IMG/VR virus record: IMGVR_UViG_3300041016_000422
Location: 1 to 44,391 of that record
DNA length: 44,391 nucleotides
Direction: 5' to 3' (one strand)
Origin: a virus
In this document: positions 1-44,391 of the stretch, piece by piece
How the letters are laid out: each line of letters opens with the position of its first letter
How positions within the stretch are numbered: the first letter of the stretch is position 1
The notes under the pieces: generated by a model
What the model was told of the DNA's origin: nothing
The model's database searches: none
The model's input: the letters and a program-made list of their open reading frames with translations, nothing else
Program-made: the position numbers and the translations under genes

Positions 1-402
1 CATCTTACGCTCCGGCACGAAATCAATGCGGTAGCCGTAGCGAGAGAAGCCAGTCATGCCTAGGTTATAGGCAAGCCAAGTCTCGCCTAGGTTGGGCATC
101 CTGCCTAGCTTAATGATTAGCTTGGCTCGTAGGTAGGACAACCAGGAGGTGGCGTACTGGCGGGCGATGAGAGGGTCGGACGCCTTGGAGTAAGGGTAGG
201 TGGGTAGTCCAGCTTTGCGTCGCACCTCGGAGCAATCGAACCAAGCGGAGCGATGAAACTGGAATGGTCCTTTCGCTAGGCCAGAATCTCCAGGTGGAGT
301 GGCTGCTCCGCGTCCAGAAGATTCAATATGTTCGACGGCATCGACCCAGCGCGTAGGCATTGGAGCAAAGGCCGCAGAGGCTAATAGTAATTCGGTAATC
401 AT
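1..402 (-). CDS. Lysozyme-like endolysin, variant copy (3' end missing)
   Basis: Reading leftward from an ATG at 400-402, the frame is open to the window edge (134 codons, no stop). It encodes a short hydrophobic N-terminus (MITELLLASAAFA), then WVDAVEHIESSGRG, GPFQF and GETWLAYNLGMTGF. These match, residue for residue in places, the complete protein encoded at 43717-44154. The Glu in HIESSGRG is the probable catalytic acid of a lysozyme/transglycosylase fold, and the hydrophobic start could act as a signal. The DNA is clearly diverged from the right-hand copy, so this is either an allele of that gene from a co-assembled relative or a true second copy. The 3' end lies outside the window. Confidence 0.75.
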   Translation of the reverse strand, partial: MITELLLASAAFAPMPTRWVDAVEHIESSGRGAATPPGDSGLAKGPFQFHRSAWFDCSEVRRKAGLPTYPYSKASDPLIARQYATSWLSYLRAKLIIKLGRMPNLGETWLAYNLGMTGFSRYGYRIDFVPERKM

Positions 403-430
403 GTCGGGTTGGGAAGCCGACGGTGACGCC

Positions 431-619
431 TTACTTACCCTTGGCAATCTTCTTTTTTCCAATGGTTTTCTTTTTCCTAGCTCGACCAGTACCAGAGATG
501 GGCAAGCCGCCCGCGTCTCCGTACTTCTTTATTCCGTTCTCTACGATCATGCGGCATCTATCCCACAGGGATACGTTGTCGCGTCCGTCGTCTGCTTGGC
601 GTATGATGTTGCGGCTCAT
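431..619 (-). CDS. Small basic protein, variant copy of 44186-44374
   Basis: A 62-residue protein with a central VSLWDRCRMIVENGIKKYG segment and a very basic Lys/Arg-rich tail (RARKKK...KGK). It is nearly identical to the protein at 44186-44374; the differences fall in the last eleven residues. Its ATG overlaps the stop of the primase-helicase gene as ATGA (616-619), which suggests translational coupling. The basic tail suggests nucleic-acid binding, but no family is recognised. It precedes the endolysin gene in the same order at both window ends. Confidence 0.7.
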   Translation of the reverse strand: MSRNIIRQADDGRDNVSLWDRCRMIVENGIKKYGDAGGLPISGTGRARKKKTIGKKKIAKGK

Positions 620-636
620 GGCTTTCGGATGACTGT
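582..636. repeat. Exact 55-bp terminal repeat, left copy
   Basis: These 55 bases are identical to the last 55 bases of the window (44337-44391). Position 581 (g) differs from 44336 (c), so the identity is exactly 55 bp. A repeat this long that ends exactly at a contig end is what a k=55 de Bruijn assembly leaves where one node has two incoming paths. It marks the probable circular closure point. Confidence 0.9.
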
Positions 637-2880
637 ACGAGAGTCTTTGTCATATTCAAACTCTTCCCATGCGGCTGGGTCGTAGGCGCCAGAGTTAATC
701 TCCGCACCTACCTCGTCCGTGGCAATCGGTCCATTGGGTAAATCCAACCACTTCTTTTCCTTGCCGCCCTTGGCTGCTGCTGCGGCCAGCACCTTCTGGA
801 GGAGCATGTCGTCCACAAGGTGGGCGAATTCGCCTGGGCCAATAGATCGCAGGATCGAGGGAAGCTCACCTCGCCGGCGGTACAGGCCGGACTTGGCGTT
901 CTTGCCCTCGATTGAGTAGGGATGTCCTGCCCTGGCGGCCAGCGTGACGGCGGCGACCAGCCATGCCTGCCGCTCTAGGTAGTTGACGTCGTTGAACTTG
1001 TCCTTGTCGGTGACGTCGATGAGCGTGCCAATCTCGGTACGCAATAGCGTACGCTCTGTGTCGAGCATCTCCGGGTTGTTGGCCTTGATGATTGCGGCCT
1101 TCCACAGGTGCTTCCGTCGGGGTACCAGACCCATGCCCTTCATGCGTCGGTCGTAGTCAGACGCATGCCATACCCCGATGGCACCTCGGAACGCACCCAG
1201 CAGGGCGGACGAACCTCGGACCTGGGATGCCATCTGCTCGGCGTTTCTGATCGGCTCGTCGCCTTGCTTCTTGATGTGGTGGATGACAATAAGGGCGGCA
1301 CCTAGCTCACCGCCGACCTGGCTGGCTACTCGGATGAATTCATTAATGACAGTCGCGCTGTTCTCCTCGCCGTGCAACACGCTGTTAAGGGTGTCGATGA
1401 CCACCAGCTGGAGGTTGGGGATCTGCCGCAGTAGGGCAAAGAATTCCAGCCACTTGCGGGATGGTCGAGACTCCTGGGTCTTGGGGTCTTTCTCGACGAG
1501 TGCGAATGCACCTCCGGAATTGATTGAAGGCAGGATAATTAGATCATCACCGGCCTCACGACGCCTGCTCCCATCCGGGTCCATGTCGGCCAAGCGGATG
1601 TGCAGTTCGTCCTTGTCATCTTCCGTGGTAAGAATGACCACGGCTCCCTTACGCATGACCGGCATGCCGCACCATGTGTCCCCATCTCGGCGAGCGGTAA
1701 TCTTGAGGGCTAGATCCAGGACCATGAAGGTCTTGCCGGCTCCGCCTTCGGCGACAAGCAGCTGGTGCTTGGCCGCCTGTAGCCAATTCTGAACGAGGAA
1801 CTGACGCTCCGGTCGAGGGGCGAGGCTCCACCGGTGGGCGGCCCACACGGCCAAGCCCTTGCCTTCGTCGAGGATCGGCTTCTCTGGTTCGGGCATGGGT
1901 CCGTTGTTGTGGATGTCATTACGGAGCAGGCCAAGCCACTCGGTGTCGAACCTGGCCTCCGGCCAAGGCGGGGACATGTGGGCCTGCATCCAGCCGTAGG
2001 TGGCAAGCCTGGCCGCATCGAGGGTCATCTTGCCGATGCGAGCTGTGTGAATGTAATGGCCGGCGACGCCGTTGAATGCGGACCACCGGGTGGTACCTTC
2101 ACCGCCGGCGTTGACGTTCTCGGTCAGCATATCGACGGCAGGGGTGTGCGTCCTGGGCATGAGGGGATCTGCCGGCACTTCCTTGATCGCCCATTCAGAT
2201 TCGGGCATGCGTGCGGCTGAAGCACAAGGTGCGGTGACGATTGCTGTCGGATCGTGACGCTCGATGACGACAAGACGCTTCACGCCGGACTTGCCGTGGA
2301 TTGAACCGGCCACACGGATAGGCTGGTGGGCGCGACCATAAGGATTGCCGTCCACGCCCAGTCCGAATTGGATGTCCGCTCCTGCCTTGCGGGCGATGTA
2401 GTCTCGGACGGCCACGATGTGGGCAACCTCAAGACCCTCGACCTGCCAGTAGGCATGACGCTTTGCCCTGCCTTCCTCGGTCATGCCACCGGACAGCACG
2501 ACCATCGCCGCCGGCCCAAAGTTCTGCTCCACGAAGGCCAGCTTGGCGTCGGTGTCGCCGGTGTCGAAGTCTGCACATACTGTGCGGAACACGTCGCAGT
2601 TCTCGGCGGTACCACGGTCCTCTTTGAGTGTGCAAGGGACGATGAATGTTGCGACGTCGTGCTGTCCCCACCTAGTGGCGTGGAAGATCACGGCTGACAC
2701 GAACCTATCCCATCCCATACGCTCTGGCTCCAGGAAGATGTCCTCACGGAATACGCCCTCTCTGGACGTACCTTTTTCGCCGATGCCACGGATGCACACG
2801 AAGCCCTTGGCTTCCTTGCCGAACAGCAGTTCGACATGGGTAGCTACGGCGTCGTTATCAATGGGAATCATGTCGCTCAT
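616..2880 (-). CDS. Primase-polymerase / RecA-fold replicative helicase fusion
   Basis: The 754-residue product has two parts. Residues about 95-200 carry archaeo-eukaryotic-primase-like motifs: ADFDTGD (Asp104, Asp106), KRHAYW (His142) and QPIRVAGSIHGK. Residues about 365-600 are a RecA/DnaB-type ATPase with Walker A AEGGAGKT (377-384), Walker B LQLVVIDT (Asp496) and a following HHIKK. This is the RepA-like AAA_25 helicase class joined to a primase, the likely initiator and helicase of phage replication. The start is ATG at 2880, preceded directly by CCCAAC. It is the last large gene of the leftward replication block, and its stop overlaps the next gene. No separate DNA polymerase gene is visible in the window. 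Confidence 0.85.
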   Translation of the reverse strand: MSDMIPIDNDAVATHVELLFGKEAKGFVCIRGIGEKGTSREGVFREDIFLEPERMGWDRFVSAVIFHATRWGQHDVATFIVPCTLKEDRGTAENCDVFRTVCADFDTGDTDAKLAFVEQNFGPAAMVVLSGGMTEEGRAKRHAYWQVEGLEVAHIVAVRDYIARKAGADIQFGLGVDGNPYGRAHQPIRVAGSIHGKSGVKRLVVIERHDPTAIVTAPCASAARMPESEWAIKEVPADPLMPRTHTPAVDMLTENVNAGGEGTTRWSAFNGVAGHYIHTARIGKMTLDAARLATYGWMQAHMSPPWPEARFDTEWLGLLRNDIHNNGPMPEPEKPILDEGKGLAVWAAHRWSLAPRPERQFLVQNWLQAAKHQLLVAEGGAGKTFMVLDLALKITARRDGDTWCGMPVMRKGAVVILTTEDDKDELHIRLADMDPDGSRRREAGDDLIILPSINSGGAFALVEKDPKTQESRPSRKWLEFFALLRQIPNLQLVVIDTLNSVLHGEENSATVINEFIRVASQVGGELGAALIVIHHIKKQGDEPIRNAEQMASQVRGSSALLGAFRGAIGVWHASDYDRRMKGMGLVPRRKHLWKAAIIKANNPEMLDTERTLLRTEIGTLIDVTDKDKFNDVNYLERQAWLVAAVTLAARAGHPYSIEGKNAKSGLYRRRGELPSILRSIGPGEFAHLVDDMLLQKVLAAAAAKGGKEKKWLDLPNGPIATDEVGAEINSGAYDPAAWEEFEYDKDSRTVIRKP

Positions 2881-2912
2881 GTTGGGTCGGGTATTCCTGG
2901 GCGTTGGGCGGC

Positions 2913-3479
2913 CTAGGTCAACTCCACAATCTCACCCTTTGCCTTGAGGGAAAGGGCCAGCCATGTTGCGGTCATGTCGTCGAGCTGCTTCATCTCCTCT
3001 GGGGGTACCACGAAAGACAGTCTGCCTGCGCCACGGAAGTGCTGGAGTCGGTCCGGTCTGATCACCTCGGCCCGGTTAGCCCAGCCCATGAAGGTCACGG
3101 CTCGGTCATTGTACTCGACTCGCATTAGGACATAGATGTCCACCAATTCCTTGGTGGTAATCTCTCCGTTGATTTCGTAAGACGGCACTAGTAGGTGGGG
3201 GTTGATGTGGTGGCTTGACTTTACCTCCACGGACTGGCCGTTGCCGGCCATGAAGTCAACGGTACCGGACCGGGGTGACACGGTGTCGTCTCGCTCCATG
3301 CTGAACAGCTTGGAGAAGGCGATCTCACCCAGCAGACCGACCAAGTCCATGACGGCACCGGATTGCTTGCCGACGTGCTGGTCTGGGACGCCGGCGGCCC
3401 GGCTCGACTCATGCCTGGCAAGGCTTTCAGCCTCGGCCTGGGTCATGGTGATGTCGTCCAGCTTGATGCGGAGTTTCAC
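2913..3479 (-). CDS. PD-(D/E)XK-like nuclease-fold protein
   Basis: 188 residues. Glu52 (LLGEIAF), Asp75 (TVDFMAG) and Glu85-x-Lys87 (SVEVKSS) are spaced like the E...D...ExK core of restriction-endonuclease-fold proteins. The rest is unfamiliar. I chose the GTG at 3479 because it overlaps the preceding stop as GTGA (3476-3479), a coupling used repeatedly in this genome; an internal ATG twelve codons or so later is the alternative. It sits one gene downstream of a cytosine methyltransferase, so a nuclease acting on unmodified DNA is possible, but a replication or repair role is equally compatible. Confidence 0.6.
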   Translation of the reverse strand: MKLRIKLDDITMTQAEAESLARHESSRAAGVPDQHVGKQSGAVMDLVGLLGEIAFSKLFSMERDDTVSPRSGTVDFMAGNGQSVEVKSSHHINPHLLVPSYEINGEITTKELVDIYVLMRVEYNDRAVTFMGWANRAEVIRPDRLQHFRGAGRLSFVVPPEEMKQLDDMTATWLALSLKAKGEIVELT

Positions 3480-3775
3480 AGGCTTCTGATAAAAATTGGA
3501 GTCTGCTCGCCGACATATGATCCCATGACATTGAAAGACATGTGTTCGATGGCGTCCTCTTCTGACATGCCGTCGGCCATTAAAACACGGACGCAAGTCT
3601 CGTAGTCATAGACCACACGCACGTCGCCGGATTCAGTCAATCCGACGATAGCTGCGTCGAATCCGTCAGCCGTAAGGGTTGTGGTATCGCTTTCCTCGAC
3701 GTATTGTTCAAGGCTCTTGCGGTTTTCTTTGGCCTGCTTCTTGAGCATGGCTTTTTCGGTTTTGTGGATACTCAT
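3476..3775 (-). CDS. Hypothetical small protein
   Basis: 99 residues, starting MSIHKTEKAMLKKQAK, with a charged helical N-terminus and an acidic middle (EESD, MSEEDAIEHM). The family is not recognised. The ATG at 3775 is chosen because it is preceded directly by the CCCAAC leader typical of this operon; the longer upstream frame overlaps the methyltransferase gene and looks spurious. Its TGA overlaps the GTG of the next gene. Confidence 0.65.
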   Translation of the reverse strand: MSIHKTEKAMLKKQAKENRKSLEQYVEESDTTTLTADGFDAAIVGLTESGDVRVVYDYETCVRVLMADGMSEEDAIEHMSFNVMGSYVGEQTPIFIRSL

Positions 3776-3782
3776 GTTGGGA

Positions 3783-4394
3783 TTAAATATTGCTCCATTG
3801 GGAAGCCATTGCGTCAGCAATACCCTGGAAGGTCTTCGACCTGGCCTTCGCACGCTGGGACTGGGGGAGGCATGACGTTTCGTAGAACCAATCGCTCATC
3901 TTCTTTGTCTTCCCGGTCTTCGGGCTGATCCACATCTTATATCCGCCCTTCTCCACGATGTTGGTTGGCTTGAGCAATGGCAGGTTCTTCAGCCAAAGGC
4001 ATGTTGCCTTCGTCGTGCTATGCCCAAACTGCCAAGGGTTAATTACTTGGTCTGGCTTTCTGATCCTTGAACTGATTATCGAAACAGGGTTTTCGATGGC
4101 GATCATATTGATGTTCGCATCCATCATCCTCCTTACGAAATTCAAAGCTTCTTCTTGCCTGCCGTCGGCGATCTTCTTTGCGAAGTGTGCGGCGCCGCTC
4201 ACGGCAAGGTGCGTGCAAGGCGGGTGAGCAATCATCATGTCCCATCCTTGGTCCATGATGTCGAACACGTCACCTTGGTAGTGCGGCCCAGGGACATCGG
4301 TCGGGAGGATATCACAGGACATTGCGTCATGCCCTGCTTTTATGAATGCGTCTCGGACTGTGCCGGAATACTCGCATGCGATTAGTACTTTCAT
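3783..4394 (-). CDS. DNA cytosine-5 methyltransferase-like protein
   Basis: 203 residues. MKVLIACEYSG is a Rossmann-type AdoMet-binding start. HPPCTHLAVSG contains the Pro-Pro-Cys of C5 methyltransferases (Cys60 as the probable nucleophile), and AIENPVS (Glu101-Asn102) fits the ENV-type motif IV. It belongs to the short phage Dcm-like family, smaller than cellular C5 methyltransferases and lacking an obvious long target-recognition domain. It probably modifies phage DNA to evade host restriction. It starts at ATG 4394 with CCCAACACC upstream (4402-4410). The neighbouring PD-(D/E)XK protein may be a functional partner. Confidence 0.75.
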   Translation of the reverse strand: MKVLIACEYSGTVRDAFIKAGHDAMSCDILPTDVPGPHYQGDVFDIMDQGWDMMIAHPPCTHLAVSGAAHFAKKIADGRQEEALNFVRRMMDANINMIAIENPVSIISSRIRKPDQVINPWQFGHSTTKATCLWLKNLPLLKPTNIVEKGGYKMWISPKTGKTKKMSDWFYETSCLPQSQRAKARSKTFQGIADAMASQWSNI

Positions 4395-4413
4395 GTCGGT
4401 TGGTGTTGGGAAA

Positions 4414-5193
4414 TTACCAAGCCCATCCCTTGGGCTGTTCGACCGGGGCGATGACCTGTTCGGTCACGCCGTGGCAACGCTTCTTGTAGTCGCACCACTT
4501 GCACTTAAAGTCATCGACGCCTCGACCGATGCGGCCAAGCTGCTCTGGGTTGTCGGTCTTCACGATCCGCACGGCGCGGTCGATGTACGACTGGGCGTCG
4601 CGAGCGTTGAACGGAACCATTTCAATGTGCAGTTCGCCGGTGTCTCGGTTGATGGCCGTGAACAGGCACGACAGTAGATCCTTGTAAGCCATGTAGACCT
4701 GGACCTGGGCGTAGTACACAGGCTTGGAATCCTTTAGCCCCTTCTTGACCACGTCGCTCCAGCTCTTCTCGCCGAGGGCTTTGCTCTCCCAAAGGCATGG
4801 GTAGAATACGCCGGCCAGGGCAGGGCCGTCGTTAATGATGCCATCAAGATGGCCCTTGAACTTGTCGCCGGCGTCGGAGATGCCGAACTGCTTGCCGTCA
4901 ACCTGGTGGGTCTGAAGATCAAAGCCGGCTAGGATCAGATACTCGGCGACACGCTCTTCGCCGTCATGTCCCATGTCGAAGATGCGCAAGGTGTTGGCCT
5001 TGAATTCCGCTCCTTCGTCCTTCGGCGTCATGTGGAATTCGTACGCAAGGCGACGCTCGCATTCGTCGCCGATGCGTGACGCTCCCAGGTACTGGCGTGG
5101 CACCTGCTTGTTGCGGTGTGCCTTGGTTGCTGCGTCGATCAAGGCTTTCACGCCTTCGGCAATCTCGCAGGGTTTGGTTTCTGGTTTGAACAT
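4414..5193 (-). CDS. Cas4/RecB-like PD-(D/E)XK exonuclease with Fe-S cysteines
   Basis: 259 residues. Nuclease residues are GHLDG (Asp117), LWESKA (Glu136, Lys138) and YYAQVQVYM, the QxxxY-like helix. His76 lies in GHDGEERV. Four cysteines, Cys45 (DECERR) and CKWCDYKKRC (Cys231, 234, 240), match the pattern that binds a 4Fe-4S cluster in Cas4 and AddB nucleases. A role in end resection or recombination fits the surrounding SF2 helicase, Sak4-like ATPase and SSB-like genes. The start is ATG 5193 with CCCAAC directly upstream (5194-5199). No cas genes or CRISPR array are present. Confidence 0.8.
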   Translation of the reverse strand: MFKPETKPCEIAEGVKALIDAATKAHRNKQVPRQYLGASRIGDECERRLAYEFHMTPKDEGAEFKANTLRIFDMGHDGEERVAEYLILAGFDLQTHQVDGKQFGISDAGDKFKGHLDGIINDGPALAGVFYPCLWESKALGEKSWSDVVKKGLKDSKPVYYAQVQVYMAYKDLLSCLFTAINRDTGELHIEMVPFNARDAQSYIDRAVRIVKTDNPEQLGRIGRGVDDFKCKWCDYKKRCHGVTEQVIAPVEQPKGWAW

Positions 5194-5200
5194 GTTGGGA

Positions 5201-6856
5201 TTAAATCGAAAGTACTTTGGCTTTAATAAAACGCTCGCGCCACTTCCATGTTAAAGCACATGTAGCACGGTACTTGGTCATGCCTGCGGCGGAGAATACA
5301 TCAAGCCCAAGCTGGATTAATTGCTTATCGGATGGGGGTTCGGTCAGCCAACGCTTGCTCTTCCGGGCTGCGTCCTTGTCGCCATGCTCACGGAGGTAGT
5401 CGTCTGCGGATGCTACGGCCTGGAGCCGGTCGTCGGTCACGGAGATTAGGGTGGCGCCGGTGGCACCATCCTTGCCGCCGATGGCGTACTGCTTGCCGTC
5501 GTGTTGTAGTACGCAAACCCATGCGGTCATGGCCGATGCAATGGTAACCATGCCGTCCCAGAAAGACTCCCACCGGAAGGGGGACATGTCCATGATCTCT
5601 ACCTCGGTGAGGGTAAAGTTGACTAGGTCGCCACGTTCCTCGGCTTCCTTCTGGCGACGCTCGACGCCGTCAAAGATATGCTCACAGGCTGGGCATACTG
5701 CCACGCCTAGGGGTACTTCCATCTTGCAGGAAGGGCAGACCTTGGTCTTCGCCTCGCCCTTGACCGGCTCCAGCACGACGTCCGTGTCTAGTCCGCCGTG
5801 GGTAAGGATTGAGTAACCAAAGTCTAGGACCACGCAGTCAGACTTAATGGATCCGGGGTGCTTCTCTGGGTCTACCTTGCGTAGCCCACGCCCGATCATT
5901 TGAATCATGGTAGACTTAAATGAGCATGGACGCAGCAGGATAACACAGCTAACCGTCTGGCAGTCATAGCCTTCGGTCAGCACGGCCACGTTGACCAGCA
6001 CCTGGGTGCGGTCCTTCTCAAAGTCAATGAGTGCGCGACGTCGGTCACCGTCTGACAGGTTGCCGTGGACGATATCGGCCTTGATACCGGCGTCGCAGAA
6101 AGCTTGGGTCACATGCTCCGCATGCTCAACGGTTGAGCAGAAAGCTATGGTCTTCCGAGTGCCAGCCTTCTCTCGCCACTCGGCGATGACACGCTCGGTG
6201 ACGGCTGACTTGTCCATGATCGCCTCGACCTCGGCCATGTCGAAGTCGGCAACGGTACGCTTCACGCCGGCCAGTTCGGACCGCAGCCCGCAGTCGATGA
6301 CGAACACCCTAGGGCGGACTAGGTTGCCGGCGTCGATCAGCTCTTTGATGGAGATGACGTCGGCGACGTTGGAGAATACTGCGGCGAGGGCTTTCTTGTC
6401 GGCACGCTGTGGTGTGGCTGTGACGCCGAAGATATGTACCGAAGGGTTGATCTCCCTAGCCCGGTCAATGATGCGGAGGTAGGAATCTGCGGCCACATGG
6501 TGGGCTTCGTCGATGACGAGTAGGTCCACAGGTGGCATGGTGGCTAGGTTCTCATCCCTCGCCAGGGTCTGAACCATAGCAAAGGTGACGCCATCGGACC
6601 AGCGTTTGCGGTCTGCGGCGAATATGTCGGTCGGAGTATCGGCGTCGATCCTCCGGTAGGTGGCTCGGTTCTGGGCGACCAGTTCGTCTCGATGCTGTAG
6701 GACGATGGTCTTGCCTTTGCCTGCATGCTTGATGACGGATGACAGCATGACAGTCTTGCCGGCGCCGGTGGGGGCGACGCCTAGCGTGTTACCCTTTTCC
6801 TTGAGGGCGTAGTTAACCTTGTGAACGAAGTCCACCTGCCTAGGTCGGAGCTTCAT
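5201..6856 (-). CDS. SF2 DEAH-box helicase
   Basis: 551 residues. Motif I is APTGAGKT (about 28-35), motif II DEAH (116-119), motif III TATPQR (146-151) and motif VI QMIGRGLRK (about 319-327). After the helicase core, CPSC...CPAC (Cys374, 377, 388, 391) forms a likely zinc ribbon. This is the ResIII/UvsW-like class that unwinds branched DNA or drives replication restart. The ATG overlaps the stop of the upstream small ORF as ATGA (6853-6856). The zinc-ribbon tail may add DNA binding. Confidence 0.85.
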   Translation of the reverse strand: MKLRPRQVDFVHKVNYALKEKGNTLGVAPTGAGKTVMLSSVIKHAGKGKTIVLQHRDELVAQNRATYRRIDADTPTDIFAADRKRWSDGVTFAMVQTLARDENLATMPPVDLLVIDEAHHVAADSYLRIIDRAREINPSVHIFGVTATPQRADKKALAAVFSNVADVISIKELIDAGNLVRPRVFVIDCGLRSELAGVKRTVADFDMAEVEAIMDKSAVTERVIAEWREKAGTRKTIAFCSTVEHAEHVTQAFCDAGIKADIVHGNLSDGDRRRALIDFEKDRTQVLVNVAVLTEGYDCQTVSCVILLRPCSFKSTMIQMIGRGLRKVDPEKHPGSIKSDCVVLDFGYSILTHGGLDTDVVLEPVKGEAKTKVCPSCKMEVPLGVAVCPACEHIFDGVERRQKEAEERGDLVNFTLTEVEIMDMSPFRWESFWDGMVTIASAMTAWVCVLQHDGKQYAIGGKDGATGATLISVTDDRLQAVASADDYLREHGDKDAARKSKRWLTEPPSDKQLIQLGLDVFSAAGMTKYRATCALTWKWRERFIKAKVLSI

Positions 6857-7017
6857 TGAATAAAAGTGGGGGGTGGCGGGAGAGGCAAACCCAACATCTG
6901 CGTCACCGCTGCGAGCGTAGACGGAAGTTGCTGGACCGACGGCCAGGTTGTCGTCTCGCTCTCACCCTTGATGTTAAGGAGCAAAAGGACAAACGTCCCT
7001 TGATAAGATGCTGACAT
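6853..7017 (-). CDS. Small ORF under a large hairpin, unknown function
   Basis: 54 residues starting MSASYQGTFVLLLLN and ending in a proline run (LPLPPPPTFIQ). Nothing is recognised. Support for it being real is the ATGA overlap with the SF2 helicase start and the absence of other coding potential here. The ATG at 7015-7017 lies at the loop/3'-arm junction of the inverted repeat at 6994-7053; a second in-frame ATG at 7036-7038 lies within the 5' arm. Folding of the mRNA could therefore hide either start. No CCCAAC leader is present. Confidence 0.4.
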   Translation of the reverse strand: MSASYQGTFVLLLLNIKGESETTTWPSVQQLPSTLAAVTQMLGLPLPPPPTFIQ

Positions 7018-7053
7018 ATTATTCTCGTTTGTCAGCATCTTAATCAAGGGACG
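6994..7053. repeat. Near-perfect 23/24-nt inverted repeat with 13-nt loop
   Basis: Arms at 6994-7016 and 7030-7053 are reverse complements apart from one extra base in the right arm. The loop is 7017-7029. It lies between the SSB-like gene and the SF2 helicase gene. In the leftward transcript the hairpin is followed by TTTGTCCTTTTG, a poor U-tract, so it may be an imperfect terminator, an RNase site or a translation-control element for the small ORF starting inside it. Confidence 0.85.
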
Positions 7054-7069
7054 CCTGGATGGTGTCCGA

Positions 7070-7663
7070 TTAGAACGGATTGGAGGAAGACGGAGTCTTC
7101 ACCCAACCCGGAGCAGCCGTCGGGGCAGGGGCGGAGAAGGCCGCAGAGCGAGCCTGTTCCACCACGCCAGACTGGCCGGCAATCAGCTTCTGGAAGTCGC
7201 GGTAGCCACCGGAAGCGGCGTTGGGCGACAGCCATTCGCCGACCTTGTTCTTGTCGGCGTAGGCCGGATCGGTGTTCTTCTCGACCTTGACCTTGATGGC
7301 GACACGCTGGCCGTCCATGAAGTTCATAATGGCGAGAGTTTCCTTGCCGGTGAAAGCCTCGTAGGACTTCGGGTCAGCGACCTTGAAGTGACCGCTGGAC
7401 TCGAAGATGCGGGTGATGGACGTGATGCCCATCTTGCGCCACTTCTCGCCGTTGCGGTCGTCCTGGACGTCGGGGATCATGTCGAAGACCTTACGGCCCT
7501 CATACTCGCCGCCGATGATCGTGAGAGTCACCGGGTAGTAGGTGCCGCCGCTGGTCTTCGACTGCTTGGCACCGCTGACGGTGACCAACGCCCATGCGAG
7601 GGTGCCGTTGGGGATGAGTTCCGGGGCCGAGCCGGCGCCGGAGGTGGGGGAGAACATGCTCAT
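7070..7663 (-). CDS. Probable single-stranded-DNA-binding protein (DUF669-like)
   Basis: 197 residues. A compact N-terminal domain (GTLAWALVTVSG, YYPVTLTIIGGEYEGRKVFD) resembles the OB-like core of phage DUF669-type proteins. An Ala/Pro-rich linker (SAPAPTAAP) and a short tail ending PSSSNPF follow. The layout is like SSBs, although the tail is not acidic. It lies directly downstream of the Sak4-like ATPase, a common pairing in phage recombination modules. The upstream gene ends in codons that spell CCCAACACC about 13 bases before this ATG, which may supply the leader motif. Confidence 0.6.
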   Translation of the reverse strand: MSMFSPTSGAGSAPELIPNGTLAWALVTVSGAKQSKTSGGTYYPVTLTIIGGEYEGRKVFDMIPDVQDDRNGEKWRKMGITSITRIFESSGHFKVADPKSYEAFTGKETLAIMNFMDGQRVAIKVKVEKNTDPAYADKNKVGEWLSPNAASGGYRDFQKLIAGQSGVVEQARSAAFSAPAPTAAPGWVKTPSSSNPF

Positions 7664-7671
7664 GGTATGTA

Positions 7672-8541
7672 TTACTTGGTGTTGGGTTTGGGGGTGGAAG
7701 CGGGGATGGTGCGGACGAGGTTGGTATCGACACGCTTACCTTCACGAATCTTTTTGATGAGGGCGCCGAGGTCGGGAGCCTCAAGGATATCAAGGCGACC
7801 GGAGCGGTCCTTGGCGGGGTAACCCCACGGATTCTGCTGCTGGCAGCAGAAGGCACGATACATAGAGCCATCCTCATTCTTGAAGTTCTGAAGGGTGATG
7901 ACCTGGTCGAAGATACCCGGAAGCTCACGGCCAGTCTTGCTGCCCTCGATCTGCGGATTCCAAGACACACGCTTGAGGTCATCGACCTCTTGGTCGAGAA
8001 TGCCAGACAGGATGATAGACTTGCTGCTGTGCTGGAGGTGGGTCAGCCAGCGGATCATCTCTTGGCCGAGCAGTCCGTAGGCACCGCGAGTGTCCGGTTT
8101 GCCTTCACGGTTGAACGTCTCCGGCTGGACCTTGGCCCACTTGAAGCACTCACGACCGGCGACCGTGATGGAGTCGATGAAGATCGTGTCGTACTTGGCA
8201 AGGTCGATGTTGGCGAAGGCCGCCGAGACAGCCTCATGCACAGGCTTGGAGTACGGACCGGTGGCGTCGCTGGGATCGTGGCCGCCGACGTACAGGGCAA
8301 GCGCGCGGGCAATTTCCCACGGATACTTACCGAAGGTCTGGGCGACATCGCGGACGTCGATGACGTCTGCCGGCCAGTCCTGGATGGCGAGGGTGCCGGC
8401 CTCAAGGTCCACGAAGAGCGTGGTCTTGGGGTCGAGGGTGCGAGCCTGCGTGGTCTTGCCGACGCCGGCAGGGCCGAACAGGGCGATGTTGATTTTTGGG
8501 ACCGCTTTGAGGCGGTCGTCGGCCTTGATGATTTTGATCAT
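7672..8541 (-). CDS. Sak4-like RecA-fold ATPase (single-strand annealing/recombination)
   Basis: 289 residues. Walker A is FGPAGVGKTT (about 22-31), Walker B YDTIFIDS (Asp123), and a later SKSIILSG strand follows. This is the AAA_24 / phage nucleotide-binding-protein family, which includes Sak4 recombinases that work with a phage SSB; the neighbour at 7070-7663 fits that partner. The C-terminus has a basic segment followed by a Pro/Asn tail. The start is ATG 8541 with CCCAACAAAAAC upstream. Confidence 0.8.
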   Translation of the reverse strand: MIKIIKADDRLKAVPKINIALFGPAGVGKTTQARTLDPKTTLFVDLEAGTLAIQDWPADVIDVRDVAQTFGKYPWEIARALALYVGGHDPSDATGPYSKPVHEAVSAAFANIDLAKYDTIFIDSITVAGRECFKWAKVQPETFNREGKPDTRGAYGLLGQEMIRWLTHLQHSSKSIILSGILDQEVDDLKRVSWNPQIEGSKTGRELPGIFDQVITLQNFKNEDGSMYRAFCCQQQNPWGYPAKDRSGRLDILEAPDLGALIKKIREGKRVDTNLVRTIPASTPKPNTK

Positions 8542-8561
8542 GTTTTTGTTGGGTTGGGAGA

Positions 8562-9008
8562 TTAGGAAACGAAGGTGAACTTGGGTTCGCTGTACTTGAC
8601 CGTGCGGGCGTCGAGCAGCTTGTCCCGAAGGGCGTTCTCGGTGACAGCCTGGAACGTCTTCTCCGGCACGGAGAATTCGATCTTAAACATGCGCTGGACT
8701 TGGTCGTAGGGCAGGGAGCGAGCGACCAGTTCCAACTTGGGACTGTCCCACTTGACGGTGGCGCGAACCTCGGACGTGAGCTTGACGCCCTCGGACTCAA
8801 AGGTGTGCTGGCCGTGGGTCTTGCCATCCTCTTCCAGGGCGGACTTGATCACGTCGGCGAACCGGGTGGTCAGTTCCGACTGGACGTCGGCAAGTCGAGC
8901 CTTGGCGGCTTCGACGATGTTGTTCTGAATGGAGGCGGCATCGCGGAGTTCCGCGATGTCCATCTCCGTGAGAGCCTTAACGGCTGCTGCGGACTTTTTG
9001 TTTTTCAT
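8562..9008 (-). CDS. Conserved-looking phage protein, unknown function
   Basis: 148 residues: a Lys-rich start (MKNKKSAAAVKAL), a helical region likely to form a coiled coil (about 15-60), then a beta-rich half (KLTSEVRATVKWD, FKIEFSVPEKTF). I do not recognise the family. Position immediately before the Sak4-like ATPase suggests a recombination accessory role, but this is inference. It overlaps the HTH gene by 32 bases, and its leader reads CCCACCGACATG. Confidence 0.6.
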   Translation of the reverse strand: MKNKKSAAAVKALTEMDIAELRDAASIQNNIVEAAKARLADVQSELTTRFADVIKSALEEDGKTHGQHTFESEGVKLTSEVRATVKWDSPKLELVARSLPYDQVQRMFKIEFSVPEKTFQAVTENALRDKLLDARTVKYSEPKFTFVS

Positions 9009-9261
9009 GTCGGTGGGAAAGCTTCGTCTCGGCGTTGGGTGCGGAGTTCAGCAGGAAGGAGTTAAGATCGATGACACGGCCATCGCGCTTGGCAAGGTCC
9101 ATTAACTGGACGATACGGTGTGCCGGAAGGCTGTCACGTTCAGACCACTTCTCAATAGTCTTAACGGAGAGAGCGTAGCCGGCGGCGTTGAGTTTACGCC
9201 AGAGATTGATGCGACCGCCGAAGTAGGCGACCAGCTTTTGAATGTCGAGTTTGATGTCCAC
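8977..9261 (-). CDS. HTH regulator (Cro/CI-like), candidate repressor of the palindromic promoters
   Basis: 94 residues. LVAYFGGRINLWRKLNAAG followed by VKTIEKWSERDSLPAHRIVQL has the helix-turn-recognition-helix layout of small phage Cro-like repressors. The GTG at 9261 is preferred because CCCAACACC precedes it exactly (9262-9270); the upstream ATG at 9318 would place the promoter inside the gene. It is the first gene of the leftward block. Its promoter carries the palindrome 9289-9303, so autoregulation is likely, along with control of the divergent gene at 9396 and the two remote copies at 38054 and 39478. Confidence 0.7.
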   Translation of the reverse strand: MDIKLDIQKLVAYFGGRINLWRKLNAAGYALSVKTIEKWSERDSLPAHRIVQLMDLAKRDGRVIDLNSFLLNSAPNAETKLSHRHEKQKVRSSR

Positions 9262-9270
9262 GGTGTTGGG
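9262..9270 (-). promoter_or_regulatory. CCCAACACC leader motif deciding a GTG start
   Basis: Read leftward, CCCAACACC abuts the GTG of the HTH gene. The same motif precedes many early starts (2881-2886, 3776-3781, 4402-4410, 5194-5199) and most starts in the rightward cluster, and it occurs where a Shine-Dalgarno sequence would be expected. It is used here to choose the start codon. Confidence 0.6.
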
Positions 9271-9288
9271 TCCGATGAGAGGGGTATG

Positions 9289-9311
9289 CCTACTGGGTGT
9301 AGGTGCGTCAA
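9289..9311 (-). promoter_or_regulatory. Leftward early promoter with palindromic operator
   Basis: Read leftward: -35 TTGACG (9311-9306), two bases, then CCTACACCCAGTAGG (9303-9289), then CATACC as a -10-like element (9288-9283) at 17-base spacing. The palindrome fills the spacer, so a bound repressor would block polymerase. The transcript starts the HTH/replication operon. Confidence 0.65.
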
Positions 9312-9347
9312 TCACCACTTTGAATTTACTATGCTTTTTTTACAGGC

Positions 9348-9376
9348 TTGACATCTCCTACACAATGTAGGATACT
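9348..9376 (+). promoter_or_regulatory. Rightward promoter with palindromic operator
   Basis: -35 TTGACA (9348-9353), TCT, then the perfect palindrome CCTACA-CAA-TGTAGG (9357-9371) and a -10-like GATACT (9371-9376) at 17-base spacing. It drives the gene at 9396 and faces away from the leftward promoter, with an A/T-rich stretch between them. Confidence 0.7.
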
Positions 9377-9395
9377 GTTTCCCTTCACCCAACCT

Positions 9396-9605
9396 ATGAA
9401 CATCCAATATATCAAGGCCAGCCTCATCAAGAAGCTCGCCAAGTCCCACGGCAAGCGAGTCTCCAAAGACTTCCTCATCGCCCTCGACGGCTACGTCGAG
9501 AAGAAGATCCTTCTCGCATGCGAGACTCACAACGGCGGCAAGGTGACGCTCGATGGCGGCATTGCCCACCACCTGTTCGTGGGTGGCTTTAAGAAGATTA
9601 AGTAA
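9396..9605 (+). CDS. Small basic protein, candidate histone-fold DNA-binding protein
   Basis: 69 residues, Lys-rich. GKRVSKDFLIALDGYVEKK, a long helix, then GGKVTLDG resembles the central helix and second loop of histone-fold monomers (RVS...long helix...GRKTV). Its size also suits a single histone fold. This is my pattern match, not a proven family. It is transcribed alone from its own operator-controlled promoter, with a CCCAACCT leader. Its stop abuts the stop of the converging holin-like gene at 9606 with no space for a terminator. An alternative is an unrelated small helical protein such as an anti-host factor. Confidence 0.65.
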   Translation: MNIQYIKASLIKKLAKSHGKRVSKDFLIALDGYVEKKILLACETHNGGKVTLDGGIAHHLFVGGFKKIK

Positions 9606-9923
9606 TCAGTTCCGGTTGATGCCGGCGCCTTTTGCTTTTACCCACAGGATTGAGAAGTCAACGATCTGGGAAGCAGAGGCGCCGGCAATGCCGACACATG
9701 CGTCACGCAGACCCTGTGTCATAGATACATCCTTCAGCCCCTGGCCGACGAACCAAGCGACAATGCCGGCGGCTAGTACATAGCGCGCGGCCTTGCCCCA
9801 CGTCATCCCAGGAGCGGTAGACAGTAGCAACCTGGCGATCATGCCGGCCATACCAATGATGGCAGCCCATAAGCCTCCGTTCTGGAGCTGCTCTAAAAGG
9901 CCGTATTCTTCTGGGGGTTTCAT
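9606..9923 (-). CDS. Holin-like membrane protein
   Basis: 105 residues. There are at least two membrane-compatible segments (GGLWAAIIGMAGMIARLLL and ARYVLAAGIVAWFVGQ), a third weaker one (DACVGIAGASASQIV) and a short basic tail (WVKAKGAG). Size and topology suit a phage holin. The ATG overlaps the previous stop as ATGA (9920-9923). It is the last gene of the late block, next to a second small membrane protein, an HExxH protein and a spanin-like lipoprotein, which together look like a lysis cassette. Confidence 0.65.
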   Translation of the reverse strand: MKPPEEYGLLEQLQNGGLWAAIIGMAGMIARLLLSTAPGMTWGKAARYVLAAGIVAWFVGQGLKDVSMTQGLRDACVGIAGASASQIVDFSILWVKAKGAGINRN

Positions 9924-10084
9924 CTTTTTACAGTCATCAGCAACATTATATTTGCTAGGGAGTAGCACCCCCACATTACGGCGAGAGCAGGTCGTCCGGC
10001 GCAGAAGCAAGCAATACTGGCAGAGAGGTAGGCAGCCGAGGCGATGCCAGGGACAATGATTGTTGTGAAAAATTCTATATTCAT
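9920..10084 (-). CDS. Small membrane protein, possible holin/antiholin
   Basis: 54 residues starting MNIEFFTTIIVPGIASAAYL, with two hydrophobic stretches (TTIIVPGIASAAYLSASIA and ALAVMWGCYSLANIMLLM) and a basic end. The ATG at 10084 overlaps the upstream stop as ATGA (10081-10084), and its own stop overlaps the next start. The chain of overlaps supports it as a real gene. Function is inferred only from the lysis-cassette context. Confidence 0.6.
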   Translation of the reverse strand: MNIEFFTTIIVPGIASAAYLSASIACFCAGRPALAVMWGCYSLANIMLLMTVKR

Positions 10085-10341
10085 CGGCGGTAACCCATTC
10101 TCCATAGGGCTTCAGCAATGATAGTAGCCGTTGCTGCTACGCTCTTCTCTCCTGCGTATGGATTCGCAACGTGTAGAAATTCGTGGACGGCAGAATCCAA
10201 CATCTCAAATGCAGGCTGTCGAGGATCCAAAGTTACCTCCCCGGTAGCCTTGTCGGCCTGGCCGAAGTCGGTGTCATTCTTGTTAGTGGGCGGAAGGTCG
10301 CCCAGTTCCTTGAAATTAATTTTTATCCTCGGTCTTTTCAT
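10081..10341 (-). CDS. HExxH-containing small protein (putative metallopeptidase)
   Basis: 86 residues. AVHEFLHVANP contains HExxH (zinc-ligand histidines and catalytic Glu), followed by a helix (AATATIIAEALWRMG). It is short for a peptidase, and a third metal ligand is not obvious. Related small HExxH proteins occur in many phages without known function. It begins inside the 3' end of the spanin-like gene and couples to the next membrane protein. A zinc-binding structural role is the alternative. Confidence 0.6.
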   Translation of the reverse strand: MKRPRIKINFKELGDLPPTNKNDTDFGQADKATGEVTLDPRQPAFEMLDSAVHEFLHVANPYAGEKSVAATATIIAEALWRMGYRR

Positions 10342-11035
10342 TTTCGTTAATCGAGTCTTTCACTCGGTCGTACAGCCACCACAGCCCTAGTCCGCATGAA
10401 GCGGCAATCGTAGTACCTGCTGTAATGGCAAAATATTCTGACTCGTAAATGAACGGCACAGCGCCGGCCAGCAGGCCGCACAGTAGGATGGGCAGTCCAA
10501 TCTTTGGACCTAGAAACGCCGTTGCCAGCGCGCCACATACTGCCAGCCCTCCACCAATCCAGGTCCAGGTTTGCTGCGCCTGGTCCTTCTTAACACGATC
10601 AACCTCGGCAATCAGTTCCTTGATGCGGGCATCCTTTAAATTAGACACCCTCTTGGCTTCCAATTGGTCAGCCTCCAGACGCTCCCACGCCTTGTTCACA
10701 GCCGTCGCCAATTGCCGGCCAAAGGCCATTTGCTTGGCGTAGTCAACCTCGCTACCCTTGGCCGCTCGCGCCAAGCTGAACGCAACGTCCTGCTCCGGAG
10801 GGACAGGCAAGTATGACTGGGCTAGGCGAGATTCAGCTACCACGACCTTCGGCTTATCCGCATTCCGCTCAATGGCGACTAGGGCAGCACCGACACGATG
10901 GTCTGTCTTATCCAGATCCTTACCTAGTTCTACGACGACCGACTCCTTGGTCGGAGCCGGCGGCTGGACTGGCAGTTCGGGCGTAGTCGAGCATCCCGCC
11001 AGGGCGAGAAGGAAGGCTGCCAGTCCGTACCTCAC
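10316..11035 (-). CDS. Lipoprotein with C-terminal membrane segments, spanin-like
   Basis: 239 residues. The N-terminus MRYGLAAFLLALAGCSTT is a lipoprotein signal with a lipobox (LAGC, Cys15). A Pro-rich stretch and a charged helical middle (about 90-150) precede two or three membrane segments (TWIGGGLAVCGALATAFLG, LPILLCGLLAGAVPFIY, ITAGTTIAASCGLGLWW). A lipidated N-terminus plus C-terminal membrane anchor is the layout of unimolecular spanins, which join outer and inner membranes of Gram-negative hosts; having more than one C-terminal segment is unusual. GTG start at 11035, right after the previous stop. Confidence 0.6.
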   Translation of the reverse strand: MRYGLAAFLLALAGCSTTPELPVQPPAPTKESVVVELGKDLDKTDHRVGAALVAIERNADKPKVVVAESRLAQSYLPVPPEQDVAFSLARAAKGSEVDYAKQMAFGRQLATAVNKAWERLEADQLEAKRVSNLKDARIKELIAEVDRVKKDQAQQTWTWIGGGLAVCGALATAFLGPKIGLPILLCGLLAGAVPFIYESEYFAITAGTTIAASCGLGLWWLYDRVKDSINENEKTEDKN

Positions 11036-11173
11036 TTACTTCTTTTTAGTTTTGCCCTTGAGGGCGTCGAGGATGTCCACGGCCTTATCGACCTTGGATG
11101 AGTTGGCATTTTTCACGCCTGCGGCAAAGCCACAGGCAAATCCGATAACTAGGGTAATAGCGGCGAATAGCAT
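11036..11173 (-). CDS. Small single-pass membrane protein
   Basis: 45 residues starting MLFAAITLVIGFACGFAAG, one hydrophobic segment, then a basic tail ending KGKTKKK. Its TAA is followed directly by the GTG of the spanin-like gene. Position suggests a lysis accessory protein. Too short to place in a family. Confidence 0.5.
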   Translation of the reverse strand: MLFAAITLVIGFACGFAAGVKNANSSKVDKAVDILDALKGKTKKK

Positions 11174-11189
11174 AGTCCAACCATTGTCC

Positions 11190-11555
11190 TCAAGACTGGG
11201 GTTTGGTCAACCGTTTCAGCCACCTGTAGACTTTGCCTAGTTGATTGGCGTTGGACGATGACTTGATGCGGTTGGCTAGGTAGGATACTACCACCACGTT
11301 GCCTTTAATGTAGCCTTTAGAGTTGTCCACGCGGTCTATGGTGGGGGATGAGTCGATGGGGGTGCCATCGATACCCCTCTTGAACAGGATGCCCAGGACA
11401 GGGCAATGTGTGCCTATCGGGATGTCGGATGGCTTGAGGTTAAACTCCAATCCACTCTTGGCAGCCCTCTGTTTGGCTAGGCCGAGAAGGTATCTCGCCG
11501 GATTTGCGGTCCGGTATGTCTTTAGCCAGGCGGCCTTCTCTGGGCCGGTCTTAAT
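11190..11555 (-). CDS. HNH-like endonuclease ORF lacking a normal start codon
   Basis: From position 11555 the frame encodes about 121 residues. It has a basic helix (ARYLLGLAKQRAAKSG), HCPVLGI, and TIDRVDNSKGYIKGNV with LANRIKSSS, which match the phage HNH-like group with CPVLG / DR.D...GY..GN motifs. No ATG, GTG or TTG exists upstream of the TTG at 11450, which would cut off the conserved basic helix. The frame is continuous with the upstream gene (11562-11897) through TAG-ACC-TAG. Possible readings are ATT initiation at 11553-11555, amber readthrough, or a decayed gene with a TTG start. Confidence 0.55.
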   Translation of the reverse strand: MKTGPEKAAWLKTYRTANPARYLLGLAKQRAAKSGLEFNLKPSDIPIGTHCPVLGILFKRGIDGTPIDSSPTIDRVDNSKGYIKGNVVVVSYLANRIKSSSNANQLGKVYRWLKRLTKPQS

Positions 11556-11561
11556 CTAGGT

Positions 11562-11897
11562 CTAGCGCCACTTGCCGCTCCGTAGGAGCAGGCCAATAAC
11601 GCCATAGTTTGCGAGATCGGACCAAGAATCGATAATCGGTTCATTGGTGGCAGCCGGCTCGCCCTTCATCTCCTTGGTGAGGAGATTCCGGATGCGGCTT
11701 ACCTTATCCTGGGTGCGGACCATGACACCCAACTCGCCGTTCAAACTGATATTGCTACTCCCATAGTCCAACTGCTTACGGTCCATAAGCTGGGCTAGGG
11801 GAATAATGGCGCGGAGGTATTCGCGTCCCATTTCAGTCTGTAGGCCGAGATCAGCGTGAAGCTTATCGGCCAGGGCGTCGGTATCAATGTTGGGCAT
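11562..11897 (-). CDS. Nucleotide-modification-associated (Nmad1/DUF1599)-like protein
   Basis: 111 residues. MDRKQLDYGSSNISLNGELG, VRTQDKVSRIRNLL and NEPIIDSWSDLANYG match the small DUF1599/Nmad1 family found in phages and thought to act with base-modification or nucleotide metabolism. The ATG at 11897 is followed at once by CCCAAC-ATT, so the leader motif lies inside the gene if ATG is used. A GTG at 11921 after an upstream segment is an alternative. It ends in TAG, in frame with the HNH-like ORF. Confidence 0.65.
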   Translation of the reverse strand: MPNIDTDALADKLHADLGLQTEMGREYLRAIIPLAQLMDRKQLDYGSSNISLNGELGVMVRTQDKVSRIRNLLTKEMKGEPAATNEPIIDSWSDLANYGVIGLLLRSGKWR

Positions 11898-11943
11898 TGC
11901 GAGATCATCCTCCCACAACACCCAACATTCGTCAACTGATTCG

Positions 11944-14900
11944 TTACTTCTTGGGTTTAGGCGCGCCGGACAGACCCTCGACGATAGACTCCGAGATGTC
12001 CTTGTCGCGGGCGTAGTAGTTCACCACGCCACCCGCCACAGGGTTGAAAGCGGAGGCTCCCCCCACGGCCATAGGCTTGAGGACCGTATCCTTGACGGCC
12101 TTGGCTGCGTTGTAATTTGCGGCATCGGAGTCGCCGGCGTTAGCGACGGCCTTGTAGGCTGCTCCTCCAAGGCGACCGATGGCTTCGGGGATAGGTCCGC
12201 CGGGGAGTTGACCGCGAGAGAACCAGCGCATGGCGTATTCAAACTTCTTACCGAACATGCCGGCGTAGGATGCTGAATCGAGAGTCTTCAGTTCGTCTTC
12301 CTTTTCCAGCCAGTCGTCGCCGGAATCGGATGGGAACATAGAGGCAACAAGGGCTTTGGTGGCAATAGAAGCCGCAACAGTCATCGTCCCGCCGGCAATC
12401 ATAGGCATAGCATATTTCACGCGATCCAGAGCGGTGATTTGCGCCATCGGGTTTACCGCTCGCAGGGCTGTGTCATACATGCGGTCCTTAACTAGGTTCG
12501 CGTAGGCGTATGAGTAGTTCATCAACTGCATCAGCAGGCGACCGAAGACGTTCGTAGATCCGGCAATCTTCATGGACGCATCGGTCTGAATAGCCATTCC
12601 TGTGCTAGTACGCTGAAGCGCCTGGCGGTAGAAGATAGCTTGGCGATCACCACCCAATACGGCGGCCTGGTAATCCGCATCGTTCATATCCTTTAGGGAG
12701 GCTACGAAGTTAGCGAAGTCGGCATGATCTGCATCCGGCACACCGGCTTCACGCATCATAGCCCTAGCCGAAGATTCGGCAGACACGTCTACTCCGGCTG
12801 CGGAGAACACGTTCTGTAATGCAGAGTTTCCGTTGAACGTGCGGGCGACGTTAAGTAGATGTCCTCTGGCTATAGCCATCGACGCAGAAATCTTTGCGCG
12901 TTCTGACTGCTCCATAAGGTTGGCGCGAAGTACACGCTGGGTAAGCCAACGTGCCATCGGGCTACCTTCAACCTCCTGGTCAGAATTGAAATCGATGGCG
13001 CTATCTTGGGCGATACGTTCAAGTTCGACGTGGGTAAGTCCGAGGGTTTCAGCCAGAGCCGTGTCCATAGCCTTTCCGAACTCCTTACGACCCTTGTAGT
13101 ACTTGCGGACGGCGTTTGAGTCGTTGATTGAATTGCGAAGCTCACGACCGAAGTGCGCCCAGGTCTTGGCTACCGCCTCAATGGCGAGCAAGGGCGACCC
13201 AGTACGGATGCCGTAGGAAATCGGTTCAAGGAACAGATTGTTGATATAGCTCAACGTAAGGTAGCCGGATACGACGACGAAGTTCGCCCAGTCCATGAAC
13301 CTGGCCTGGAATCCTTTGAGTCGTTCATTGCCTACGTCCAGCGACCCACGAATAAGTTCTGCAACCTCCTCCTGTGCATCTCCGGTCAATCCATCATTGT
13401 TCAATTGAACCATCATCTGGCTGAACTTTTTACCATCTACTCCGAAGGCGCGAGTCAGTTCAGACTTTTTGACGGCTGCGTAGATGTATCGGGTAACGAC
13501 CTTGTCGATATCGTCGTCCGTGAAGGCGTCGCCAATGGCAGCCTCTTCTGTGGTAAATGTACGAGGGTCTGAATGATCCGGGAGCTTGGCTTCACGGATG
13601 CCAGAGTCGCCTAGTTGAACCTCATCGAGTCGTCCATTCTGCGCGCGCCAAGCCCAGGCTTCAGCCATCTGCTGGTAGTGAGCGTCGTCCTTTGTGTCAT
13701 GCTCGGCCTGTAGCGCGGCAATCTGCTCATCAGCCCTGTCGCGGGCGTCCTGCTGGTATTCGGCGTCCGGCTTAACCCTTCGACCGGCCTTCTGGTCTAG
13801 GTCCTTCTTTCGAGCAGCCTCTGCGTCAACGCCCTGGTTGATTTCGTCGATTGCCTTGTTGAGAAGACGCAAGTCTCGCTTCTGGTACATTTCCTTGGCC
13901 GCCGTGAAGAAAGCCTGTAAGTTCTCCTGGATCTTCTTTGAAGACCAGATGCGAGGGAAGTATCCTTCGCCGGCATCACCCATCTCCATTCCTGCTTCAG
14001 TCTGGTATTCCAAAAGCTCCTTCATCATCTGACGAAAATCAAGGACAGCCTGTCCAAGTTCGCCAGACGGAAGAGGATCTAGTCCGATGACATAGCGCCG
14101 AAATTGCTTATCCCATTCCTTGCGCTGGTCGCCATTCATATTGGCGAACTGGGTAGCAAATCGGTTTAGGATGTTAGAATACTTGTTAGCGAACTGCGCG
14201 CGAATCTGTTTAATCCGCTGCGGAATAGAGTTTGCAACAGCCTCCGTGACGGGTTTGCCGTCTGGTCCAGTCGTCGTCACTTCGGCGTCAGCATCCGGAC
14301 CTGCCTTGGTAAAGATCAAGTTCGCCAGTTTACGCATAGTAGGCGAATTGGGATTCTGGGATACATGCTCCCACATCTTATCCGCTCGGCTATCCAGGAA
14401 CCGTAGCGTGACGATGGACATAGGGAAGCGGGCTAAAACCTTCGCTCGATTCCAGATGTCCTTCATCTGCTGCTTGGTCATCTTGCCGGCCATGCTCTTG
14501 GACCATTGGGCGAACTTGATGCCGGTCTTGGCGATAAGCTTACCGATGCGGTACGCCCAAGCTGACAAAGCTTGGGGGCTAATGGACAGCAGCTTTGTCA
14601 TCGGCTTGTCTGGGTCGCCAAGTACGTCGCGTTCCCACTCGTCTAGCAGCTTCGTGATACGCTCCATGAGCGTGGCAGGGTCGCCTTGCGCGGCAGCCTT
14701 GATGTCGGCAATCAGCTTGCGTTGCTCCGGCGTGTACTGGTCTGGGATGTTGGCAGTTACTTCATTTGTCTTCGTAATCCATTCTCCATTATCCGGATCC
14801 TTGAAAGCATAAGATTCTCCGCGAGCAGATTCCTCGTAGTCCGGTCCGTTATCGAATACGTTTTCCTTTCCGAGAAGAGAAACCATACCTGCTGTCGGAC

Positions 14901-17900
14901 GGTTTAACGGGTCTTTGACGGTTGCGCTGTACGTTTCAGCTGTATTTTCTTCGCTGCGCTTTCCTCGTTCAATAATCTCTGCCTGGATTACCTTTGAAAG
15001 ACCTTTGTTACGGTGCTTCTTTTGGACGTGGATATGGTCGAGCTTTCGATTGCCGTCATAGTCGTGGTAATCAAACTCGGCAATCGTTTTTCCATCCAGT
15101 ACTACGCGACCCTTGCCAAAGTTCTCATTGTTAGGGTTATCTGCGGTGCTTCCGGATTGCTCAATAACCAGCTTTGCGCCGGCCAGATCAGCCGGCATCT
15201 TGGTAGCCTCTTGCGTGATGAAGCCACGCTTTGCAAGGTCTGCGTCGCGGTGATTGGCGACGTCGCCTGCTGGAGTTACGACTGCTCCTCGTCCGGCGTC
15301 TCGTCCGGACTGTTGATTTGCAGTTCCGGTGGCAGTAGTGCTTCCAGTTCCGCCGGGAATGGATCCGGCGCTTCCCCCAGGTACGCTATCTCCAGGTAGT
15401 TCTCGCGCGTTATCGGCGTCGATGTCGCTCGGAGAAAGTCCATCGTCGGGTCGGAATTCGGGCTGCTTTCCAAGCCAGCTGTAGTTACCGATTCCTCCTC
15501 CGTTTTTGTCGGTGAATTTCTTTCCAACGGCAATTGATTTCCGTTGGGCTTCTGCGAGGGAGATGTTTCCATTTTTGTAAGAATTCCAAATTTTATTGAT
15601 GGCTGCAACATTTTTAGCACTCTTGAATTCCTTGGGGAATCCACCACGGATTGCCTCCCAGGTGATAGATTGCATTTCGCGGGGCAAGATGCCGACTTCG
15701 GCAGCGGCCTGGCGGTAGGCTTCGGCGTACAGGGCGTACGTTCCGCTGACCCCGACACGGTCGTCTCCAAAGGTTCCGAAGTTGTGCTTAACCTCAATGC
15801 TCTTGCCGGCCAGCGGTCGAACAAGGGCTGCCGCTACGGCATGCGTATCAATAGTGACATGTCCGTCCTTGCTGTTAGGAGCGATGATGTTGTTGTAGAA
15901 GTTACGAACCTTATGCTCTGATCCCATCTGCTGCGAAATATTAGCGATGCTTCCGTCTTCTAGGACTGAAATCGCCTTCTTGATCATAGACAGGGAACCC
16001 CATCCGTACCTTGCAATATCGCTTTCGCCTTTCTTTGGTTTTTTCTTTGCGATACCAAGCCTGTCTCCCTCCGGGGAAAGGATATAAAATGAATTATTCG
16101 TGTACGTCTCGCTGTGCATGCGAGTGAACATGGCTTTTTGAGAAAGGTCCATATCCTTGTACTTCTTACCAATAAGCTTCTTCATGTAAGCAAGCTTCTT
16201 GGCGTCGAACAACGGTCGCTCTGGCCCCTTCTTTGGCTTGGTCGTCATCTTGGTCGCCTTGTCGTACATCTCTTGCGAGAACGGATCATTCTTATGTTGG
16301 CTCGCCACTTTCATTACATACTCCGCGAGGGCCACGTTCATAAACCAATCTTTCTGCGGGGATAGGGCCGCCATTACGGCAGCTGCCTGCTCCGGCGTTG
16401 CTCCATACTTCTTTGCAAAATCTCGCGCAATTCGGTTTGCTCCGTCATACCATAGCTTGCTTCTCGCGCGTACGGCTGGGGGGACCAGGTTATGGAGCCA
16501 GATCAGATTCTCCTTAACCATTTTAACAAAACGCTCGTTCGTCTCTCTAGCCGTCTCGCCTTCGACAGGGCGCATATTGGGATATTTCAAGACGGTCTTT
16601 GCAGACTTTTCGGCCATTTCTTCGGTCGAGTTTAAAGCGTCAGTACCAATGATTAATTTCTGTGCGACAAAATCTTCAGTTGGGTTTTTGCTGTCCGGCT
16701 GTCTAGTAGAGATTTCAGATGATCCTTCATCAAACTTTGGTGCGTTAGTTACGTTAAATTCCTTTAGGTTATTAATCGTCTCTGTGGTTGTTTTACCAAC
16801 AAGCTTCAAAGCCTTATCGAAAAGTTCTTTCAATTTCTTCTGGTCAATCTTGCCAAAGCTTTCCGTGATTGACTTGGCTACGGATGGGAAGTCCTTGACG
16901 CCGCGAGCAATCATCAAGGTCATCTTCTTAACGACAAGATAGCTAAACTGTCCACCAAGACCAACGATGTCATTGGTGCGGTTATTGTCCGTGAAGTCCC
17001 TTATTTCAGCGTCTAGGTCCAGTTCGGCTTGGGCAAGCGAACCGCCCTTGGAGGCTTCCTCGATCTTCTTGCGAAGTTTATTCGCCTGCTTGCTGTCTCC
17101 CTTGCCGGCCTTCTCAAGGTTGGCTAATTGTACCCTGGCCTGCGCGACGGCCTTTGAGTCTTCCTTGGCCGTAGCATCCGGCGCCGCTTCGGTTGCGGCA
17201 GCGGCAGGTTCAGCCGCCGGAGCTGCTTCAGTAACAGGTTCTACTGGAGCAACAACCGGCGCAGTCGGAGTATCCTGGTAGTCGTACTGCTCGTCTGGAG
17301 CGGTCGGGTCGATAGGCGCGGCGTTCGGGTTGACCGGGGCGTTAGGCTTGGCGGCAGGCTGACCGGACAGGATGCGTTCAACCTTCTCCTTGTTCTGGGC
17401 GATTCGGTCGTCCAGGTTCTTGGTCTTGCGACCTTCCTTAATAGCCTTCTCGCGCGCCTTTTGGTCGTTAATGATGTTGTTATGCGCGACGTTGATCAGA
17501 CTGCGAAGGGGCTGGGCAAGACCAGCGTATCGGCGGTCGTTACGAGGATCGGTGGCGTTGACGTTGCCGGAAGGGGCAACGGTCGGGGCGGGGGCAGAAG
17601 ACACCTGCTGACCTTTTAGCTTGGCCGCGTCTTCGCGCAGGCCGGCGACGAATGAAGACTTGGGTGTTGCGCTAGGAGCGGGGGTTGGCGCCGGCTGGGC
17701 TACCTGCGGGGCAGGTGCGGGCGTCGGTGCGGGAGCAGCCTGCTGCGCGGGAGTCGGGGCAGGGGCTGCCTGGGCGGCCTTGCGACGCATGACATCTCCA
17801 TCGGATTCAAATCCGAACCTGCTGTAGAAATCCTCAAGCCTTTGTCTCTTGGCTTGATCGCCAGCAGGGATGACCATCAAATTGATGCCTAGCTTGTCAG

Positions 17901-20367
17901 CAGCAGCAATGATTGCCTTCATTGCCTTCGTTCCAGCACCTTGACCTTTGTTCTCCGCTTCAATGTTTGCAATCTCAACCTCTGAATCGGTGTAGTTTTC
18001 AAATCGAAGGGATGAAATACCAGGCTGGCTTCCAACTTCATTTTCAAGTTTGCTTGCGTTTGTATCAGCCTGGGTCTGCTGGGCAGTAGGCGCAGGGGCA
18101 GCCACAGGAGCAGCCTGTGCGGTAGGAGCAACAGCGGCGGCGCCAAGCTTGGAGGCGATAGCCGCCTTGGTTCGACGAATCTGCTCTTCCTTCTGTTCGG
18201 TCTTGTAGTTCTTGGCCTTCAAGTCTGCCAACGCAGTTTCTTGCTCTCCAAGTCTGGCAAACAGTTTACGAAGTTCAGTCTTAACGTCTGCACGCAGGTC
18301 GTCGAACCGAGGATCCTGGCGAGGGTCGCCGCCGTTGTAGGCAGGAGTTGCTGGAGTTGCAGGAGCAGGGGTGGCTGCCGGAGCGGGAGTGGGCGTAGCC
18401 GGCGTTGGAGCGGGTGTAGCAGGAGCAGGCGTTGCGGCGGTAGGGGTGACTAGAGGGGCAGGCGCGGCAGGAGCATTCGGGCGAGCGACTGGTGCAGGAG
18501 GGACTTCGCCGGCAATCGGAGTAGATGGAGTCGGTGTGACTGGCGTAGGTGCAACAGGAGCAGGGGCAACTGGAGTCGGTGCGACCGGCGCAGGAGCGAC
18601 TGGCGCGGCTGCTGGTGCAGGTGCTGCCTCAAGCTGCGCGGTGATGCTGTCTGCTGCTTGAATAGCATCTCCATATGCAATGGCAGAGTCGTTAACGGCT
18701 TTTTCAGCAGCCTGTAACGCTGCCAGCTTTTCGGCATTCTCTGGGTCGTCCTTCAAGGCAGCTTCTGCTACCTCCTTATCGAAGAGAGATTTATTAAAAG
18801 CCGCATCGGCCTGGGACTTTCGTTCGTTGGCCGCGTTAAGTTGTTCCTGGAGGGCGATGGTAGGATCGACGGCAGGAGCGGCGGCAGGGTCAACGGCAGC
18901 AGCAGGGTCAACCGTAGGTGCTACAGGTGCAACCGGAGCAGCTGGCGGAGGCTGGGCAGCGCCGGACGTAGGAGCAATCGGAGCAGGTTCATTAACCATG
19001 CCAAGGCCGACCGTGTTGAGGCGAGCAGCGTCTGACGCGGCGTTCGCCTGGGCGTTGGCAGCGATTGCATTAGATGCAATGCCTTCCGTGTTGCCCAAAA
19101 AAGCACCTAGACCTGCCGAAGAAAGTATATCCTGGGCAGACGTTTCTTGGTTCTTTGCCCAGTTAGTAATGAATGTAGTTCCGACTTCTTCACCGGCTTC
19201 CTTTGCTCGACCAATCAAGAACCTAGAAATAAATTTAGCACCACCAGGAATAAATTCGTTAATTGCTCCCAGGCCAGTCACGGCTGCGCCTTCGACGTTG
19301 GCTTCAAACCTAGCGTCCTTCTTGCCCTGTGCATACTCTTGGTCGAAGTTTTCCGGATTCTTATTAACAGCAGCAACCCATCCATCGACGTCTTGCAGAA
19401 TATCAACGCCGTTTTCCTCGCCCCATTTAACTAGCTTCTCAAGGACGTTAGGATCATAGGACATCTTTGCTGAAGACAGGCCGCCACCCAAAAGACCTGC
19501 CGCCCTGATTGCTCCTTGGCTTGCTCCTCCTCGTCGTGCTGCTGCGGCGAGAGCCGCCGCCGCTACCACGCCTTTGGTGGTGCCAATAGCAGACCCAACA
19601 CCCAATTCAAGTACTGGTCCAGGGCTTGAGAAGAATGCTTTTGTTGCGTTCCATGCACCCTTTGCCTTGTTAAATTCATCCATGCCGGCAGACGTTCCCT
19701 GCGCTGACTTTAGCACCATATTGGTGTCTTTGATAAGACCCTTCATCTTCTCGATTTCTGAATCAAGTTGTCCTCCGTAGACTCCGTTGCGAAGGTCTTT
19801 AAGTTCATCATACTCCTCATTGCTCAAACCGCTAAACGCGGTCCGCATGTTATATCTGTGTTGAAGTTCATCCCCGCGCGCCTTAATCCCAGCTTCTCCA
19901 AGCGTGGCGTAGGTGCTGCGAGCGTTGAGGCGTCTAGCCAATCCGGCATAAAGGTCAGACTGGGTGGAGCCATACCATGATCGAACAAAGGCGTCGCTTA
20001 ATGCTCCACCTTCACCAAACAGAGGTTTGATGACAGACTTTGTCGGCTGTGATACGCGCTGTAGCGTACGACCAAACCTAGACGCAATACCTGGGGATTC
20101 TCCCTGTAATCCATTTTCACCAAGCTTGTAGTCTGGGATTACGCGATCAGCAATCTGCTCTGAAGTTAGCTTAACTGGCTGCTCGTTTGGAGCGGCAGCA
20201 ACGATGGCATCGGCGACCGACGGAGCGGCTGCGACCGGCGCCGGTTTCTCTACCTGGACGACAGGTTCAGACTGTGCATCTAGTTCTGCAAAGAGGTTTG
20301 TTTTCTTTACAGGTGACTGCTGTGCAGCCAGGTTATCTAGTTCTTCAAAAGGATTGTTGGTCGCCAT
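11944..20367 (-). CDS. Giant polyvalent / internal virion (ejection) protein
   Basis: 2807 residues, the position of T7 gp16. N-terminal half: NPFEELD/NLFAELD repeats; Ala-rich segments (about 260-300); a charged coiled-coil region (about 503-580); two Pro/Ala-rich linkers (about 580-680 and 862-1046); and between them a GNAT-like domain (about 785-865, IEAENKGQGAGTKAMKAI). About 1285-1500 resembles the DUF7178 domain of polyvalent proteins (ALSPQKDWF, HVTIDTHAVA). About 1728-1830 is a second GNAT-like domain (IHVQKKHRNKGLSKVIQ). The last 450 residues, with hydrophobic stretches (VVVSGYLTLSYINNLFLEP, MPMIAGGTMTVAASIA), resemble LPD38 domains. It probably enters the host with the DNA and delivers several activities. 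The ATG directly follows the previous TAA. Confidence 0.75.
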   Translation of the reverse strand: MATNNPFEELDNLAAQQSPVKKTNLFAELDAQSEPVVQVEKPAPVAAAPSVADAIVAAAPNEQPVKLTSEQIADRVIPDYKLGENGLQGESPGIASRFGRTLQRVSQPTKSVIKPLFGEGGALSDAFVRSWYGSTQSDLYAGLARRLNARSTYATLGEAGIKARGDELQHRYNMRTAFSGLSNEEYDELKDLRNGVYGGQLDSEIEKMKGLIKDTNMVLKSAQGTSAGMDEFNKAKGAWNATKAFFSSPGPVLELGVGSAIGTTKGVVAAAALAAAARRGGASQGAIRAAGLLGGGLSSAKMSYDPNVLEKLVKWGEENGVDILQDVDGWVAAVNKNPENFDQEYAQGKKDARFEANVEGAAVTGLGAINEFIPGGAKFISRFLIGRAKEAGEEVGTTFITNWAKNQETSAQDILSSAGLGAFLGNTEGIASNAIAANAQANAASDAARLNTVGLGMVNEPAPIAPTSGAAQPPPAAPVAPVAPTVDPAAAVDPAAAPAVDPTIALQEQLNAANERKSQADAAFNKSLFDKEVAEAALKDDPENAEKLAALQAAEKAVNDSAIAYGDAIQAADSITAQLEAAPAPAAAPVAPAPVAPTPVAPAPVAPTPVTPTPSTPIAGEVPPAPVARPNAPAAPAPLVTPTAATPAPATPAPTPATPTPAPAATPAPATPATPAYNGGDPRQDPRFDDLRADVKTELRKLFARLGEQETALADLKAKNYKTEQKEEQIRRTKAAIASKLGAAAVAPTAQAAPVAAPAPTAQQTQADTNASKLENEVGSQPGISSLRFENYTDSEVEIANIEAENKGQGAGTKAMKAIIAAADKLGINLMVIPAGDQAKRQRLEDFYSRFGFESDGDVMRRKAAQAAPAPTPAQQAAPAPTPAPAPQVAQPAPTPAPSATPKSSFVAGLREDAAKLKGQQVSSAPAPTVAPSGNVNATDPRNDRRYAGLAQPLRSLINVAHNNIINDQKAREKAIKEGRKTKNLDDRIAQNKEKVERILSGQPAAKPNAPVNPNAAPIDPTAPDEQYDYQDTPTAPVVAPVEPVTEAAPAAEPAAAATEAAPDATAKEDSKAVAQARVQLANLEKAGKGDSKQANKLRKKIEEASKGGSLAQAELDLDAEIRDFTDNNRTNDIVGLGGQFSYLVVKKMTLMIARGVKDFPSVAKSITESFGKIDQKKLKELFDKALKLVGKTTTETINNLKEFNVTNAPKFDEGSSEISTRQPDSKNPTEDFVAQKLIIGTDALNSTEEMAEKSAKTVLKYPNMRPVEGETARETNERFVKMVKENLIWLHNLVPPAVRARSKLWYDGANRIARDFAKKYGATPEQAAAVMAALSPQKDWFMNVALAEYVMKVASQHKNDPFSQEMYDKATKMTTKPKKGPERPLFDAKKLAYMKKLIGKKYKDMDLSQKAMFTRMHSETYTNNSFYILSPEGDRLGIAKKKPKKGESDIARYGWGSLSMIKKAISVLEDGSIANISQQMGSEHKVRNFYNNIIAPNSKDGHVTIDTHAVAAALVRPLAGKSIEVKHNFGTFGDDRVGVSGTYALYAEAYRQAAAEVGILPREMQSITWEAIRGGFPKEFKSAKNVAAINKIWNSYKNGNISLAEAQRKSIAVGKKFTDKNGGGIGNYSWLGKQPEFRPDDGLSPSDIDADNARELPGDSVPGGSAGSIPGGTGSTTATGTANQQSGRDAGRGAVVTPAGDVANHRDADLAKRGFITQEATKMPADLAGAKLVIEQSGSTADNPNNENFGKGRVVLDGKTIAEFDYHDYDGNRKLDHIHVQKKHRNKGLSKVIQAEIIERGKRSEENTAETYSATVKDPLNRPTAGMVSLLGKENVFDNGPDYEESARGESYAFKDPDNGEWITKTNEVTANIPDQYTPEQRKLIADIKAAAQGDPATLMERITKLLDEWERDVLGDPDKPMTKLLSISPQALSAWAYRIGKLIAKTGIKFAQWSKSMAGKMTKQQMKDIWNRAKVLARFPMSIVTLRFLDSRADKMWEHVSQNPNSPTMRKLANLIFTKAGPDADAEVTTTGPDGKPVTEAVANSIPQRIKQIRAQFANKYSNILNRFATQFANMNGDQRKEWDKQFRRYVIGLDPLPSGELGQAVLDFRQMMKELLEYQTEAGMEMGDAGEGYFPRIWSSKKIQENLQAFFTAAKEMYQKRDLRLLNKAIDEINQGVDAEAARKKDLDQKAGRRVKPDAEYQQDARDRADEQIAALQAEHDTKDDAHYQQMAEAWAWRAQNGRLDEVQLGDSGIREAKLPDHSDPRTFTTEEAAIGDAFTDDDIDKVVTRYIYAAVKKSELTRAFGVDGKKFSQMMVQLNNDGLTGDAQEEVAELIRGSLDVGNERLKGFQARFMDWANFVVVSGYLTLSYINNLFLEPISYGIRTGSPLLAIEAVAKTWAHFGRELRNSINDSNAVRKYYKGRKEFGKAMDTALAETLGLTHVELERIAQDSAIDFNSDQEVEGSPMARWLTQRVLRANLMEQSERAKISASMAIARGHLLNVARTFNGNSALQNVFSAAGVDVSAESSARAMMREAGVPDADHADFANFVASLKDMNDADYQAAVLGGDRQAIFYRQALQRTSTGMAIQTDASMKIAGSTNVFGRLLMQLMNYSYAYANLVKDRMYDTALRAVNPMAQITALDRVKYAMPMIAGGTMTVAASIATKALVASMFPSDSGDDWLEKEDELKTLDSASYAGMFGKKFEYAMRWFSRGQLPGGPIPEAIGRLGGAAYKAVANAGDSDAANYNAAKAVKDTVLKPMAVGGASAFNPVAGGVVNYYARDKDISESIVEGLSGAPKPKK

Positions 20368-21954
20368 TTAGCGCGGCTTCAGCACAGCTGCTGCCGCACC
20401 AGCACCATAACGCTCATCAAACGTAGAGGCAAGAGAAGGATCAGCCTTTAGTGCATCAATCGACTTTTGAGAAGGGATAGGCTTTGGAGCAGCCGCAGGG
20501 GCGGGCGTCTTTGCCGGAGTCTTTGCCGCTGGTGCAGCCGCCGGCTTGGCGACCTTGCCTTTGTTGGCTTCAAAGTATTGCTTAACCGTCATATTGGCAG
20601 CCTTTGCTTTCTTTATTAGATCTTCGGCAGTAATATTTAGCTCGCCGGCATAGGTCTTGGTAGACAGGTCGATGTCGCCGGCTGGTACAGACTCGGTCTT
20701 CTTTACGGCAGGGGCAGGGGCAGCTGCCTTCGGTTCTTCCTTCTTCTCTGGAACCTTGATTACAGGAGGCGTAGCCCCGGCAGGTCCAGACCCGCTGGCG
20801 ACAGCGTCGGCCAGGGCAGACGGCGCCCTAAAGCCTTCAAAGGTAATCGTTCCGTCCGGCTTATCGGCGAAGAACGTACGCTTGGTAGTACCAGGGACGG
20901 TCTTTCCGGTAATGCCATGATCCTCTTCAGATCGACGCATAGCCGCACCAAGGGTCGTGTTGCCCTTGAGGAGATATTCCATCGCACGGTCCGTAAGACT
21001 CTTGAGCTGCGCTGGGTCTACCTTCTGCCAGTCATTCTTACCTAGGGCAGCCGCGTAGTCATCCCTGTACATGTTACGCACGGAATCCTTCAACATGGCC
21101 TGCGCCTGCAAAGCCTTAACATTATCGGTCTTGTTATTGGCAATGTCTGCGACCATCTTTACCTTGTCATTGTCTGCCTTGTTGTCGATATACCAGACTC
21201 GCTTGGCCGTAAGGTCGCGTTCATTGGCAACCTTTCCTACATACCAATCCTGGACTGCAAGCTGGGTATTAACCTTGGCTTCACCTTCAGCGTCCTTGCG
21301 TTTGATTTCGGCTTCAGATTCCGTGTCTGCCCGCACGACGCCGGCTTCCGTGGCGGCTTTCTTTGCGTCATAAGTTCCGGCCTGGGCGGTCGATACAACA
21401 GTCTTACCTTCTGCGCCAGCAAGATAGTTCTGTCCCTGCGGATTAACGCGATCAGCCACATACTTCTTCTGCACCGGATCCCAAAGCATGGTGTCTCCAC
21501 CTACATTCTCCGGCTTGAACATGAACGCCGAAGCAACAGAAGGATCAATCTTACCGGTAGCAGGATCAGTAACACCTGCCATAGAGATGTCTGCTTTCGC
21601 AAGGTTATCGATTGCATTTCCTTGTCCTGTAAGGACAAGGGCTTTTCGATAATCTCCAGCATCTAGCGCAACACGACCGCGATTCTCGTTTACGCCCTTA
21701 AATACTGAAGCAAGAGAGTCATCCTGCGTTGCAAGAAATCCTGCAATTTCCATATCAGAATAACCTCCAGCCTTTAGGGCTTCATAAGTAAGGGCTTTGT
21801 TCCGGCTTTCCTGGCCGGCGGCGCGGGCGTTATTGTAACGAGCGGTAGATTGTACGGCAGCACCCTTGGCTTCAGCCTCTGGGTTGAACATACCAGCCAC
21901 GTTTTCAGCGGCCTTCGCCCAATATGGGTCGCCCTGGACGGATACTTTAGACAT
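20368..21954 (-). CDS. Internal virion protein (T7 gp15 position)
   Basis: 528 residues, no clear motif, mostly helical and charged, with a Pro/Ala/Lys-rich segment (about 400-500, ending PAAAPKPIPS). The frame ends directly before the giant protein and starts with an A shared with the previous TAA. Size, order and composition match the middle ejection protein of T7-like phages (gp14-gp15-gp16 row). The function is inferred from synteny. Confidence 0.6.
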   Translation of the reverse strand: MSKVSVQGDPYWAKAAENVAGMFNPEAEAKGAAVQSTARYNNARAAGQESRNKALTYEALKAGGYSDMEIAGFLATQDDSLASVFKGVNENRGRVALDAGDYRKALVLTGQGNAIDNLAKADISMAGVTDPATGKIDPSVASAFMFKPENVGGDTMLWDPVQKKYVADRVNPQGQNYLAGAEGKTVVSTAQAGTYDAKKAATEAGVVRADTESEAEIKRKDAEGEAKVNTQLAVQDWYVGKVANERDLTAKRVWYIDNKADNDKVKMVADIANNKTDNVKALQAQAMLKDSVRNMYRDDYAAALGKNDWQKVDPAQLKSLTDRAMEYLLKGNTTLGAAMRRSEEDHGITGKTVPGTTKRTFFADKPDGTITFEGFRAPSALADAVASGSGPAGATPPVIKVPEKKEEPKAAAPAPAVKKTESVPAGDIDLSTKTYAGELNITAEDLIKKAKAANMTVKQYFEANKGKVAKPAAAPAAKTPAKTPAPAAAPKPIPSQKSIDALKADPSLASTFDERYGAGAAAAVLKPR

Positions 21955-22772
21955 TAGAGTTTAAATTTATACATCGCCGGGAACGAACCAGACCCAAGGA
22001 AAGACTGCGGCTGAATAGTCGGAATCTTAAAAGGATCTAGCGGGAGCAGGCTGTTGCTATAATTTGCGAAGTTGTTGCTGGCGGCGTTTAGCGTCGAAGG
22101 GTTAGAGAAGTTCGCCAGCGAGTTGGTCTTATTAAGGATATCGGCTTGGCTTGGAGTGTCCCACCAACCAGACCCTGCACCAATACCGACGACAGAACCT
22201 GCCGTGGAAAGAACAGTACCAAGGGTCTTTAGGCTGTCGCCCTTCTTGGATGCGTATTCAAGTTCAACAGGAAGTACGCCAGCGGAACCTCGCATGAAGT
22301 TGCCAGTAGTGTTTAGCTTCTGGCCGGCGCGGATGTTGTCGATGGCGTTCTGGAATGTGACGTCATTGAAAGAAAGCATGTTAGCCTTGGCGCGACCCTG
22401 CTGGGTTGCGTAGCCAAGGTTCTTGGCGGCAGCAGCGTCGCCTTCGGTTGCCATTAGCTTGTTGGCAGTTTGGTCGCCGGCCAGGTTTGCACCAGTAGCC
22501 TCGATAGGCGCGCGGACTTCAGCCACAGCAGCGTCAGACGCAGCCGCTCGCGCTGCCGCAGCTTCTGACATACCAGTTTCAGTAGCGTCCCTGCCGGACT
22601 TGCCAAGAGAGTCGTCCGCTACTGCGGCGGCTTCGTCTTGGAAACCCTTCTGGCGAATGCCTTCGGCGACACGCGCGCCTTCCATAGCCTTGGCTGCGCG
22701 TCGCGCGCCTGCGGCTTGAGCGGCAGATCCTGCCGCCGTTAGGGCTAGTGCAAATGCTACTGGAGTACACAT
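21954..22772 (-). CDS. Internal virion protein (T7 gp14-like)
   Basis: 272 residues beginning MCTPVAFALALTAAGSAAQA, a hydrophobic, Ala-rich start, followed by a helical region (ARRAAKAMEGARVAEG) and a Gly-rich hydrophobic segment (VLSTAGSVVGIGAGSG) before WWDTPSQAD. Small Ala-rich inner core proteins with this layout precede the two larger ejection proteins in T7-like phages. The start sequence TATGTGTACTCC is shared with the next gene upstream. Confidence 0.6.
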   Translation of the reverse strand: MCTPVAFALALTAAGSAAQAAGARRAAKAMEGARVAEGIRQKGFQDEAAAVADDSLGKSGRDATETGMSEAAAARAAASDAAVAEVRAPIEATGANLAGDQTANKLMATEGDAAAAKNLGYATQQGRAKANMLSFNDVTFQNAIDNIRAGQKLNTTGNFMRGSAGVLPVELEYASKKGDSLKTLGTVLSTAGSVVGIGAGSGWWDTPSQADILNKTNSLANFSNPSTLNAASNNFANYSNSLLPLDPFKIPTIQPQSFLGSGSFPAMYKFKL

Positions 22773-22775
22773 AGA

Positions 22776-23237
22776 TTAGAAACGGCCAGGGCCGCCGACT
22801 TCCTGGACTGATCCAGGGGGGATGCCGAGAAGTTCGCCGACGGTGGGCTGGCGCTTAATTGGCATAGGGGAAAGTTCTTTACGCATCATGTGCCGGGGGA
22901 TGCTCTGGATGCTGTCGCTCACGATAGGACCATCAAACTCTTCCTTGGTGATAGGAACCATTGGCATATCCATAGGGGGGCCAACTTGGCGGATACGCTG
23001 GCCTGTGCGAGGATCGAAAAGTTCAGAAATCTGTCGAGCGGTCGCTCCAATGCCAGACCCCATTCCTGCACCAAGCTGCCCGGATGCCATGAGCTGTTGA
23101 GTGTCAAACTGTGGTTGACCCATAGCAGCGCCAGCCTGCGCGGAAGCCATAGCTTCCTCTTGGCTAATCTGCTTACCAGGGATATATCCTGCGGCTTGTG
23201 CGCCGGCAATGGCCTGTTGAAATTGAGGAGTACACAT
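22776..23237 (-). CDS. Virion-associated protein, unknown
   Basis: 153 residues starting MCTPQFQQAIAGAQAAGY; Gln/Ala/Gly-rich, then Pro-containing segments (PPMDMPMVPITKEEF, PTVGELLGIPPG). Not recognised. The ATG at 23237 is preferred because the longer upstream frame overlaps the preceding gene. Flanked on both sides by inner-core-like proteins, so a structural or ejection role is likely. Confidence 0.55.
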   Translation of the reverse strand: MCTPQFQQAIAGAQAAGYIPGKQISQEEAMASAQAGAAMGQPQFDTQQLMASGQLGAGMGSGIGATARQISELFDPRTGQRIRQVGPPMDMPMVPITKEEFDGPIVSDSIQSIPRHMMRKELSPMPIKRQPTVGELLGIPPGSVQEVGGPGRF

Positions 23238-23241
23238 AAAA

Positions 23242-23862
23242 TCAACCAGATTTCTCGACGCGGTTCTTGTTGGACGATCCACCAGTAACAAAGTCCTTAA
23301 AGGGCTTTAGTCCGGGACCGCCAGAATAGTAGCCAGCGTTCTGGGCTGCCCCTAGCATCCCGGTGGTATTGGCAAAGAGATTAGCCACAGGATTGAAAGC
23401 CTGCTGCTGCTCCATGATGCCGGCGGAACGAAGGGCGTTCTGGGCAGCCAACTCCGGGTCGCTGGTCATGTTGACCTGTTGGATAAGATTGTTGCGCTGG
23501 TCTTCAACGCCCTGTCGGGCTTTGATTCCCTCCGTGGCAGCAGCCTCGGCAACGGTCTGCCTTGCCATAGCATTATCACGCATCAGAACGCCGCCTTGGC
23601 GGGCGTTCTCGCTAGACTGGTCAAGGCCGGTACGAGCTAGAGAGTAAGCCAACTGGTCGCTTACTTGCTTGTACTGGTCATTGACCTGGGGGGTAGCGAA
23701 GTTGGAATAAGCCTGTCCGCGACCCTTAAAGAAGCCGTCGTCAAACCTTTCAAATTTCTGGTTGATGTTATTAACACCCTGCTTGATGCGAGCCTGGCGC
23801 GCCAACTCGTCAGCGCGAGCCTGTGCTGCACCACCGTCGCCTCCTCCTCCTCCGAAACACAT
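23242..23862 (-). CDS. Virion-associated protein with MCFGGGGG start
   Basis: 206 residues. MCFGGGGGDGGAAQARADE, then a long helical, Gln/Arg-rich region with coiled-coil character. Proteins opening MCFGGG.. are common in the internal-protein region of podoviruses. The ATG at 23862 is chosen; a short upstream extension would start inside the intergenic space. Probably an internal core or head-tail protein; function not established. Confidence 0.6.
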   Translation of the reverse strand: MCFGGGGGDGGAAQARADELARQARIKQGVNNINQKFERFDDGFFKGRGQAYSNFATPQVNDQYKQVSDQLAYSLARTGLDQSSENARQGGVLMRDNAMARQTVAEAAATEGIKARQGVEDQRNNLIQQVNMTSDPELAAQNALRSAGIMEQQQAFNPVANLFANTTGMLGAAQNAGYYSGGPGLKPFKDFVTGGSSNKNRVEKSG

Positions 23863-23898
23863 GTTATCGGGGATTCCCTCCAATGTTCAGATCTAGCT

Positions 23899-24390
23899 TC
23901 ATACTAGGGTAGATTGTGTCTCTGCCTTCGGCTTTGTCCAGCAATACAGGTAGAACGTCTCCCCGGCCTTGCCGTAGTTGGATACCTCACACTCCTTTGA
24001 CGCCCCCAGTAGCTCAAGCCATCGGTGGGCAACGTCGTGCGTGGCTATGCTCCGGCACTCCAGGCGATGCCACCCAATCTCGTCCAAGTATGGGAAGAAT
24101 ACCTTTTTGGCGAACCGATGGGTAGATAGGGATATCTCGTCAAACCTGTCGGTTGCGAACATCCAAATCGACATGACGCCGTTCCACATAGGCATGGCGC
24201 CACAGCACACGATTGGTTCTCCGTCGTCCGCGTGTAGGACAAAGCCACCGCCTCCGATCCGTAGGATACTGTTGCCAAATTCCCACGGATCGTCTGTCCA
24301 TTGGGTGGCGTAAACCTCCGCCTGGTCCTTCGCCCTCATGTTGTGAACTACATGCTGCACCCCTTCGGGATACAGTTCAGTCACTTTCAT
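23899..24390 (-). CDS. GNAT-like internal virion protein (T7 gp13-like)
   Basis: 163 residues. IVCCGAMPMWNGVMSIWMFATD and FFPYLDEIGWHRLECRSIATHDVAHRWLELLG (read in two parts) give the beta-alpha pattern of the small acetyltransferase-like fold seen in T7 gp13 (DUF2833-type). The classical acetyl-CoA loop is weak, so it may be structural only. It overlaps the nozzle gene by 14 bases. Gene order (nozzle, this, core proteins) matches T7. Confidence 0.6.
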   Translation of the reverse strand: MKVTELYPEGVQHVVHNMRAKDQAEVYATQWTDDPWEFGNSILRIGGGGFVLHADDGEPIVCCGAMPMWNGVMSIWMFATDRFDEISLSTHRFAKKVFFPYLDEIGWHRLECRSIATHDVAHRWLELLGASKECEVSNYGKAGETFYLYCWTKPKAETQSTLV

Positions 24391-25594
24391 TGAAGTCGAT
24401 GTGGGCGATTAGGTTAGCCAGTCGGGCGTAGCCGGCGGAATCACAGGTCAGACGTACGCCGACGTGCGTTCCCATCCCGGTTGCTTGGATGCGGCCAAGG
24501 GTAAAGGTGGGCTGGCTGACTGTGGCGACTAGGTCGCGGGCGTTGGGGGAGATAGGGTCCATGCCGATTTCGACAGCCCACTCGCCTTCACAGGTCATAT
24601 CAATGCCGGCTAGGGTCTTCATGTGCGCTGGCTTGCCGCCGTCCAGATAGGGCAGGATAACCTCAACCCTGTATGATCCGTAGTTTAATCCTGTAAGGCC
24701 GCCATAGGCATAGACAATATTACCTTCCTTGGCGTAAACGATTCCGTCCTTGGTCGTGAAATCCGTGAACGTGCGTCCTGGGTTATAGGTAGACCAGGCC
24801 GCAACCTGGCTGCTGGGGAAGTAGGTGTAGACGTAGATCTTGTTGCCAATAGCCAGCCAGTACCGGCCATCGATAGGTTCGATGATGGCAGGGCAAGCAG
24901 CCTTCTGGGCGTCTGTCATTTGAGACAGTTCGGCAAGTACGAGGCTGTCGATGGGCGTACCAACGTCATTGACGACGGCGGCGTTGGAGCTGTCTCGCGC
25001 GCGTAGCGAGCGGACGCCGGAGTCGGATAGGTAAAAGATATCAATATCCCCGACAGACACCACACTCCCTGGACCAAATGCACCGGTGTTTAGAAGGACT
25101 TGCCCCTGTCGGTTGTTGGCTGGGTCTGGGTCGATGCTCCAGATTTGAACGGATCGCCGTGAGAACGCGGCCAGGTTGCCTTGGTACAGGTCGATGCCTG
25201 TAAGAATTTCAGCCCCACCGGAGCTGTTGGACATGTTGATAAACCCTGCACCGACTCCCGATTCGCCCCACTTCCTAGGAGAGTTTACTCCGGAGAAGAA
25301 CAGCGTGGACGCGCTTCCAATGTGGGCTTTGGTTTTGCACGTTAGGCAGCACGAAGGATTAGATCCAGTAACGCGAGTCGCACCCCATGAAGTGGGGTTA
25401 GAGGAATCCAGGGGGTTAGTGGCAATCAGCTTTACCTGTTTACCGACAGGGAAATCTCCATACTCTTTTCCGCCAGGAGGTAACGGTCCTGGGCAAGGAC
25501 CGAAAACCCAGATAGTACCACCATTGGGACCAGGTCGCAAATGCCATCCTCCATACTCTGGAGTGCAAGTGTCTTCGATTATAGTAAGAACCAT
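24377..25594 (-). CDS. Tail nozzle protein, C-terminal part (T7 gp12-like)
   Basis: 405 residues with repeated beta-propeller-like strands (SGVRSLRARDSSN, YWLAIGNKIYVYTYFP, GIVYAKEGNIVYAYGG) typical of the tail tubular B family. An N-terminal Cys-rich region (DTCTPEYGG, SCCLTC) is unusual. Its ATG shares one base with the stop of the previous gene (TAATG at 25592-25596). Together the two genes total about 944 residues, so the nozzle appears split in two. Confidence 0.65.
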   Translation of the reverse strand: MVLTIIEDTCTPEYGGWHLRPGPNGGTIWVFGPCPGPLPPGGKEYGDFPVGKQVKLIATNPLDSSNPTSWGATRVTGSNPSCCLTCKTKAHIGSASTLFFSGVNSPRKWGESGVGAGFINMSNSSGGAEILTGIDLYQGNLAAFSRRSVQIWSIDPDPANNRQGQVLLNTGAFGPGSVVSVGDIDIFYLSDSGVRSLRARDSSNAAVVNDVGTPIDSLVLAELSQMTDAQKAACPAIIEPIDGRYWLAIGNKIYVYTYFPSSQVAAWSTYNPGRTFTDFTTKDGIVYAKEGNIVYAYGGLTGLNYGSYRVEVILPYLDGGKPAHMKTLAGIDMTCEGEWAVEIGMDPISPNARDLVATVSQPTFTLGRIQATGMGTHVGVRLTCDSAGYARLANLIAHIDFNESD

Positions 25595-27213
25595 TACAGT
25601 ATTACCGCTCCAATGGTGTATCTGACAATCTTGGGGACGCCGGCTACAAGGTCCGTGCCATTCTTGATGCTTTCAACTCCAGTAGCCGCTACATCACCTT
25701 CGGTGATGATTTCAATCTGGCGACCATTCTGCGCGCCGCCGGTCTGGATGGTTGTGATCTTCACTTTGCTATCGACGAGAGACGCGGTGTAGTCGGGGGT
25801 TGAGGTGAAGGAGTTGATCTTGGATACGATGTTTGCCATCGTCGCCGAGTTAGACCCACTCCACTTAACCTTTGAACCCATGATGTCTACGCCGTCTACC
25901 AGAACCTTTGCCACGGCATTAGTCACGCCGCCGGCCATGATACAGAACGTAGCCTTAAATCTACCAGCAACATAGCCTGGGCTAATGGTAGCCACGTCGA
26001 TAAGCTCTGCGATTCCAGGAACGCCAGTAGGATTTGCATCAAATTCAATCTCAACTTTAAGTCCATTGTTTGCCGTATGATCATCCGGGTAGGTGCCAGT
26101 CGTGTTCGGAATGCCGAGAGAAATCACTCCTGTGTCGGTAGTGAAGCGCCTATCGACGACAGAGTATATAGATCCGCCTACCGGGGTGTTAGAGAACCCG
26201 GTGCGATTCATTGGCATATTTTTAAGGTGGAAGTCGATATTGTAAGCTAATCCAACCCCCAAGCCTGTACCGGCGCCAACGACAGGTTCGGTGTCCCACT
26301 TGAATCCAGTCCAGCCACCAGGCTCATCGATGCCCTCAAACTCATCGAAATAAATGTTCATAATATTCGGAGTCACGCCAATCGCGTTGAGGTTCTTCGT
26401 TCCGCCGGCCTGGATGCCTGGAGATCCCACAGAGATTGCAAATCCACCAGTTGCAGCCTTCGCCAACACAGGGTCAATAAATTGCTGCGTCACCGTGGTT
26501 TCAACTCTGATGAGAGGGTCTGTGACAAACGATGGGGTGAAGTCGATTCCGCTAGGTGCGGTAACATCGATGAAGGCTTCAAAGGGATTCAACGCGCCTA
26601 CGACGGCTCCCCACCCAGTAGTCGATGCACCAAAGGTTTCACCACGGATTTGCCAGGCAATAGTTTCTGCGAAACGCTTCCAGGGGTGGTATTGAACGGC
26701 CATCCATTCTTTCGTTTCTCCGATATAGAAGTCAGAAATAAATTTACCATCTAGGAATGGAATCTCTTCTCCGTTATTCCATTTTGCGATTACGAACGTC
26801 TTGCCTCCATAAAGAGTGCTGTTGACGATTCCGTCCATTTCTGGGTAAACAAAAAGACCATCATCTTCAAAGGCTTCGTGATCCTTAAAGATATAAAGCG
26901 GGTGCTTTAAGTACATCGCGTGTACTCCGTTAGTCCCAAGCGGGGCTTCGCTAACGGTAACACCATCACCGGATTTAGACTCCGTAAAGGTATAGACCTT
27001 TTCAGACGTAGACTGCAATCCGTACAATGGAAACTGGAACGACGCTGCGTCTTGGTTTACGTTTAGTGCATCAAATGATTTACGCTTTTCAATCTCTCCG
27101 CCCCTTGAGATGTGAGCGTTGCTTAACGTCTGGAGCGTACCAGATTTAGACGTGAGGGGGTGACGCCGCGTGTCGAGGCCGGCTGAAAAGTTCTCGACGA
27201 CAATATATGCCAT
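25594..27213 (-). CDS. Tail nozzle protein, N-terminal part (T7 gp12-like)
   Basis: 539 residues. The opening VVENFSAGLDTRRHPLTSK and TLQTLSNAHISRGGEIEKRKSF (read in two parts) is characteristic of tail tubular protein B / nozzle proteins. The remainder is beta-rich. The product ends at TAA overlapping the next ATG. It follows the adaptor gene with a 3-base gap, as in T7-like tails, and forms the tube through which DNA exits. Confidence 0.7.
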   Translation of the reverse strand: MAYIVVENFSAGLDTRRHPLTSKSGTLQTLSNAHISRGGEIEKRKSFDALNVNQDAASFQFPLYGLQSTSEKVYTFTESKSGDGVTVSEAPLGTNGVHAMYLKHPLYIFKDHEAFEDDGLFVYPEMDGIVNSTLYGGKTFVIAKWNNGEEIPFLDGKFISDFYIGETKEWMAVQYHPWKRFAETIAWQIRGETFGASTTGWGAVVGALNPFEAFIDVTAPSGIDFTPSFVTDPLIRVETTVTQQFIDPVLAKAATGGFAISVGSPGIQAGGTKNLNAIGVTPNIMNIYFDEFEGIDEPGGWTGFKWDTEPVVGAGTGLGVGLAYNIDFHLKNMPMNRTGFSNTPVGGSIYSVVDRRFTTDTGVISLGIPNTTGTYPDDHTANNGLKVEIEFDANPTGVPGIAELIDVATISPGYVAGRFKATFCIMAGGVTNAVAKVLVDGVDIMGSKVKWSGSNSATMANIVSKINSFTSTPDYTASLVDSKVKITTIQTGGAQNGRQIEIITEGDVAATGVESIKNGTDLVAGVPKIVRYTIGAVIL

Positions 27214-27216
27214 AAA

Positions 27217-27915
27217 TTAAACCCGGTTGCTGGGAGTGATCCGCGCGCCGTTCAAGAAGCTACCTTGGTTGGATGGGAATCCTCCGCCGAGAGTGAAGAC
27301 GTCATTCTTAATGCCGCTTCCCTTAAGCTTGGTGAACAGTTCGTTGGCAGCACTCATCTTGCCTTGGGCGTCCTGGGACTTCGCGCGAGACAGCAGTTCA
27401 GCGGCTGCGAACAGCACGATGAGGTTGTCGTCGAGCAGCGCAACGTCCGAACCATTAATCATCTTCGGCAACTTCTTAATCGCCTTAAACCGGACGATGC
27501 ACTCATTGCTAGAAGGCGTCGGCCATACTTCAAACTGGTTACCTTCGTAGTGACGCCAGTTAGTTGCAGGGTCTTGCTTGTCTCCGTCTTCGTGGTCGCT
27601 GGAGTTGTACTGGGCGTTGCCGATGCCGTAGGTAAGCGGACGCCAGGACGAGGAGTATTTAATACTAGCTTCCGTGATTCGACCGAAGTCGATCTCTGGG
27701 TCGAAGCCGTAGTACCGCGATCCGTTTACCATTGGCTCGTCCCGCTCGATGAATGCGAACGGCCAATCGAACTTTTCCCACAGCCAGGATTGGGTGCGAT
27801 TGAGGATGTGATGCAACGCAGGAAGGGAGTTAACTCCCATCGATACGTTGGTGGATGCACCGATCTCTGCCCGCAGGGCATCGACCAGCGCGGAGAGCTG
27901 GGTGCCGCGAGCCAT
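27217..27915 (-). CDS. Tail adaptor / tail tubular protein A (T7 gp11-like)
   Basis: 232 residues. LSALVDALRAEIG, LPALHHILNRTQSWLWEKFDWPF (read in two parts), FEVWPTP and VLFAAAELLSRAKSQDAQ match the portal-to-nozzle adaptor of T7-like phages, a helical ring that connects head and tail. The start is ATG 27915, a few bases after the previous stop. Confidence 0.7.
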   Translation of the reverse strand: MARGTQLSALVDALRAEIGASTNVSMGVNSLPALHHILNRTQSWLWEKFDWPFAFIERDEPMVNGSRYYGFDPEIDFGRITEASIKYSSSWRPLTYGIGNAQYNSSDHEDGDKQDPATNWRHYEGNQFEVWPTPSSNECIVRFKAIKKLPKMINGSDVALLDDNLIVLFAAAELLSRAKSQDAQGKMSAANELFTKLKGSGIKNDVFTLGGGFPSNQGSFLNGARITPSNRV

Positions 27916-27918
27916 CGG

Positions 27919-28215
27919 TTACTTCTTCTTGGAGGTTTCTTCCGGCACTTCGACACCAACCTCTGCGAGGGTGGTGGGGAGCTTGGAGGTGACGCCGGGG
28001 AAGAACTTGGCGATCACGGATTCCGTGTAGTTCTTCTCCAGTCGAGCGCGTTCGGTGGCCTGGTCGTCAGACGAGACGCGGGATTTCTTGATGTTCACTA
28101 CCGCATCGTGGCCGTGGATGGCTTTGAGGACGGCAATTTCGGGAGCCGAGACTTCCTTGAGAACAGTATTCTCAAGGGAGCCGGCGAGTCGGATTTCTAC
28201 GTTGGCGTGTTCCAT
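27919..28215 (-). CDS. Small protein downstream of capsid, unknown
   Basis: 98 residues, MEHANVEIRLAGSLENTV, with a basic/acidic mix and a Lys-rich end (EETSKKK). Not recognised. It lies after the capsid terminator and before the adaptor; small proteins here are often head-completion or capsid-decoration factors, but nothing in the sequence confirms this. Confidence 0.5.
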   Translation of the reverse strand: MEHANVEIRLAGSLENTVLKEVSAPEIAVLKAIHGHDAVVNIKKSRVSSDDQATERARLEKNYTESVIAKFFPGVTSKLPTTLAEVGVEVPEETSKKK

Positions 28216-28254
28216 CCCTTTATCGTGCCACGGCTTAATCCTGTTGCAAGCAAA

Positions 28255-28286
28255 AGGGGGTGGCTTCCGTTAAGAAACCACCCCCT
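28255..28286 (-). terminator. Strong hairpin terminator after the capsid gene
   Basis: Inverted arms AGGGGGTGG (28255-28263) and CCACCCCCT (28278-28286). Read leftward, the stem is followed by TTTTGC. It lies just past the major capsid stop and probably attenuates transcription into the tail genes, which helps keep capsid transcripts in excess. Confidence 0.75.
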
Positions 28287-28308
28287 GGGTGAGTCTATCG
28301 ACTACCGA

Positions 28309-29352
28309 TTAGGCGACTTCGTAGACAGCGCAGCCGGTGAACTGCTTACCAACCAAGCCACCGGTCCAGGTCATGGCGCGGTACAGAACGTACTGGTCAT
28401 GCGGGCGGGCGGGGTTGTGCTGCTTCTTGTCTTCGCCGTCCATCACCATGAGGGAGATGTTCGACGTGTCGATGAAGTAAGCACGATTGGTGAAGCCGAG
28501 ATCATCCAGGGTCGGGTCGTACACGAAGGTACCGATACCGCGCATGGTGATGCCAGCGAGGCCGATGTCCGTGTCAGACTTGGCGAAACCTTCCGTGGTG
28601 AACGTACCCTTGCTGGTGATTTCGAGGTCAAGCTTCTCAAGGAAGCCGGAACCGCAAAGAACCAGGGAGGGCTTGCCACCGAAGCGGGTCAGCTGACGAA
28701 CTTCCTTGCGGAGGAACTCGCTGATCTTCTGGGATCCGGAGACGTAGGTAATCGCATTAGCGCCGACAGCGGCGCGGTTGCGCCACTTGGCGTTGGTTGC
28801 GCGGTCAATGCCACCCACCGTGCCGGTCGCCGGAGCGTCGGTGATGAGGGACGTGAGGCCGGGGACAACCTTGGCGTCCTGGGTGCCATCCTTCCAAAGC
28901 ATCTCATTGAAGGAGCGGGACCAACCTTCGGTCATGTCCTTGAGCTTTTCGTCAAGCAAGCCGGTGAGGACCGTGAGGTCACGCTCGGAGTGCTTGGACG
29001 TGGAGGCGCCATTGGAGGAATCGACGACGGAAAGACCGTCGTGCTTCAGCTCGGTGAGCGTCAGCGAGATACCAGCATGGATTTCCTTCCAGGGATAGGC
29101 AGCGCGCTTCGTGTTAGCCGGGTTGGCGTACGAGACGGTGTCGTTGTGGGTGAAGCCAGCAATAGCGGTCGTGTAGTCAAACGTGACCGGGATGCTGATG
29201 TTACCCTTACCGCCGGGGAAAGTCTTCTGCTTGCCGGTGAGGGCTTTGAGCAGGGGCTTTTCCTGGATGTTTTGGGCGAAGGCCGGACCCTTGACGTAAT
29301 AGTCGAGGGCCGACGCGGTGATGTTAGCGAGTTCAGCGTTAGTGAATGCCAT
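28309..29352 (-). CDS. Major capsid protein
   Basis: 347 residues. A long opening helix region (MAFTNAELANITASALDYYV), GGKGNISIPVTFDY, then mixed alpha/beta and an end YRAMTWTGGLVGKQFTG typical of HK97-fold coat proteins of podoviruses. Position directly after the scaffold gene and before a strong terminator supports the call. The start is ATG 29352. Confidence 0.75.
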   Translation of the reverse strand: MAFTNAELANITASALDYYVKGPAFAQNIQEKPLLKALTGKQKTFPGGKGNISIPVTFDYTTAIAGFTHNDTVSYANPANTKRAAYPWKEIHAGISLTLTELKHDGLSVVDSSNGASTSKHSERDLTVLTGLLDEKLKDMTEGWSRSFNEMLWKDGTQDAKVVPGLTSLITDAPATGTVGGIDRATNAKWRNRAAVGANAITYVSGSQKISEFLRKEVRQLTRFGGKPSLVLCGSGFLEKLDLEITSKGTFTTEGFAKSDTDIGLAGITMRGIGTFVYDPTLDDLGFTNRAYFIDTSNISLMVMDGEDKKQHNPARPHDQYVLYRAMTWTGGLVGKQFTGCAVYEVA

Positions 29353-29364
29353 AGGTTTTGTGCG

Positions 29365-30387
29365 TTAGCGGGTTTGCATTGCACCCATACGAACTGCCTC
29401 TAGGAGGCTGCGCGGCTGGGCCGTTGCGTGGGCGGACGACGTGGAGCTTGATACATGGGTAACAGGCCGACGCTGGGGTGCGAATCGGGAAAGCCGCTCC
29501 TTGATAGTGGAGTGGGCGCGCTCAACGAGCGCAAGAGCCTCCTCCGGAGTACTCGGCTTTTCCGCCTGCAACATCAGTTTGACCTGGTCGATGACCATCT
29601 CCTGTTTGGCGGACCAATCGGGATCCTTGACCCTCATCTGCTGTTCCCAGTTAACCACCGCAGAATGGATGTTGCCGCGAGACTGTTGGTCGCGCTGCTG
29701 CATCGCATTCACCTGTTGCTGCTGATAAAGACCCTGCTGTGCTTTGAGCATAGCAAGTTCCCTGGCGCTTTCCTCATCGACGTAGCCCTCTTCAACCTTT
29801 TTCTGGATGTCGGGGGGTAACGTCGCACCGACGAAAGCATCGAGCCGCGACTTGTATTCGCTGATCCTCTTGTGGGCTTCGACCGGATTGGTCTTCATTA
29901 GGGCCATTATCTGGAACCCCTCTGCGACTTCTTCGGTTGATAACCCATTCGACGACATGAAGGTAGTGACCTTTCGGAATTCATCCGATTCGGCGCGGTA
30001 TGCATCACGCTCCGTGATCATTTCCTTCCAGCGAGGGTGGTTATGGAACGGCAGTTTCTTGTCTGCTTCCGGGATGGACTTCTCCTTCGCTGCGTCGTCC
30101 AGACTGGGCGTAGGGTTTCCTTCTCCGTTGGCGGATTTGCCGTTGGTTTCCGAGTTAGACGAATCCTCGTCAGCCGATCCTTGAGCGGCGCGTTTTACGG
30201 CGTCGAGCAGGGATTTAGGCTTCTTATTAGCGTCTTGGTCGCCCGACTCCGACGAGGAAGCCTGGCTGTTTTCTTTAGCGTCGCTCGACTCCGGTGCAGT
30301 TTCCTGTTCCGGAGTAGAAATGGGTTCTTGCACAGGAACATTGTCCTGCGTTTCGATGGCGTCGGTTGGCTCGTTTGGGTCGGGCAT
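29365..30387 (-). CDS. Capsid assembly scaffold protein
   Basis: 340 residues. Acidic, low-complexity N-terminus (PEQETAPESSDAKENSQ), then long helices rich in Glu, Gln, Lys and Arg (GLYQQQQVNAMQQRDQQSRG) and an end SLLEAVRMGAMQTR. This composition and the portal-scaffold-capsid order identify a scaffolding protein, which is expected to be absent from mature heads. The 31-base gap upstream holds no clear promoter. Confidence 0.75.
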   Translation of the reverse strand: MPDPNEPTDAIETQDNVPVQEPISTPEQETAPESSDAKENSQASSSESGDQDANKKPKSLLDAVKRAAQGSADEDSSNSETNGKSANGEGNPTPSLDDAAKEKSIPEADKKLPFHNHPRWKEMITERDAYRAESDEFRKVTTFMSSNGLSTEEVAEGFQIMALMKTNPVEAHKRISEYKSRLDAFVGATLPPDIQKKVEEGYVDEESARELAMLKAQQGLYQQQQVNAMQQRDQQSRGNIHSAVVNWEQQMRVKDPDWSAKQEMVIDQVKLMLQAEKPSTPEEALALVERAHSTIKERLSRFAPQRRPVTHVSSSTSSAHATAQPRSLLEAVRMGAMQTR

Positions 30388-30418
30388 GAGATTACTATAG
30401 GGTATGATTTATCGGAAA

Positions 30419-32521
30419 TCAACCATTCGGATACTGGACGCCGTTGGCACGGATATCGCTAGGCGAAGCGGGAGCGGTCGGACCGTCTGCACCAGGCGCT
30501 CCTGGAGCTGGAGCGACGTTGGTCGCGCCGGCGCCGCCCTGTAGGTTCGGGTCGGCAGCAGGGTCGCCGGCAGGGGCGAGTTGCTTCTGGGCGTTCATGG
30601 CGACGATGGAAGGCAAGGCAGCACGGATTGCGTCCGTGATGTCCATGCCATCGTCCATACGCTTGAGGGCTTCCTTCGCCATGAATTCTGGATTCATGCC
30701 GGGGATCTGGAGAAGGATGGGAGCGATGCGTTCAAAGTTCTGCATCTGGATCGCCTTGTTGGGGCGACCGTTGGAGCCGGCTTCGACTTCCAGCATCAGC
30801 TCGGAGGCAATCTCATTGATGGCAAGCTGCGGCCAAACGGCGCCAGGGCCGGCAATCTTCATCACCGTTTGCTGGTCCATTTGCTCAAGCAGCACCTGTC
30901 CGGTGGTACGCGCCATTTCGCCAAGGAAGTCTTCAAGGTCGTCCACGTTGGACGACAGGCTGGACATACGGCTGCCTTCGGCAACGGATACTTCCGTGGC
31001 GGTGGATGCGGACGTACCGCCGAGGTTAGCCTCCTGGCTGCCAACCACACGCATCATGTCATCTAGTAGCATGGACGTGTCGTACAGGCTAGGATCGATG
31101 GGGTTGTGTTGGACCGGCTGGAGGATGGAGTTGACGGCCTGCCCAGGCGACAGGTTCTGGAGTTTGATGACAGCGTTGGCCGGGTGGGACTGGAGGTTGG
31201 TGATGTCCTTCTCGGATAATGCACCTTCGTAGGTCGCGTACAGGGGGCGGTTGGCGAACCGATGCTCACGCAAAGCCTGTCGCGCGCGGTTGTATTCACG
31301 CTGGACCGGCATCAACAGACGGACGTCTGAAGGAGGGATGACATCCTTTTCGGATTCAACCTCATTGAAAATCAGAGGGAAGAAAGGCCAGAAGCGTTCC
31401 AGTTCAAGGTGGGGAGGTTCCGGTTCCTTGAGGAAGTCGTGGTAGCCGTCGCACACGACATACAGCATGCCGTCCTTCTTGGAGTAGATTTCCCACACGA
31501 TAGCCTTTTCGCAGTCTCCATCGCCTTCGTTCTTGTCTTCATAGGCCGTGTATTCCTTACCAAGGTCAATCTTGTAGATTTCCTTCACGTCCTCGACATC
31601 GAGGATAAATTCCTGGGCGATCCAGTCAGCGCCTACGAACCCGGACATCTGTCGGCACTTCGGATCGACGATGACCGTGTGGGACATCGGGAAGTCAAAG
31701 ACAACGCCTTCCTTGATAATGACGTCTTGCTTGCTTTGGATGCTCTTGAGGAGCAAACGGAGCTGCTCCATCTTGGCGTGGTCTTCGGAAAACTTCTCGT
31801 CGATGCGGTCAGCGGTCAGACGCTCAAGGGTGGACAACTGCTCCGTGATGTCGGTGATGCGTTCCACATCTTCCGGACGCTTCTCCATCACCCGGTGGTA
31901 GCCAATCTTGACGTAGCCAATTCCGTTCACACAGGTGCGACGGACGAGCTGTTTCATTTGCCCCTTGAAGGACGGCTGTTGTTCCTGGAGTTGGTGGTGG
32001 GCGACAATCTCCATCGTCTTTGCCACGCGATCAAGCATACGGCGACGCTCAAACCCCTGCTGGGCGTCTTGCATTGTTTGCATCATCGTGGGATCCGGTG
32101 GCTGTCCGGTGACAGCCGAATTCTGCATGGCGGTCTGGACGGCCTGGAACGCAGACATGTCGCCTTCCCATGTGGCAAAGTCCAGAGTCTCGCGTCGCTT
32201 GGCGACGAACTTGGGATTCTTGGCGTACAGGGCGGAGACTCGCTGGCCGACGTGACGCTGGACGATGTTAGCGACGTAGCGGTCGTCGTTGTCGTTGGAC
32301 GACCATTGCTTGCCCATGTAGAAGTCCGTGTCTTCCTTCATGCGGTCGAATGACTTCTTCCAATGCTTCTTGGCGTTCTCGACCTTCTTGATGAGGGTCT
32401 TGACGAGCGAGGCGCGAGACGGACCAGGCTTCTCTGCGTCGCGCTTGATGCCGGTCTGCATCGGTTCCGCCGGCTGCATCGGATCTACAGGCATCGCCTC
32501 GCTCTCGTATTCGTTTTCCAT
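30419..32521 (-). CDS. Portal protein
   Basis: 700 residues. KRMKEDTDFYMGKQW-like start region (MKEDTDFYMGKQWSS, RYVANIVQRHVGQRVSALYA, read in parts), central KEYTAYED and IVWEIYSK strands, long helix QREYNRARQALREHRFANR and a Pro/Ala-rich end. It matches large P22-like portal proteins, the dodecameric DNA gate at the head vertex. It lies between the large terminase and scaffold genes. Confidence 0.8.
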   Translation of the reverse strand: MENEYESEAMPVDPMQPAEPMQTGIKRDAEKPGPSRASLVKTLIKKVENAKKHWKKSFDRMKEDTDFYMGKQWSSNDNDDRYVANIVQRHVGQRVSALYAKNPKFVAKRRETLDFATWEGDMSAFQAVQTAMQNSAVTGQPPDPTMMQTMQDAQQGFERRRMLDRVAKTMEIVAHHQLQEQQPSFKGQMKQLVRRTCVNGIGYVKIGYHRVMEKRPEDVERITDITEQLSTLERLTADRIDEKFSEDHAKMEQLRLLLKSIQSKQDVIIKEGVVFDFPMSHTVIVDPKCRQMSGFVGADWIAQEFILDVEDVKEIYKIDLGKEYTAYEDKNEGDGDCEKAIVWEIYSKKDGMLYVVCDGYHDFLKEPEPPHLELERFWPFFPLIFNEVESEKDVIPPSDVRLLMPVQREYNRARQALREHRFANRPLYATYEGALSEKDITNLQSHPANAVIKLQNLSPGQAVNSILQPVQHNPIDPSLYDTSMLLDDMMRVVGSQEANLGGTSASTATEVSVAEGSRMSSLSSNVDDLEDFLGEMARTTGQVLLEQMDQQTVMKIAGPGAVWPQLAINEIASELMLEVEAGSNGRPNKAIQMQNFERIAPILLQIPGMNPEFMAKEALKRMDDGMDITDAIRAALPSIVAMNAQKQLAPAGDPAADPNLQGGAGATNVAPAPGAPGADGPTAPASPSDIRANGVQYPNG

Positions 32522-32536
32522 TTGATGTATTTATGT

Positions 32537-34138
32537 TCAGAAGCCGCCCATCTGCAAGAGATTGCGTCGTGCTTCATCCCACTTGCCGGACAGCTTGACC
32601 CAGGCAAGGGTGCCGCTCTTGGGGACATCTGAAGGCTTTTCGTAGGTTCTGGCAGCACTTACCATAGTACTTAACAGCAGGCCGACCAGACCCATAGCGT
32701 CCACGAAGTCATCGTGTCTGGCAGATGGGAACTTGAGTAGTTCGGTTTCAGCGTCTGCCCACCAGGGGGCGAACTTGGGGAAGAATACCTTGCCCATTGC
32801 CATGCGTCCACGGATCGCCTGCGCGCGGGTCTGCTTGTCCTTAACAGGGGTAATCTCCTCCACGACGGTCCAGATGCCTCGCTCCTGCTGGACCTTACGA
32901 AGGAACGGTCCGATAGACTGGGAGATATGCCCACGCTCCGCTCCCCACTTGGCCGGCTTGTGGCGGGACATTAGGTCGATCATCCCATCGATGACCTGGT
33001 CGGTACTGGCGCGGCGCCACCACACGTCCGGCAAGATCCATACGTTGTCTTCCTCGTCCAGTCCGAATGGCATCAGCACGGTCTTGTCAGCCGTCTGTGC
33101 GGTAGACACGGCATGGTCGGATACGCAGTAGTATCGGAGGTTCTTGGGGATTTCGTGCGGGTAGGGCTTAAGCCAGTCCCTACGGAAGAAGTCGCCGTCG
33201 TCCGGCGTAGGCTTGCCCTGGTACAGGGCCGAGAATCCCTTGGCGTTCAGCCGGCGAATTTCATTCAAAAAGTCCAAGCCATAACGCTCCGGCCATAGGG
33301 CTTGACCCACAGGTCGATCCATAGGGTCGTTCTCAACGGCGATTGCCGGCAATGCCAGGATACGCCAAGCCTGTGCGTTCTCGTCGTTGTAGCAGGGATT
33401 CTTTGGGTCTGTGAGGCGACCCACTAGGTCATCCTCATGCCACCTGGTCATAATGATTACCACCCTGGCGCCGGCCATCAAGCGGGTCATAGCCACTTGA
33501 GTGAACCACTCCCACAGCTTGTCACGCTCACGCTTTGAGTCTGCTTCCTCGCGGTCCTTGATCGGGTCATCGATGACCAGTAGGTCAGCACCACGGCCAG
33601 TAAGGCCGCCACCCACGCCCACGAAGTTGGCTAGTCCGCCTTCCTCGGTCTGGAGCTTGTCGGATGACTGGCTGCCGGTCCGCAGCTTGCAGCCAGGGAA
33701 GACCTGCTTGTAGGCAGGACCGCGCATAATCTCTCTCACCGAGCGTCCGAAGTCCTGCGCCACGTCAGCGTTGTAGGTGGCGAAGATGACCTGTCGGTAT
33801 GGGTCTTTGCCCAGGAACCAGGCAGGGAAGCGGCGTGAAGCCAGTTCGGACTTACCATGTCGAGGCGGCATGGAGATAATCAGACGCTGGTACGTCCCAC
33901 GCTCCACCTGCTCCAGGGCCGCACAGATCGTGGCGTGGTGCTTGACCGGCTGGTAGCGGGACTTGTCTACGTTGTCTGGGTCTTCCGGGTCTGGCATGGT
34001 CATCGACGTGAAGTCGATGAGAGACTCCCTCGCGCGCTTGACGCGGAGAAGCCGGGTAGCAGCCGCCAGTTGCGACTCCACCTCGGCAATCTCGGCCTGC
34101 CTGCGTTTCTCTTCGGCGTTGGTTGCCTTGCGCGCCAT
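32537..34138 (-). CDS. Terminase large subunit
   Basis: 533 residues. ATPase: PPRHGKSELAS (Walker A, 91-100), LLVIDDP (Walker B, Asp190-Asp191), then VVIIMTRWHEDDLVGRL as the coupling region. C-terminal nuclease-like segment follows (YYCVSDHAVS with acidic residues, KWGAERGHISQS, RHDDFVDAMGL). This is the headful-type packaging motor family. Its ATG shares a base with the tail-fibre stop. The small subunit is about 9 kb away (42769-43305). Confidence 0.85.
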   Translation of the reverse strand: MARKATNAEEKRRQAEIAEVESQLAAATRLLRVKRARESLIDFTSMTMPDPEDPDNVDKSRYQPVKHHATICAALEQVERGTYQRLIISMPPRHGKSELASRRFPAWFLGKDPYRQVIFATYNADVAQDFGRSVREIMRGPAYKQVFPGCKLRTGSQSSDKLQTEEGGLANFVGVGGGLTGRGADLLVIDDPIKDREEADSKRERDKLWEWFTQVAMTRLMAGARVVIIMTRWHEDDLVGRLTDPKNPCYNDENAQAWRILALPAIAVENDPMDRPVGQALWPERYGLDFLNEIRRLNAKGFSALYQGKPTPDDGDFFRRDWLKPYPHEIPKNLRYYCVSDHAVSTAQTADKTVLMPFGLDEEDNVWILPDVWWRRASTDQVIDGMIDLMSRHKPAKWGAERGHISQSIGPFLRKVQQERGIWTVVEEITPVKDKQTRAQAIRGRMAMGKVFFPKFAPWWADAETELLKFPSARHDDFVDAMGLVGLLLSTMVSAARTYEKPSDVPKSGTLAWVKLSGKWDEARRNLLQMGGF

Positions 34139-35733
34139 TAAGCGGGGCGGACTGGCATCCAGTATTCTGTGCCACCAATGTTAATTTTAACTTCGTGGGT
34201 ATAGTTTGGGTCACCAGCGGCGTTACCTTGCAAATCCCTAAAGGCTGGTTCCCAATCGCCGTCTATACGAACATAGGATTGCGAGTCAGAAGGTGCTTCG
34301 CCAATACCCTGCTGGTCGTGACTAGAGAGCGGTTCCCAAGTGTTATTAATGCGGATGTATGGGGTGCCGTCGGGTGGAGAATCAGCAATGCCAGTATTGT
34401 CGTAACTAGTGAGCAATTCCCAGTTGCTATTAATGCGGATGTATGGGGTGCCGTCGGATGGTGCGTCGCCAATGCCGCTACTGCCGTCTTGCCCGGGTGG
34501 CCCCGGGTCGCCCTGCGGCCCTTGGCTTCCACCACCGCTGTTCTGGTCGTAGTTAGACATGGGTTCCCAACTGCCGTTGAAACGAACATGGGGTTGCCCG
34601 TCATAAGGGGCGTCGCTAATACCACCACCTCCACCGCCGCTGTTCTGGTCGTATGACGAGAGAGGTTCCCAGTTGTTATTAAGACGAATGTATGGGACGC
34701 CGTCGTAATTTACATCTGGGAAATTGCCTCCGTCGGCACCTGTGTTCCCTTGCGGTCCTGTGTCTCCCTGCGGTCCTTGCGGACCGACCATATTTGCGTC
34801 AGTACCTGCTGGTCCTTGCGGACCAATGTCTCCTTGATCGCCTTTGCTGGCAATCAACTGCCACGATCCAGGATAACCAGTTGGGCTATAACCACCGGCG
34901 CCGATGAAGTTAATCATCACATAGCTTGAACCATTGAGAGTCACATAGTCGTTAGGTGCATAGGTAATGCCACCATCGTATGCACCGCGATACACCCATT
35001 GCTGACCGGCTGCGCCGGCTGGACCTACGTCTCCTTGGATGCCTTGGATGCCTTGGATGCCTTGCTGGCCGTCGTTGCCTGCAACTCCTTGAATCCCCTG
35101 CTGGCCTGTCGCTCCTGCTACTCCGGTATTGCCGATAACTCCTTGGATACCTTGAATACCTTGGATTCCCTGCTGGCCTTGCGGACCGACAGGTCCGACG
35201 ATCAGAGGAATGCTCGCGGCAGCGTCAATGGCGACTTGGGCGTGGACAATGGCGGAGTTTTTCGCCTGCAATGCGGTAATCGAGTAGCCTTGCGCCGTAC
35301 CAGCGTAGCCTTGGGCGAGAATAGCAGAAGATTCTGCGATATCCTTGGCAGCTTCAGCGTCATCTCGCGCTGCAAGAGCGTCGATGGCGTTCTGGGAGGT
35401 AAGAACAACGTTCAAACTAGCCACACCAGCCACGCCAGCGGCGTTAACCAGAGCAACTTGCTGCGCGCCGGCCTGTTGCACAGCGTTTACAGGTCCATCC
35501 GTTAGTAAGTTTTCAACTTCCTCGGCAATGACAGGCAGATTCAGAGCAGTCGTACGGATCTTGCCATCGTCTGCCTGGATTTCACCTAGCCGGGAGATGG
35601 TATCGTTGATCGCCGTGCGAGCGTAGTTCAACTCCTGGTCGATTTTCTGCCCCTGGTGAGGGGTAGTGGGGTTGCTGGTGCTGAAACCTGTAAAGGAGTA
35701 GGAGCGTTCGTAAGGAGCGGGAGGCTGACTCAT
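34138..35733 (-). CDS. Tail fibre with collagen-like and repeated WEP modules
   Basis: 531 residues. N-terminal domain about 1-110 (RSYSFTGFSTSNPTTPHQG) probably binds the virion. A helical stretch follows, then Gly-x-y collagen repeats (about 178-240 and 298-334, QQGIQGIQGIQG). Five tandem modules (about 335-510) share the pattern DG-x-PY-x-R-x-N-x-x-WEPLSSYD. These exposed repeats at the C-terminus are the likely receptor-binding region. It is the first gene of the late block. Confidence 0.75.
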   Translation of the reverse strand: MSQPPAPYERSYSFTGFSTSNPTTPHQGQKIDQELNYARTAINDTISRLGEIQADDGKIRTTALNLPVIAEEVENLLTDGPVNAVQQAGAQQVALVNAAGVAGVASLNVVLTSQNAIDALAARDDAEAAKDIAESSAILAQGYAGTAQGYSITALQAKNSAIVHAQVAIDAAASIPLIVGPVGPQGQQGIQGIQGIQGVIGNTGVAGATGQQGIQGVAGNDGQQGIQGIQGIQGDVGPAGAAGQQWVYRGAYDGGITYAPNDYVTLNGSSYVMINFIGAGGYSPTGYPGSWQLIASKGDQGDIGPQGPAGTDANMVGPQGPQGDTGPQGNTGADGGNFPDVNYDGVPYIRLNNNWEPLSSYDQNSGGGGGGISDAPYDGQPHVRFNGSWEPMSNYDQNSGGGSQGPQGDPGPPGQDGSSGIGDAPSDGTPYIRINSNWELLTSYDNTGIADSPPDGTPYIRINNTWEPLSSHDQQGIGEAPSDSQSYVRIDGDWEPAFRDLQGNAAGDPNYTHEVKINIGGTEYWMPVRPA

Positions 35734-35739
35734 GTGCGG

Positions 35740-35768
35740 ATAGTGTACTAGTCTGTGTATAGATGCAA
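35740..35768 (-). promoter_or_regulatory. Weak late-promoter candidate
   Basis: Read leftward: TTGCAT (35768-35763), 17 bases, CACTAT (35745-35740), six bases before the tail-fibre ATG. If used, the transcript would be nearly leaderless. Alternatively TACACT with 15-base spacing. Both matches are poor, but a promoter is required somewhere in this intergenic region. Confidence 0.25.
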
Positions 35769-35779
35769 GAGATGGCGAA

Positions 35780-35804
35780 TGTAGGAGAAAGTTTTTTGCC
35801 TACA
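35780..35804. repeat. TGTAGG-N13-CCTACA inverted repeat
   Basis: The same half-sites as the early operators but facing outward, 13 bases apart, upstream of the late block. It could be a variant binding site or a small hairpin (the loop includes TTTTTT). Confidence 0.5.
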
Positions 35805-35838
35805 CGGATTTTTCCGAGCGGGGGAGGATAGGAATTTT

Positions 35839-35903
35839 CGCGCGCGCGCGGGTGCGTGGGCGGGGGTGGGCGTGCGGGCGGGTGGGCGTACGCACATGTG
35901 CGT
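35839..35903. other. Z-DNA tract, G-quadruplex motif and 14-bp palindrome
   Basis: Six CG steps (35839-35850); then six G-tracts of three or more in 29 bases (35858-35886); then the perfect palindrome ACGCACATGTGCGT (35890-35903). All lie in the divergent gap between late and rightward blocks. Candidate origin, packaging or control site. Confidence 0.6.
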
Positions 35904-35928
35904 GCGTGCGTGATCGTCATGCGTGCGA

Positions 35929-36162
35929 CTAGGACGCATGCACCTGCGTCATCACTCCGGCCTTGGCACCCCATCGCCGGCCATGCTCGGCACCTGTCGC
36001 CTGCTGGCCCTCGTCGCCTGGCTGGCAGCACGCCACGCTCGACGCCTGGCTGCTCGACGACGCCATGCTCTCGCATGCGTAACCTTTGGGAGCGGGGTGG
36101 GACTGGGTGGGGCAGAAAAGTTTTTGAAAAAATATCCTTGTGCCGCTCGGAGATGTGTGCAT
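35929..36162 (-). CDS. Possible small gene, unknown
   Basis: 77 codons starting MHTSPSGTRIFFQKLFCP. The only strong support is that the ATG at 36162 is preceded directly by CACCCAAC, the leader seen at other early genes. The product (Ser-, Ala-, Gly-, Cys-containing) has no recognisable motif. It runs opposite to the start of the rightward cluster and could be chance. Confidence 0.25.
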   Translation of the reverse strand: MHTSPSGTRIFFQKLFCPTQSHPAPKGYACESMASSSSQASSVACCQPGDEGQQATGAEHGRRWGAKAGVMTQVHAS

Positions 36163-36215
36163 GTTGGGTGGCGTCGTCACCGACATCATCCAAAAAAAAA
36201 CCAATAAATACCGAC

Positions 36216-36671
36216 ATGAAACCCACCACCGCAAATGCCAACATCGCCAGCCGCAGGCTCCGCAACGCTTACGGCGTCGCACCGCTCGCCGACGGCCTGC
36301 TCACCCCGGCCAAGGCCCAGGCTTTCGCCGACGCCTTCACCGCCAGCCAGCCGAATGAGGCTGTCGCCAAGCGGTTCGACGATGTCGCCGACGGCTTCTG
36401 GTACATCACCCTGGACGCCGCCCGCTTCTGGGTCGCCAGCATGAGCGTGGAAGCCCGCTGTGAATTGTTCGACTGCGAGACGCTCATGGGCTGGTTCGTC
36501 GAGGAGTGCGGCGACGAGTCTGACGCCGACGGCGACTTCTGCTCGACCCCCGGATGCGACGGCGAGCAGGACTTCGACGACATCATGGCCGACATGGCTA
36601 ACTGCTCCAGGGCTGGCCTGCTCATGGTCGAGGTGCCTGGGGCTGGGTACGACGACGCCATCGCCAAGTAA
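36216..36671 (+). CDS. Rightward cluster gene 1, unknown
   Basis: 151 residues. Basic N-terminus (ASRRLRNAYG), then an acidic second half (EECGDESDADGDFC, DFDDIMADM). No family recognised. The ATG at 36216 follows an A-rich leader (CCAATAAATACCGAC) rather than CCCAAC; the frame is open further upstream through the unusual intergenic sequence, which I take as chance. It opens a tight cluster of thirteen small genes with C-rich third positions. Confidence 0.6.
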   Translation: MKPTTANANIASRRLRNAYGVAPLADGLLTPAKAQAFADAFTASQPNEAVAKRFDDVADGFWYITLDAARFWVASMSVEARCELFDCETLMGWFVEECGDESDADGDFCSTPGCDGEQDFDDIMADMANCSRAGLLMVEVPGAGYDDAIAK

Positions 36672-36699
36672 CCCTTCCCACACCCAACCCAGCACCACC

Positions 36700-36930
36700 A
36701 TGACCAACCACGCCCACGCCCTCCGCTCCGCCCTGCTCTGGCACGCCAGCCAGGCGGACGCACGCCCCGGACTCGTCTTAACCGACGAGGCTCTGGCCGT
36801 CCTTAACCTCGCCGTCTCGTACCTCTGCGAGATTGACCGCACCACGCCCGCCGAACGCCGCAAGGCCACCCACCGCATGTGCAAGCCGGCGAACCGACTC
36901 CGCAACCTGGCCGCCCTGCTCAACCGCTAA
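36700..36930 (+). CDS. Rightward cluster gene 2, unknown
   Basis: 76 residues, helical, Ala/Leu-rich (LVLTDEALAVLNLAVSYL) with a basic C-terminal half (ERRKATHRM). The start at 36700 is supported by the leader CACCCAACCCAGCACCACC. Not recognised. Confidence 0.6.
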   Translation: MTNHAHALRSALLWHASQADARPGLVLTDEALAVLNLAVSYLCEIDRTTPAERRKATHRMCKPANRLRNLAALLNR

Positions 36931-36982
36931 ACCGCCCAGGACCCACCCACCCAAACCGGATCTTTTCCAACCCAGCACCATC

Positions 36983-37312
36983 ATGTCCAACCCCACCACC
37001 ATCAAGGCCGCCCTGCGGCTCCTCACCGGCCCTGGCTCCCTCACCGACCCCAAACTCGGTTGCCTCGGCGAGGCCGACCTGGCCGCCGTCAACATCCTGC
37101 TCGCCCACCACCGCCAGCAGGCCGACGCCCTCACCCTCCTGCTCGATGTCGCGGGCGACATGGACCACCGCCTCGGCACTCTCGCCGAGTCTGGGGTGTT
37201 CGACCACGACGACGACAATGGCGACGCCATGTGCGAGATGTTCGTGGTGGCTGGCTTTGCAATGGGCCAGGCCCATCGGGCCATCAAGGGCAAGCCAGCC
37301 TTGGCGTCCTAA
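36983..37312 (+). CDS. Rightward cluster gene 3, unknown
   Basis: 109 residues. NPTTIKAALRLLTGPG and LLAHHRQQADALTLLLDVAG are helical; DHDDDNGDAMCEM is acidic. The overall layout echoes gene 2 (an Ala/Leu-rich helix after a short polar start), hinting at paralogy. Leader CCAACCCAGCACCATC before the ATG at 36983. Confidence 0.6.
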   Translation: MSNPTTIKAALRLLTGPGSLTDPKLGCLGEADLAAVNILLAHHRQQADALTLLLDVAGDMDHRLGTLAESGVFDHDDDNGDAMCEMFVVAGFAMGQAHRAIKGKPALAS

Positions 37313-37341
37313 TCCTTTCCACCCAAACCCAGACCACGACC

Positions 37342-37713
37342 ATGACCAACACCCACACCAAACGCATCGCCTTCCACCTGGAAAGCCTGCTCGCCACCAT
37401 CGACATCCGCAACCCCGGACCGACCGCCGCCGCCGTCGCCTCGGCTGTCGCCACGGCATACCACGACGCCAACGCCACGCCCGCCCAGCGGGTGGCGTTC
37501 GCCCTGGCCATGCTGGCAGGTGCCTCTGCCGCCCTCCAGCAGGTCGAGGCGGAGTCTGGCGGCCTGGCCGACGACGCCCTCAAGGCCGGCAAGGGAATCG
37601 AGGCCGGCAGTCTGCTCAACATCCGCAAGGCCGCCGAGATTTGCGACGCCGACATCGAAACCATCCGACGCCATTACCGCCTTATCGCAAACTACAACAT
37701 CCTCCTGGACTAA
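37342..37713 (+). CDS. Rightward cluster gene 4, unknown
   Basis: 123 residues, Ala-rich and helical (ATPAQRVAFALAMLAGASAA), followed by ICDADIETIRRHYRLIANYN. No family recognised. Leader ACCCAAACCCAGACCACGACC before the ATG (motif shown in part, ending at 37341). The stop is followed by CTTTGCGCAAACTTT, a sequence repeated after gene 7. Confidence 0.6.
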   Translation: MTNTHTKRIAFHLESLLATIDIRNPGPTAAAVASAVATAYHDANATPAQRVAFALAMLAGASAALQQVEAESGGLADDALKAGKGIEAGSLLNIRKAAEICDADIETIRRHYRLIANYNILLD

Positions 37714-37751
37714 CTTTGCGCAAACTTTCCACCCACCCAGCACCCAACACC

Positions 37752-38003
37752 ATGCCCCCCATCATCCCCACCGCCGCCGCCATCCAGGCGGCCAACGCCA
37801 GGCTCCGGCCTACCACCCGCTCGGTCAAGGCTCACCCCCTCGTCAGAGATATCTCGGTCGAATCCGACGGCGTCTGGATCTACCTGCACGACGGCTGGTG
37901 CGACCCCGCCACCGACGCAAACGCCATCAGCGAGGACACCCTGGCCGAGGCCATCGCTAACCTCAAGGGTGCGTATTACGACGCCGGCACCCTGGACTCC
38001 TAA
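37752..38003 (+). CDS. Rightward cluster gene 5, unknown
   Basis: 83 residues. DISVESDGVWIYLHDGWCD looks like a small beta-sheet, followed by an acidic helix (ISEDTLAEAIANLKG). Not recognised. Leader CACCCAACACC before the ATG at 37752. A GATCTAAA repeat follows the stop. Confidence 0.6.
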   Translation: MPPIIPTAAAIQAANARLRPTTRSVKAHPLVRDISVESDGVWIYLHDGWCDPATDANAISEDTLAEAIANLKGAYYDAGTLDS

Positions 38004-38045
38004 CCCTCCGCCTCTGATCTAAATCCAGCTCGCACAAAAAAAACC

Positions 38046-38074
38046 TCGACAACCCTCCACCCTGTAGGACATAC
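38046..38074 (+). promoter_or_regulatory. Rightward promoter with operator, before gene 6
   Basis: TCGACA (38046-38051), AC, palindrome CCTCCA-CCC-TGTAGG (38054-38068, one mismatch), then ACATAC (38069-38074). Same architecture as the 9348 promoter. Confidence 0.6.
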
Positions 38075-38098
38075 CTCCCTTACCCAACACCCAGCACC

Positions 38099-38536
38099 AT
38101 GAAAAAAACCAAAGCCAGCACCACCACCCACGCCGTCCTCGTCCGCTTCCTCATCGATAGGTACGAAGACACCGGCAGGGGATACATGAACGCCACCGAC
38201 GCCCTCGCCAACGCCAGGGAATACCTCGACACCCTCATCGCCAAGCCCGCCACGCACCGAGGCCAGAAGAGCCTCGCCGGCATGGCCGACAGGTTCGACA
38301 TCATCGACCAGTCCATCGAGGACAACGGCGAAGAGTGCGACGGCGAAGACATTGGCCGATGGACCTGCTCGTTTGAGGTCATCGCCAGGTTCGTCGTCGA
38401 TGCCGACGACGCCCAGCGTGCCGAGAAGCAGGTCATGCGGACCATCGAGGACGCCATCGAGGATGTCATCGGCGACAGCGTCGAGGAGTGGGCATGCAAT
38501 TGGTCCACCGACATTCTCCGCAACGCCACCCGCTAA
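38099..38536 (+). CDS. Rightward cluster gene 6, unknown
   Basis: 145 residues. Starts MKKTKASTTTHAVLVRFLID, with TWTCSFEVIARFVVDADDA-like beta strands (WTCSFEVIARFVVDADD) and acidic helices (MRTIEDAIEDVIGD). No family recognised. It is the first gene after an operator-controlled promoter (38046-38074), with leader CCCAACACCCAGCACC. Confidence 0.65.
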   Translation: MKKTKASTTTHAVLVRFLIDRYEDTGRGYMNATDALANAREYLDTLIAKPATHRGQKSLAGMADRFDIIDQSIEDNGEECDGEDIGRWTCSFEVIARFVVDADDAQRAEKQVMRTIEDAIEDVIGDSVEEWACNWSTDILRNATR

Positions 38537-38557
38537 CCCCTCACCAACCCCAGCACC

Positions 38558-38884
38558 ATGAACACCACCCCCACCACCATGTCCCCCCACCAGCACGCCG
38601 CCGCCAAGGCGGAGGTCGCCGCCCTCCGGGCCATCAACACGCCGGCGTCCAACGCTACGGCAGACGGCATCGCCGCCAGCATCGCCCAGTCCAACGCCGC
38701 CGAGCGTGCCATGCTCCAGGCTCACCTCACCCTGTGCCAGCGTCGAGTGCTGGACGCCGACCGGTACGGATCTATCGCCCAGCGTGAAGAGGCAGAGGGT
38801 TGCCGGCAGGAAGCGATGGCATGCCTCGTCGCATTCAACCTCCGCACCATCCGCATGGTGCCTGTCACCCATGTCCGAATCTGA
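38558..38884 (+). CDS. Rightward cluster gene 7, unknown
   Basis: 108 residues, Ala-rich and helical throughout (HQHAAAKAEVAALRAIN, AERAMLQAHLTLCQRRVLD), ending in a short beta-like tail (TIRMVPVTHVRI). Probably a helical-bundle or coiled-coil protein. Leader CCCCAGCACC before the ATG at 38558; a second ATG eight codons in is possible. The stop overlaps a GATCTAAAC repeat. Confidence 0.6.
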   Translation: MNTTPTTMSPHQHAAAKAEVAALRAINTPASNATADGIAASIAQSNAAERAMLQAHLTLCQRRVLDADRYGSIAQREEAEGCRQEAMACLVAFNLRTIRMVPVTHVRI

Positions 38885-38915
38885 TCTAAACTTGCGCAAA
38901 CTTTATCCCAACACC

Positions 38916-39323
38916 ATGAGCAAACCCAAGCCAGTCAACGCCCTCGCCGACCGCCTCGCCACCCTGCTGGTCGAGGTACTCAACCACCCCAAGACCGAGG
39001 CCATCCTGGCCGAGTCAGCCCTAGCGGCCTACCATGACAGCGGTTGCGAGGCACGCCACGCCGGCGACCTGGCATGCATGCTGGCCCTGCTTGGCCGCCA
39101 TGTGTGCGACGCCGCCGAGGGGGACATGGAGGAGATGTCGAAACATTACGCCGGCGAGGCGGAGCATGCCGACCACGGCGACGACTTTGAACACTCGCCG
39201 GCGGAGTGCGAGCAGTACGCCAAGGAGTACGCCAAGGCCCGCAAGGTTTACGACAAGGCAGGCCAGGCATTCACCCGCATCACCGGCGACATGGCCGTGG
39301 GCCTTAAGGCCGCCGGCATCTGA
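38916..39323 (+). CDS. Rightward cluster gene 8, unknown
   Basis: 135 residues: helical N-half (LADRLATLLVEVLNHPKTEA), His/Glu/Asp-rich middle (GEAEHADHGDDFEHSPAEC), then a basic helix (YAKEYAKARKVYDKAGQAF). The His/Asp-rich middle could bind metal. Leader TATCCCAACACC; the stop overlaps a GATCTAAAC repeat. Confidence 0.6.
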   Translation: MSKPKPVNALADRLATLLVEVLNHPKTEAILAESALAAYHDSGCEARHAGDLACMLALLGRHVCDAAEGDMEEMSKHYAGEAEHADHGDDFEHSPAECEQYAKEYAKARKVYDKAGQAFTRITGDMAVGLKAAGI

Positions 39324-39347
39324 TCTAAACGCCCAAGCTTTTTCCCC

Positions 39348-39467
39348 ATGTCCACCATCCGCACCATCCTCTTCGCCCTCATGCTGGCGGCCCTCATTGC
39401 TTTCGCCCTGTGGGCGTTTGCCACCGGCCCCAGCCTGCTGGAAATTATCGATAACCCTAAACTCTAA
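39348..39467 (+). CDS. Rightward cluster gene 9, single-pass membrane peptide
   Basis: 39 residues. TILFALMLAALIAFALWAF is a clear membrane helix with a short polar N-terminus (MSTIR) and tail (LLEIIDNPKL). The leader is TTTTTCCCC. Early phage peptides of this type often act on host membranes, but function is not shown. It is directly followed by the next operator promoter. Confidence 0.55.
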   Translation: MSTIRTILFALMLAALIAFALWAFATGPSLLEIIDNPKL

Positions 39468-39470
39468 ACC

Positions 39471-39498
39471 TTGACACCCTCCAATCTGTAGGCATCCC
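39471..39498 (+). promoter_or_regulatory. Rightward promoter with operator, before gene 10
   Basis: TTGACA (39471-39476), C, palindrome CCTCCA-ATC-TGTAGG (39478-39492, one mismatch), then CATCCC. It is the fourth copy of the promoter/operator design. Confidence 0.6.
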
Positions 39499-39513
39499 TT
39501 CCTATCCCATCCC

Positions 39514-39897
39514 ATGAGCAAACGCACCCGCACCCCCCAGCCCGACGCCACTCTCGCCGCCCTCCAGGCCGCCGAGCGGGACGCCGACATCATCGCATCC
39601 AACACCTTCGCCGTCGCATCCGAGGCGGCCCAGCGGACCGGCGACCTGCGTCGCAAGGTCATCGAGCAGAAGGAAAAGGTCGCCGCCCTTAACGCTCGGT
39701 GCAACGGCACCGGCTACGCATGCGATGTCGATGACGCCGTCGATGCCGAGCGTCGCCTCGCCGAATTGCAGGCGGCTTTCGCCGCCTCCGAAAAGGAAAC
39801 GATGGAGGCGAGTGATAAGTGGCGCCCCGCCCAGCGTGCCGCCAACGCCATTGCCGCCGCCGTTGAAGCTTACCGCACCACGGCCAAGCAGATCTAA
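39514..39897 (+). CDS. Rightward cluster gene 10, coiled-coil protein
   Basis: 127 residues. LAALQAAERDADIIASNTF and RRKVIEQKEKVAALNARC are followed by VDAERRLAELQAAFAASEKE: heptad-like, Ala/Glu/Lys-rich helices that suggest a coiled coil with a Cys-containing turn (CNGTGYACDVDD). Leader CTATCCCATCCC. Not recognised. Confidence 0.6.
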   Translation: MSKRTRTPQPDATLAALQAAERDADIIASNTFAVASEAAQRTGDLRRKVIEQKEKVAALNARCNGTGYACDVDDAVDAERRLAELQAAFAASEKETMEASDKWRPAQRAANAIAAAVEAYRTTAKQI

Positions 39898-39916
39898 ACC
39901 CTCACCACCTACCACC

Positions 39917-40252
39917 ATGCCCGACACCACCACCATCGCCCTCGTCTTCCATGTCGGTCGAGACGACGGCCTGCCTTGCACCTGCGACGACTTCTATATG
40001 CTCGACTCTCACCTCGGCGACGACGGCGATTGCCTGTCCCTTGAGGGCGGACGATTCATCGTCGCCGACACCCGCTGGTCTACCCCGGAAGTCATCGGCA
40101 CCCGACTCGTCGTCGAGTTTGAAGCCGATGTCGAACCCTGGGAGGGCGACGACATGTCGCCTGCCGAGCTTTGCAATAAGGTTCACGACGCCGCCATCCT
40201 GCACATGCCGGACTTCCTCGTCGTCGAAGACCTGCGTGCTACCATTGCCTAA
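39917..40252 (+). CDS. Rightward cluster gene 11, acidic protein
   Basis: 111 residues, strongly acidic (GRDDGLPCTCDDFYMLDSHL, VEFEADVEPWEGDDM). A DNA-mimic role is conceivable for so acidic a small early protein, but no motif proves it. Leader CACCACCTACCACC before the ATG at 39917. Confidence 0.6.
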   Translation: MPDTTTIALVFHVGRDDGLPCTCDDFYMLDSHLGDDGDCLSLEGGRFIVADTRWSTPEVIGTRLVVEFEADVEPWEGDDMSPAELCNKVHDAAILHMPDFLVVEDLRATIA

Positions 40253-40273
40253 CCCTAACCCATACCCAACACC

Positions 40274-40792
40274 ATGCCCGACAATATCACCACCACCCCG
40301 GACGGACTTGCTACTGTCCGCCGATCCGCCAGAGCGATTCGCACCCGCTTCCTCCCGCCCACCCCATCCAAGGGCGCCAGGGTCAAGGCTTGGCTGACCG
40401 ACGACATGTCCCACCGGCCTGCCTCGGTCACCTTGTCCCTGGACCACGGACTGGACACCGCCGCCATGCATGAGAAGGCCGCCCTCGCCTGCCTCGCCAA
40501 GCTCCGATCCCTCAAGGGATACGAGTGCTGGTGCCGGCAGGTCGCTATGGTGCAGCCCTACATCGGAAAGGACGAGTATGCCTTTGCCATGTCATTCGCC
40601 GACGCCGGTGCTGTCACCCTGTCCAAGGCCGAGGCGGCTGACCACCTGGACATCATCGAGCAGGTTGCCGGCTACGCCCTGGAGGGGTGGGCAGACGCCC
40701 TCGACCGAATGGAGTTTGAGTGTTGGGCCAAGCGATACGACGACGCACGCCAGCGTCTAGGCGGAACCGGCACCACGACCTGGTTCGCCTAG
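40274..40792 (+). CDS. Rightward cluster gene 12, unknown
   Basis: 172 residues, the largest of the cluster. Basic N-terminus (RRSARAIRTRFLPPTPSKG), then HEKAALACLAKLRSLKGYEC and IIEQVAGYALEGWADALDRM. No family recognised. Leader TACCCAACACC; the stop lies 38 bases before the terminator hairpin. Confidence 0.6.
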   Translation: MPDNITTTPDGLATVRRSARAIRTRFLPPTPSKGARVKAWLTDDMSHRPASVTLSLDHGLDTAAMHEKAALACLAKLRSLKGYECWCRQVAMVQPYIGKDEYAFAMSFADAGAVTLSKAEAADHLDIIEQVAGYALEGWADALDRMEFECWAKRYDDARQRLGGTGTTTWFA

Positions 40793-40830
40793 TCCAAGGG
40801 CCGCCACGGCCCAGCCAGATAGATCTAAAC

Positions 40831-40861
40831 GGCCAGCCCTCACAGGCTGGCCTTCTTGTTT
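40831..40861 (+). terminator. Terminator ending the rightward cluster
   Basis: Stem GGCCAGCC (40831-40838) / GGCTGGCC (40845-40852), loop CTCACA, then TTCTTGTTT. It lies between the converging cluster and the RusA-like gene, and its tail overlaps that gene's stop; it may also work leftward. Confidence 0.75.
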
Positions 40862-41303
40862 ACTGTATCCATCCGGGCATCCGTGACGCCGGCATGGGGT
40901 TAGGGGTGCGGTCGTCCAGGTGCAGGGTCATCACTAGTCCACCCTTGTCGGCCCATGTCTTGGTCACCACTAGCGTCGAGACGGCGGCATCGTCCTTGAG
41001 CAGGCCGGCGTCCATGACCGCATCGAGTGCAAGCTTGGCCAGGTTGTCGGCGTCCGGTCTAAAGGTATGGGGTAGGCCATGCCTGTCTGCCTTGGGGGTG
41101 GGCATGTCGAACCGCATGACAACGGCAACCGCCGGCGCAAGGATCTGCCCATGTGCGTCTGCGGCCATCTTACCGGCGGCCCTCACTAGATCCTTCCACC
41201 TTTTGGCGTTGGCGTCTGCGGTCGATACGACCCTACCTCGGACGAACCTCGGCCTAGGTTGCGGCCTGGGCGTACCTTCGATGTTGAGCAGTACGATGTC
41301 CAT
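40860..41303 (-). CDS. rusA: RusA-like Holliday junction resolvase
   Basis: 147 residues. N-terminal PRPQPRPRFVRGRVV, and FRPDADNLAKLALDAVMDAG with LLKDD, match the RusA pattern (catalytic Asp84 and Asp86, Lys90, further Asp in the helix). It resolves branched replication or recombination intermediates before packaging. The start is ATG 41303. It is the last gene of the leftward early block, with a 440-bp structured region upstream. Confidence 0.85.
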   Translation of the reverse strand: MDIVLLNIEGTPRPQPRPRFVRGRVVSTADANAKRWKDLVRAAGKMAADAHGQILAPAVAVVMRFDMPTPKADRHGLPHTFRPDADNLAKLALDAVMDAGLLKDDAAVSTLVVTKTWADKGGLVMTLHLDDRTPNPMPASRMPGWIQ

Positions 41304-41457
41304 GCTCGGAATGTGAGCGGGGTTTTAGCTTGGGTCAAGTGTCTGTCCTTGGGTTGGGTATCGATTGAATAGTAGACGCCAGGCGACGCCCTTCCCCATA
41401 GGGATAGGGCCAAAGCCCAAGGATGGACTATCTATCTTGATATAAGGGGTATCCTCG

Positions 41458-41510
41458 CTTCCTCGACAGTCCATAAGTTACTGGTCTTCCGTAACTTATG
41501 GACGAGGAAG
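41458..41510. repeat. Long bulged inverted repeat
   Basis: CTTCCTC (41458-41464), bulge GACA, GTCCATAAGTTAC (41469-41481), 9-nt loop, GTAACTTATGGAC (41491-41503), GAGGAAG (41504-41510). The twenty paired bases make chance unlikely. Confidence 0.85.
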
Positions 41511-41632
41511 GGGGGTAGCGATTTTTTGAAAACAGGCGAGGAAGGGGGGGGCAAACAGGCTTAACCCCATATCATTCAAGCACTTAACCTAGTATCCTCG
41601 ACGCCTTGAGGAAGCGAGGAAAGGGGGGTAGC
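41504..41632. repeat. Three G-rich direct repeats
   Basis: Copies of GAGGAA(A)GGGGGGTAGC at 41504-41519, 41538-41552 (degenerate end) and 41616-41632. An inverted copy CCCCTTCCTC at 41637-41646 can pair with the last. They are iteron-like in length but irregular in spacing. Confidence 0.7.
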
Positions 41633-41742
41633 TAAACCCCTTCCTCAAACCCGCTTTTCTCCCACACCCTGGAGGGTTGGCACTTCGTGCCATGCCTTGC
41701 CTTGCTCCGCCTTGGCCGAGGTACAGGGCTAGGATGTACCTG

Positions 41743-42021
41743 CTAATCCCAGTCAGAAAAGTCTAGACCCTCCGCCTTCCGCTCGATGGCACGCATCAGA
41801 CCGGGGATGTCGTCCGGATCTATGTCCTCGTCGTCCGGGCCGGCGCAAGAAAGGACATTCGTTTCGTCCCAATCCAGCTCCCAATGGCCGCATTCCTCGG
41901 TGCCGAATTCATGGTCGAAGCTATCGTCAACCCATTGCACCTCTACCTCCAGCTCGACAAAGTATTCCAGGCCGGCATGGGTCACCGAAAAGTCTACCTC
42001 CCTCACTTGGTCGCCCTCCAT
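41743..42021 (-). CDS. Acidic small protein, unknown
   Basis: 92 residues, rich in Asp/Glu (CAGPDDEDIDPDDIPG, EGLDFSDWD), with a beta-like EYFVELEVEVQWVDD. Not recognised. The ATG lies inside the 3' end of the overlapping small gene at 42003-42164. Confidence 0.55.
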   Translation of the reverse strand: MEGDQVREVDFSVTHAGLEYFVELEVEVQWVDDSFDHEFGTEECGHWELDWDETNVLSCAGPDDEDIDPDDIPGLMRAIERKAEGLDFSDWD

Positions 42022-42164
42022 TTATTGCGGACGGCGTCGAACAAAGCCTCCCACCTCTCCCGGTGTTGCTTGATATTGTAATCAATCACCTCTTTCTCCC
42101 AAGGGGTTATCAGCTTCAGCCCAGGCTTGGCCCTAGCCTCCTGCGGTGTCTTGGCGGTCTTCAC
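42003..42164 (-). CDS. Small basic protein, unknown
   Basis: 53 residues, VKTAKTPQEARAKPGLKLIT then a helix with HRERWEALFDAVRNKWRATK. The GTG at 42164 overlaps the previous stop as GTGA, and its end overlaps the next gene by 19 bases. Support is this overlap chain; no family is recognised. Confidence 0.5.
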   Translation of the reverse strand: MKTAKTPQEARAKPGLKLITPWEKEVIDYNIKQHRERWEALFDAVRNKWRATK

Positions 42165-42370
42165 TTGTCGCCCTCCCTGTCCCGGATGCCGAATGTGTCG
42201 TTCCGTACCAGCTTGAATTGGTCGGTCGTCATGTGCCGAATGATGCCGTCGCTGTCCAACACGATGGCGAAGATATCGTTGGAGAAGCTCCCGCCGTCCC
42301 GGACATAGATCAGCATGCCATAGCCCAGCGGCGTCTCGACTAGGATGGGGTTGCGGAATTCGTGAATCAC
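42161..42370 (-). CDS. Small protein, unknown
   Basis: 69 residues, beta-rich (NPILVETPLGYGMLIYVRDG, DIFAIVLDSDGIIRHM), resembling small SH3-like folds in pattern only. GTG start at 42370 overlaps the previous stop as GTGA; stop overlaps the next GTG. Not recognised. Confidence 0.55.
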   Translation of the reverse strand: MIHEFRNPILVETPLGYGMLIYVRDGGSFSNDIFAIVLDSDGIIRHMTTDQFKLVRNDTFGIRDREGDK

Positions 42371-42555
42371 AGCTTGTTATTCTCCAGGCGCAAGATGGTC
42401 AGACGGAGGTTAATCTCGGCGATGCGTTGCTCCGCCTCGGCCCGGTCTTCGCCGGCCCGACTCTGGTCTTCTGCGATCTTCTGGTTCACCTCGATTGCCT
42501 GCTTGAGGTTGATGATCTCACGCATGTTCATCTTAACCCTCGATAGGAACCTCAC
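42367..42555 (-). CDS. Small coiled-coil protein, unknown
   Basis: 62 residues. REIINLKQAIEVNQKIAEDQ and AEAEQRIAEINLRLTILRLE are a strong coiled-coil pattern. GTG start at 42555 overlaps the previous stop (GTGA). Not recognised. Confidence 0.5.
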   Translation of the reverse strand: MRFLSRVKMNMREIINLKQAIEVNQKIAEDQSRAGEDRAEAEQRIAEINLRLTILRLENNKL

Positions 42556-42776
42556 GACTGCACCTCCCTTGCGTCCGGAGTGATAGCTCCAGCCGTGATG
42601 GCGTCGGTCAGCCGCTCGACCTCGGCCTTGAGGCGGGCATTATCGGACATGGTTTCTCGGACGATTGCCAGCACCTCCTTGCGGAGTGCGGCGGCGTATG
42701 CGTCTCTCTGATCGGTTACCCGGCCAAGCTCCAGGCGGAGCGTGACCGTCGGGTCGTGGGCTTGTTCGTTATTCAT
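42552..42776 (-). CDS. Small helical protein, unknown
   Basis: 74 residues, helical with coiled-coil character (LELGRVTDQRDAYAAALRKE, NARLKAEVERLTDAI). The ATG lies 8 bases inside the small terminase gene's end. Not recognised. Confidence 0.5.
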   Translation of the reverse strand: MNNEQAHDPTVTLRLELGRVTDQRDAYAAALRKEVLAIVRETMSDNARLKAEVERLTDAITAGAITPDAREVQS

Positions 42777-43305
42777 CGGTTTTATTGGGTGGGAGAATGA
42801 TGGCGTCTTCGACGCTCTTTAGTTCGTTAGCTACCTGCTTCATGGATTCCAATTGCTTCCGGCCCTTATCGACTAGGTCGATCAGCTCGGAAACGGACAT
42901 TTCATGTTGGTCCTTCTTTCCTTTGTTACCAAGATGTATGGCCGCCGCAATAGCTGACAGGCCATGACCGCTCGCTTCCAGCGTCCACCTTGCGGCCTGG
43001 AACCGGACCTGTGGTGGTGCTGACGGATCAGTCAGCAGGGACTGCATGACCTGCCATGCTTGCGTCGCGCCTCCGGTCTTAATGTCCATGTCCCTCTTCA
43101 GCTCGATAGCCTCTCTGACCTTGTGAGAGGAAAGCTGTGAGTTGCCATCGGCAAACCCAGCGGCCTTGCCGGCCAACACGGCGTTGCCGCCGTTAGCTAG
43201 GTAAGCGTTGACGAAGGCTTCCTGTTGCTGTGTCAGCACAGGCTCGATATCGTGGCGGATGACCAGGCCGCCCTTCCATTGGTCCCTATCGTTTTGCTTT
43301 GGCAT
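42769..43305 (-). CDS. Terminase small subunit
   Basis: 178 residues. LTQQQEAFVNAYLANGGNAV, AGKAAGF and LSSHKVREAIELKRDMD are the N-terminal DNA-binding helix-turn-helix of small terminases (Terminase_2-like). RFQAARWTLEASGHG and a C-terminal helix (SELIDLVDKGRKQLESM) follow, suiting oligomerisation. It should recognise the packaging site. The ATG at 43305 is preferred over an upstream frame overlapping the preceding gene. It is far from the large subunit. Confidence 0.7.
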   Translation of the reverse strand: MPKQNDRDQWKGGLVIRHDIEPVLTQQQEAFVNAYLANGGNAVLAGKAAGFADGNSQLSSHKVREAIELKRDMDIKTGGATQAWQVMQSLLTDPSAPPQVRFQAARWTLEASGHGLSAIAAAIHLGNKGKKDQHEMSVSELIDLVDKGRKQLESMKQVANELKSVEDAIILPPNKTDE

Positions 43306-43720
43306 CTTGTTTGGTCTGTTTCCAGTTAAAGCCATTCTCAATGCACCACCGGTGGACATTGACATGAGGCACGCCGAGCATGAATGCGACGTCGCCCTGG
43401 GTCTTACCCTCGCCGGCAGCCCGGACAATCACACTCTCCCACTTGGATTTGTCGTACCTGCGACACTTCCTGGCCCGGACCTTCTTGAATCCGATGCCGA
43501 GAATCTCGGCCCAGCTTTTGATGGTCGTGATGGAGAATCCCATCTTTCGGGCGACGACCGGCATGCAATGCCCTGCCTCTGCCAGCCGGCGCAAGTCTGC
43601 TCGGTACTCGCAGATCCTGGCGGCCCTTGATGCGAACATCAGCCTGCCCCGGAATGACACGGCTCCCCGGTTTTGGAATCGCAGGATGGGTGCGTCTTTG
43701 TTGGTGATTAGTTCGTTCAT
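43286..43720 (-). CDS. DNA-binding protein with two helix-turn-helix motifs
   Basis: 144 residues. LRRLAEAGHCMPVVARKMGF with SITTIKSWAEILG, and VRAAGEGKTQGDVAFMLGV with PHVNVHRWCIENG, are two Trp-containing HTH units of the homeodomain-like/recombinase type. A Lys-rich tail follows. Its start overlaps the endolysin stop as ATGA (43717-43720), and its end overlaps the small terminase start by 20 bases. Possible regulator or packaging accessory. Confidence 0.6.
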   Translation of the reverse strand: MNELITNKDAPILRFQNRGAVSFRGRLMFASRAARICEYRADLRRLAEAGHCMPVVARKMGFSITTIKSWAEILGIGFKKVRARKCRRYDKSKWESVIVRAAGEGKTQGDVAFMLGVPHVNVHRWCIENGFNWKQTKQDAKAKR

Positions 43721-44154
43721 CGGACATTAATATTAATTTGGTGGGCCTTCATAAATTTTCGGTCTGGTACCTTCTGCATGTTATAGCCATAGGAACCGAA
43801 GCCTGTCATGCCCATGTTGAAGGCAAGCCAAGTCTCGCCGGCGTTGGCCGGACGGCCTAGTCGCCTTGATACCCTGGACCGGAGATGGGCAAGCCACGTC
43901 TGTGCGTACTGGCGGGCGATCACCGGATCGGTAGCCATCTTATATGGGTAGGTCGGAAGCCCAACCTGCCGGCGTATATCAGAGCAGTCCATCCAAGCGG
44001 AGTGCCAGAATTGGAACGGCCCTCTGGCTTGACCGGTATCACCCGCAGGGGTGTCTGCTCCTCGACCGGATGATTCGATATGCTCCACGGCGTCTACCCA
44101 GCTGTCGGGTACCGGCGCAATGGATGCGGCAATAAATGCAAGGGTTGAGAACAT
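43717..44154 (-). CDS. Lysozyme-like endolysin
   Basis: 145 residues. Hydrophobic start MFSTLAFIAASIAPVP (signal- or anchor-like), then WVDAVEHIESSGRG (Glu27 the likely catalytic acid), GPFQFWHSAWMDCS and GETWLAFNMGMTGFGSYG. The pattern suits the lysozyme/lytic-transglycosylase superfamily that cuts peptidoglycan. I use the ATG at 44154 because the longer frame would overlap the next gene; leader CCCAACCCACCGAC. It is a diverged copy of 1-402. Confidence 0.75.
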   Translation of the reverse strand: MFSTLAFIAASIAPVPDSWVDAVEHIESSGRGADTPAGDTGQARGPFQFWHSAWMDCSDIRRQVGLPTYPYKMATDPVIARQYAQTWLAHLRSRVSRRLGRPANAGETWLAFNMGMTGFGSYGYNMQKVPDRKFMKAHQININVR

Positions 44155-44185
44155 GTCGGTGGGTTGGGAAACCGACGCTGACTCC

Positions 44186-44374
44186 CTACTTACGCTTGGC
44201 AACCTTCTTTTTTTCAACGGCTTTCTTTTTCCTGGCCCTGCCTGTTCCCGATATTGGAAGCCCGCCGGCGTCGCCGTACTTCTTGATTCCATTCTCGACG
44301 ATCATGCGACAACGATCCCACAGGGATACGTTATCCCGTCCGTCGTCTGCTTGGCGTATGATGTTGCGGCTCAT
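44186..44374 (-). CDS. Small basic protein (right-hand copy)
   Basis: 62 residues, nearly identical to the product at 431-619 with an even more basic tail (KKKVAKRK). Between the two copies, start, stop and length are conserved at an exact offset of 43,755 bases. Its ATG overlaps the last codons of the primase-helicase gene, which reappear at the window end. Function unknown. Confidence 0.7.
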   Translation of the reverse strand: MSRNIIRQADDGRDNVSLWDRCRMIVENGIKKYGDAGGLPISGTGRARKKKAVEKKKVAKRK

Positions 44375-44391
44375 GGCTTTCGGATGACTGT
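44337..44391. repeat. Exact 55-bp terminal repeat, right copy
   Basis: Identical to 582-636 and ends at the last base of the window. See the left copy; it is the probable circular join. Confidence 0.9.
44371..44391 (-). CDS. Primase-helicase gene, last codons only
   Basis: Read leftward, the last 21 bases encode TVIRKP and a TGA overlapping the next ATG, the same end as the gene at 616-2880. The rest of the gene is expected to continue at 637 once the map is closed. Confidence 0.75.
   Translation of the reverse strand, partial: TVIRKP

Follow-up and report, generated by a model that had tools for sequence, protein, structure and literature searches.

C/A-rich leaders with CCCAA/CCCAG units in place of Shine-Dalgarno sequences at replication-type genes of an uncultured phage clade

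Most replication-type genes and most starts of a plus-strand gene cluster in a 44.4-kb virus record are preceded by G-depleted C/A leaders in which CCCAA or CCCAG units, often in tandem, are combined with a Kozak-like start context (A-3, A-6 and C-1). We favor the interpretation, with a probability of about 0.58, that this element is an SD-independent initiation region of the S1/standby type, suited to a host poor in Shine-Dalgarno (SD) sequences. The composition, words and context of the leaders, their weak predicted structure and the absence of SD sequences suggest ribosome recruitment and a role for bS1. The mode of starting appears to be one without SD and without an exact known match.

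The window, that is, the whole stretch of 44,391 nt that was analyzed, encodes terminase, portal, major head protein and a collagen-like fiber, together with a primase/helicase-type ATPase, a Cas4-like exonuclease, an AAA_24 protein and a methyltransferase; no tRNA and no Rfam match were found anywhere in it. Its relatives are uncultured viral contigs; among isolates, a Microcystis phage and a Rhizobium phage come closest (terminase identity, 45 to 50%). All gene starts are predictions, and "early" denotes a class inferred from gene function, from which alone the timing of the classes is read.

A sequence-only reading of the window had placed CCCAAC, or CCCAAC(ACC), ahead of 12 named starts, and the word was present before all 12, in sense direction and 0 to 11 nt from the start codon. 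It stands directly at the starts at 2880, 3775 and 5193, takes the form CCCAACACC at 9261 (GTG), 37752, 38916 and 40274 and CCCAACCT at 9396 (plus strand), and lies about 6 to 11 nt before 8541, 4394, 38099 and 36700. The near variants reported in the plus cluster were confirmed at 36983 and 38558 (CCCAGC). Two CCCAAC leaders not on the original list precede the minus-strand starts 402 and 44154; the 44154 region is a diverged second copy of the 402 gene region. Replication-side and plus-cluster starts lacking CCCAAC are those at 3479, 6856, 7663, 9008, 36216, 37342, 39348, 39514 and 39917. The leaders are listed in Table 1.

Table 1. Leaders and related regions of the window
Feature	Coordinates	Strand	Element or remark
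Leader of start 402 (gene running off contig)	403..432	-	CCCAACCCGAC before ATG
Leader of primase/helicase-type gene 616..2880 (AAA_25 domain)	2881..2912	-	CCCAAC at 2881-2886 and 2903-2908
Leader of gene 3476..3775	3776..3782	-	7-nt gap TCCCAAC, motif throughout
Leader of DNA methyltransferase-like gene 3783..4394 (phrog_757)	4395..4413	-	TTTCCCAACACCAACCGAC
Leader of Cas4-like exonuclease gene 4414..5193	5194..5200	-	7-nt TCCCAAC
Leader of AAA_24 gene 7672..8541	8542..8561	-	TCTCCCAACCCAACAAAAAC, CCCAAC in tandem; ortholog leaders compared
Leader of small gene, GTG start 9261	9262..9291	-	ends in CCCAACACC
5' region of gene 9396..9605	9366..9395	+	CCCAACCT directly before ATG (9388-9393)
Late structural block without element	11944..35733	-	starts abutting previous stops, or ordinary A-rich leaders
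Leader of gene 36700..36930	36672..36699	+	CCCTTCCCACACCCAACCCAGCACCACC
Leader of gene 36983..37312	36931..36982	+	near variant CCAACCCAGCACCATC
Leader of gene 37752..38003	37714..37751	+	CCCAGCACCCAACACC
Intergenic region before gene 38099..38536	38004..38098	+	CCCAACACCCAGCACC
Leader of gene 38558..38884	38537..38557	+	CCCCTCACCAACCCCAGCACC, near variant
Leader of gene 38916..39323	38885..38915	+	TTATCCCAACACC
Leader of gene 40274..40792	40253..40273	+	CCCTAACCCATACCCAACACC
Leader of start 44154	44155..44184	-	CCCAACCCACCGAC before ATG

CCCAAC occurs 38 times in the window, and 18 of the 38 copies are sense-strand copies located in the 30 nt before a start. Its density is 12.0/kb in sense leaders, compared with 0.25/kb in the sense and 0.15/kb in the antisense direction of coding sequence. 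Among leaders delimited by hand, 12 of 22 early and plus-cluster leaders contain the word, against 3.0 expected from dinucleotide shuffles, and 0 of 2000 shuffles reached that count. Over the whole window the contrast with shuffled sequence was less striking (38 versus 26.7), because the signal is positional. Late leaders with any intergenic space had none (0/6). The sequence-only reading had named an equal frequency of the word at late genes, or at random positions after shuffling, as fatal to its proposal; neither outcome was observed.

To follow the element beyond the window, about 200 related loci were used, with gene prediction made independently of the motif. Among leaders of 6 to 60 nt, CCCAAC was present in 63 of 159 replication-type leaders (shuffled, 20.9; maximum, 35), in 16 of 39 plus-cluster leaders (shuffled, 6.3) and in 1 of 106 late leaders (shuffled, 1.2), where the shuffles preserve dinucleotides and ignore phylogeny. 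Kinship among sequences inflates these raw counts, and the thinned and window-only figures are therefore the trustworthy ones. With similar leaders thinned, the word was found in 37 of 95 replication-type leaders versus 1 of 66 late leaders (P = 2e-9); enrichment at early over late leaders, part of the check originally proposed, is seen in the loci as in the window. The gene at 38099 retains CCCAAC in 7/7 distinct ortholog leaders, and the gene at 9261 retains both its GTG start and CCCAACACC in close relatives. In orthologous genes generally, the exact word is gained and lost while the C/A style stays.

The claimed split by time class is real in these sequences and is in part a matter of gene layout, since 10 of 15 late starts in the window overlap the previous stop or follow it by no more than 3 nt and so have no intergenic leader. 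The late genes that do have leaders show an A-rich composition with 16% G. This composition is close to that of phage P8625, whose host belongs to the Verrucomicrobiota.

The original proposal of a CCCAAC(ACC) signal held in that the element is at RNA level, strand specific, start linked and a substitute for SD sequences; the unit itself is broader. The top enriched leader words include CCCAA, TCTCCC, ACCCA[AG], CCCAGC and the tandem CCAACCCA. Of the single-base variants of CCCAAC, CCCAGC shows clear enrichment and CCCCAC shows depletion. In farther members of the clade (AAA_24 identity of 60 to 73%) the word becomes CCCAAA, frequently in tandem, and CCCAA units and tandems exceed shuffles in the near and far clade alike. 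The stretch between the end of CCCAAC and the start codon is 0 to 18 nt long and peaks at lengths of 0 and 3, as in a spacing-tolerant C/A element of the CA-rich/ACA enhancer kind.

Early and plus-cluster leaders consist of 43 to 53% C and 29 to 37% A, with 5 to 9% G. Such figures could arise if the intergenic DNA of the phage were C/A-rich and G-poor by chance, with the words as a by-product. Dinucleotide-preserving shuffles of the leaders, however, yield two- to four-fold fewer CCCAAC, bearing out the earlier contention that more than base composition is involved; late leaders differ in composition, and there are positional preferences that bulk composition does not provide. In thinned early and plus leaders, A-3 was found in 57%, A-6 in 57% and C-1 in 73%, and leaders without CCCAAC retain the context (50%, 59% and 66%, respectively). 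We therefore consider mere composition improbable. Predicted folding from -30 to +20 is very weak, with a mean energy of -3.7 kcal/mol for early genes (gap of 6 to 60 nt) and -1.2 kcal/mol for the plus cluster, compared with -12.4 kcal/mol for coding sequence and -7 to -9 kcal/mol for late genes. Two features of a Kozak-like start of the Bacteroidota type, A-3/A-6 and weak predicted structure, are thus found.

These leaders do not fit SD-led initiation, in which a purine-rich word about 5 to 10 nt ahead of the start is complementary to the 3' end of 16S rRNA. SD-like 4-mers precede 8% of early-type starts and 2% of plus-cluster starts, and early leaders pair with the anti-SD no better than with a shuffled anti-SD (-2.1 versus -2.8). 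Across the clade, SD-like words are found at 3 to 18% of starts. In relatives of less than 60% identity, 48% of starts have SD-like words and CCCAAC is absent; these distant relatives look SD-using, and the element therefore belongs to this phage clade. With growing distance, the frequency of CCCAAC runs 46, 44, 30, 10, 14 and 0%, a trend that serves as a guide rather than a measured tree, since the bins mix early and late leaders, some hold few leaders and the most distant one was defined with other marker proteins. The leaders of 7 to 38 nt between predicted genes inside gene runs argue against leaderless mRNAs for these genes.

Pairing with rRNA elsewhere than at the anti-SD was also considered. 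The leaders could pair with GUUGGG of 16S rRNA, either in helix 26, where some phyla have GGUGUUGGG, or in a AUGUUGGGUU segment. The latter segment was present in several 16S genes examined. Complementarity is exact; CCCAGC, which of the clearly supported variants has the strongest enrichment, still pairs through a G-U wobble; and the GUUGGG region was the best-scoring window of one 16S against the leaders relative to shuffles. That scan is circular, however, as CCCAAC was known beforehand, and GUUGGG is found in most 16S genes examined, so that its base rate is high. The remaining wobble-compatible variants gave a mixed picture, and at spacings of 0 to 3 nt the word would sit inside the mRNA channel, where pairing is unlikely. 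On balance, such pairing seems quite improbable.

A signal in DNA, with binding sites or promoter parts repeated ahead of each early gene, is favored by the promoter-like pairs recognized by eye just upstream of some leaders (9396; near 38099 and 39514). At 9396, a TTGACA-17-GATACT pair, likewise noted by eye, lies upstream of CCCAACCT, which places the motif in the transcript. The element is also strand specific and linked to starts inside operons whose 7-nt gaps consist of the motif only, and antisense copies are at background; we regard a DNA-level role as highly improbable. Good pairing with early leaders is predicted for a GU-rich arm located before 11897 (-21.9, against -18.2 for shuffled sequence). 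This arm, however, sits between promoter-like -35 and -10 boxes, in a strong hairpin that only part of the family retains, and an antisense role for it was therefore set aside.

In the SD-independent interpretation, a single-stranded C/A leader would serve the 30S subunit of an SD-poor host as a landing place. Single-strand binding of the bS1 type, together with the Kozak-like start context, would make rRNA pairing unnecessary, and CCCAAC would be the recurring sequence form of such a leader in this clade. The strong version would be found at replication-type genes, as every one of them requires an efficient start of its own. The late structural genes, most of which begin at the preceding stop or overlap it, probably rely on translational coupling, which would explain why they lack the element. 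Against this model, low G content, weak structure and Kozak-like context alone do not predict a 2- to 3-fold excess of CCCAA/CCCAG over shuffles, and the total absence of the element from late leaders that have space is likewise unpredicted. The Opitutaceae and Planctomycetota results given below also speak against it.

Specific protein recognition is a live reading because the word enrichment exceeds dinucleotide composition. CCCAA/CCCAG units would then be operators for a specific phage or host RNA-binding protein that switches early mRNAs jointly, as RegA does in T4. Even when the comparison is confined to genes that have leaders, the element is restricted to those of the replication type and the plus cluster, and its tandem units suit multivalent binding. 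T4 RegA operators likewise overlap or lie just 5' of the AUG of many early messages and are unstructured (PMC3014915); they differ in being A+U-rich and in having a known repressor, whereas none is known for the phage element. The exact word is, however, lost and regained in orthologous leaders that keep their C/A style, its distance from the AUG varies widely, and no candidate regulator was found. We regard operators of this kind as unlikely. A broader form, in which tandem CCCAA/CCCAG units make up an early-gene translation code, read in an SD-free host by rRNA or by a specific RNA-binding factor of phage or host that gives early messages priority or shuts them off later, is doubtful but deserves to be kept in view.

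Known systems resemble the leaders in part. In SD-lacking Flavobacterium and in E. coli, A-3/A-6 and low structure promote initiation (PMC6847099). The sites of Flavobacterium johnsoniae share with the phage leaders the lack of SD, low structure and A-3/A-6; they are A/U-rich, whereas the phage leaders are C-rich, carry recurring CCCAA/CCCAG and are concentrated at replication-type genes. F. johnsoniae belongs to the Bacteroidota, and the phage host is not known to do so. ACA and CA-rich stretches act as translation enhancers without strict spacing (PMC3879156), and those of GcvB targets are, like the phage leaders, C/A-rich, spacing tolerant, often repeated and adjacent to the initiation site. 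They act on SD-containing sites in enterics, whereas the phage leaders have no SD and CCCAA as their unit. The leaders of verrucophage P8625 (KP792622) are also SD-poor (7/52) and G-depleted, with A-3 at 55%; they differ in being A-rich and in having no CCCAAC within 18 nt of ATG. SD sequences are scarce in some Verrucomicrobia (PMC10783764).

Genome contigs scanned with the AAA_24 protein gave no match, and a scan with the terminase alignment gave distant matches only (best, 53%). In 149 Planctomycetota genomes, CCCAACACCATG was barely enriched (about 69 matches, never more than 4 in one genome, compared with about 39 for the reversed control), and no host-like usage of it was seen in these or in 30 other genomes. 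A plasmid of Opitutaceae TAV5 had few SD sequences and no clear C/A-rich leaders. A scan of the whole collection for CCCAACCCAACACCATG returned four loci of this phage family and one unrelated provirus; the provirus match is internal to a coding frame. Our tentative guess at the host is Verrucomicrobiota, because this group has SD-scarce members, because of the P8625 leaders and because the record, judging by IMG sample numbers, is presumably of freshwater (lake) origin.

Start selection by ribosomes is still an open question for bacteria without SD sequences. A clade whose replication genes concentrate a short C/A word, set beside distant relatives that look SD-using, offers a natural comparison, and the leaders are compact parts for reporter tests. 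Gene finders whose start prediction is trained on SD sequences may misplace starts in such phages. The early-gene code, if true, would amount to a signal that recruits ribosomes sequence-specifically, without SD, and that has a time class.

The start of gene 11562..11897 lies inside a strong inverted repeat, for which a free energy of -28.9 kcal/mol was predicted if it is folded as RNA. Part of the family of related viral loci retains this repeat with altered inner stems. An invariant TTGAC lies upstream and the loop is -10-like, which suggests a promoter overlapped by a symmetric operator; alternatively, a hairpin in read-through RNA would conceal the start. The conserved motif preceding gene 29365..30387 is common to close and distant relatives and looks like a -10 box close to the start codon. 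The hairpin between genes 7070..7663 and 5201..6856 is possibly a terminator. Two words also recur in the plus-strand cluster.

Further features (positions in the window, except the last row)
Feature	Position	Strand	Description
Inverted repeat	11880-11945	minus	AATGTTGGG...CCCAACATT; encloses ATG
Motif	30388-30418	minus	CCCTATAGTA-like; immediately 5' of start
Hairpin	6990-7062	minus	CGTCCCTTGAT..AAGATGCTGACA...TGTCAGCATCTT..ATCAAGGGACG; long, near-perfect; intergenic gap
Repeated word	37998-40830	plus	GATCTAAAC; gene ends
Repeated word	37998-40830	plus	TTGCGCAAACTTT; intergenic gaps
Small gene	9396-9605	plus	69 aa; MNIQYIKASLIKKLAKSHGKRVSKDFLIALDGYVEKKI...
Large gene	11944-20367	minus	2807 aa; virion block
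Contig-end copies	1-636, 43780-44391		direct; 608 bp, 76% identical
tRNA genes	2544-3190 (L132)		seven

Judged by eye, the 69-aa protein is similar to proteins with a histone fold. Matches to the 2807-aa protein in other phage records are limited to its middle segment (about 1170-1630), and the records concerned include the unverified phage zth2-2.

The copies at the two contig ends are almost the same over their final ~60 bases; they represent either two diverged gene copies or two strains joined in assembly. The tRNA genes of L132, a distant relative (primase 54%), are a possible clue to the host.

Follow-up and report, generated by a model that had tools for sequence, protein, structure and literature searches.

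The known kinds of control to which the locus described here is closest are divergent Cro/CI switches, multi-site repressors of the L5 type, and spacer operators such as that of Arc. At the Pant promoter of phage P22, the ribbon-helix-helix protein Arc acts from an operator located between the -35 and -10 elements and represses at the level of the core promoter. In TP901-1, as excerpts of the published account describe it, the promoters diverge and CI operators are situated at and between them (PMC7250872). The stoperators of mycobacteriophages L5 and D29 are mostly intergenic, have the asymmetric consensus 5'-GGTGG(c/a)TGTCAAG and take effect between a promoter and its gene, and D29, which retained the sites, is apparently a lytic phage that arose by deletion from a temperate one, according to the excerpted text of the source (PMC5712189).

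The locus analyzed here has something in common with each of these systems. As in Cro/CI-type switches (N15 Cro and P22 Cro by predicted fold, TP901-1 CI/MOR by layout), a small HTH protein is encoded first in the early operon, the divergent promoters are both under operators, and a conserved palindromic operator lies over the promoter of the HTH gene itself; unlike in those switches, there is one palindrome per promoter, placed in the spacer, extra copies lie ahead of accessory genes, and the divergent position holds an integrase, an XRE gene plus an integrase, or a small histone-like gene, or is empty. L5 and D29 are similar in that one phage repressor, here putative, is paired with many sites in the genome, but the sites described here are palindromic and mostly inside core promoters. 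The spacer position of the operator is shared with Arc at Pant, whereas the regulator here is an HTH protein and the operator recurs at several promoters. What sets the locus apart is one palindrome that is found mainly within spacers at several promoters, including those of accessory genes, together with a slot of variable content. We recognized no description of the operator, the HTH family, or an integrase slot with a histone-like gene in the open-access literature as covered by titles and the starts of abstracts, subscription journals being mostly outside this scope. We propose, with a probability of about 0.78, that the HTH protein is a Cro-like autorepressor that would block the core promoters of a phage-wide regulon from what is, in relatives, the integration/immunity locus.

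Promoters of common design in the window

The window, which spans an entire IMG/VR virus record (44,391 bp), encodes terminase, portal, major capsid, and RusA proteins in addition to the features collected in table 1, and searches of the window found neither a tyrosine integrase nor an HTH_3 (CI-like) protein. In a preliminary description, the same 15-bp palindrome had been placed in the -35/-10 spacers of two divergent promoters, with replication genes on the leftward side and a lone small basic protein on the rightward side. Direct reading of the sequence bears out the palindrome in both spacers, each of which is 17 bp long; genes for replication and recombination were identified on the leftward side, and the rightward assignment of a lone small basic protein holds in the window. 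The divergent pair is therefore real, but it was too narrow a description, as at least four promoters share the design.

The final G of the rightward palindrome is at the same time the first base of the -10 GATACT (position 9371 is common to both). A sigma-70 scan of the region detected the rightward promoter, which matched at 10/12, and the leftward promoter is absent from the list of that scan; the leftward -10 is poor, reading CATACC in the window and CACAAC in 11 of the 16 close relatives. The pattern TTGACN{1,4}CCTMCN5GTAGG, which combines promoter and palindrome, has three exact matches in the window (the third at 39471-39492) versus none in 100 dinucleotide shuffles, and the palindrome pattern alone, applied loosely with up to two mismatches, has 19 matches in the window versus 7.1 expected.

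Table 1. Promoters, operators, and genes in the window (positions in bp; + rightward, - leftward).
Feature	Position	Strand	Remarks
Leftward -35, TTGACG	9306..9311	-	read from sequence; invariant in 17/17 aligned sequences
Leftward operator, CCTACACCCAGTAGG	9289..9303	-	fills spacer; 2 bp (CA) after -35
Leftward -10-like element, CATACC	9283..9288	-	weak; 17 bp from -35
Rightward -35, TTGACA	9348..9353	+	sequence and sigma-70 scan
Rightward operator, CCTACACAATGTAGG	9357..9371	+	fills spacer; 3 bp (TCT) after -35
Rightward -10, GATACT	9371..9376	+	sigma-70 scan; 17-bp spacer
Third promoter, TCGACA, CCTCCACCCTGTAGG (38054-38068), CATACC	38046..38075	+	same site in L064 and L038
Fourth promoter, TTGACA, CCTCCAATCTGTAGG (39478-39492), CATCCC (weak)	39471..39498	+	same site in L034, L038, and L064
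HTH protein, 94 aa, Cro/YdaS-like	8977..9261	-	GTG start; first leftward early operon gene; proposed autorepressor
Leftward early genes behind the HTH gene	616..9008	-	replication/recombination
phrog_2480 protein	8562-9008	-	
Sak4-like protein	7672-8541	-	
SSB-like protein	7070-7663	-	
Helicase	5201-6856	-	
Cas4-type exonuclease	4414-5193	-	
Methyltransferase	3783-4394	-	
Primase/helicase	616-2880	-	
Small basic protein, 69 aa	9396..9605	+	sits where predicted temperate relatives have the integrase
Accessory gene, 145 aa	38099..38536	+	behind third promoter; no PHROGs match
Accessory gene, 127 aa	39514..39897	+	behind fourth promoter; no PHROGs match

The two further sites, at 38.05 and 39.47 kb, each lie 20-30 bp ahead of a rightward accessory gene, and the -35 of the third promoter is one change away from the TTGAC design. 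A PHROGs search with the 145-aa and 127-aa accessory proteins gave no match. Relatives with such sites ahead of accessory genes are L034, L035, L038, L042, L047, and L064, and the last of these carries a near-identical copy of the promoter at 39471 ahead of a different protein, indicating that the promoter can stay constant while the downstream gene differs. Rightward accessory genes in the region 36217-40792 begin after C-rich leaders, for example CCCAACACC-ATG, without an evident Shine-Dalgarno sequence. At 35780-35804, just upstream of the leftward gene 34138-35733, the half-sites TGTAGG and CCTACA point outwards and are 13 bp apart.

Elsewhere in the window, positions 11944-20367 encode a protein of 2807 residues with long Pro/Ala-rich stretches that is probably a large virion protein, and positions 43286-43720 encode a second putative DNA-binding protein, which matches PHROG 323 (transcriptional regulator, D5-like; E 3.5e-7). 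Three queries against INPHARED phages, namely the 801-bp region, the HTH protein, and the small protein, gave no match, and a scan of GTDB genome contigs with the HTH alignment returned zero relatives, so that no host was found by this route.

The operator and the HTH protein in related loci

The HTH protein of the window has no Pfam or PHROGs match at E up to 0.1. Within its family, six of 11 members match Pfam P22_Cro weakly (best E 0.0028) and five of 11 match Pfam YdaS weakly (best E 0.0018), the window protein itself being unmatched by either. The structure closest to its predicted model (mean pLDDT 62, low confidence) according to VIA is N15 Cro (Z 6.0, rmsd 2.6, 57 aligned), and Foldseek returned nothing for the model at E below 0.001. 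The evidence for a Cro-like fold is at most moderate. In the predicted recognition stretch, residues S32, K34, K38, W39, E41, and R42 do not vary among 11 divergent homologs.

By an alignment search of IMG/VR we identified 77 loci with HTH homologs that are 34-96% identical to the window protein; the close relatives are 16 IMG/VR loci in which the HTH homologs are 86-96% identical. Every one of the 16 close relatives has the leftward operator, in identical form in 14 and with one change each in L010 and L017. The 77 loci were grouped at 85% identity into 22 clusters, and in each the 165 bp ahead of the HTH start were searched for the 15-mer scoring highest against CCTACANNNTGTAGG (maximum 12), with up to 300 control windows per cluster for comparison; the scoring consensus came from the L002 cluster, which is itself one of the 22. 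A score of 11 or 12 was reached upstream of the HTH gene in ten of the 22 clusters, whereas no control window reached 11; 14 clusters scored at least 10 versus 0.5% of control windows; and eight clusters scored no higher than 9, a level that about 7% of control windows attain as well. By the 12-point score, nothing convincing was found upstream of the HTH gene in L141 (score 7) or L123 (score 8), and L026, L141, and L142 have no clear operator copy. The composite pattern of promoter and palindrome is present in 15 of 20 related records, and the reversed control is present in 0/20. The preliminary description had also suggested a compact switch, and comparison gives good support to one run by the HTH protein, in that the candidate operator accompanies HTH homologs down to 34% identity.

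Across all loci there are 44 non-redundant sites that score at least 11, versus one with the reversed consensus. When each was placed by its best -35-like neighbor, 25 of the 44 were located in the spacer, eight over the -10/+1 region, one just upstream of the -35, and one elsewhere, with the remaining nine having no -35-like neighbor. Stoperators of the L5 type, which are asymmetric, lie downstream of promoters, and halt elongation, were rejected on account of this placement and of the palindromic form of the sites. The clearest form is found in L144, the most distant locus (HTH protein 34% identical), where TTGACT is followed by a 17-bp spacer with CCTACAAATTGTAGG at its center and then by TATAAT; the L144 record has six sites, most of them within promoter-like spacers. 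In relatives in the range L114-L140, the site is often directly upstream of the -35. The half-sites are mostly constant among operator copies and the central bases vary. Upstream of the HTH gene in L095, L104, and L109, the promoter is covered by three consecutive half-sites (TGTAGG, CCTAC/CCTCC, and TGTCGG/TGGCGG).

The same placements bear on the possibility that the HTH protein binds the palindrome but activates, or regulates dually, promoters whose -10 is too weak alone. Both the leftward and the fourth promoter have such a weak -10, and the sites directly upstream of the -35 in L114-L140 are where an activator could also sit; however, in L144 the same operator is followed by a full TATAAT, which needs no activator, and the sites occupy differing positions from -35 to +1. 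MerR-type activators, which bind in the spacer, act at spacers of 19-20 bp, and with spacers of about 17 bp at the promoters described here an activator of this type was set aside. We therefore regard activation as unlikely: a protein that blocks accounts better than one that activates for sites at varied places in and beside the core promoter.

The divergent slot and the proposed regulation

Among 78 loci (the 77 loci and the window), 32 carry a divergent gene: an integrase in 20, an integrase plus an XRE gene in four, and the small gene in eight. A divergent promoter with the operator in its spacer is present in 28 of these 32 loci versus none of the 46 without a divergent integrase, XRE, or small gene, three of the 46 having short upstream sequence; as the loci are related to one another, these counts do not represent independent trials. 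The four loci in which the divergent site was missed (L105, L106, L121, and L144) all carry an integrase, so the site is present in 20 of the 24 loci that have an integrase or an integrase plus XRE. Divergent lysogeny genes under the same operator, as in Cro/CI switches, are thus found in relatives and not in the window. Integrase (PF00589) was detected in five of 14 records, and a scan of ten divergent proteins identified seven integrases and three XRE repressors. The XRE repressor occupies the divergent slot under the same operator in L094, L103, and L107; in L103 and L107, the XRE gene is followed by a further frame with an integrase-like N-terminal sequence, and tblastn found integrase and XRE together in L094, L103, L107, and L129. 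Seven of the 16 close relatives have both the small gene and an operator-promoter for it, and nine have neither; the rightward operator is CCTACGAAATGTAGG in the seven that have the small gene. By these sequence comparisons, the locus is the counterpart of the integration/immunity region in relatives predicted to be temperate, where the divergent gene is an integrase, either alone or preceded by an XRE repressor. The small gene may have replaced the integrase, or each may have been acquired and lost independently.

The XRE repressors encoded under the same operator in three loci would agree with the palindrome being the operator of another regulator, whether a host protein or a phage repressor of the XRE/CI-like kind, with the HTH gene merely among its targets. 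This is quite improbable, because HTH_3 is over the cut-off in only two of 15 records and was not found in the window, the operator persists without it, and the operator follows the HTH gene as far as 34% identity; a host regulator, or one outside HTH_3, keeps a small probability. The rarity of HTH_3 leaves the HTH family studied here as the regulator common to these records, in all of which it is present by selection, since the loci were found through HTH homology. A role of the palindromes as repeats of a replication origin or as RNA hairpins, instead of operators, is hardly credible: they flank an A-rich stretch beside the replication genes and the rightward palindrome scores as a terminator-like stem, but distant copies stand ahead of accessory genes, again behind a -35, their central bases vary around mostly constant half-sites, and sites upstream of the expected transcription start would be absent from the RNA.

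The sites, their conservation, their link to the HTH gene and to divergent genes, and the contents of the slot are results of computation, whereas binding and repression by the protein, its state as a dimer, the timing, and which way genes were exchanged are inferred. As an autorepressor, the 94-residue HTH protein would bind, probably in dimeric form, to the palindrome CCT(A/C)CANNNTGTAGG, and because the palindrome lies within the -35/-10 spacer, RNA polymerase would be blocked once the protein is bound. Soon after infection, the promoters would still be free and would fire, the leftward output being the repressor itself and the replication/recombination operon and the rightward output being the small histone-like gene together with two or more accessory genes. 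With the HTH protein building up, all these promoters would be shut off together.

A more tentative proposal, to which we assign clearly less than even odds, is that a once-temperate lineage lost its integrase and that the slot now holds a minimal histone-like gene behind a promoter of the same design. The old lysogeny switch would then set the timing of replication genes, accessory genes, and a chromatin-type protein alike, and the operator-promoter may be a portable unit that places acquired genes under early shut-off. For a mostly uncultured phage family, represented by 77 related IMG/VR loci, the operator provides a readable control signal that can be used for predicting genes co-regulated with early replication, for spotting, at this locus, relatives that are predicted to be temperate, and for tracing how a lysogeny switch changes upon integrase loss.

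The small basic protein

In published "phage histones", the histone fold is followed by a helical tetramerisation domain at the C terminus and the RxTxxxD motif is lacking, as far as the excerpted text of the source describes them (PMC11390915). The relatives of the 69-aa protein are 43-75% identical (14-row alignment), and a likeness to alpha3 histones (HBb of Bdellovibrio, HLp of Leptospira, and the "phage histones") comes from the profile of this family. The profile aligned over positions 8-52 with 9f2c (E 7.6e-4), which is labelled merely "hypothetical protein", and over the same positions weakly with 8fvx and 8cmp (E 0.26-0.29), of which 8cmp is free HBb, the Bdellovibrio histone, according to excerpts of its description (PMC11317129). 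The single window sequence, used without a profile, gave no hit; Pfam showed no histone family for the small protein, and the window protein has no Pfam or PHROGs match at E up to 0.1. TALE-repeat matches of the profile, which ranked stronger, were attributed to the HNGGK stretch and discarded as artefacts; they consist of summed fragments none of which is significant alone.

The predicted model of the small protein (pLDDT 66) has three helices, the third of which (54-62) is short, of low confidence, and follows a long one. In VIA, histone folds reached Z 3.7 or less and ranked under unrelated Hsp70 rows, and Foldseek returned nothing significant for this model. Members of the family share G-x-x-T-x-D, in which G48, T51, and D53 are invariant; the loop of the small protein is K-x-T-x-D. 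RxTxxxD is absent, as it is from the "phage histones" in the excerpted description, but unlike them the small protein has no C-terminal tetramerisation domain. We consider the 69-aa protein to resemble histones by its family profile and do not call it a histone. If it were truly a histone, the switch would couple replication timing to the packaging of phage or host DNA.

A search of GTDB contigs with the alignment of the small protein found two loci in MAGs (L082 and L083), labelled Candidatus Aquidulcis and Ignavibacteriaceae. Of 20 window proteins tested against these two stretches, none matched besides the small one, and the MAGs accordingly do not name a host. In L026, L148, and L156, a small histone-like gene lies near rusA, a location other than that in the window.
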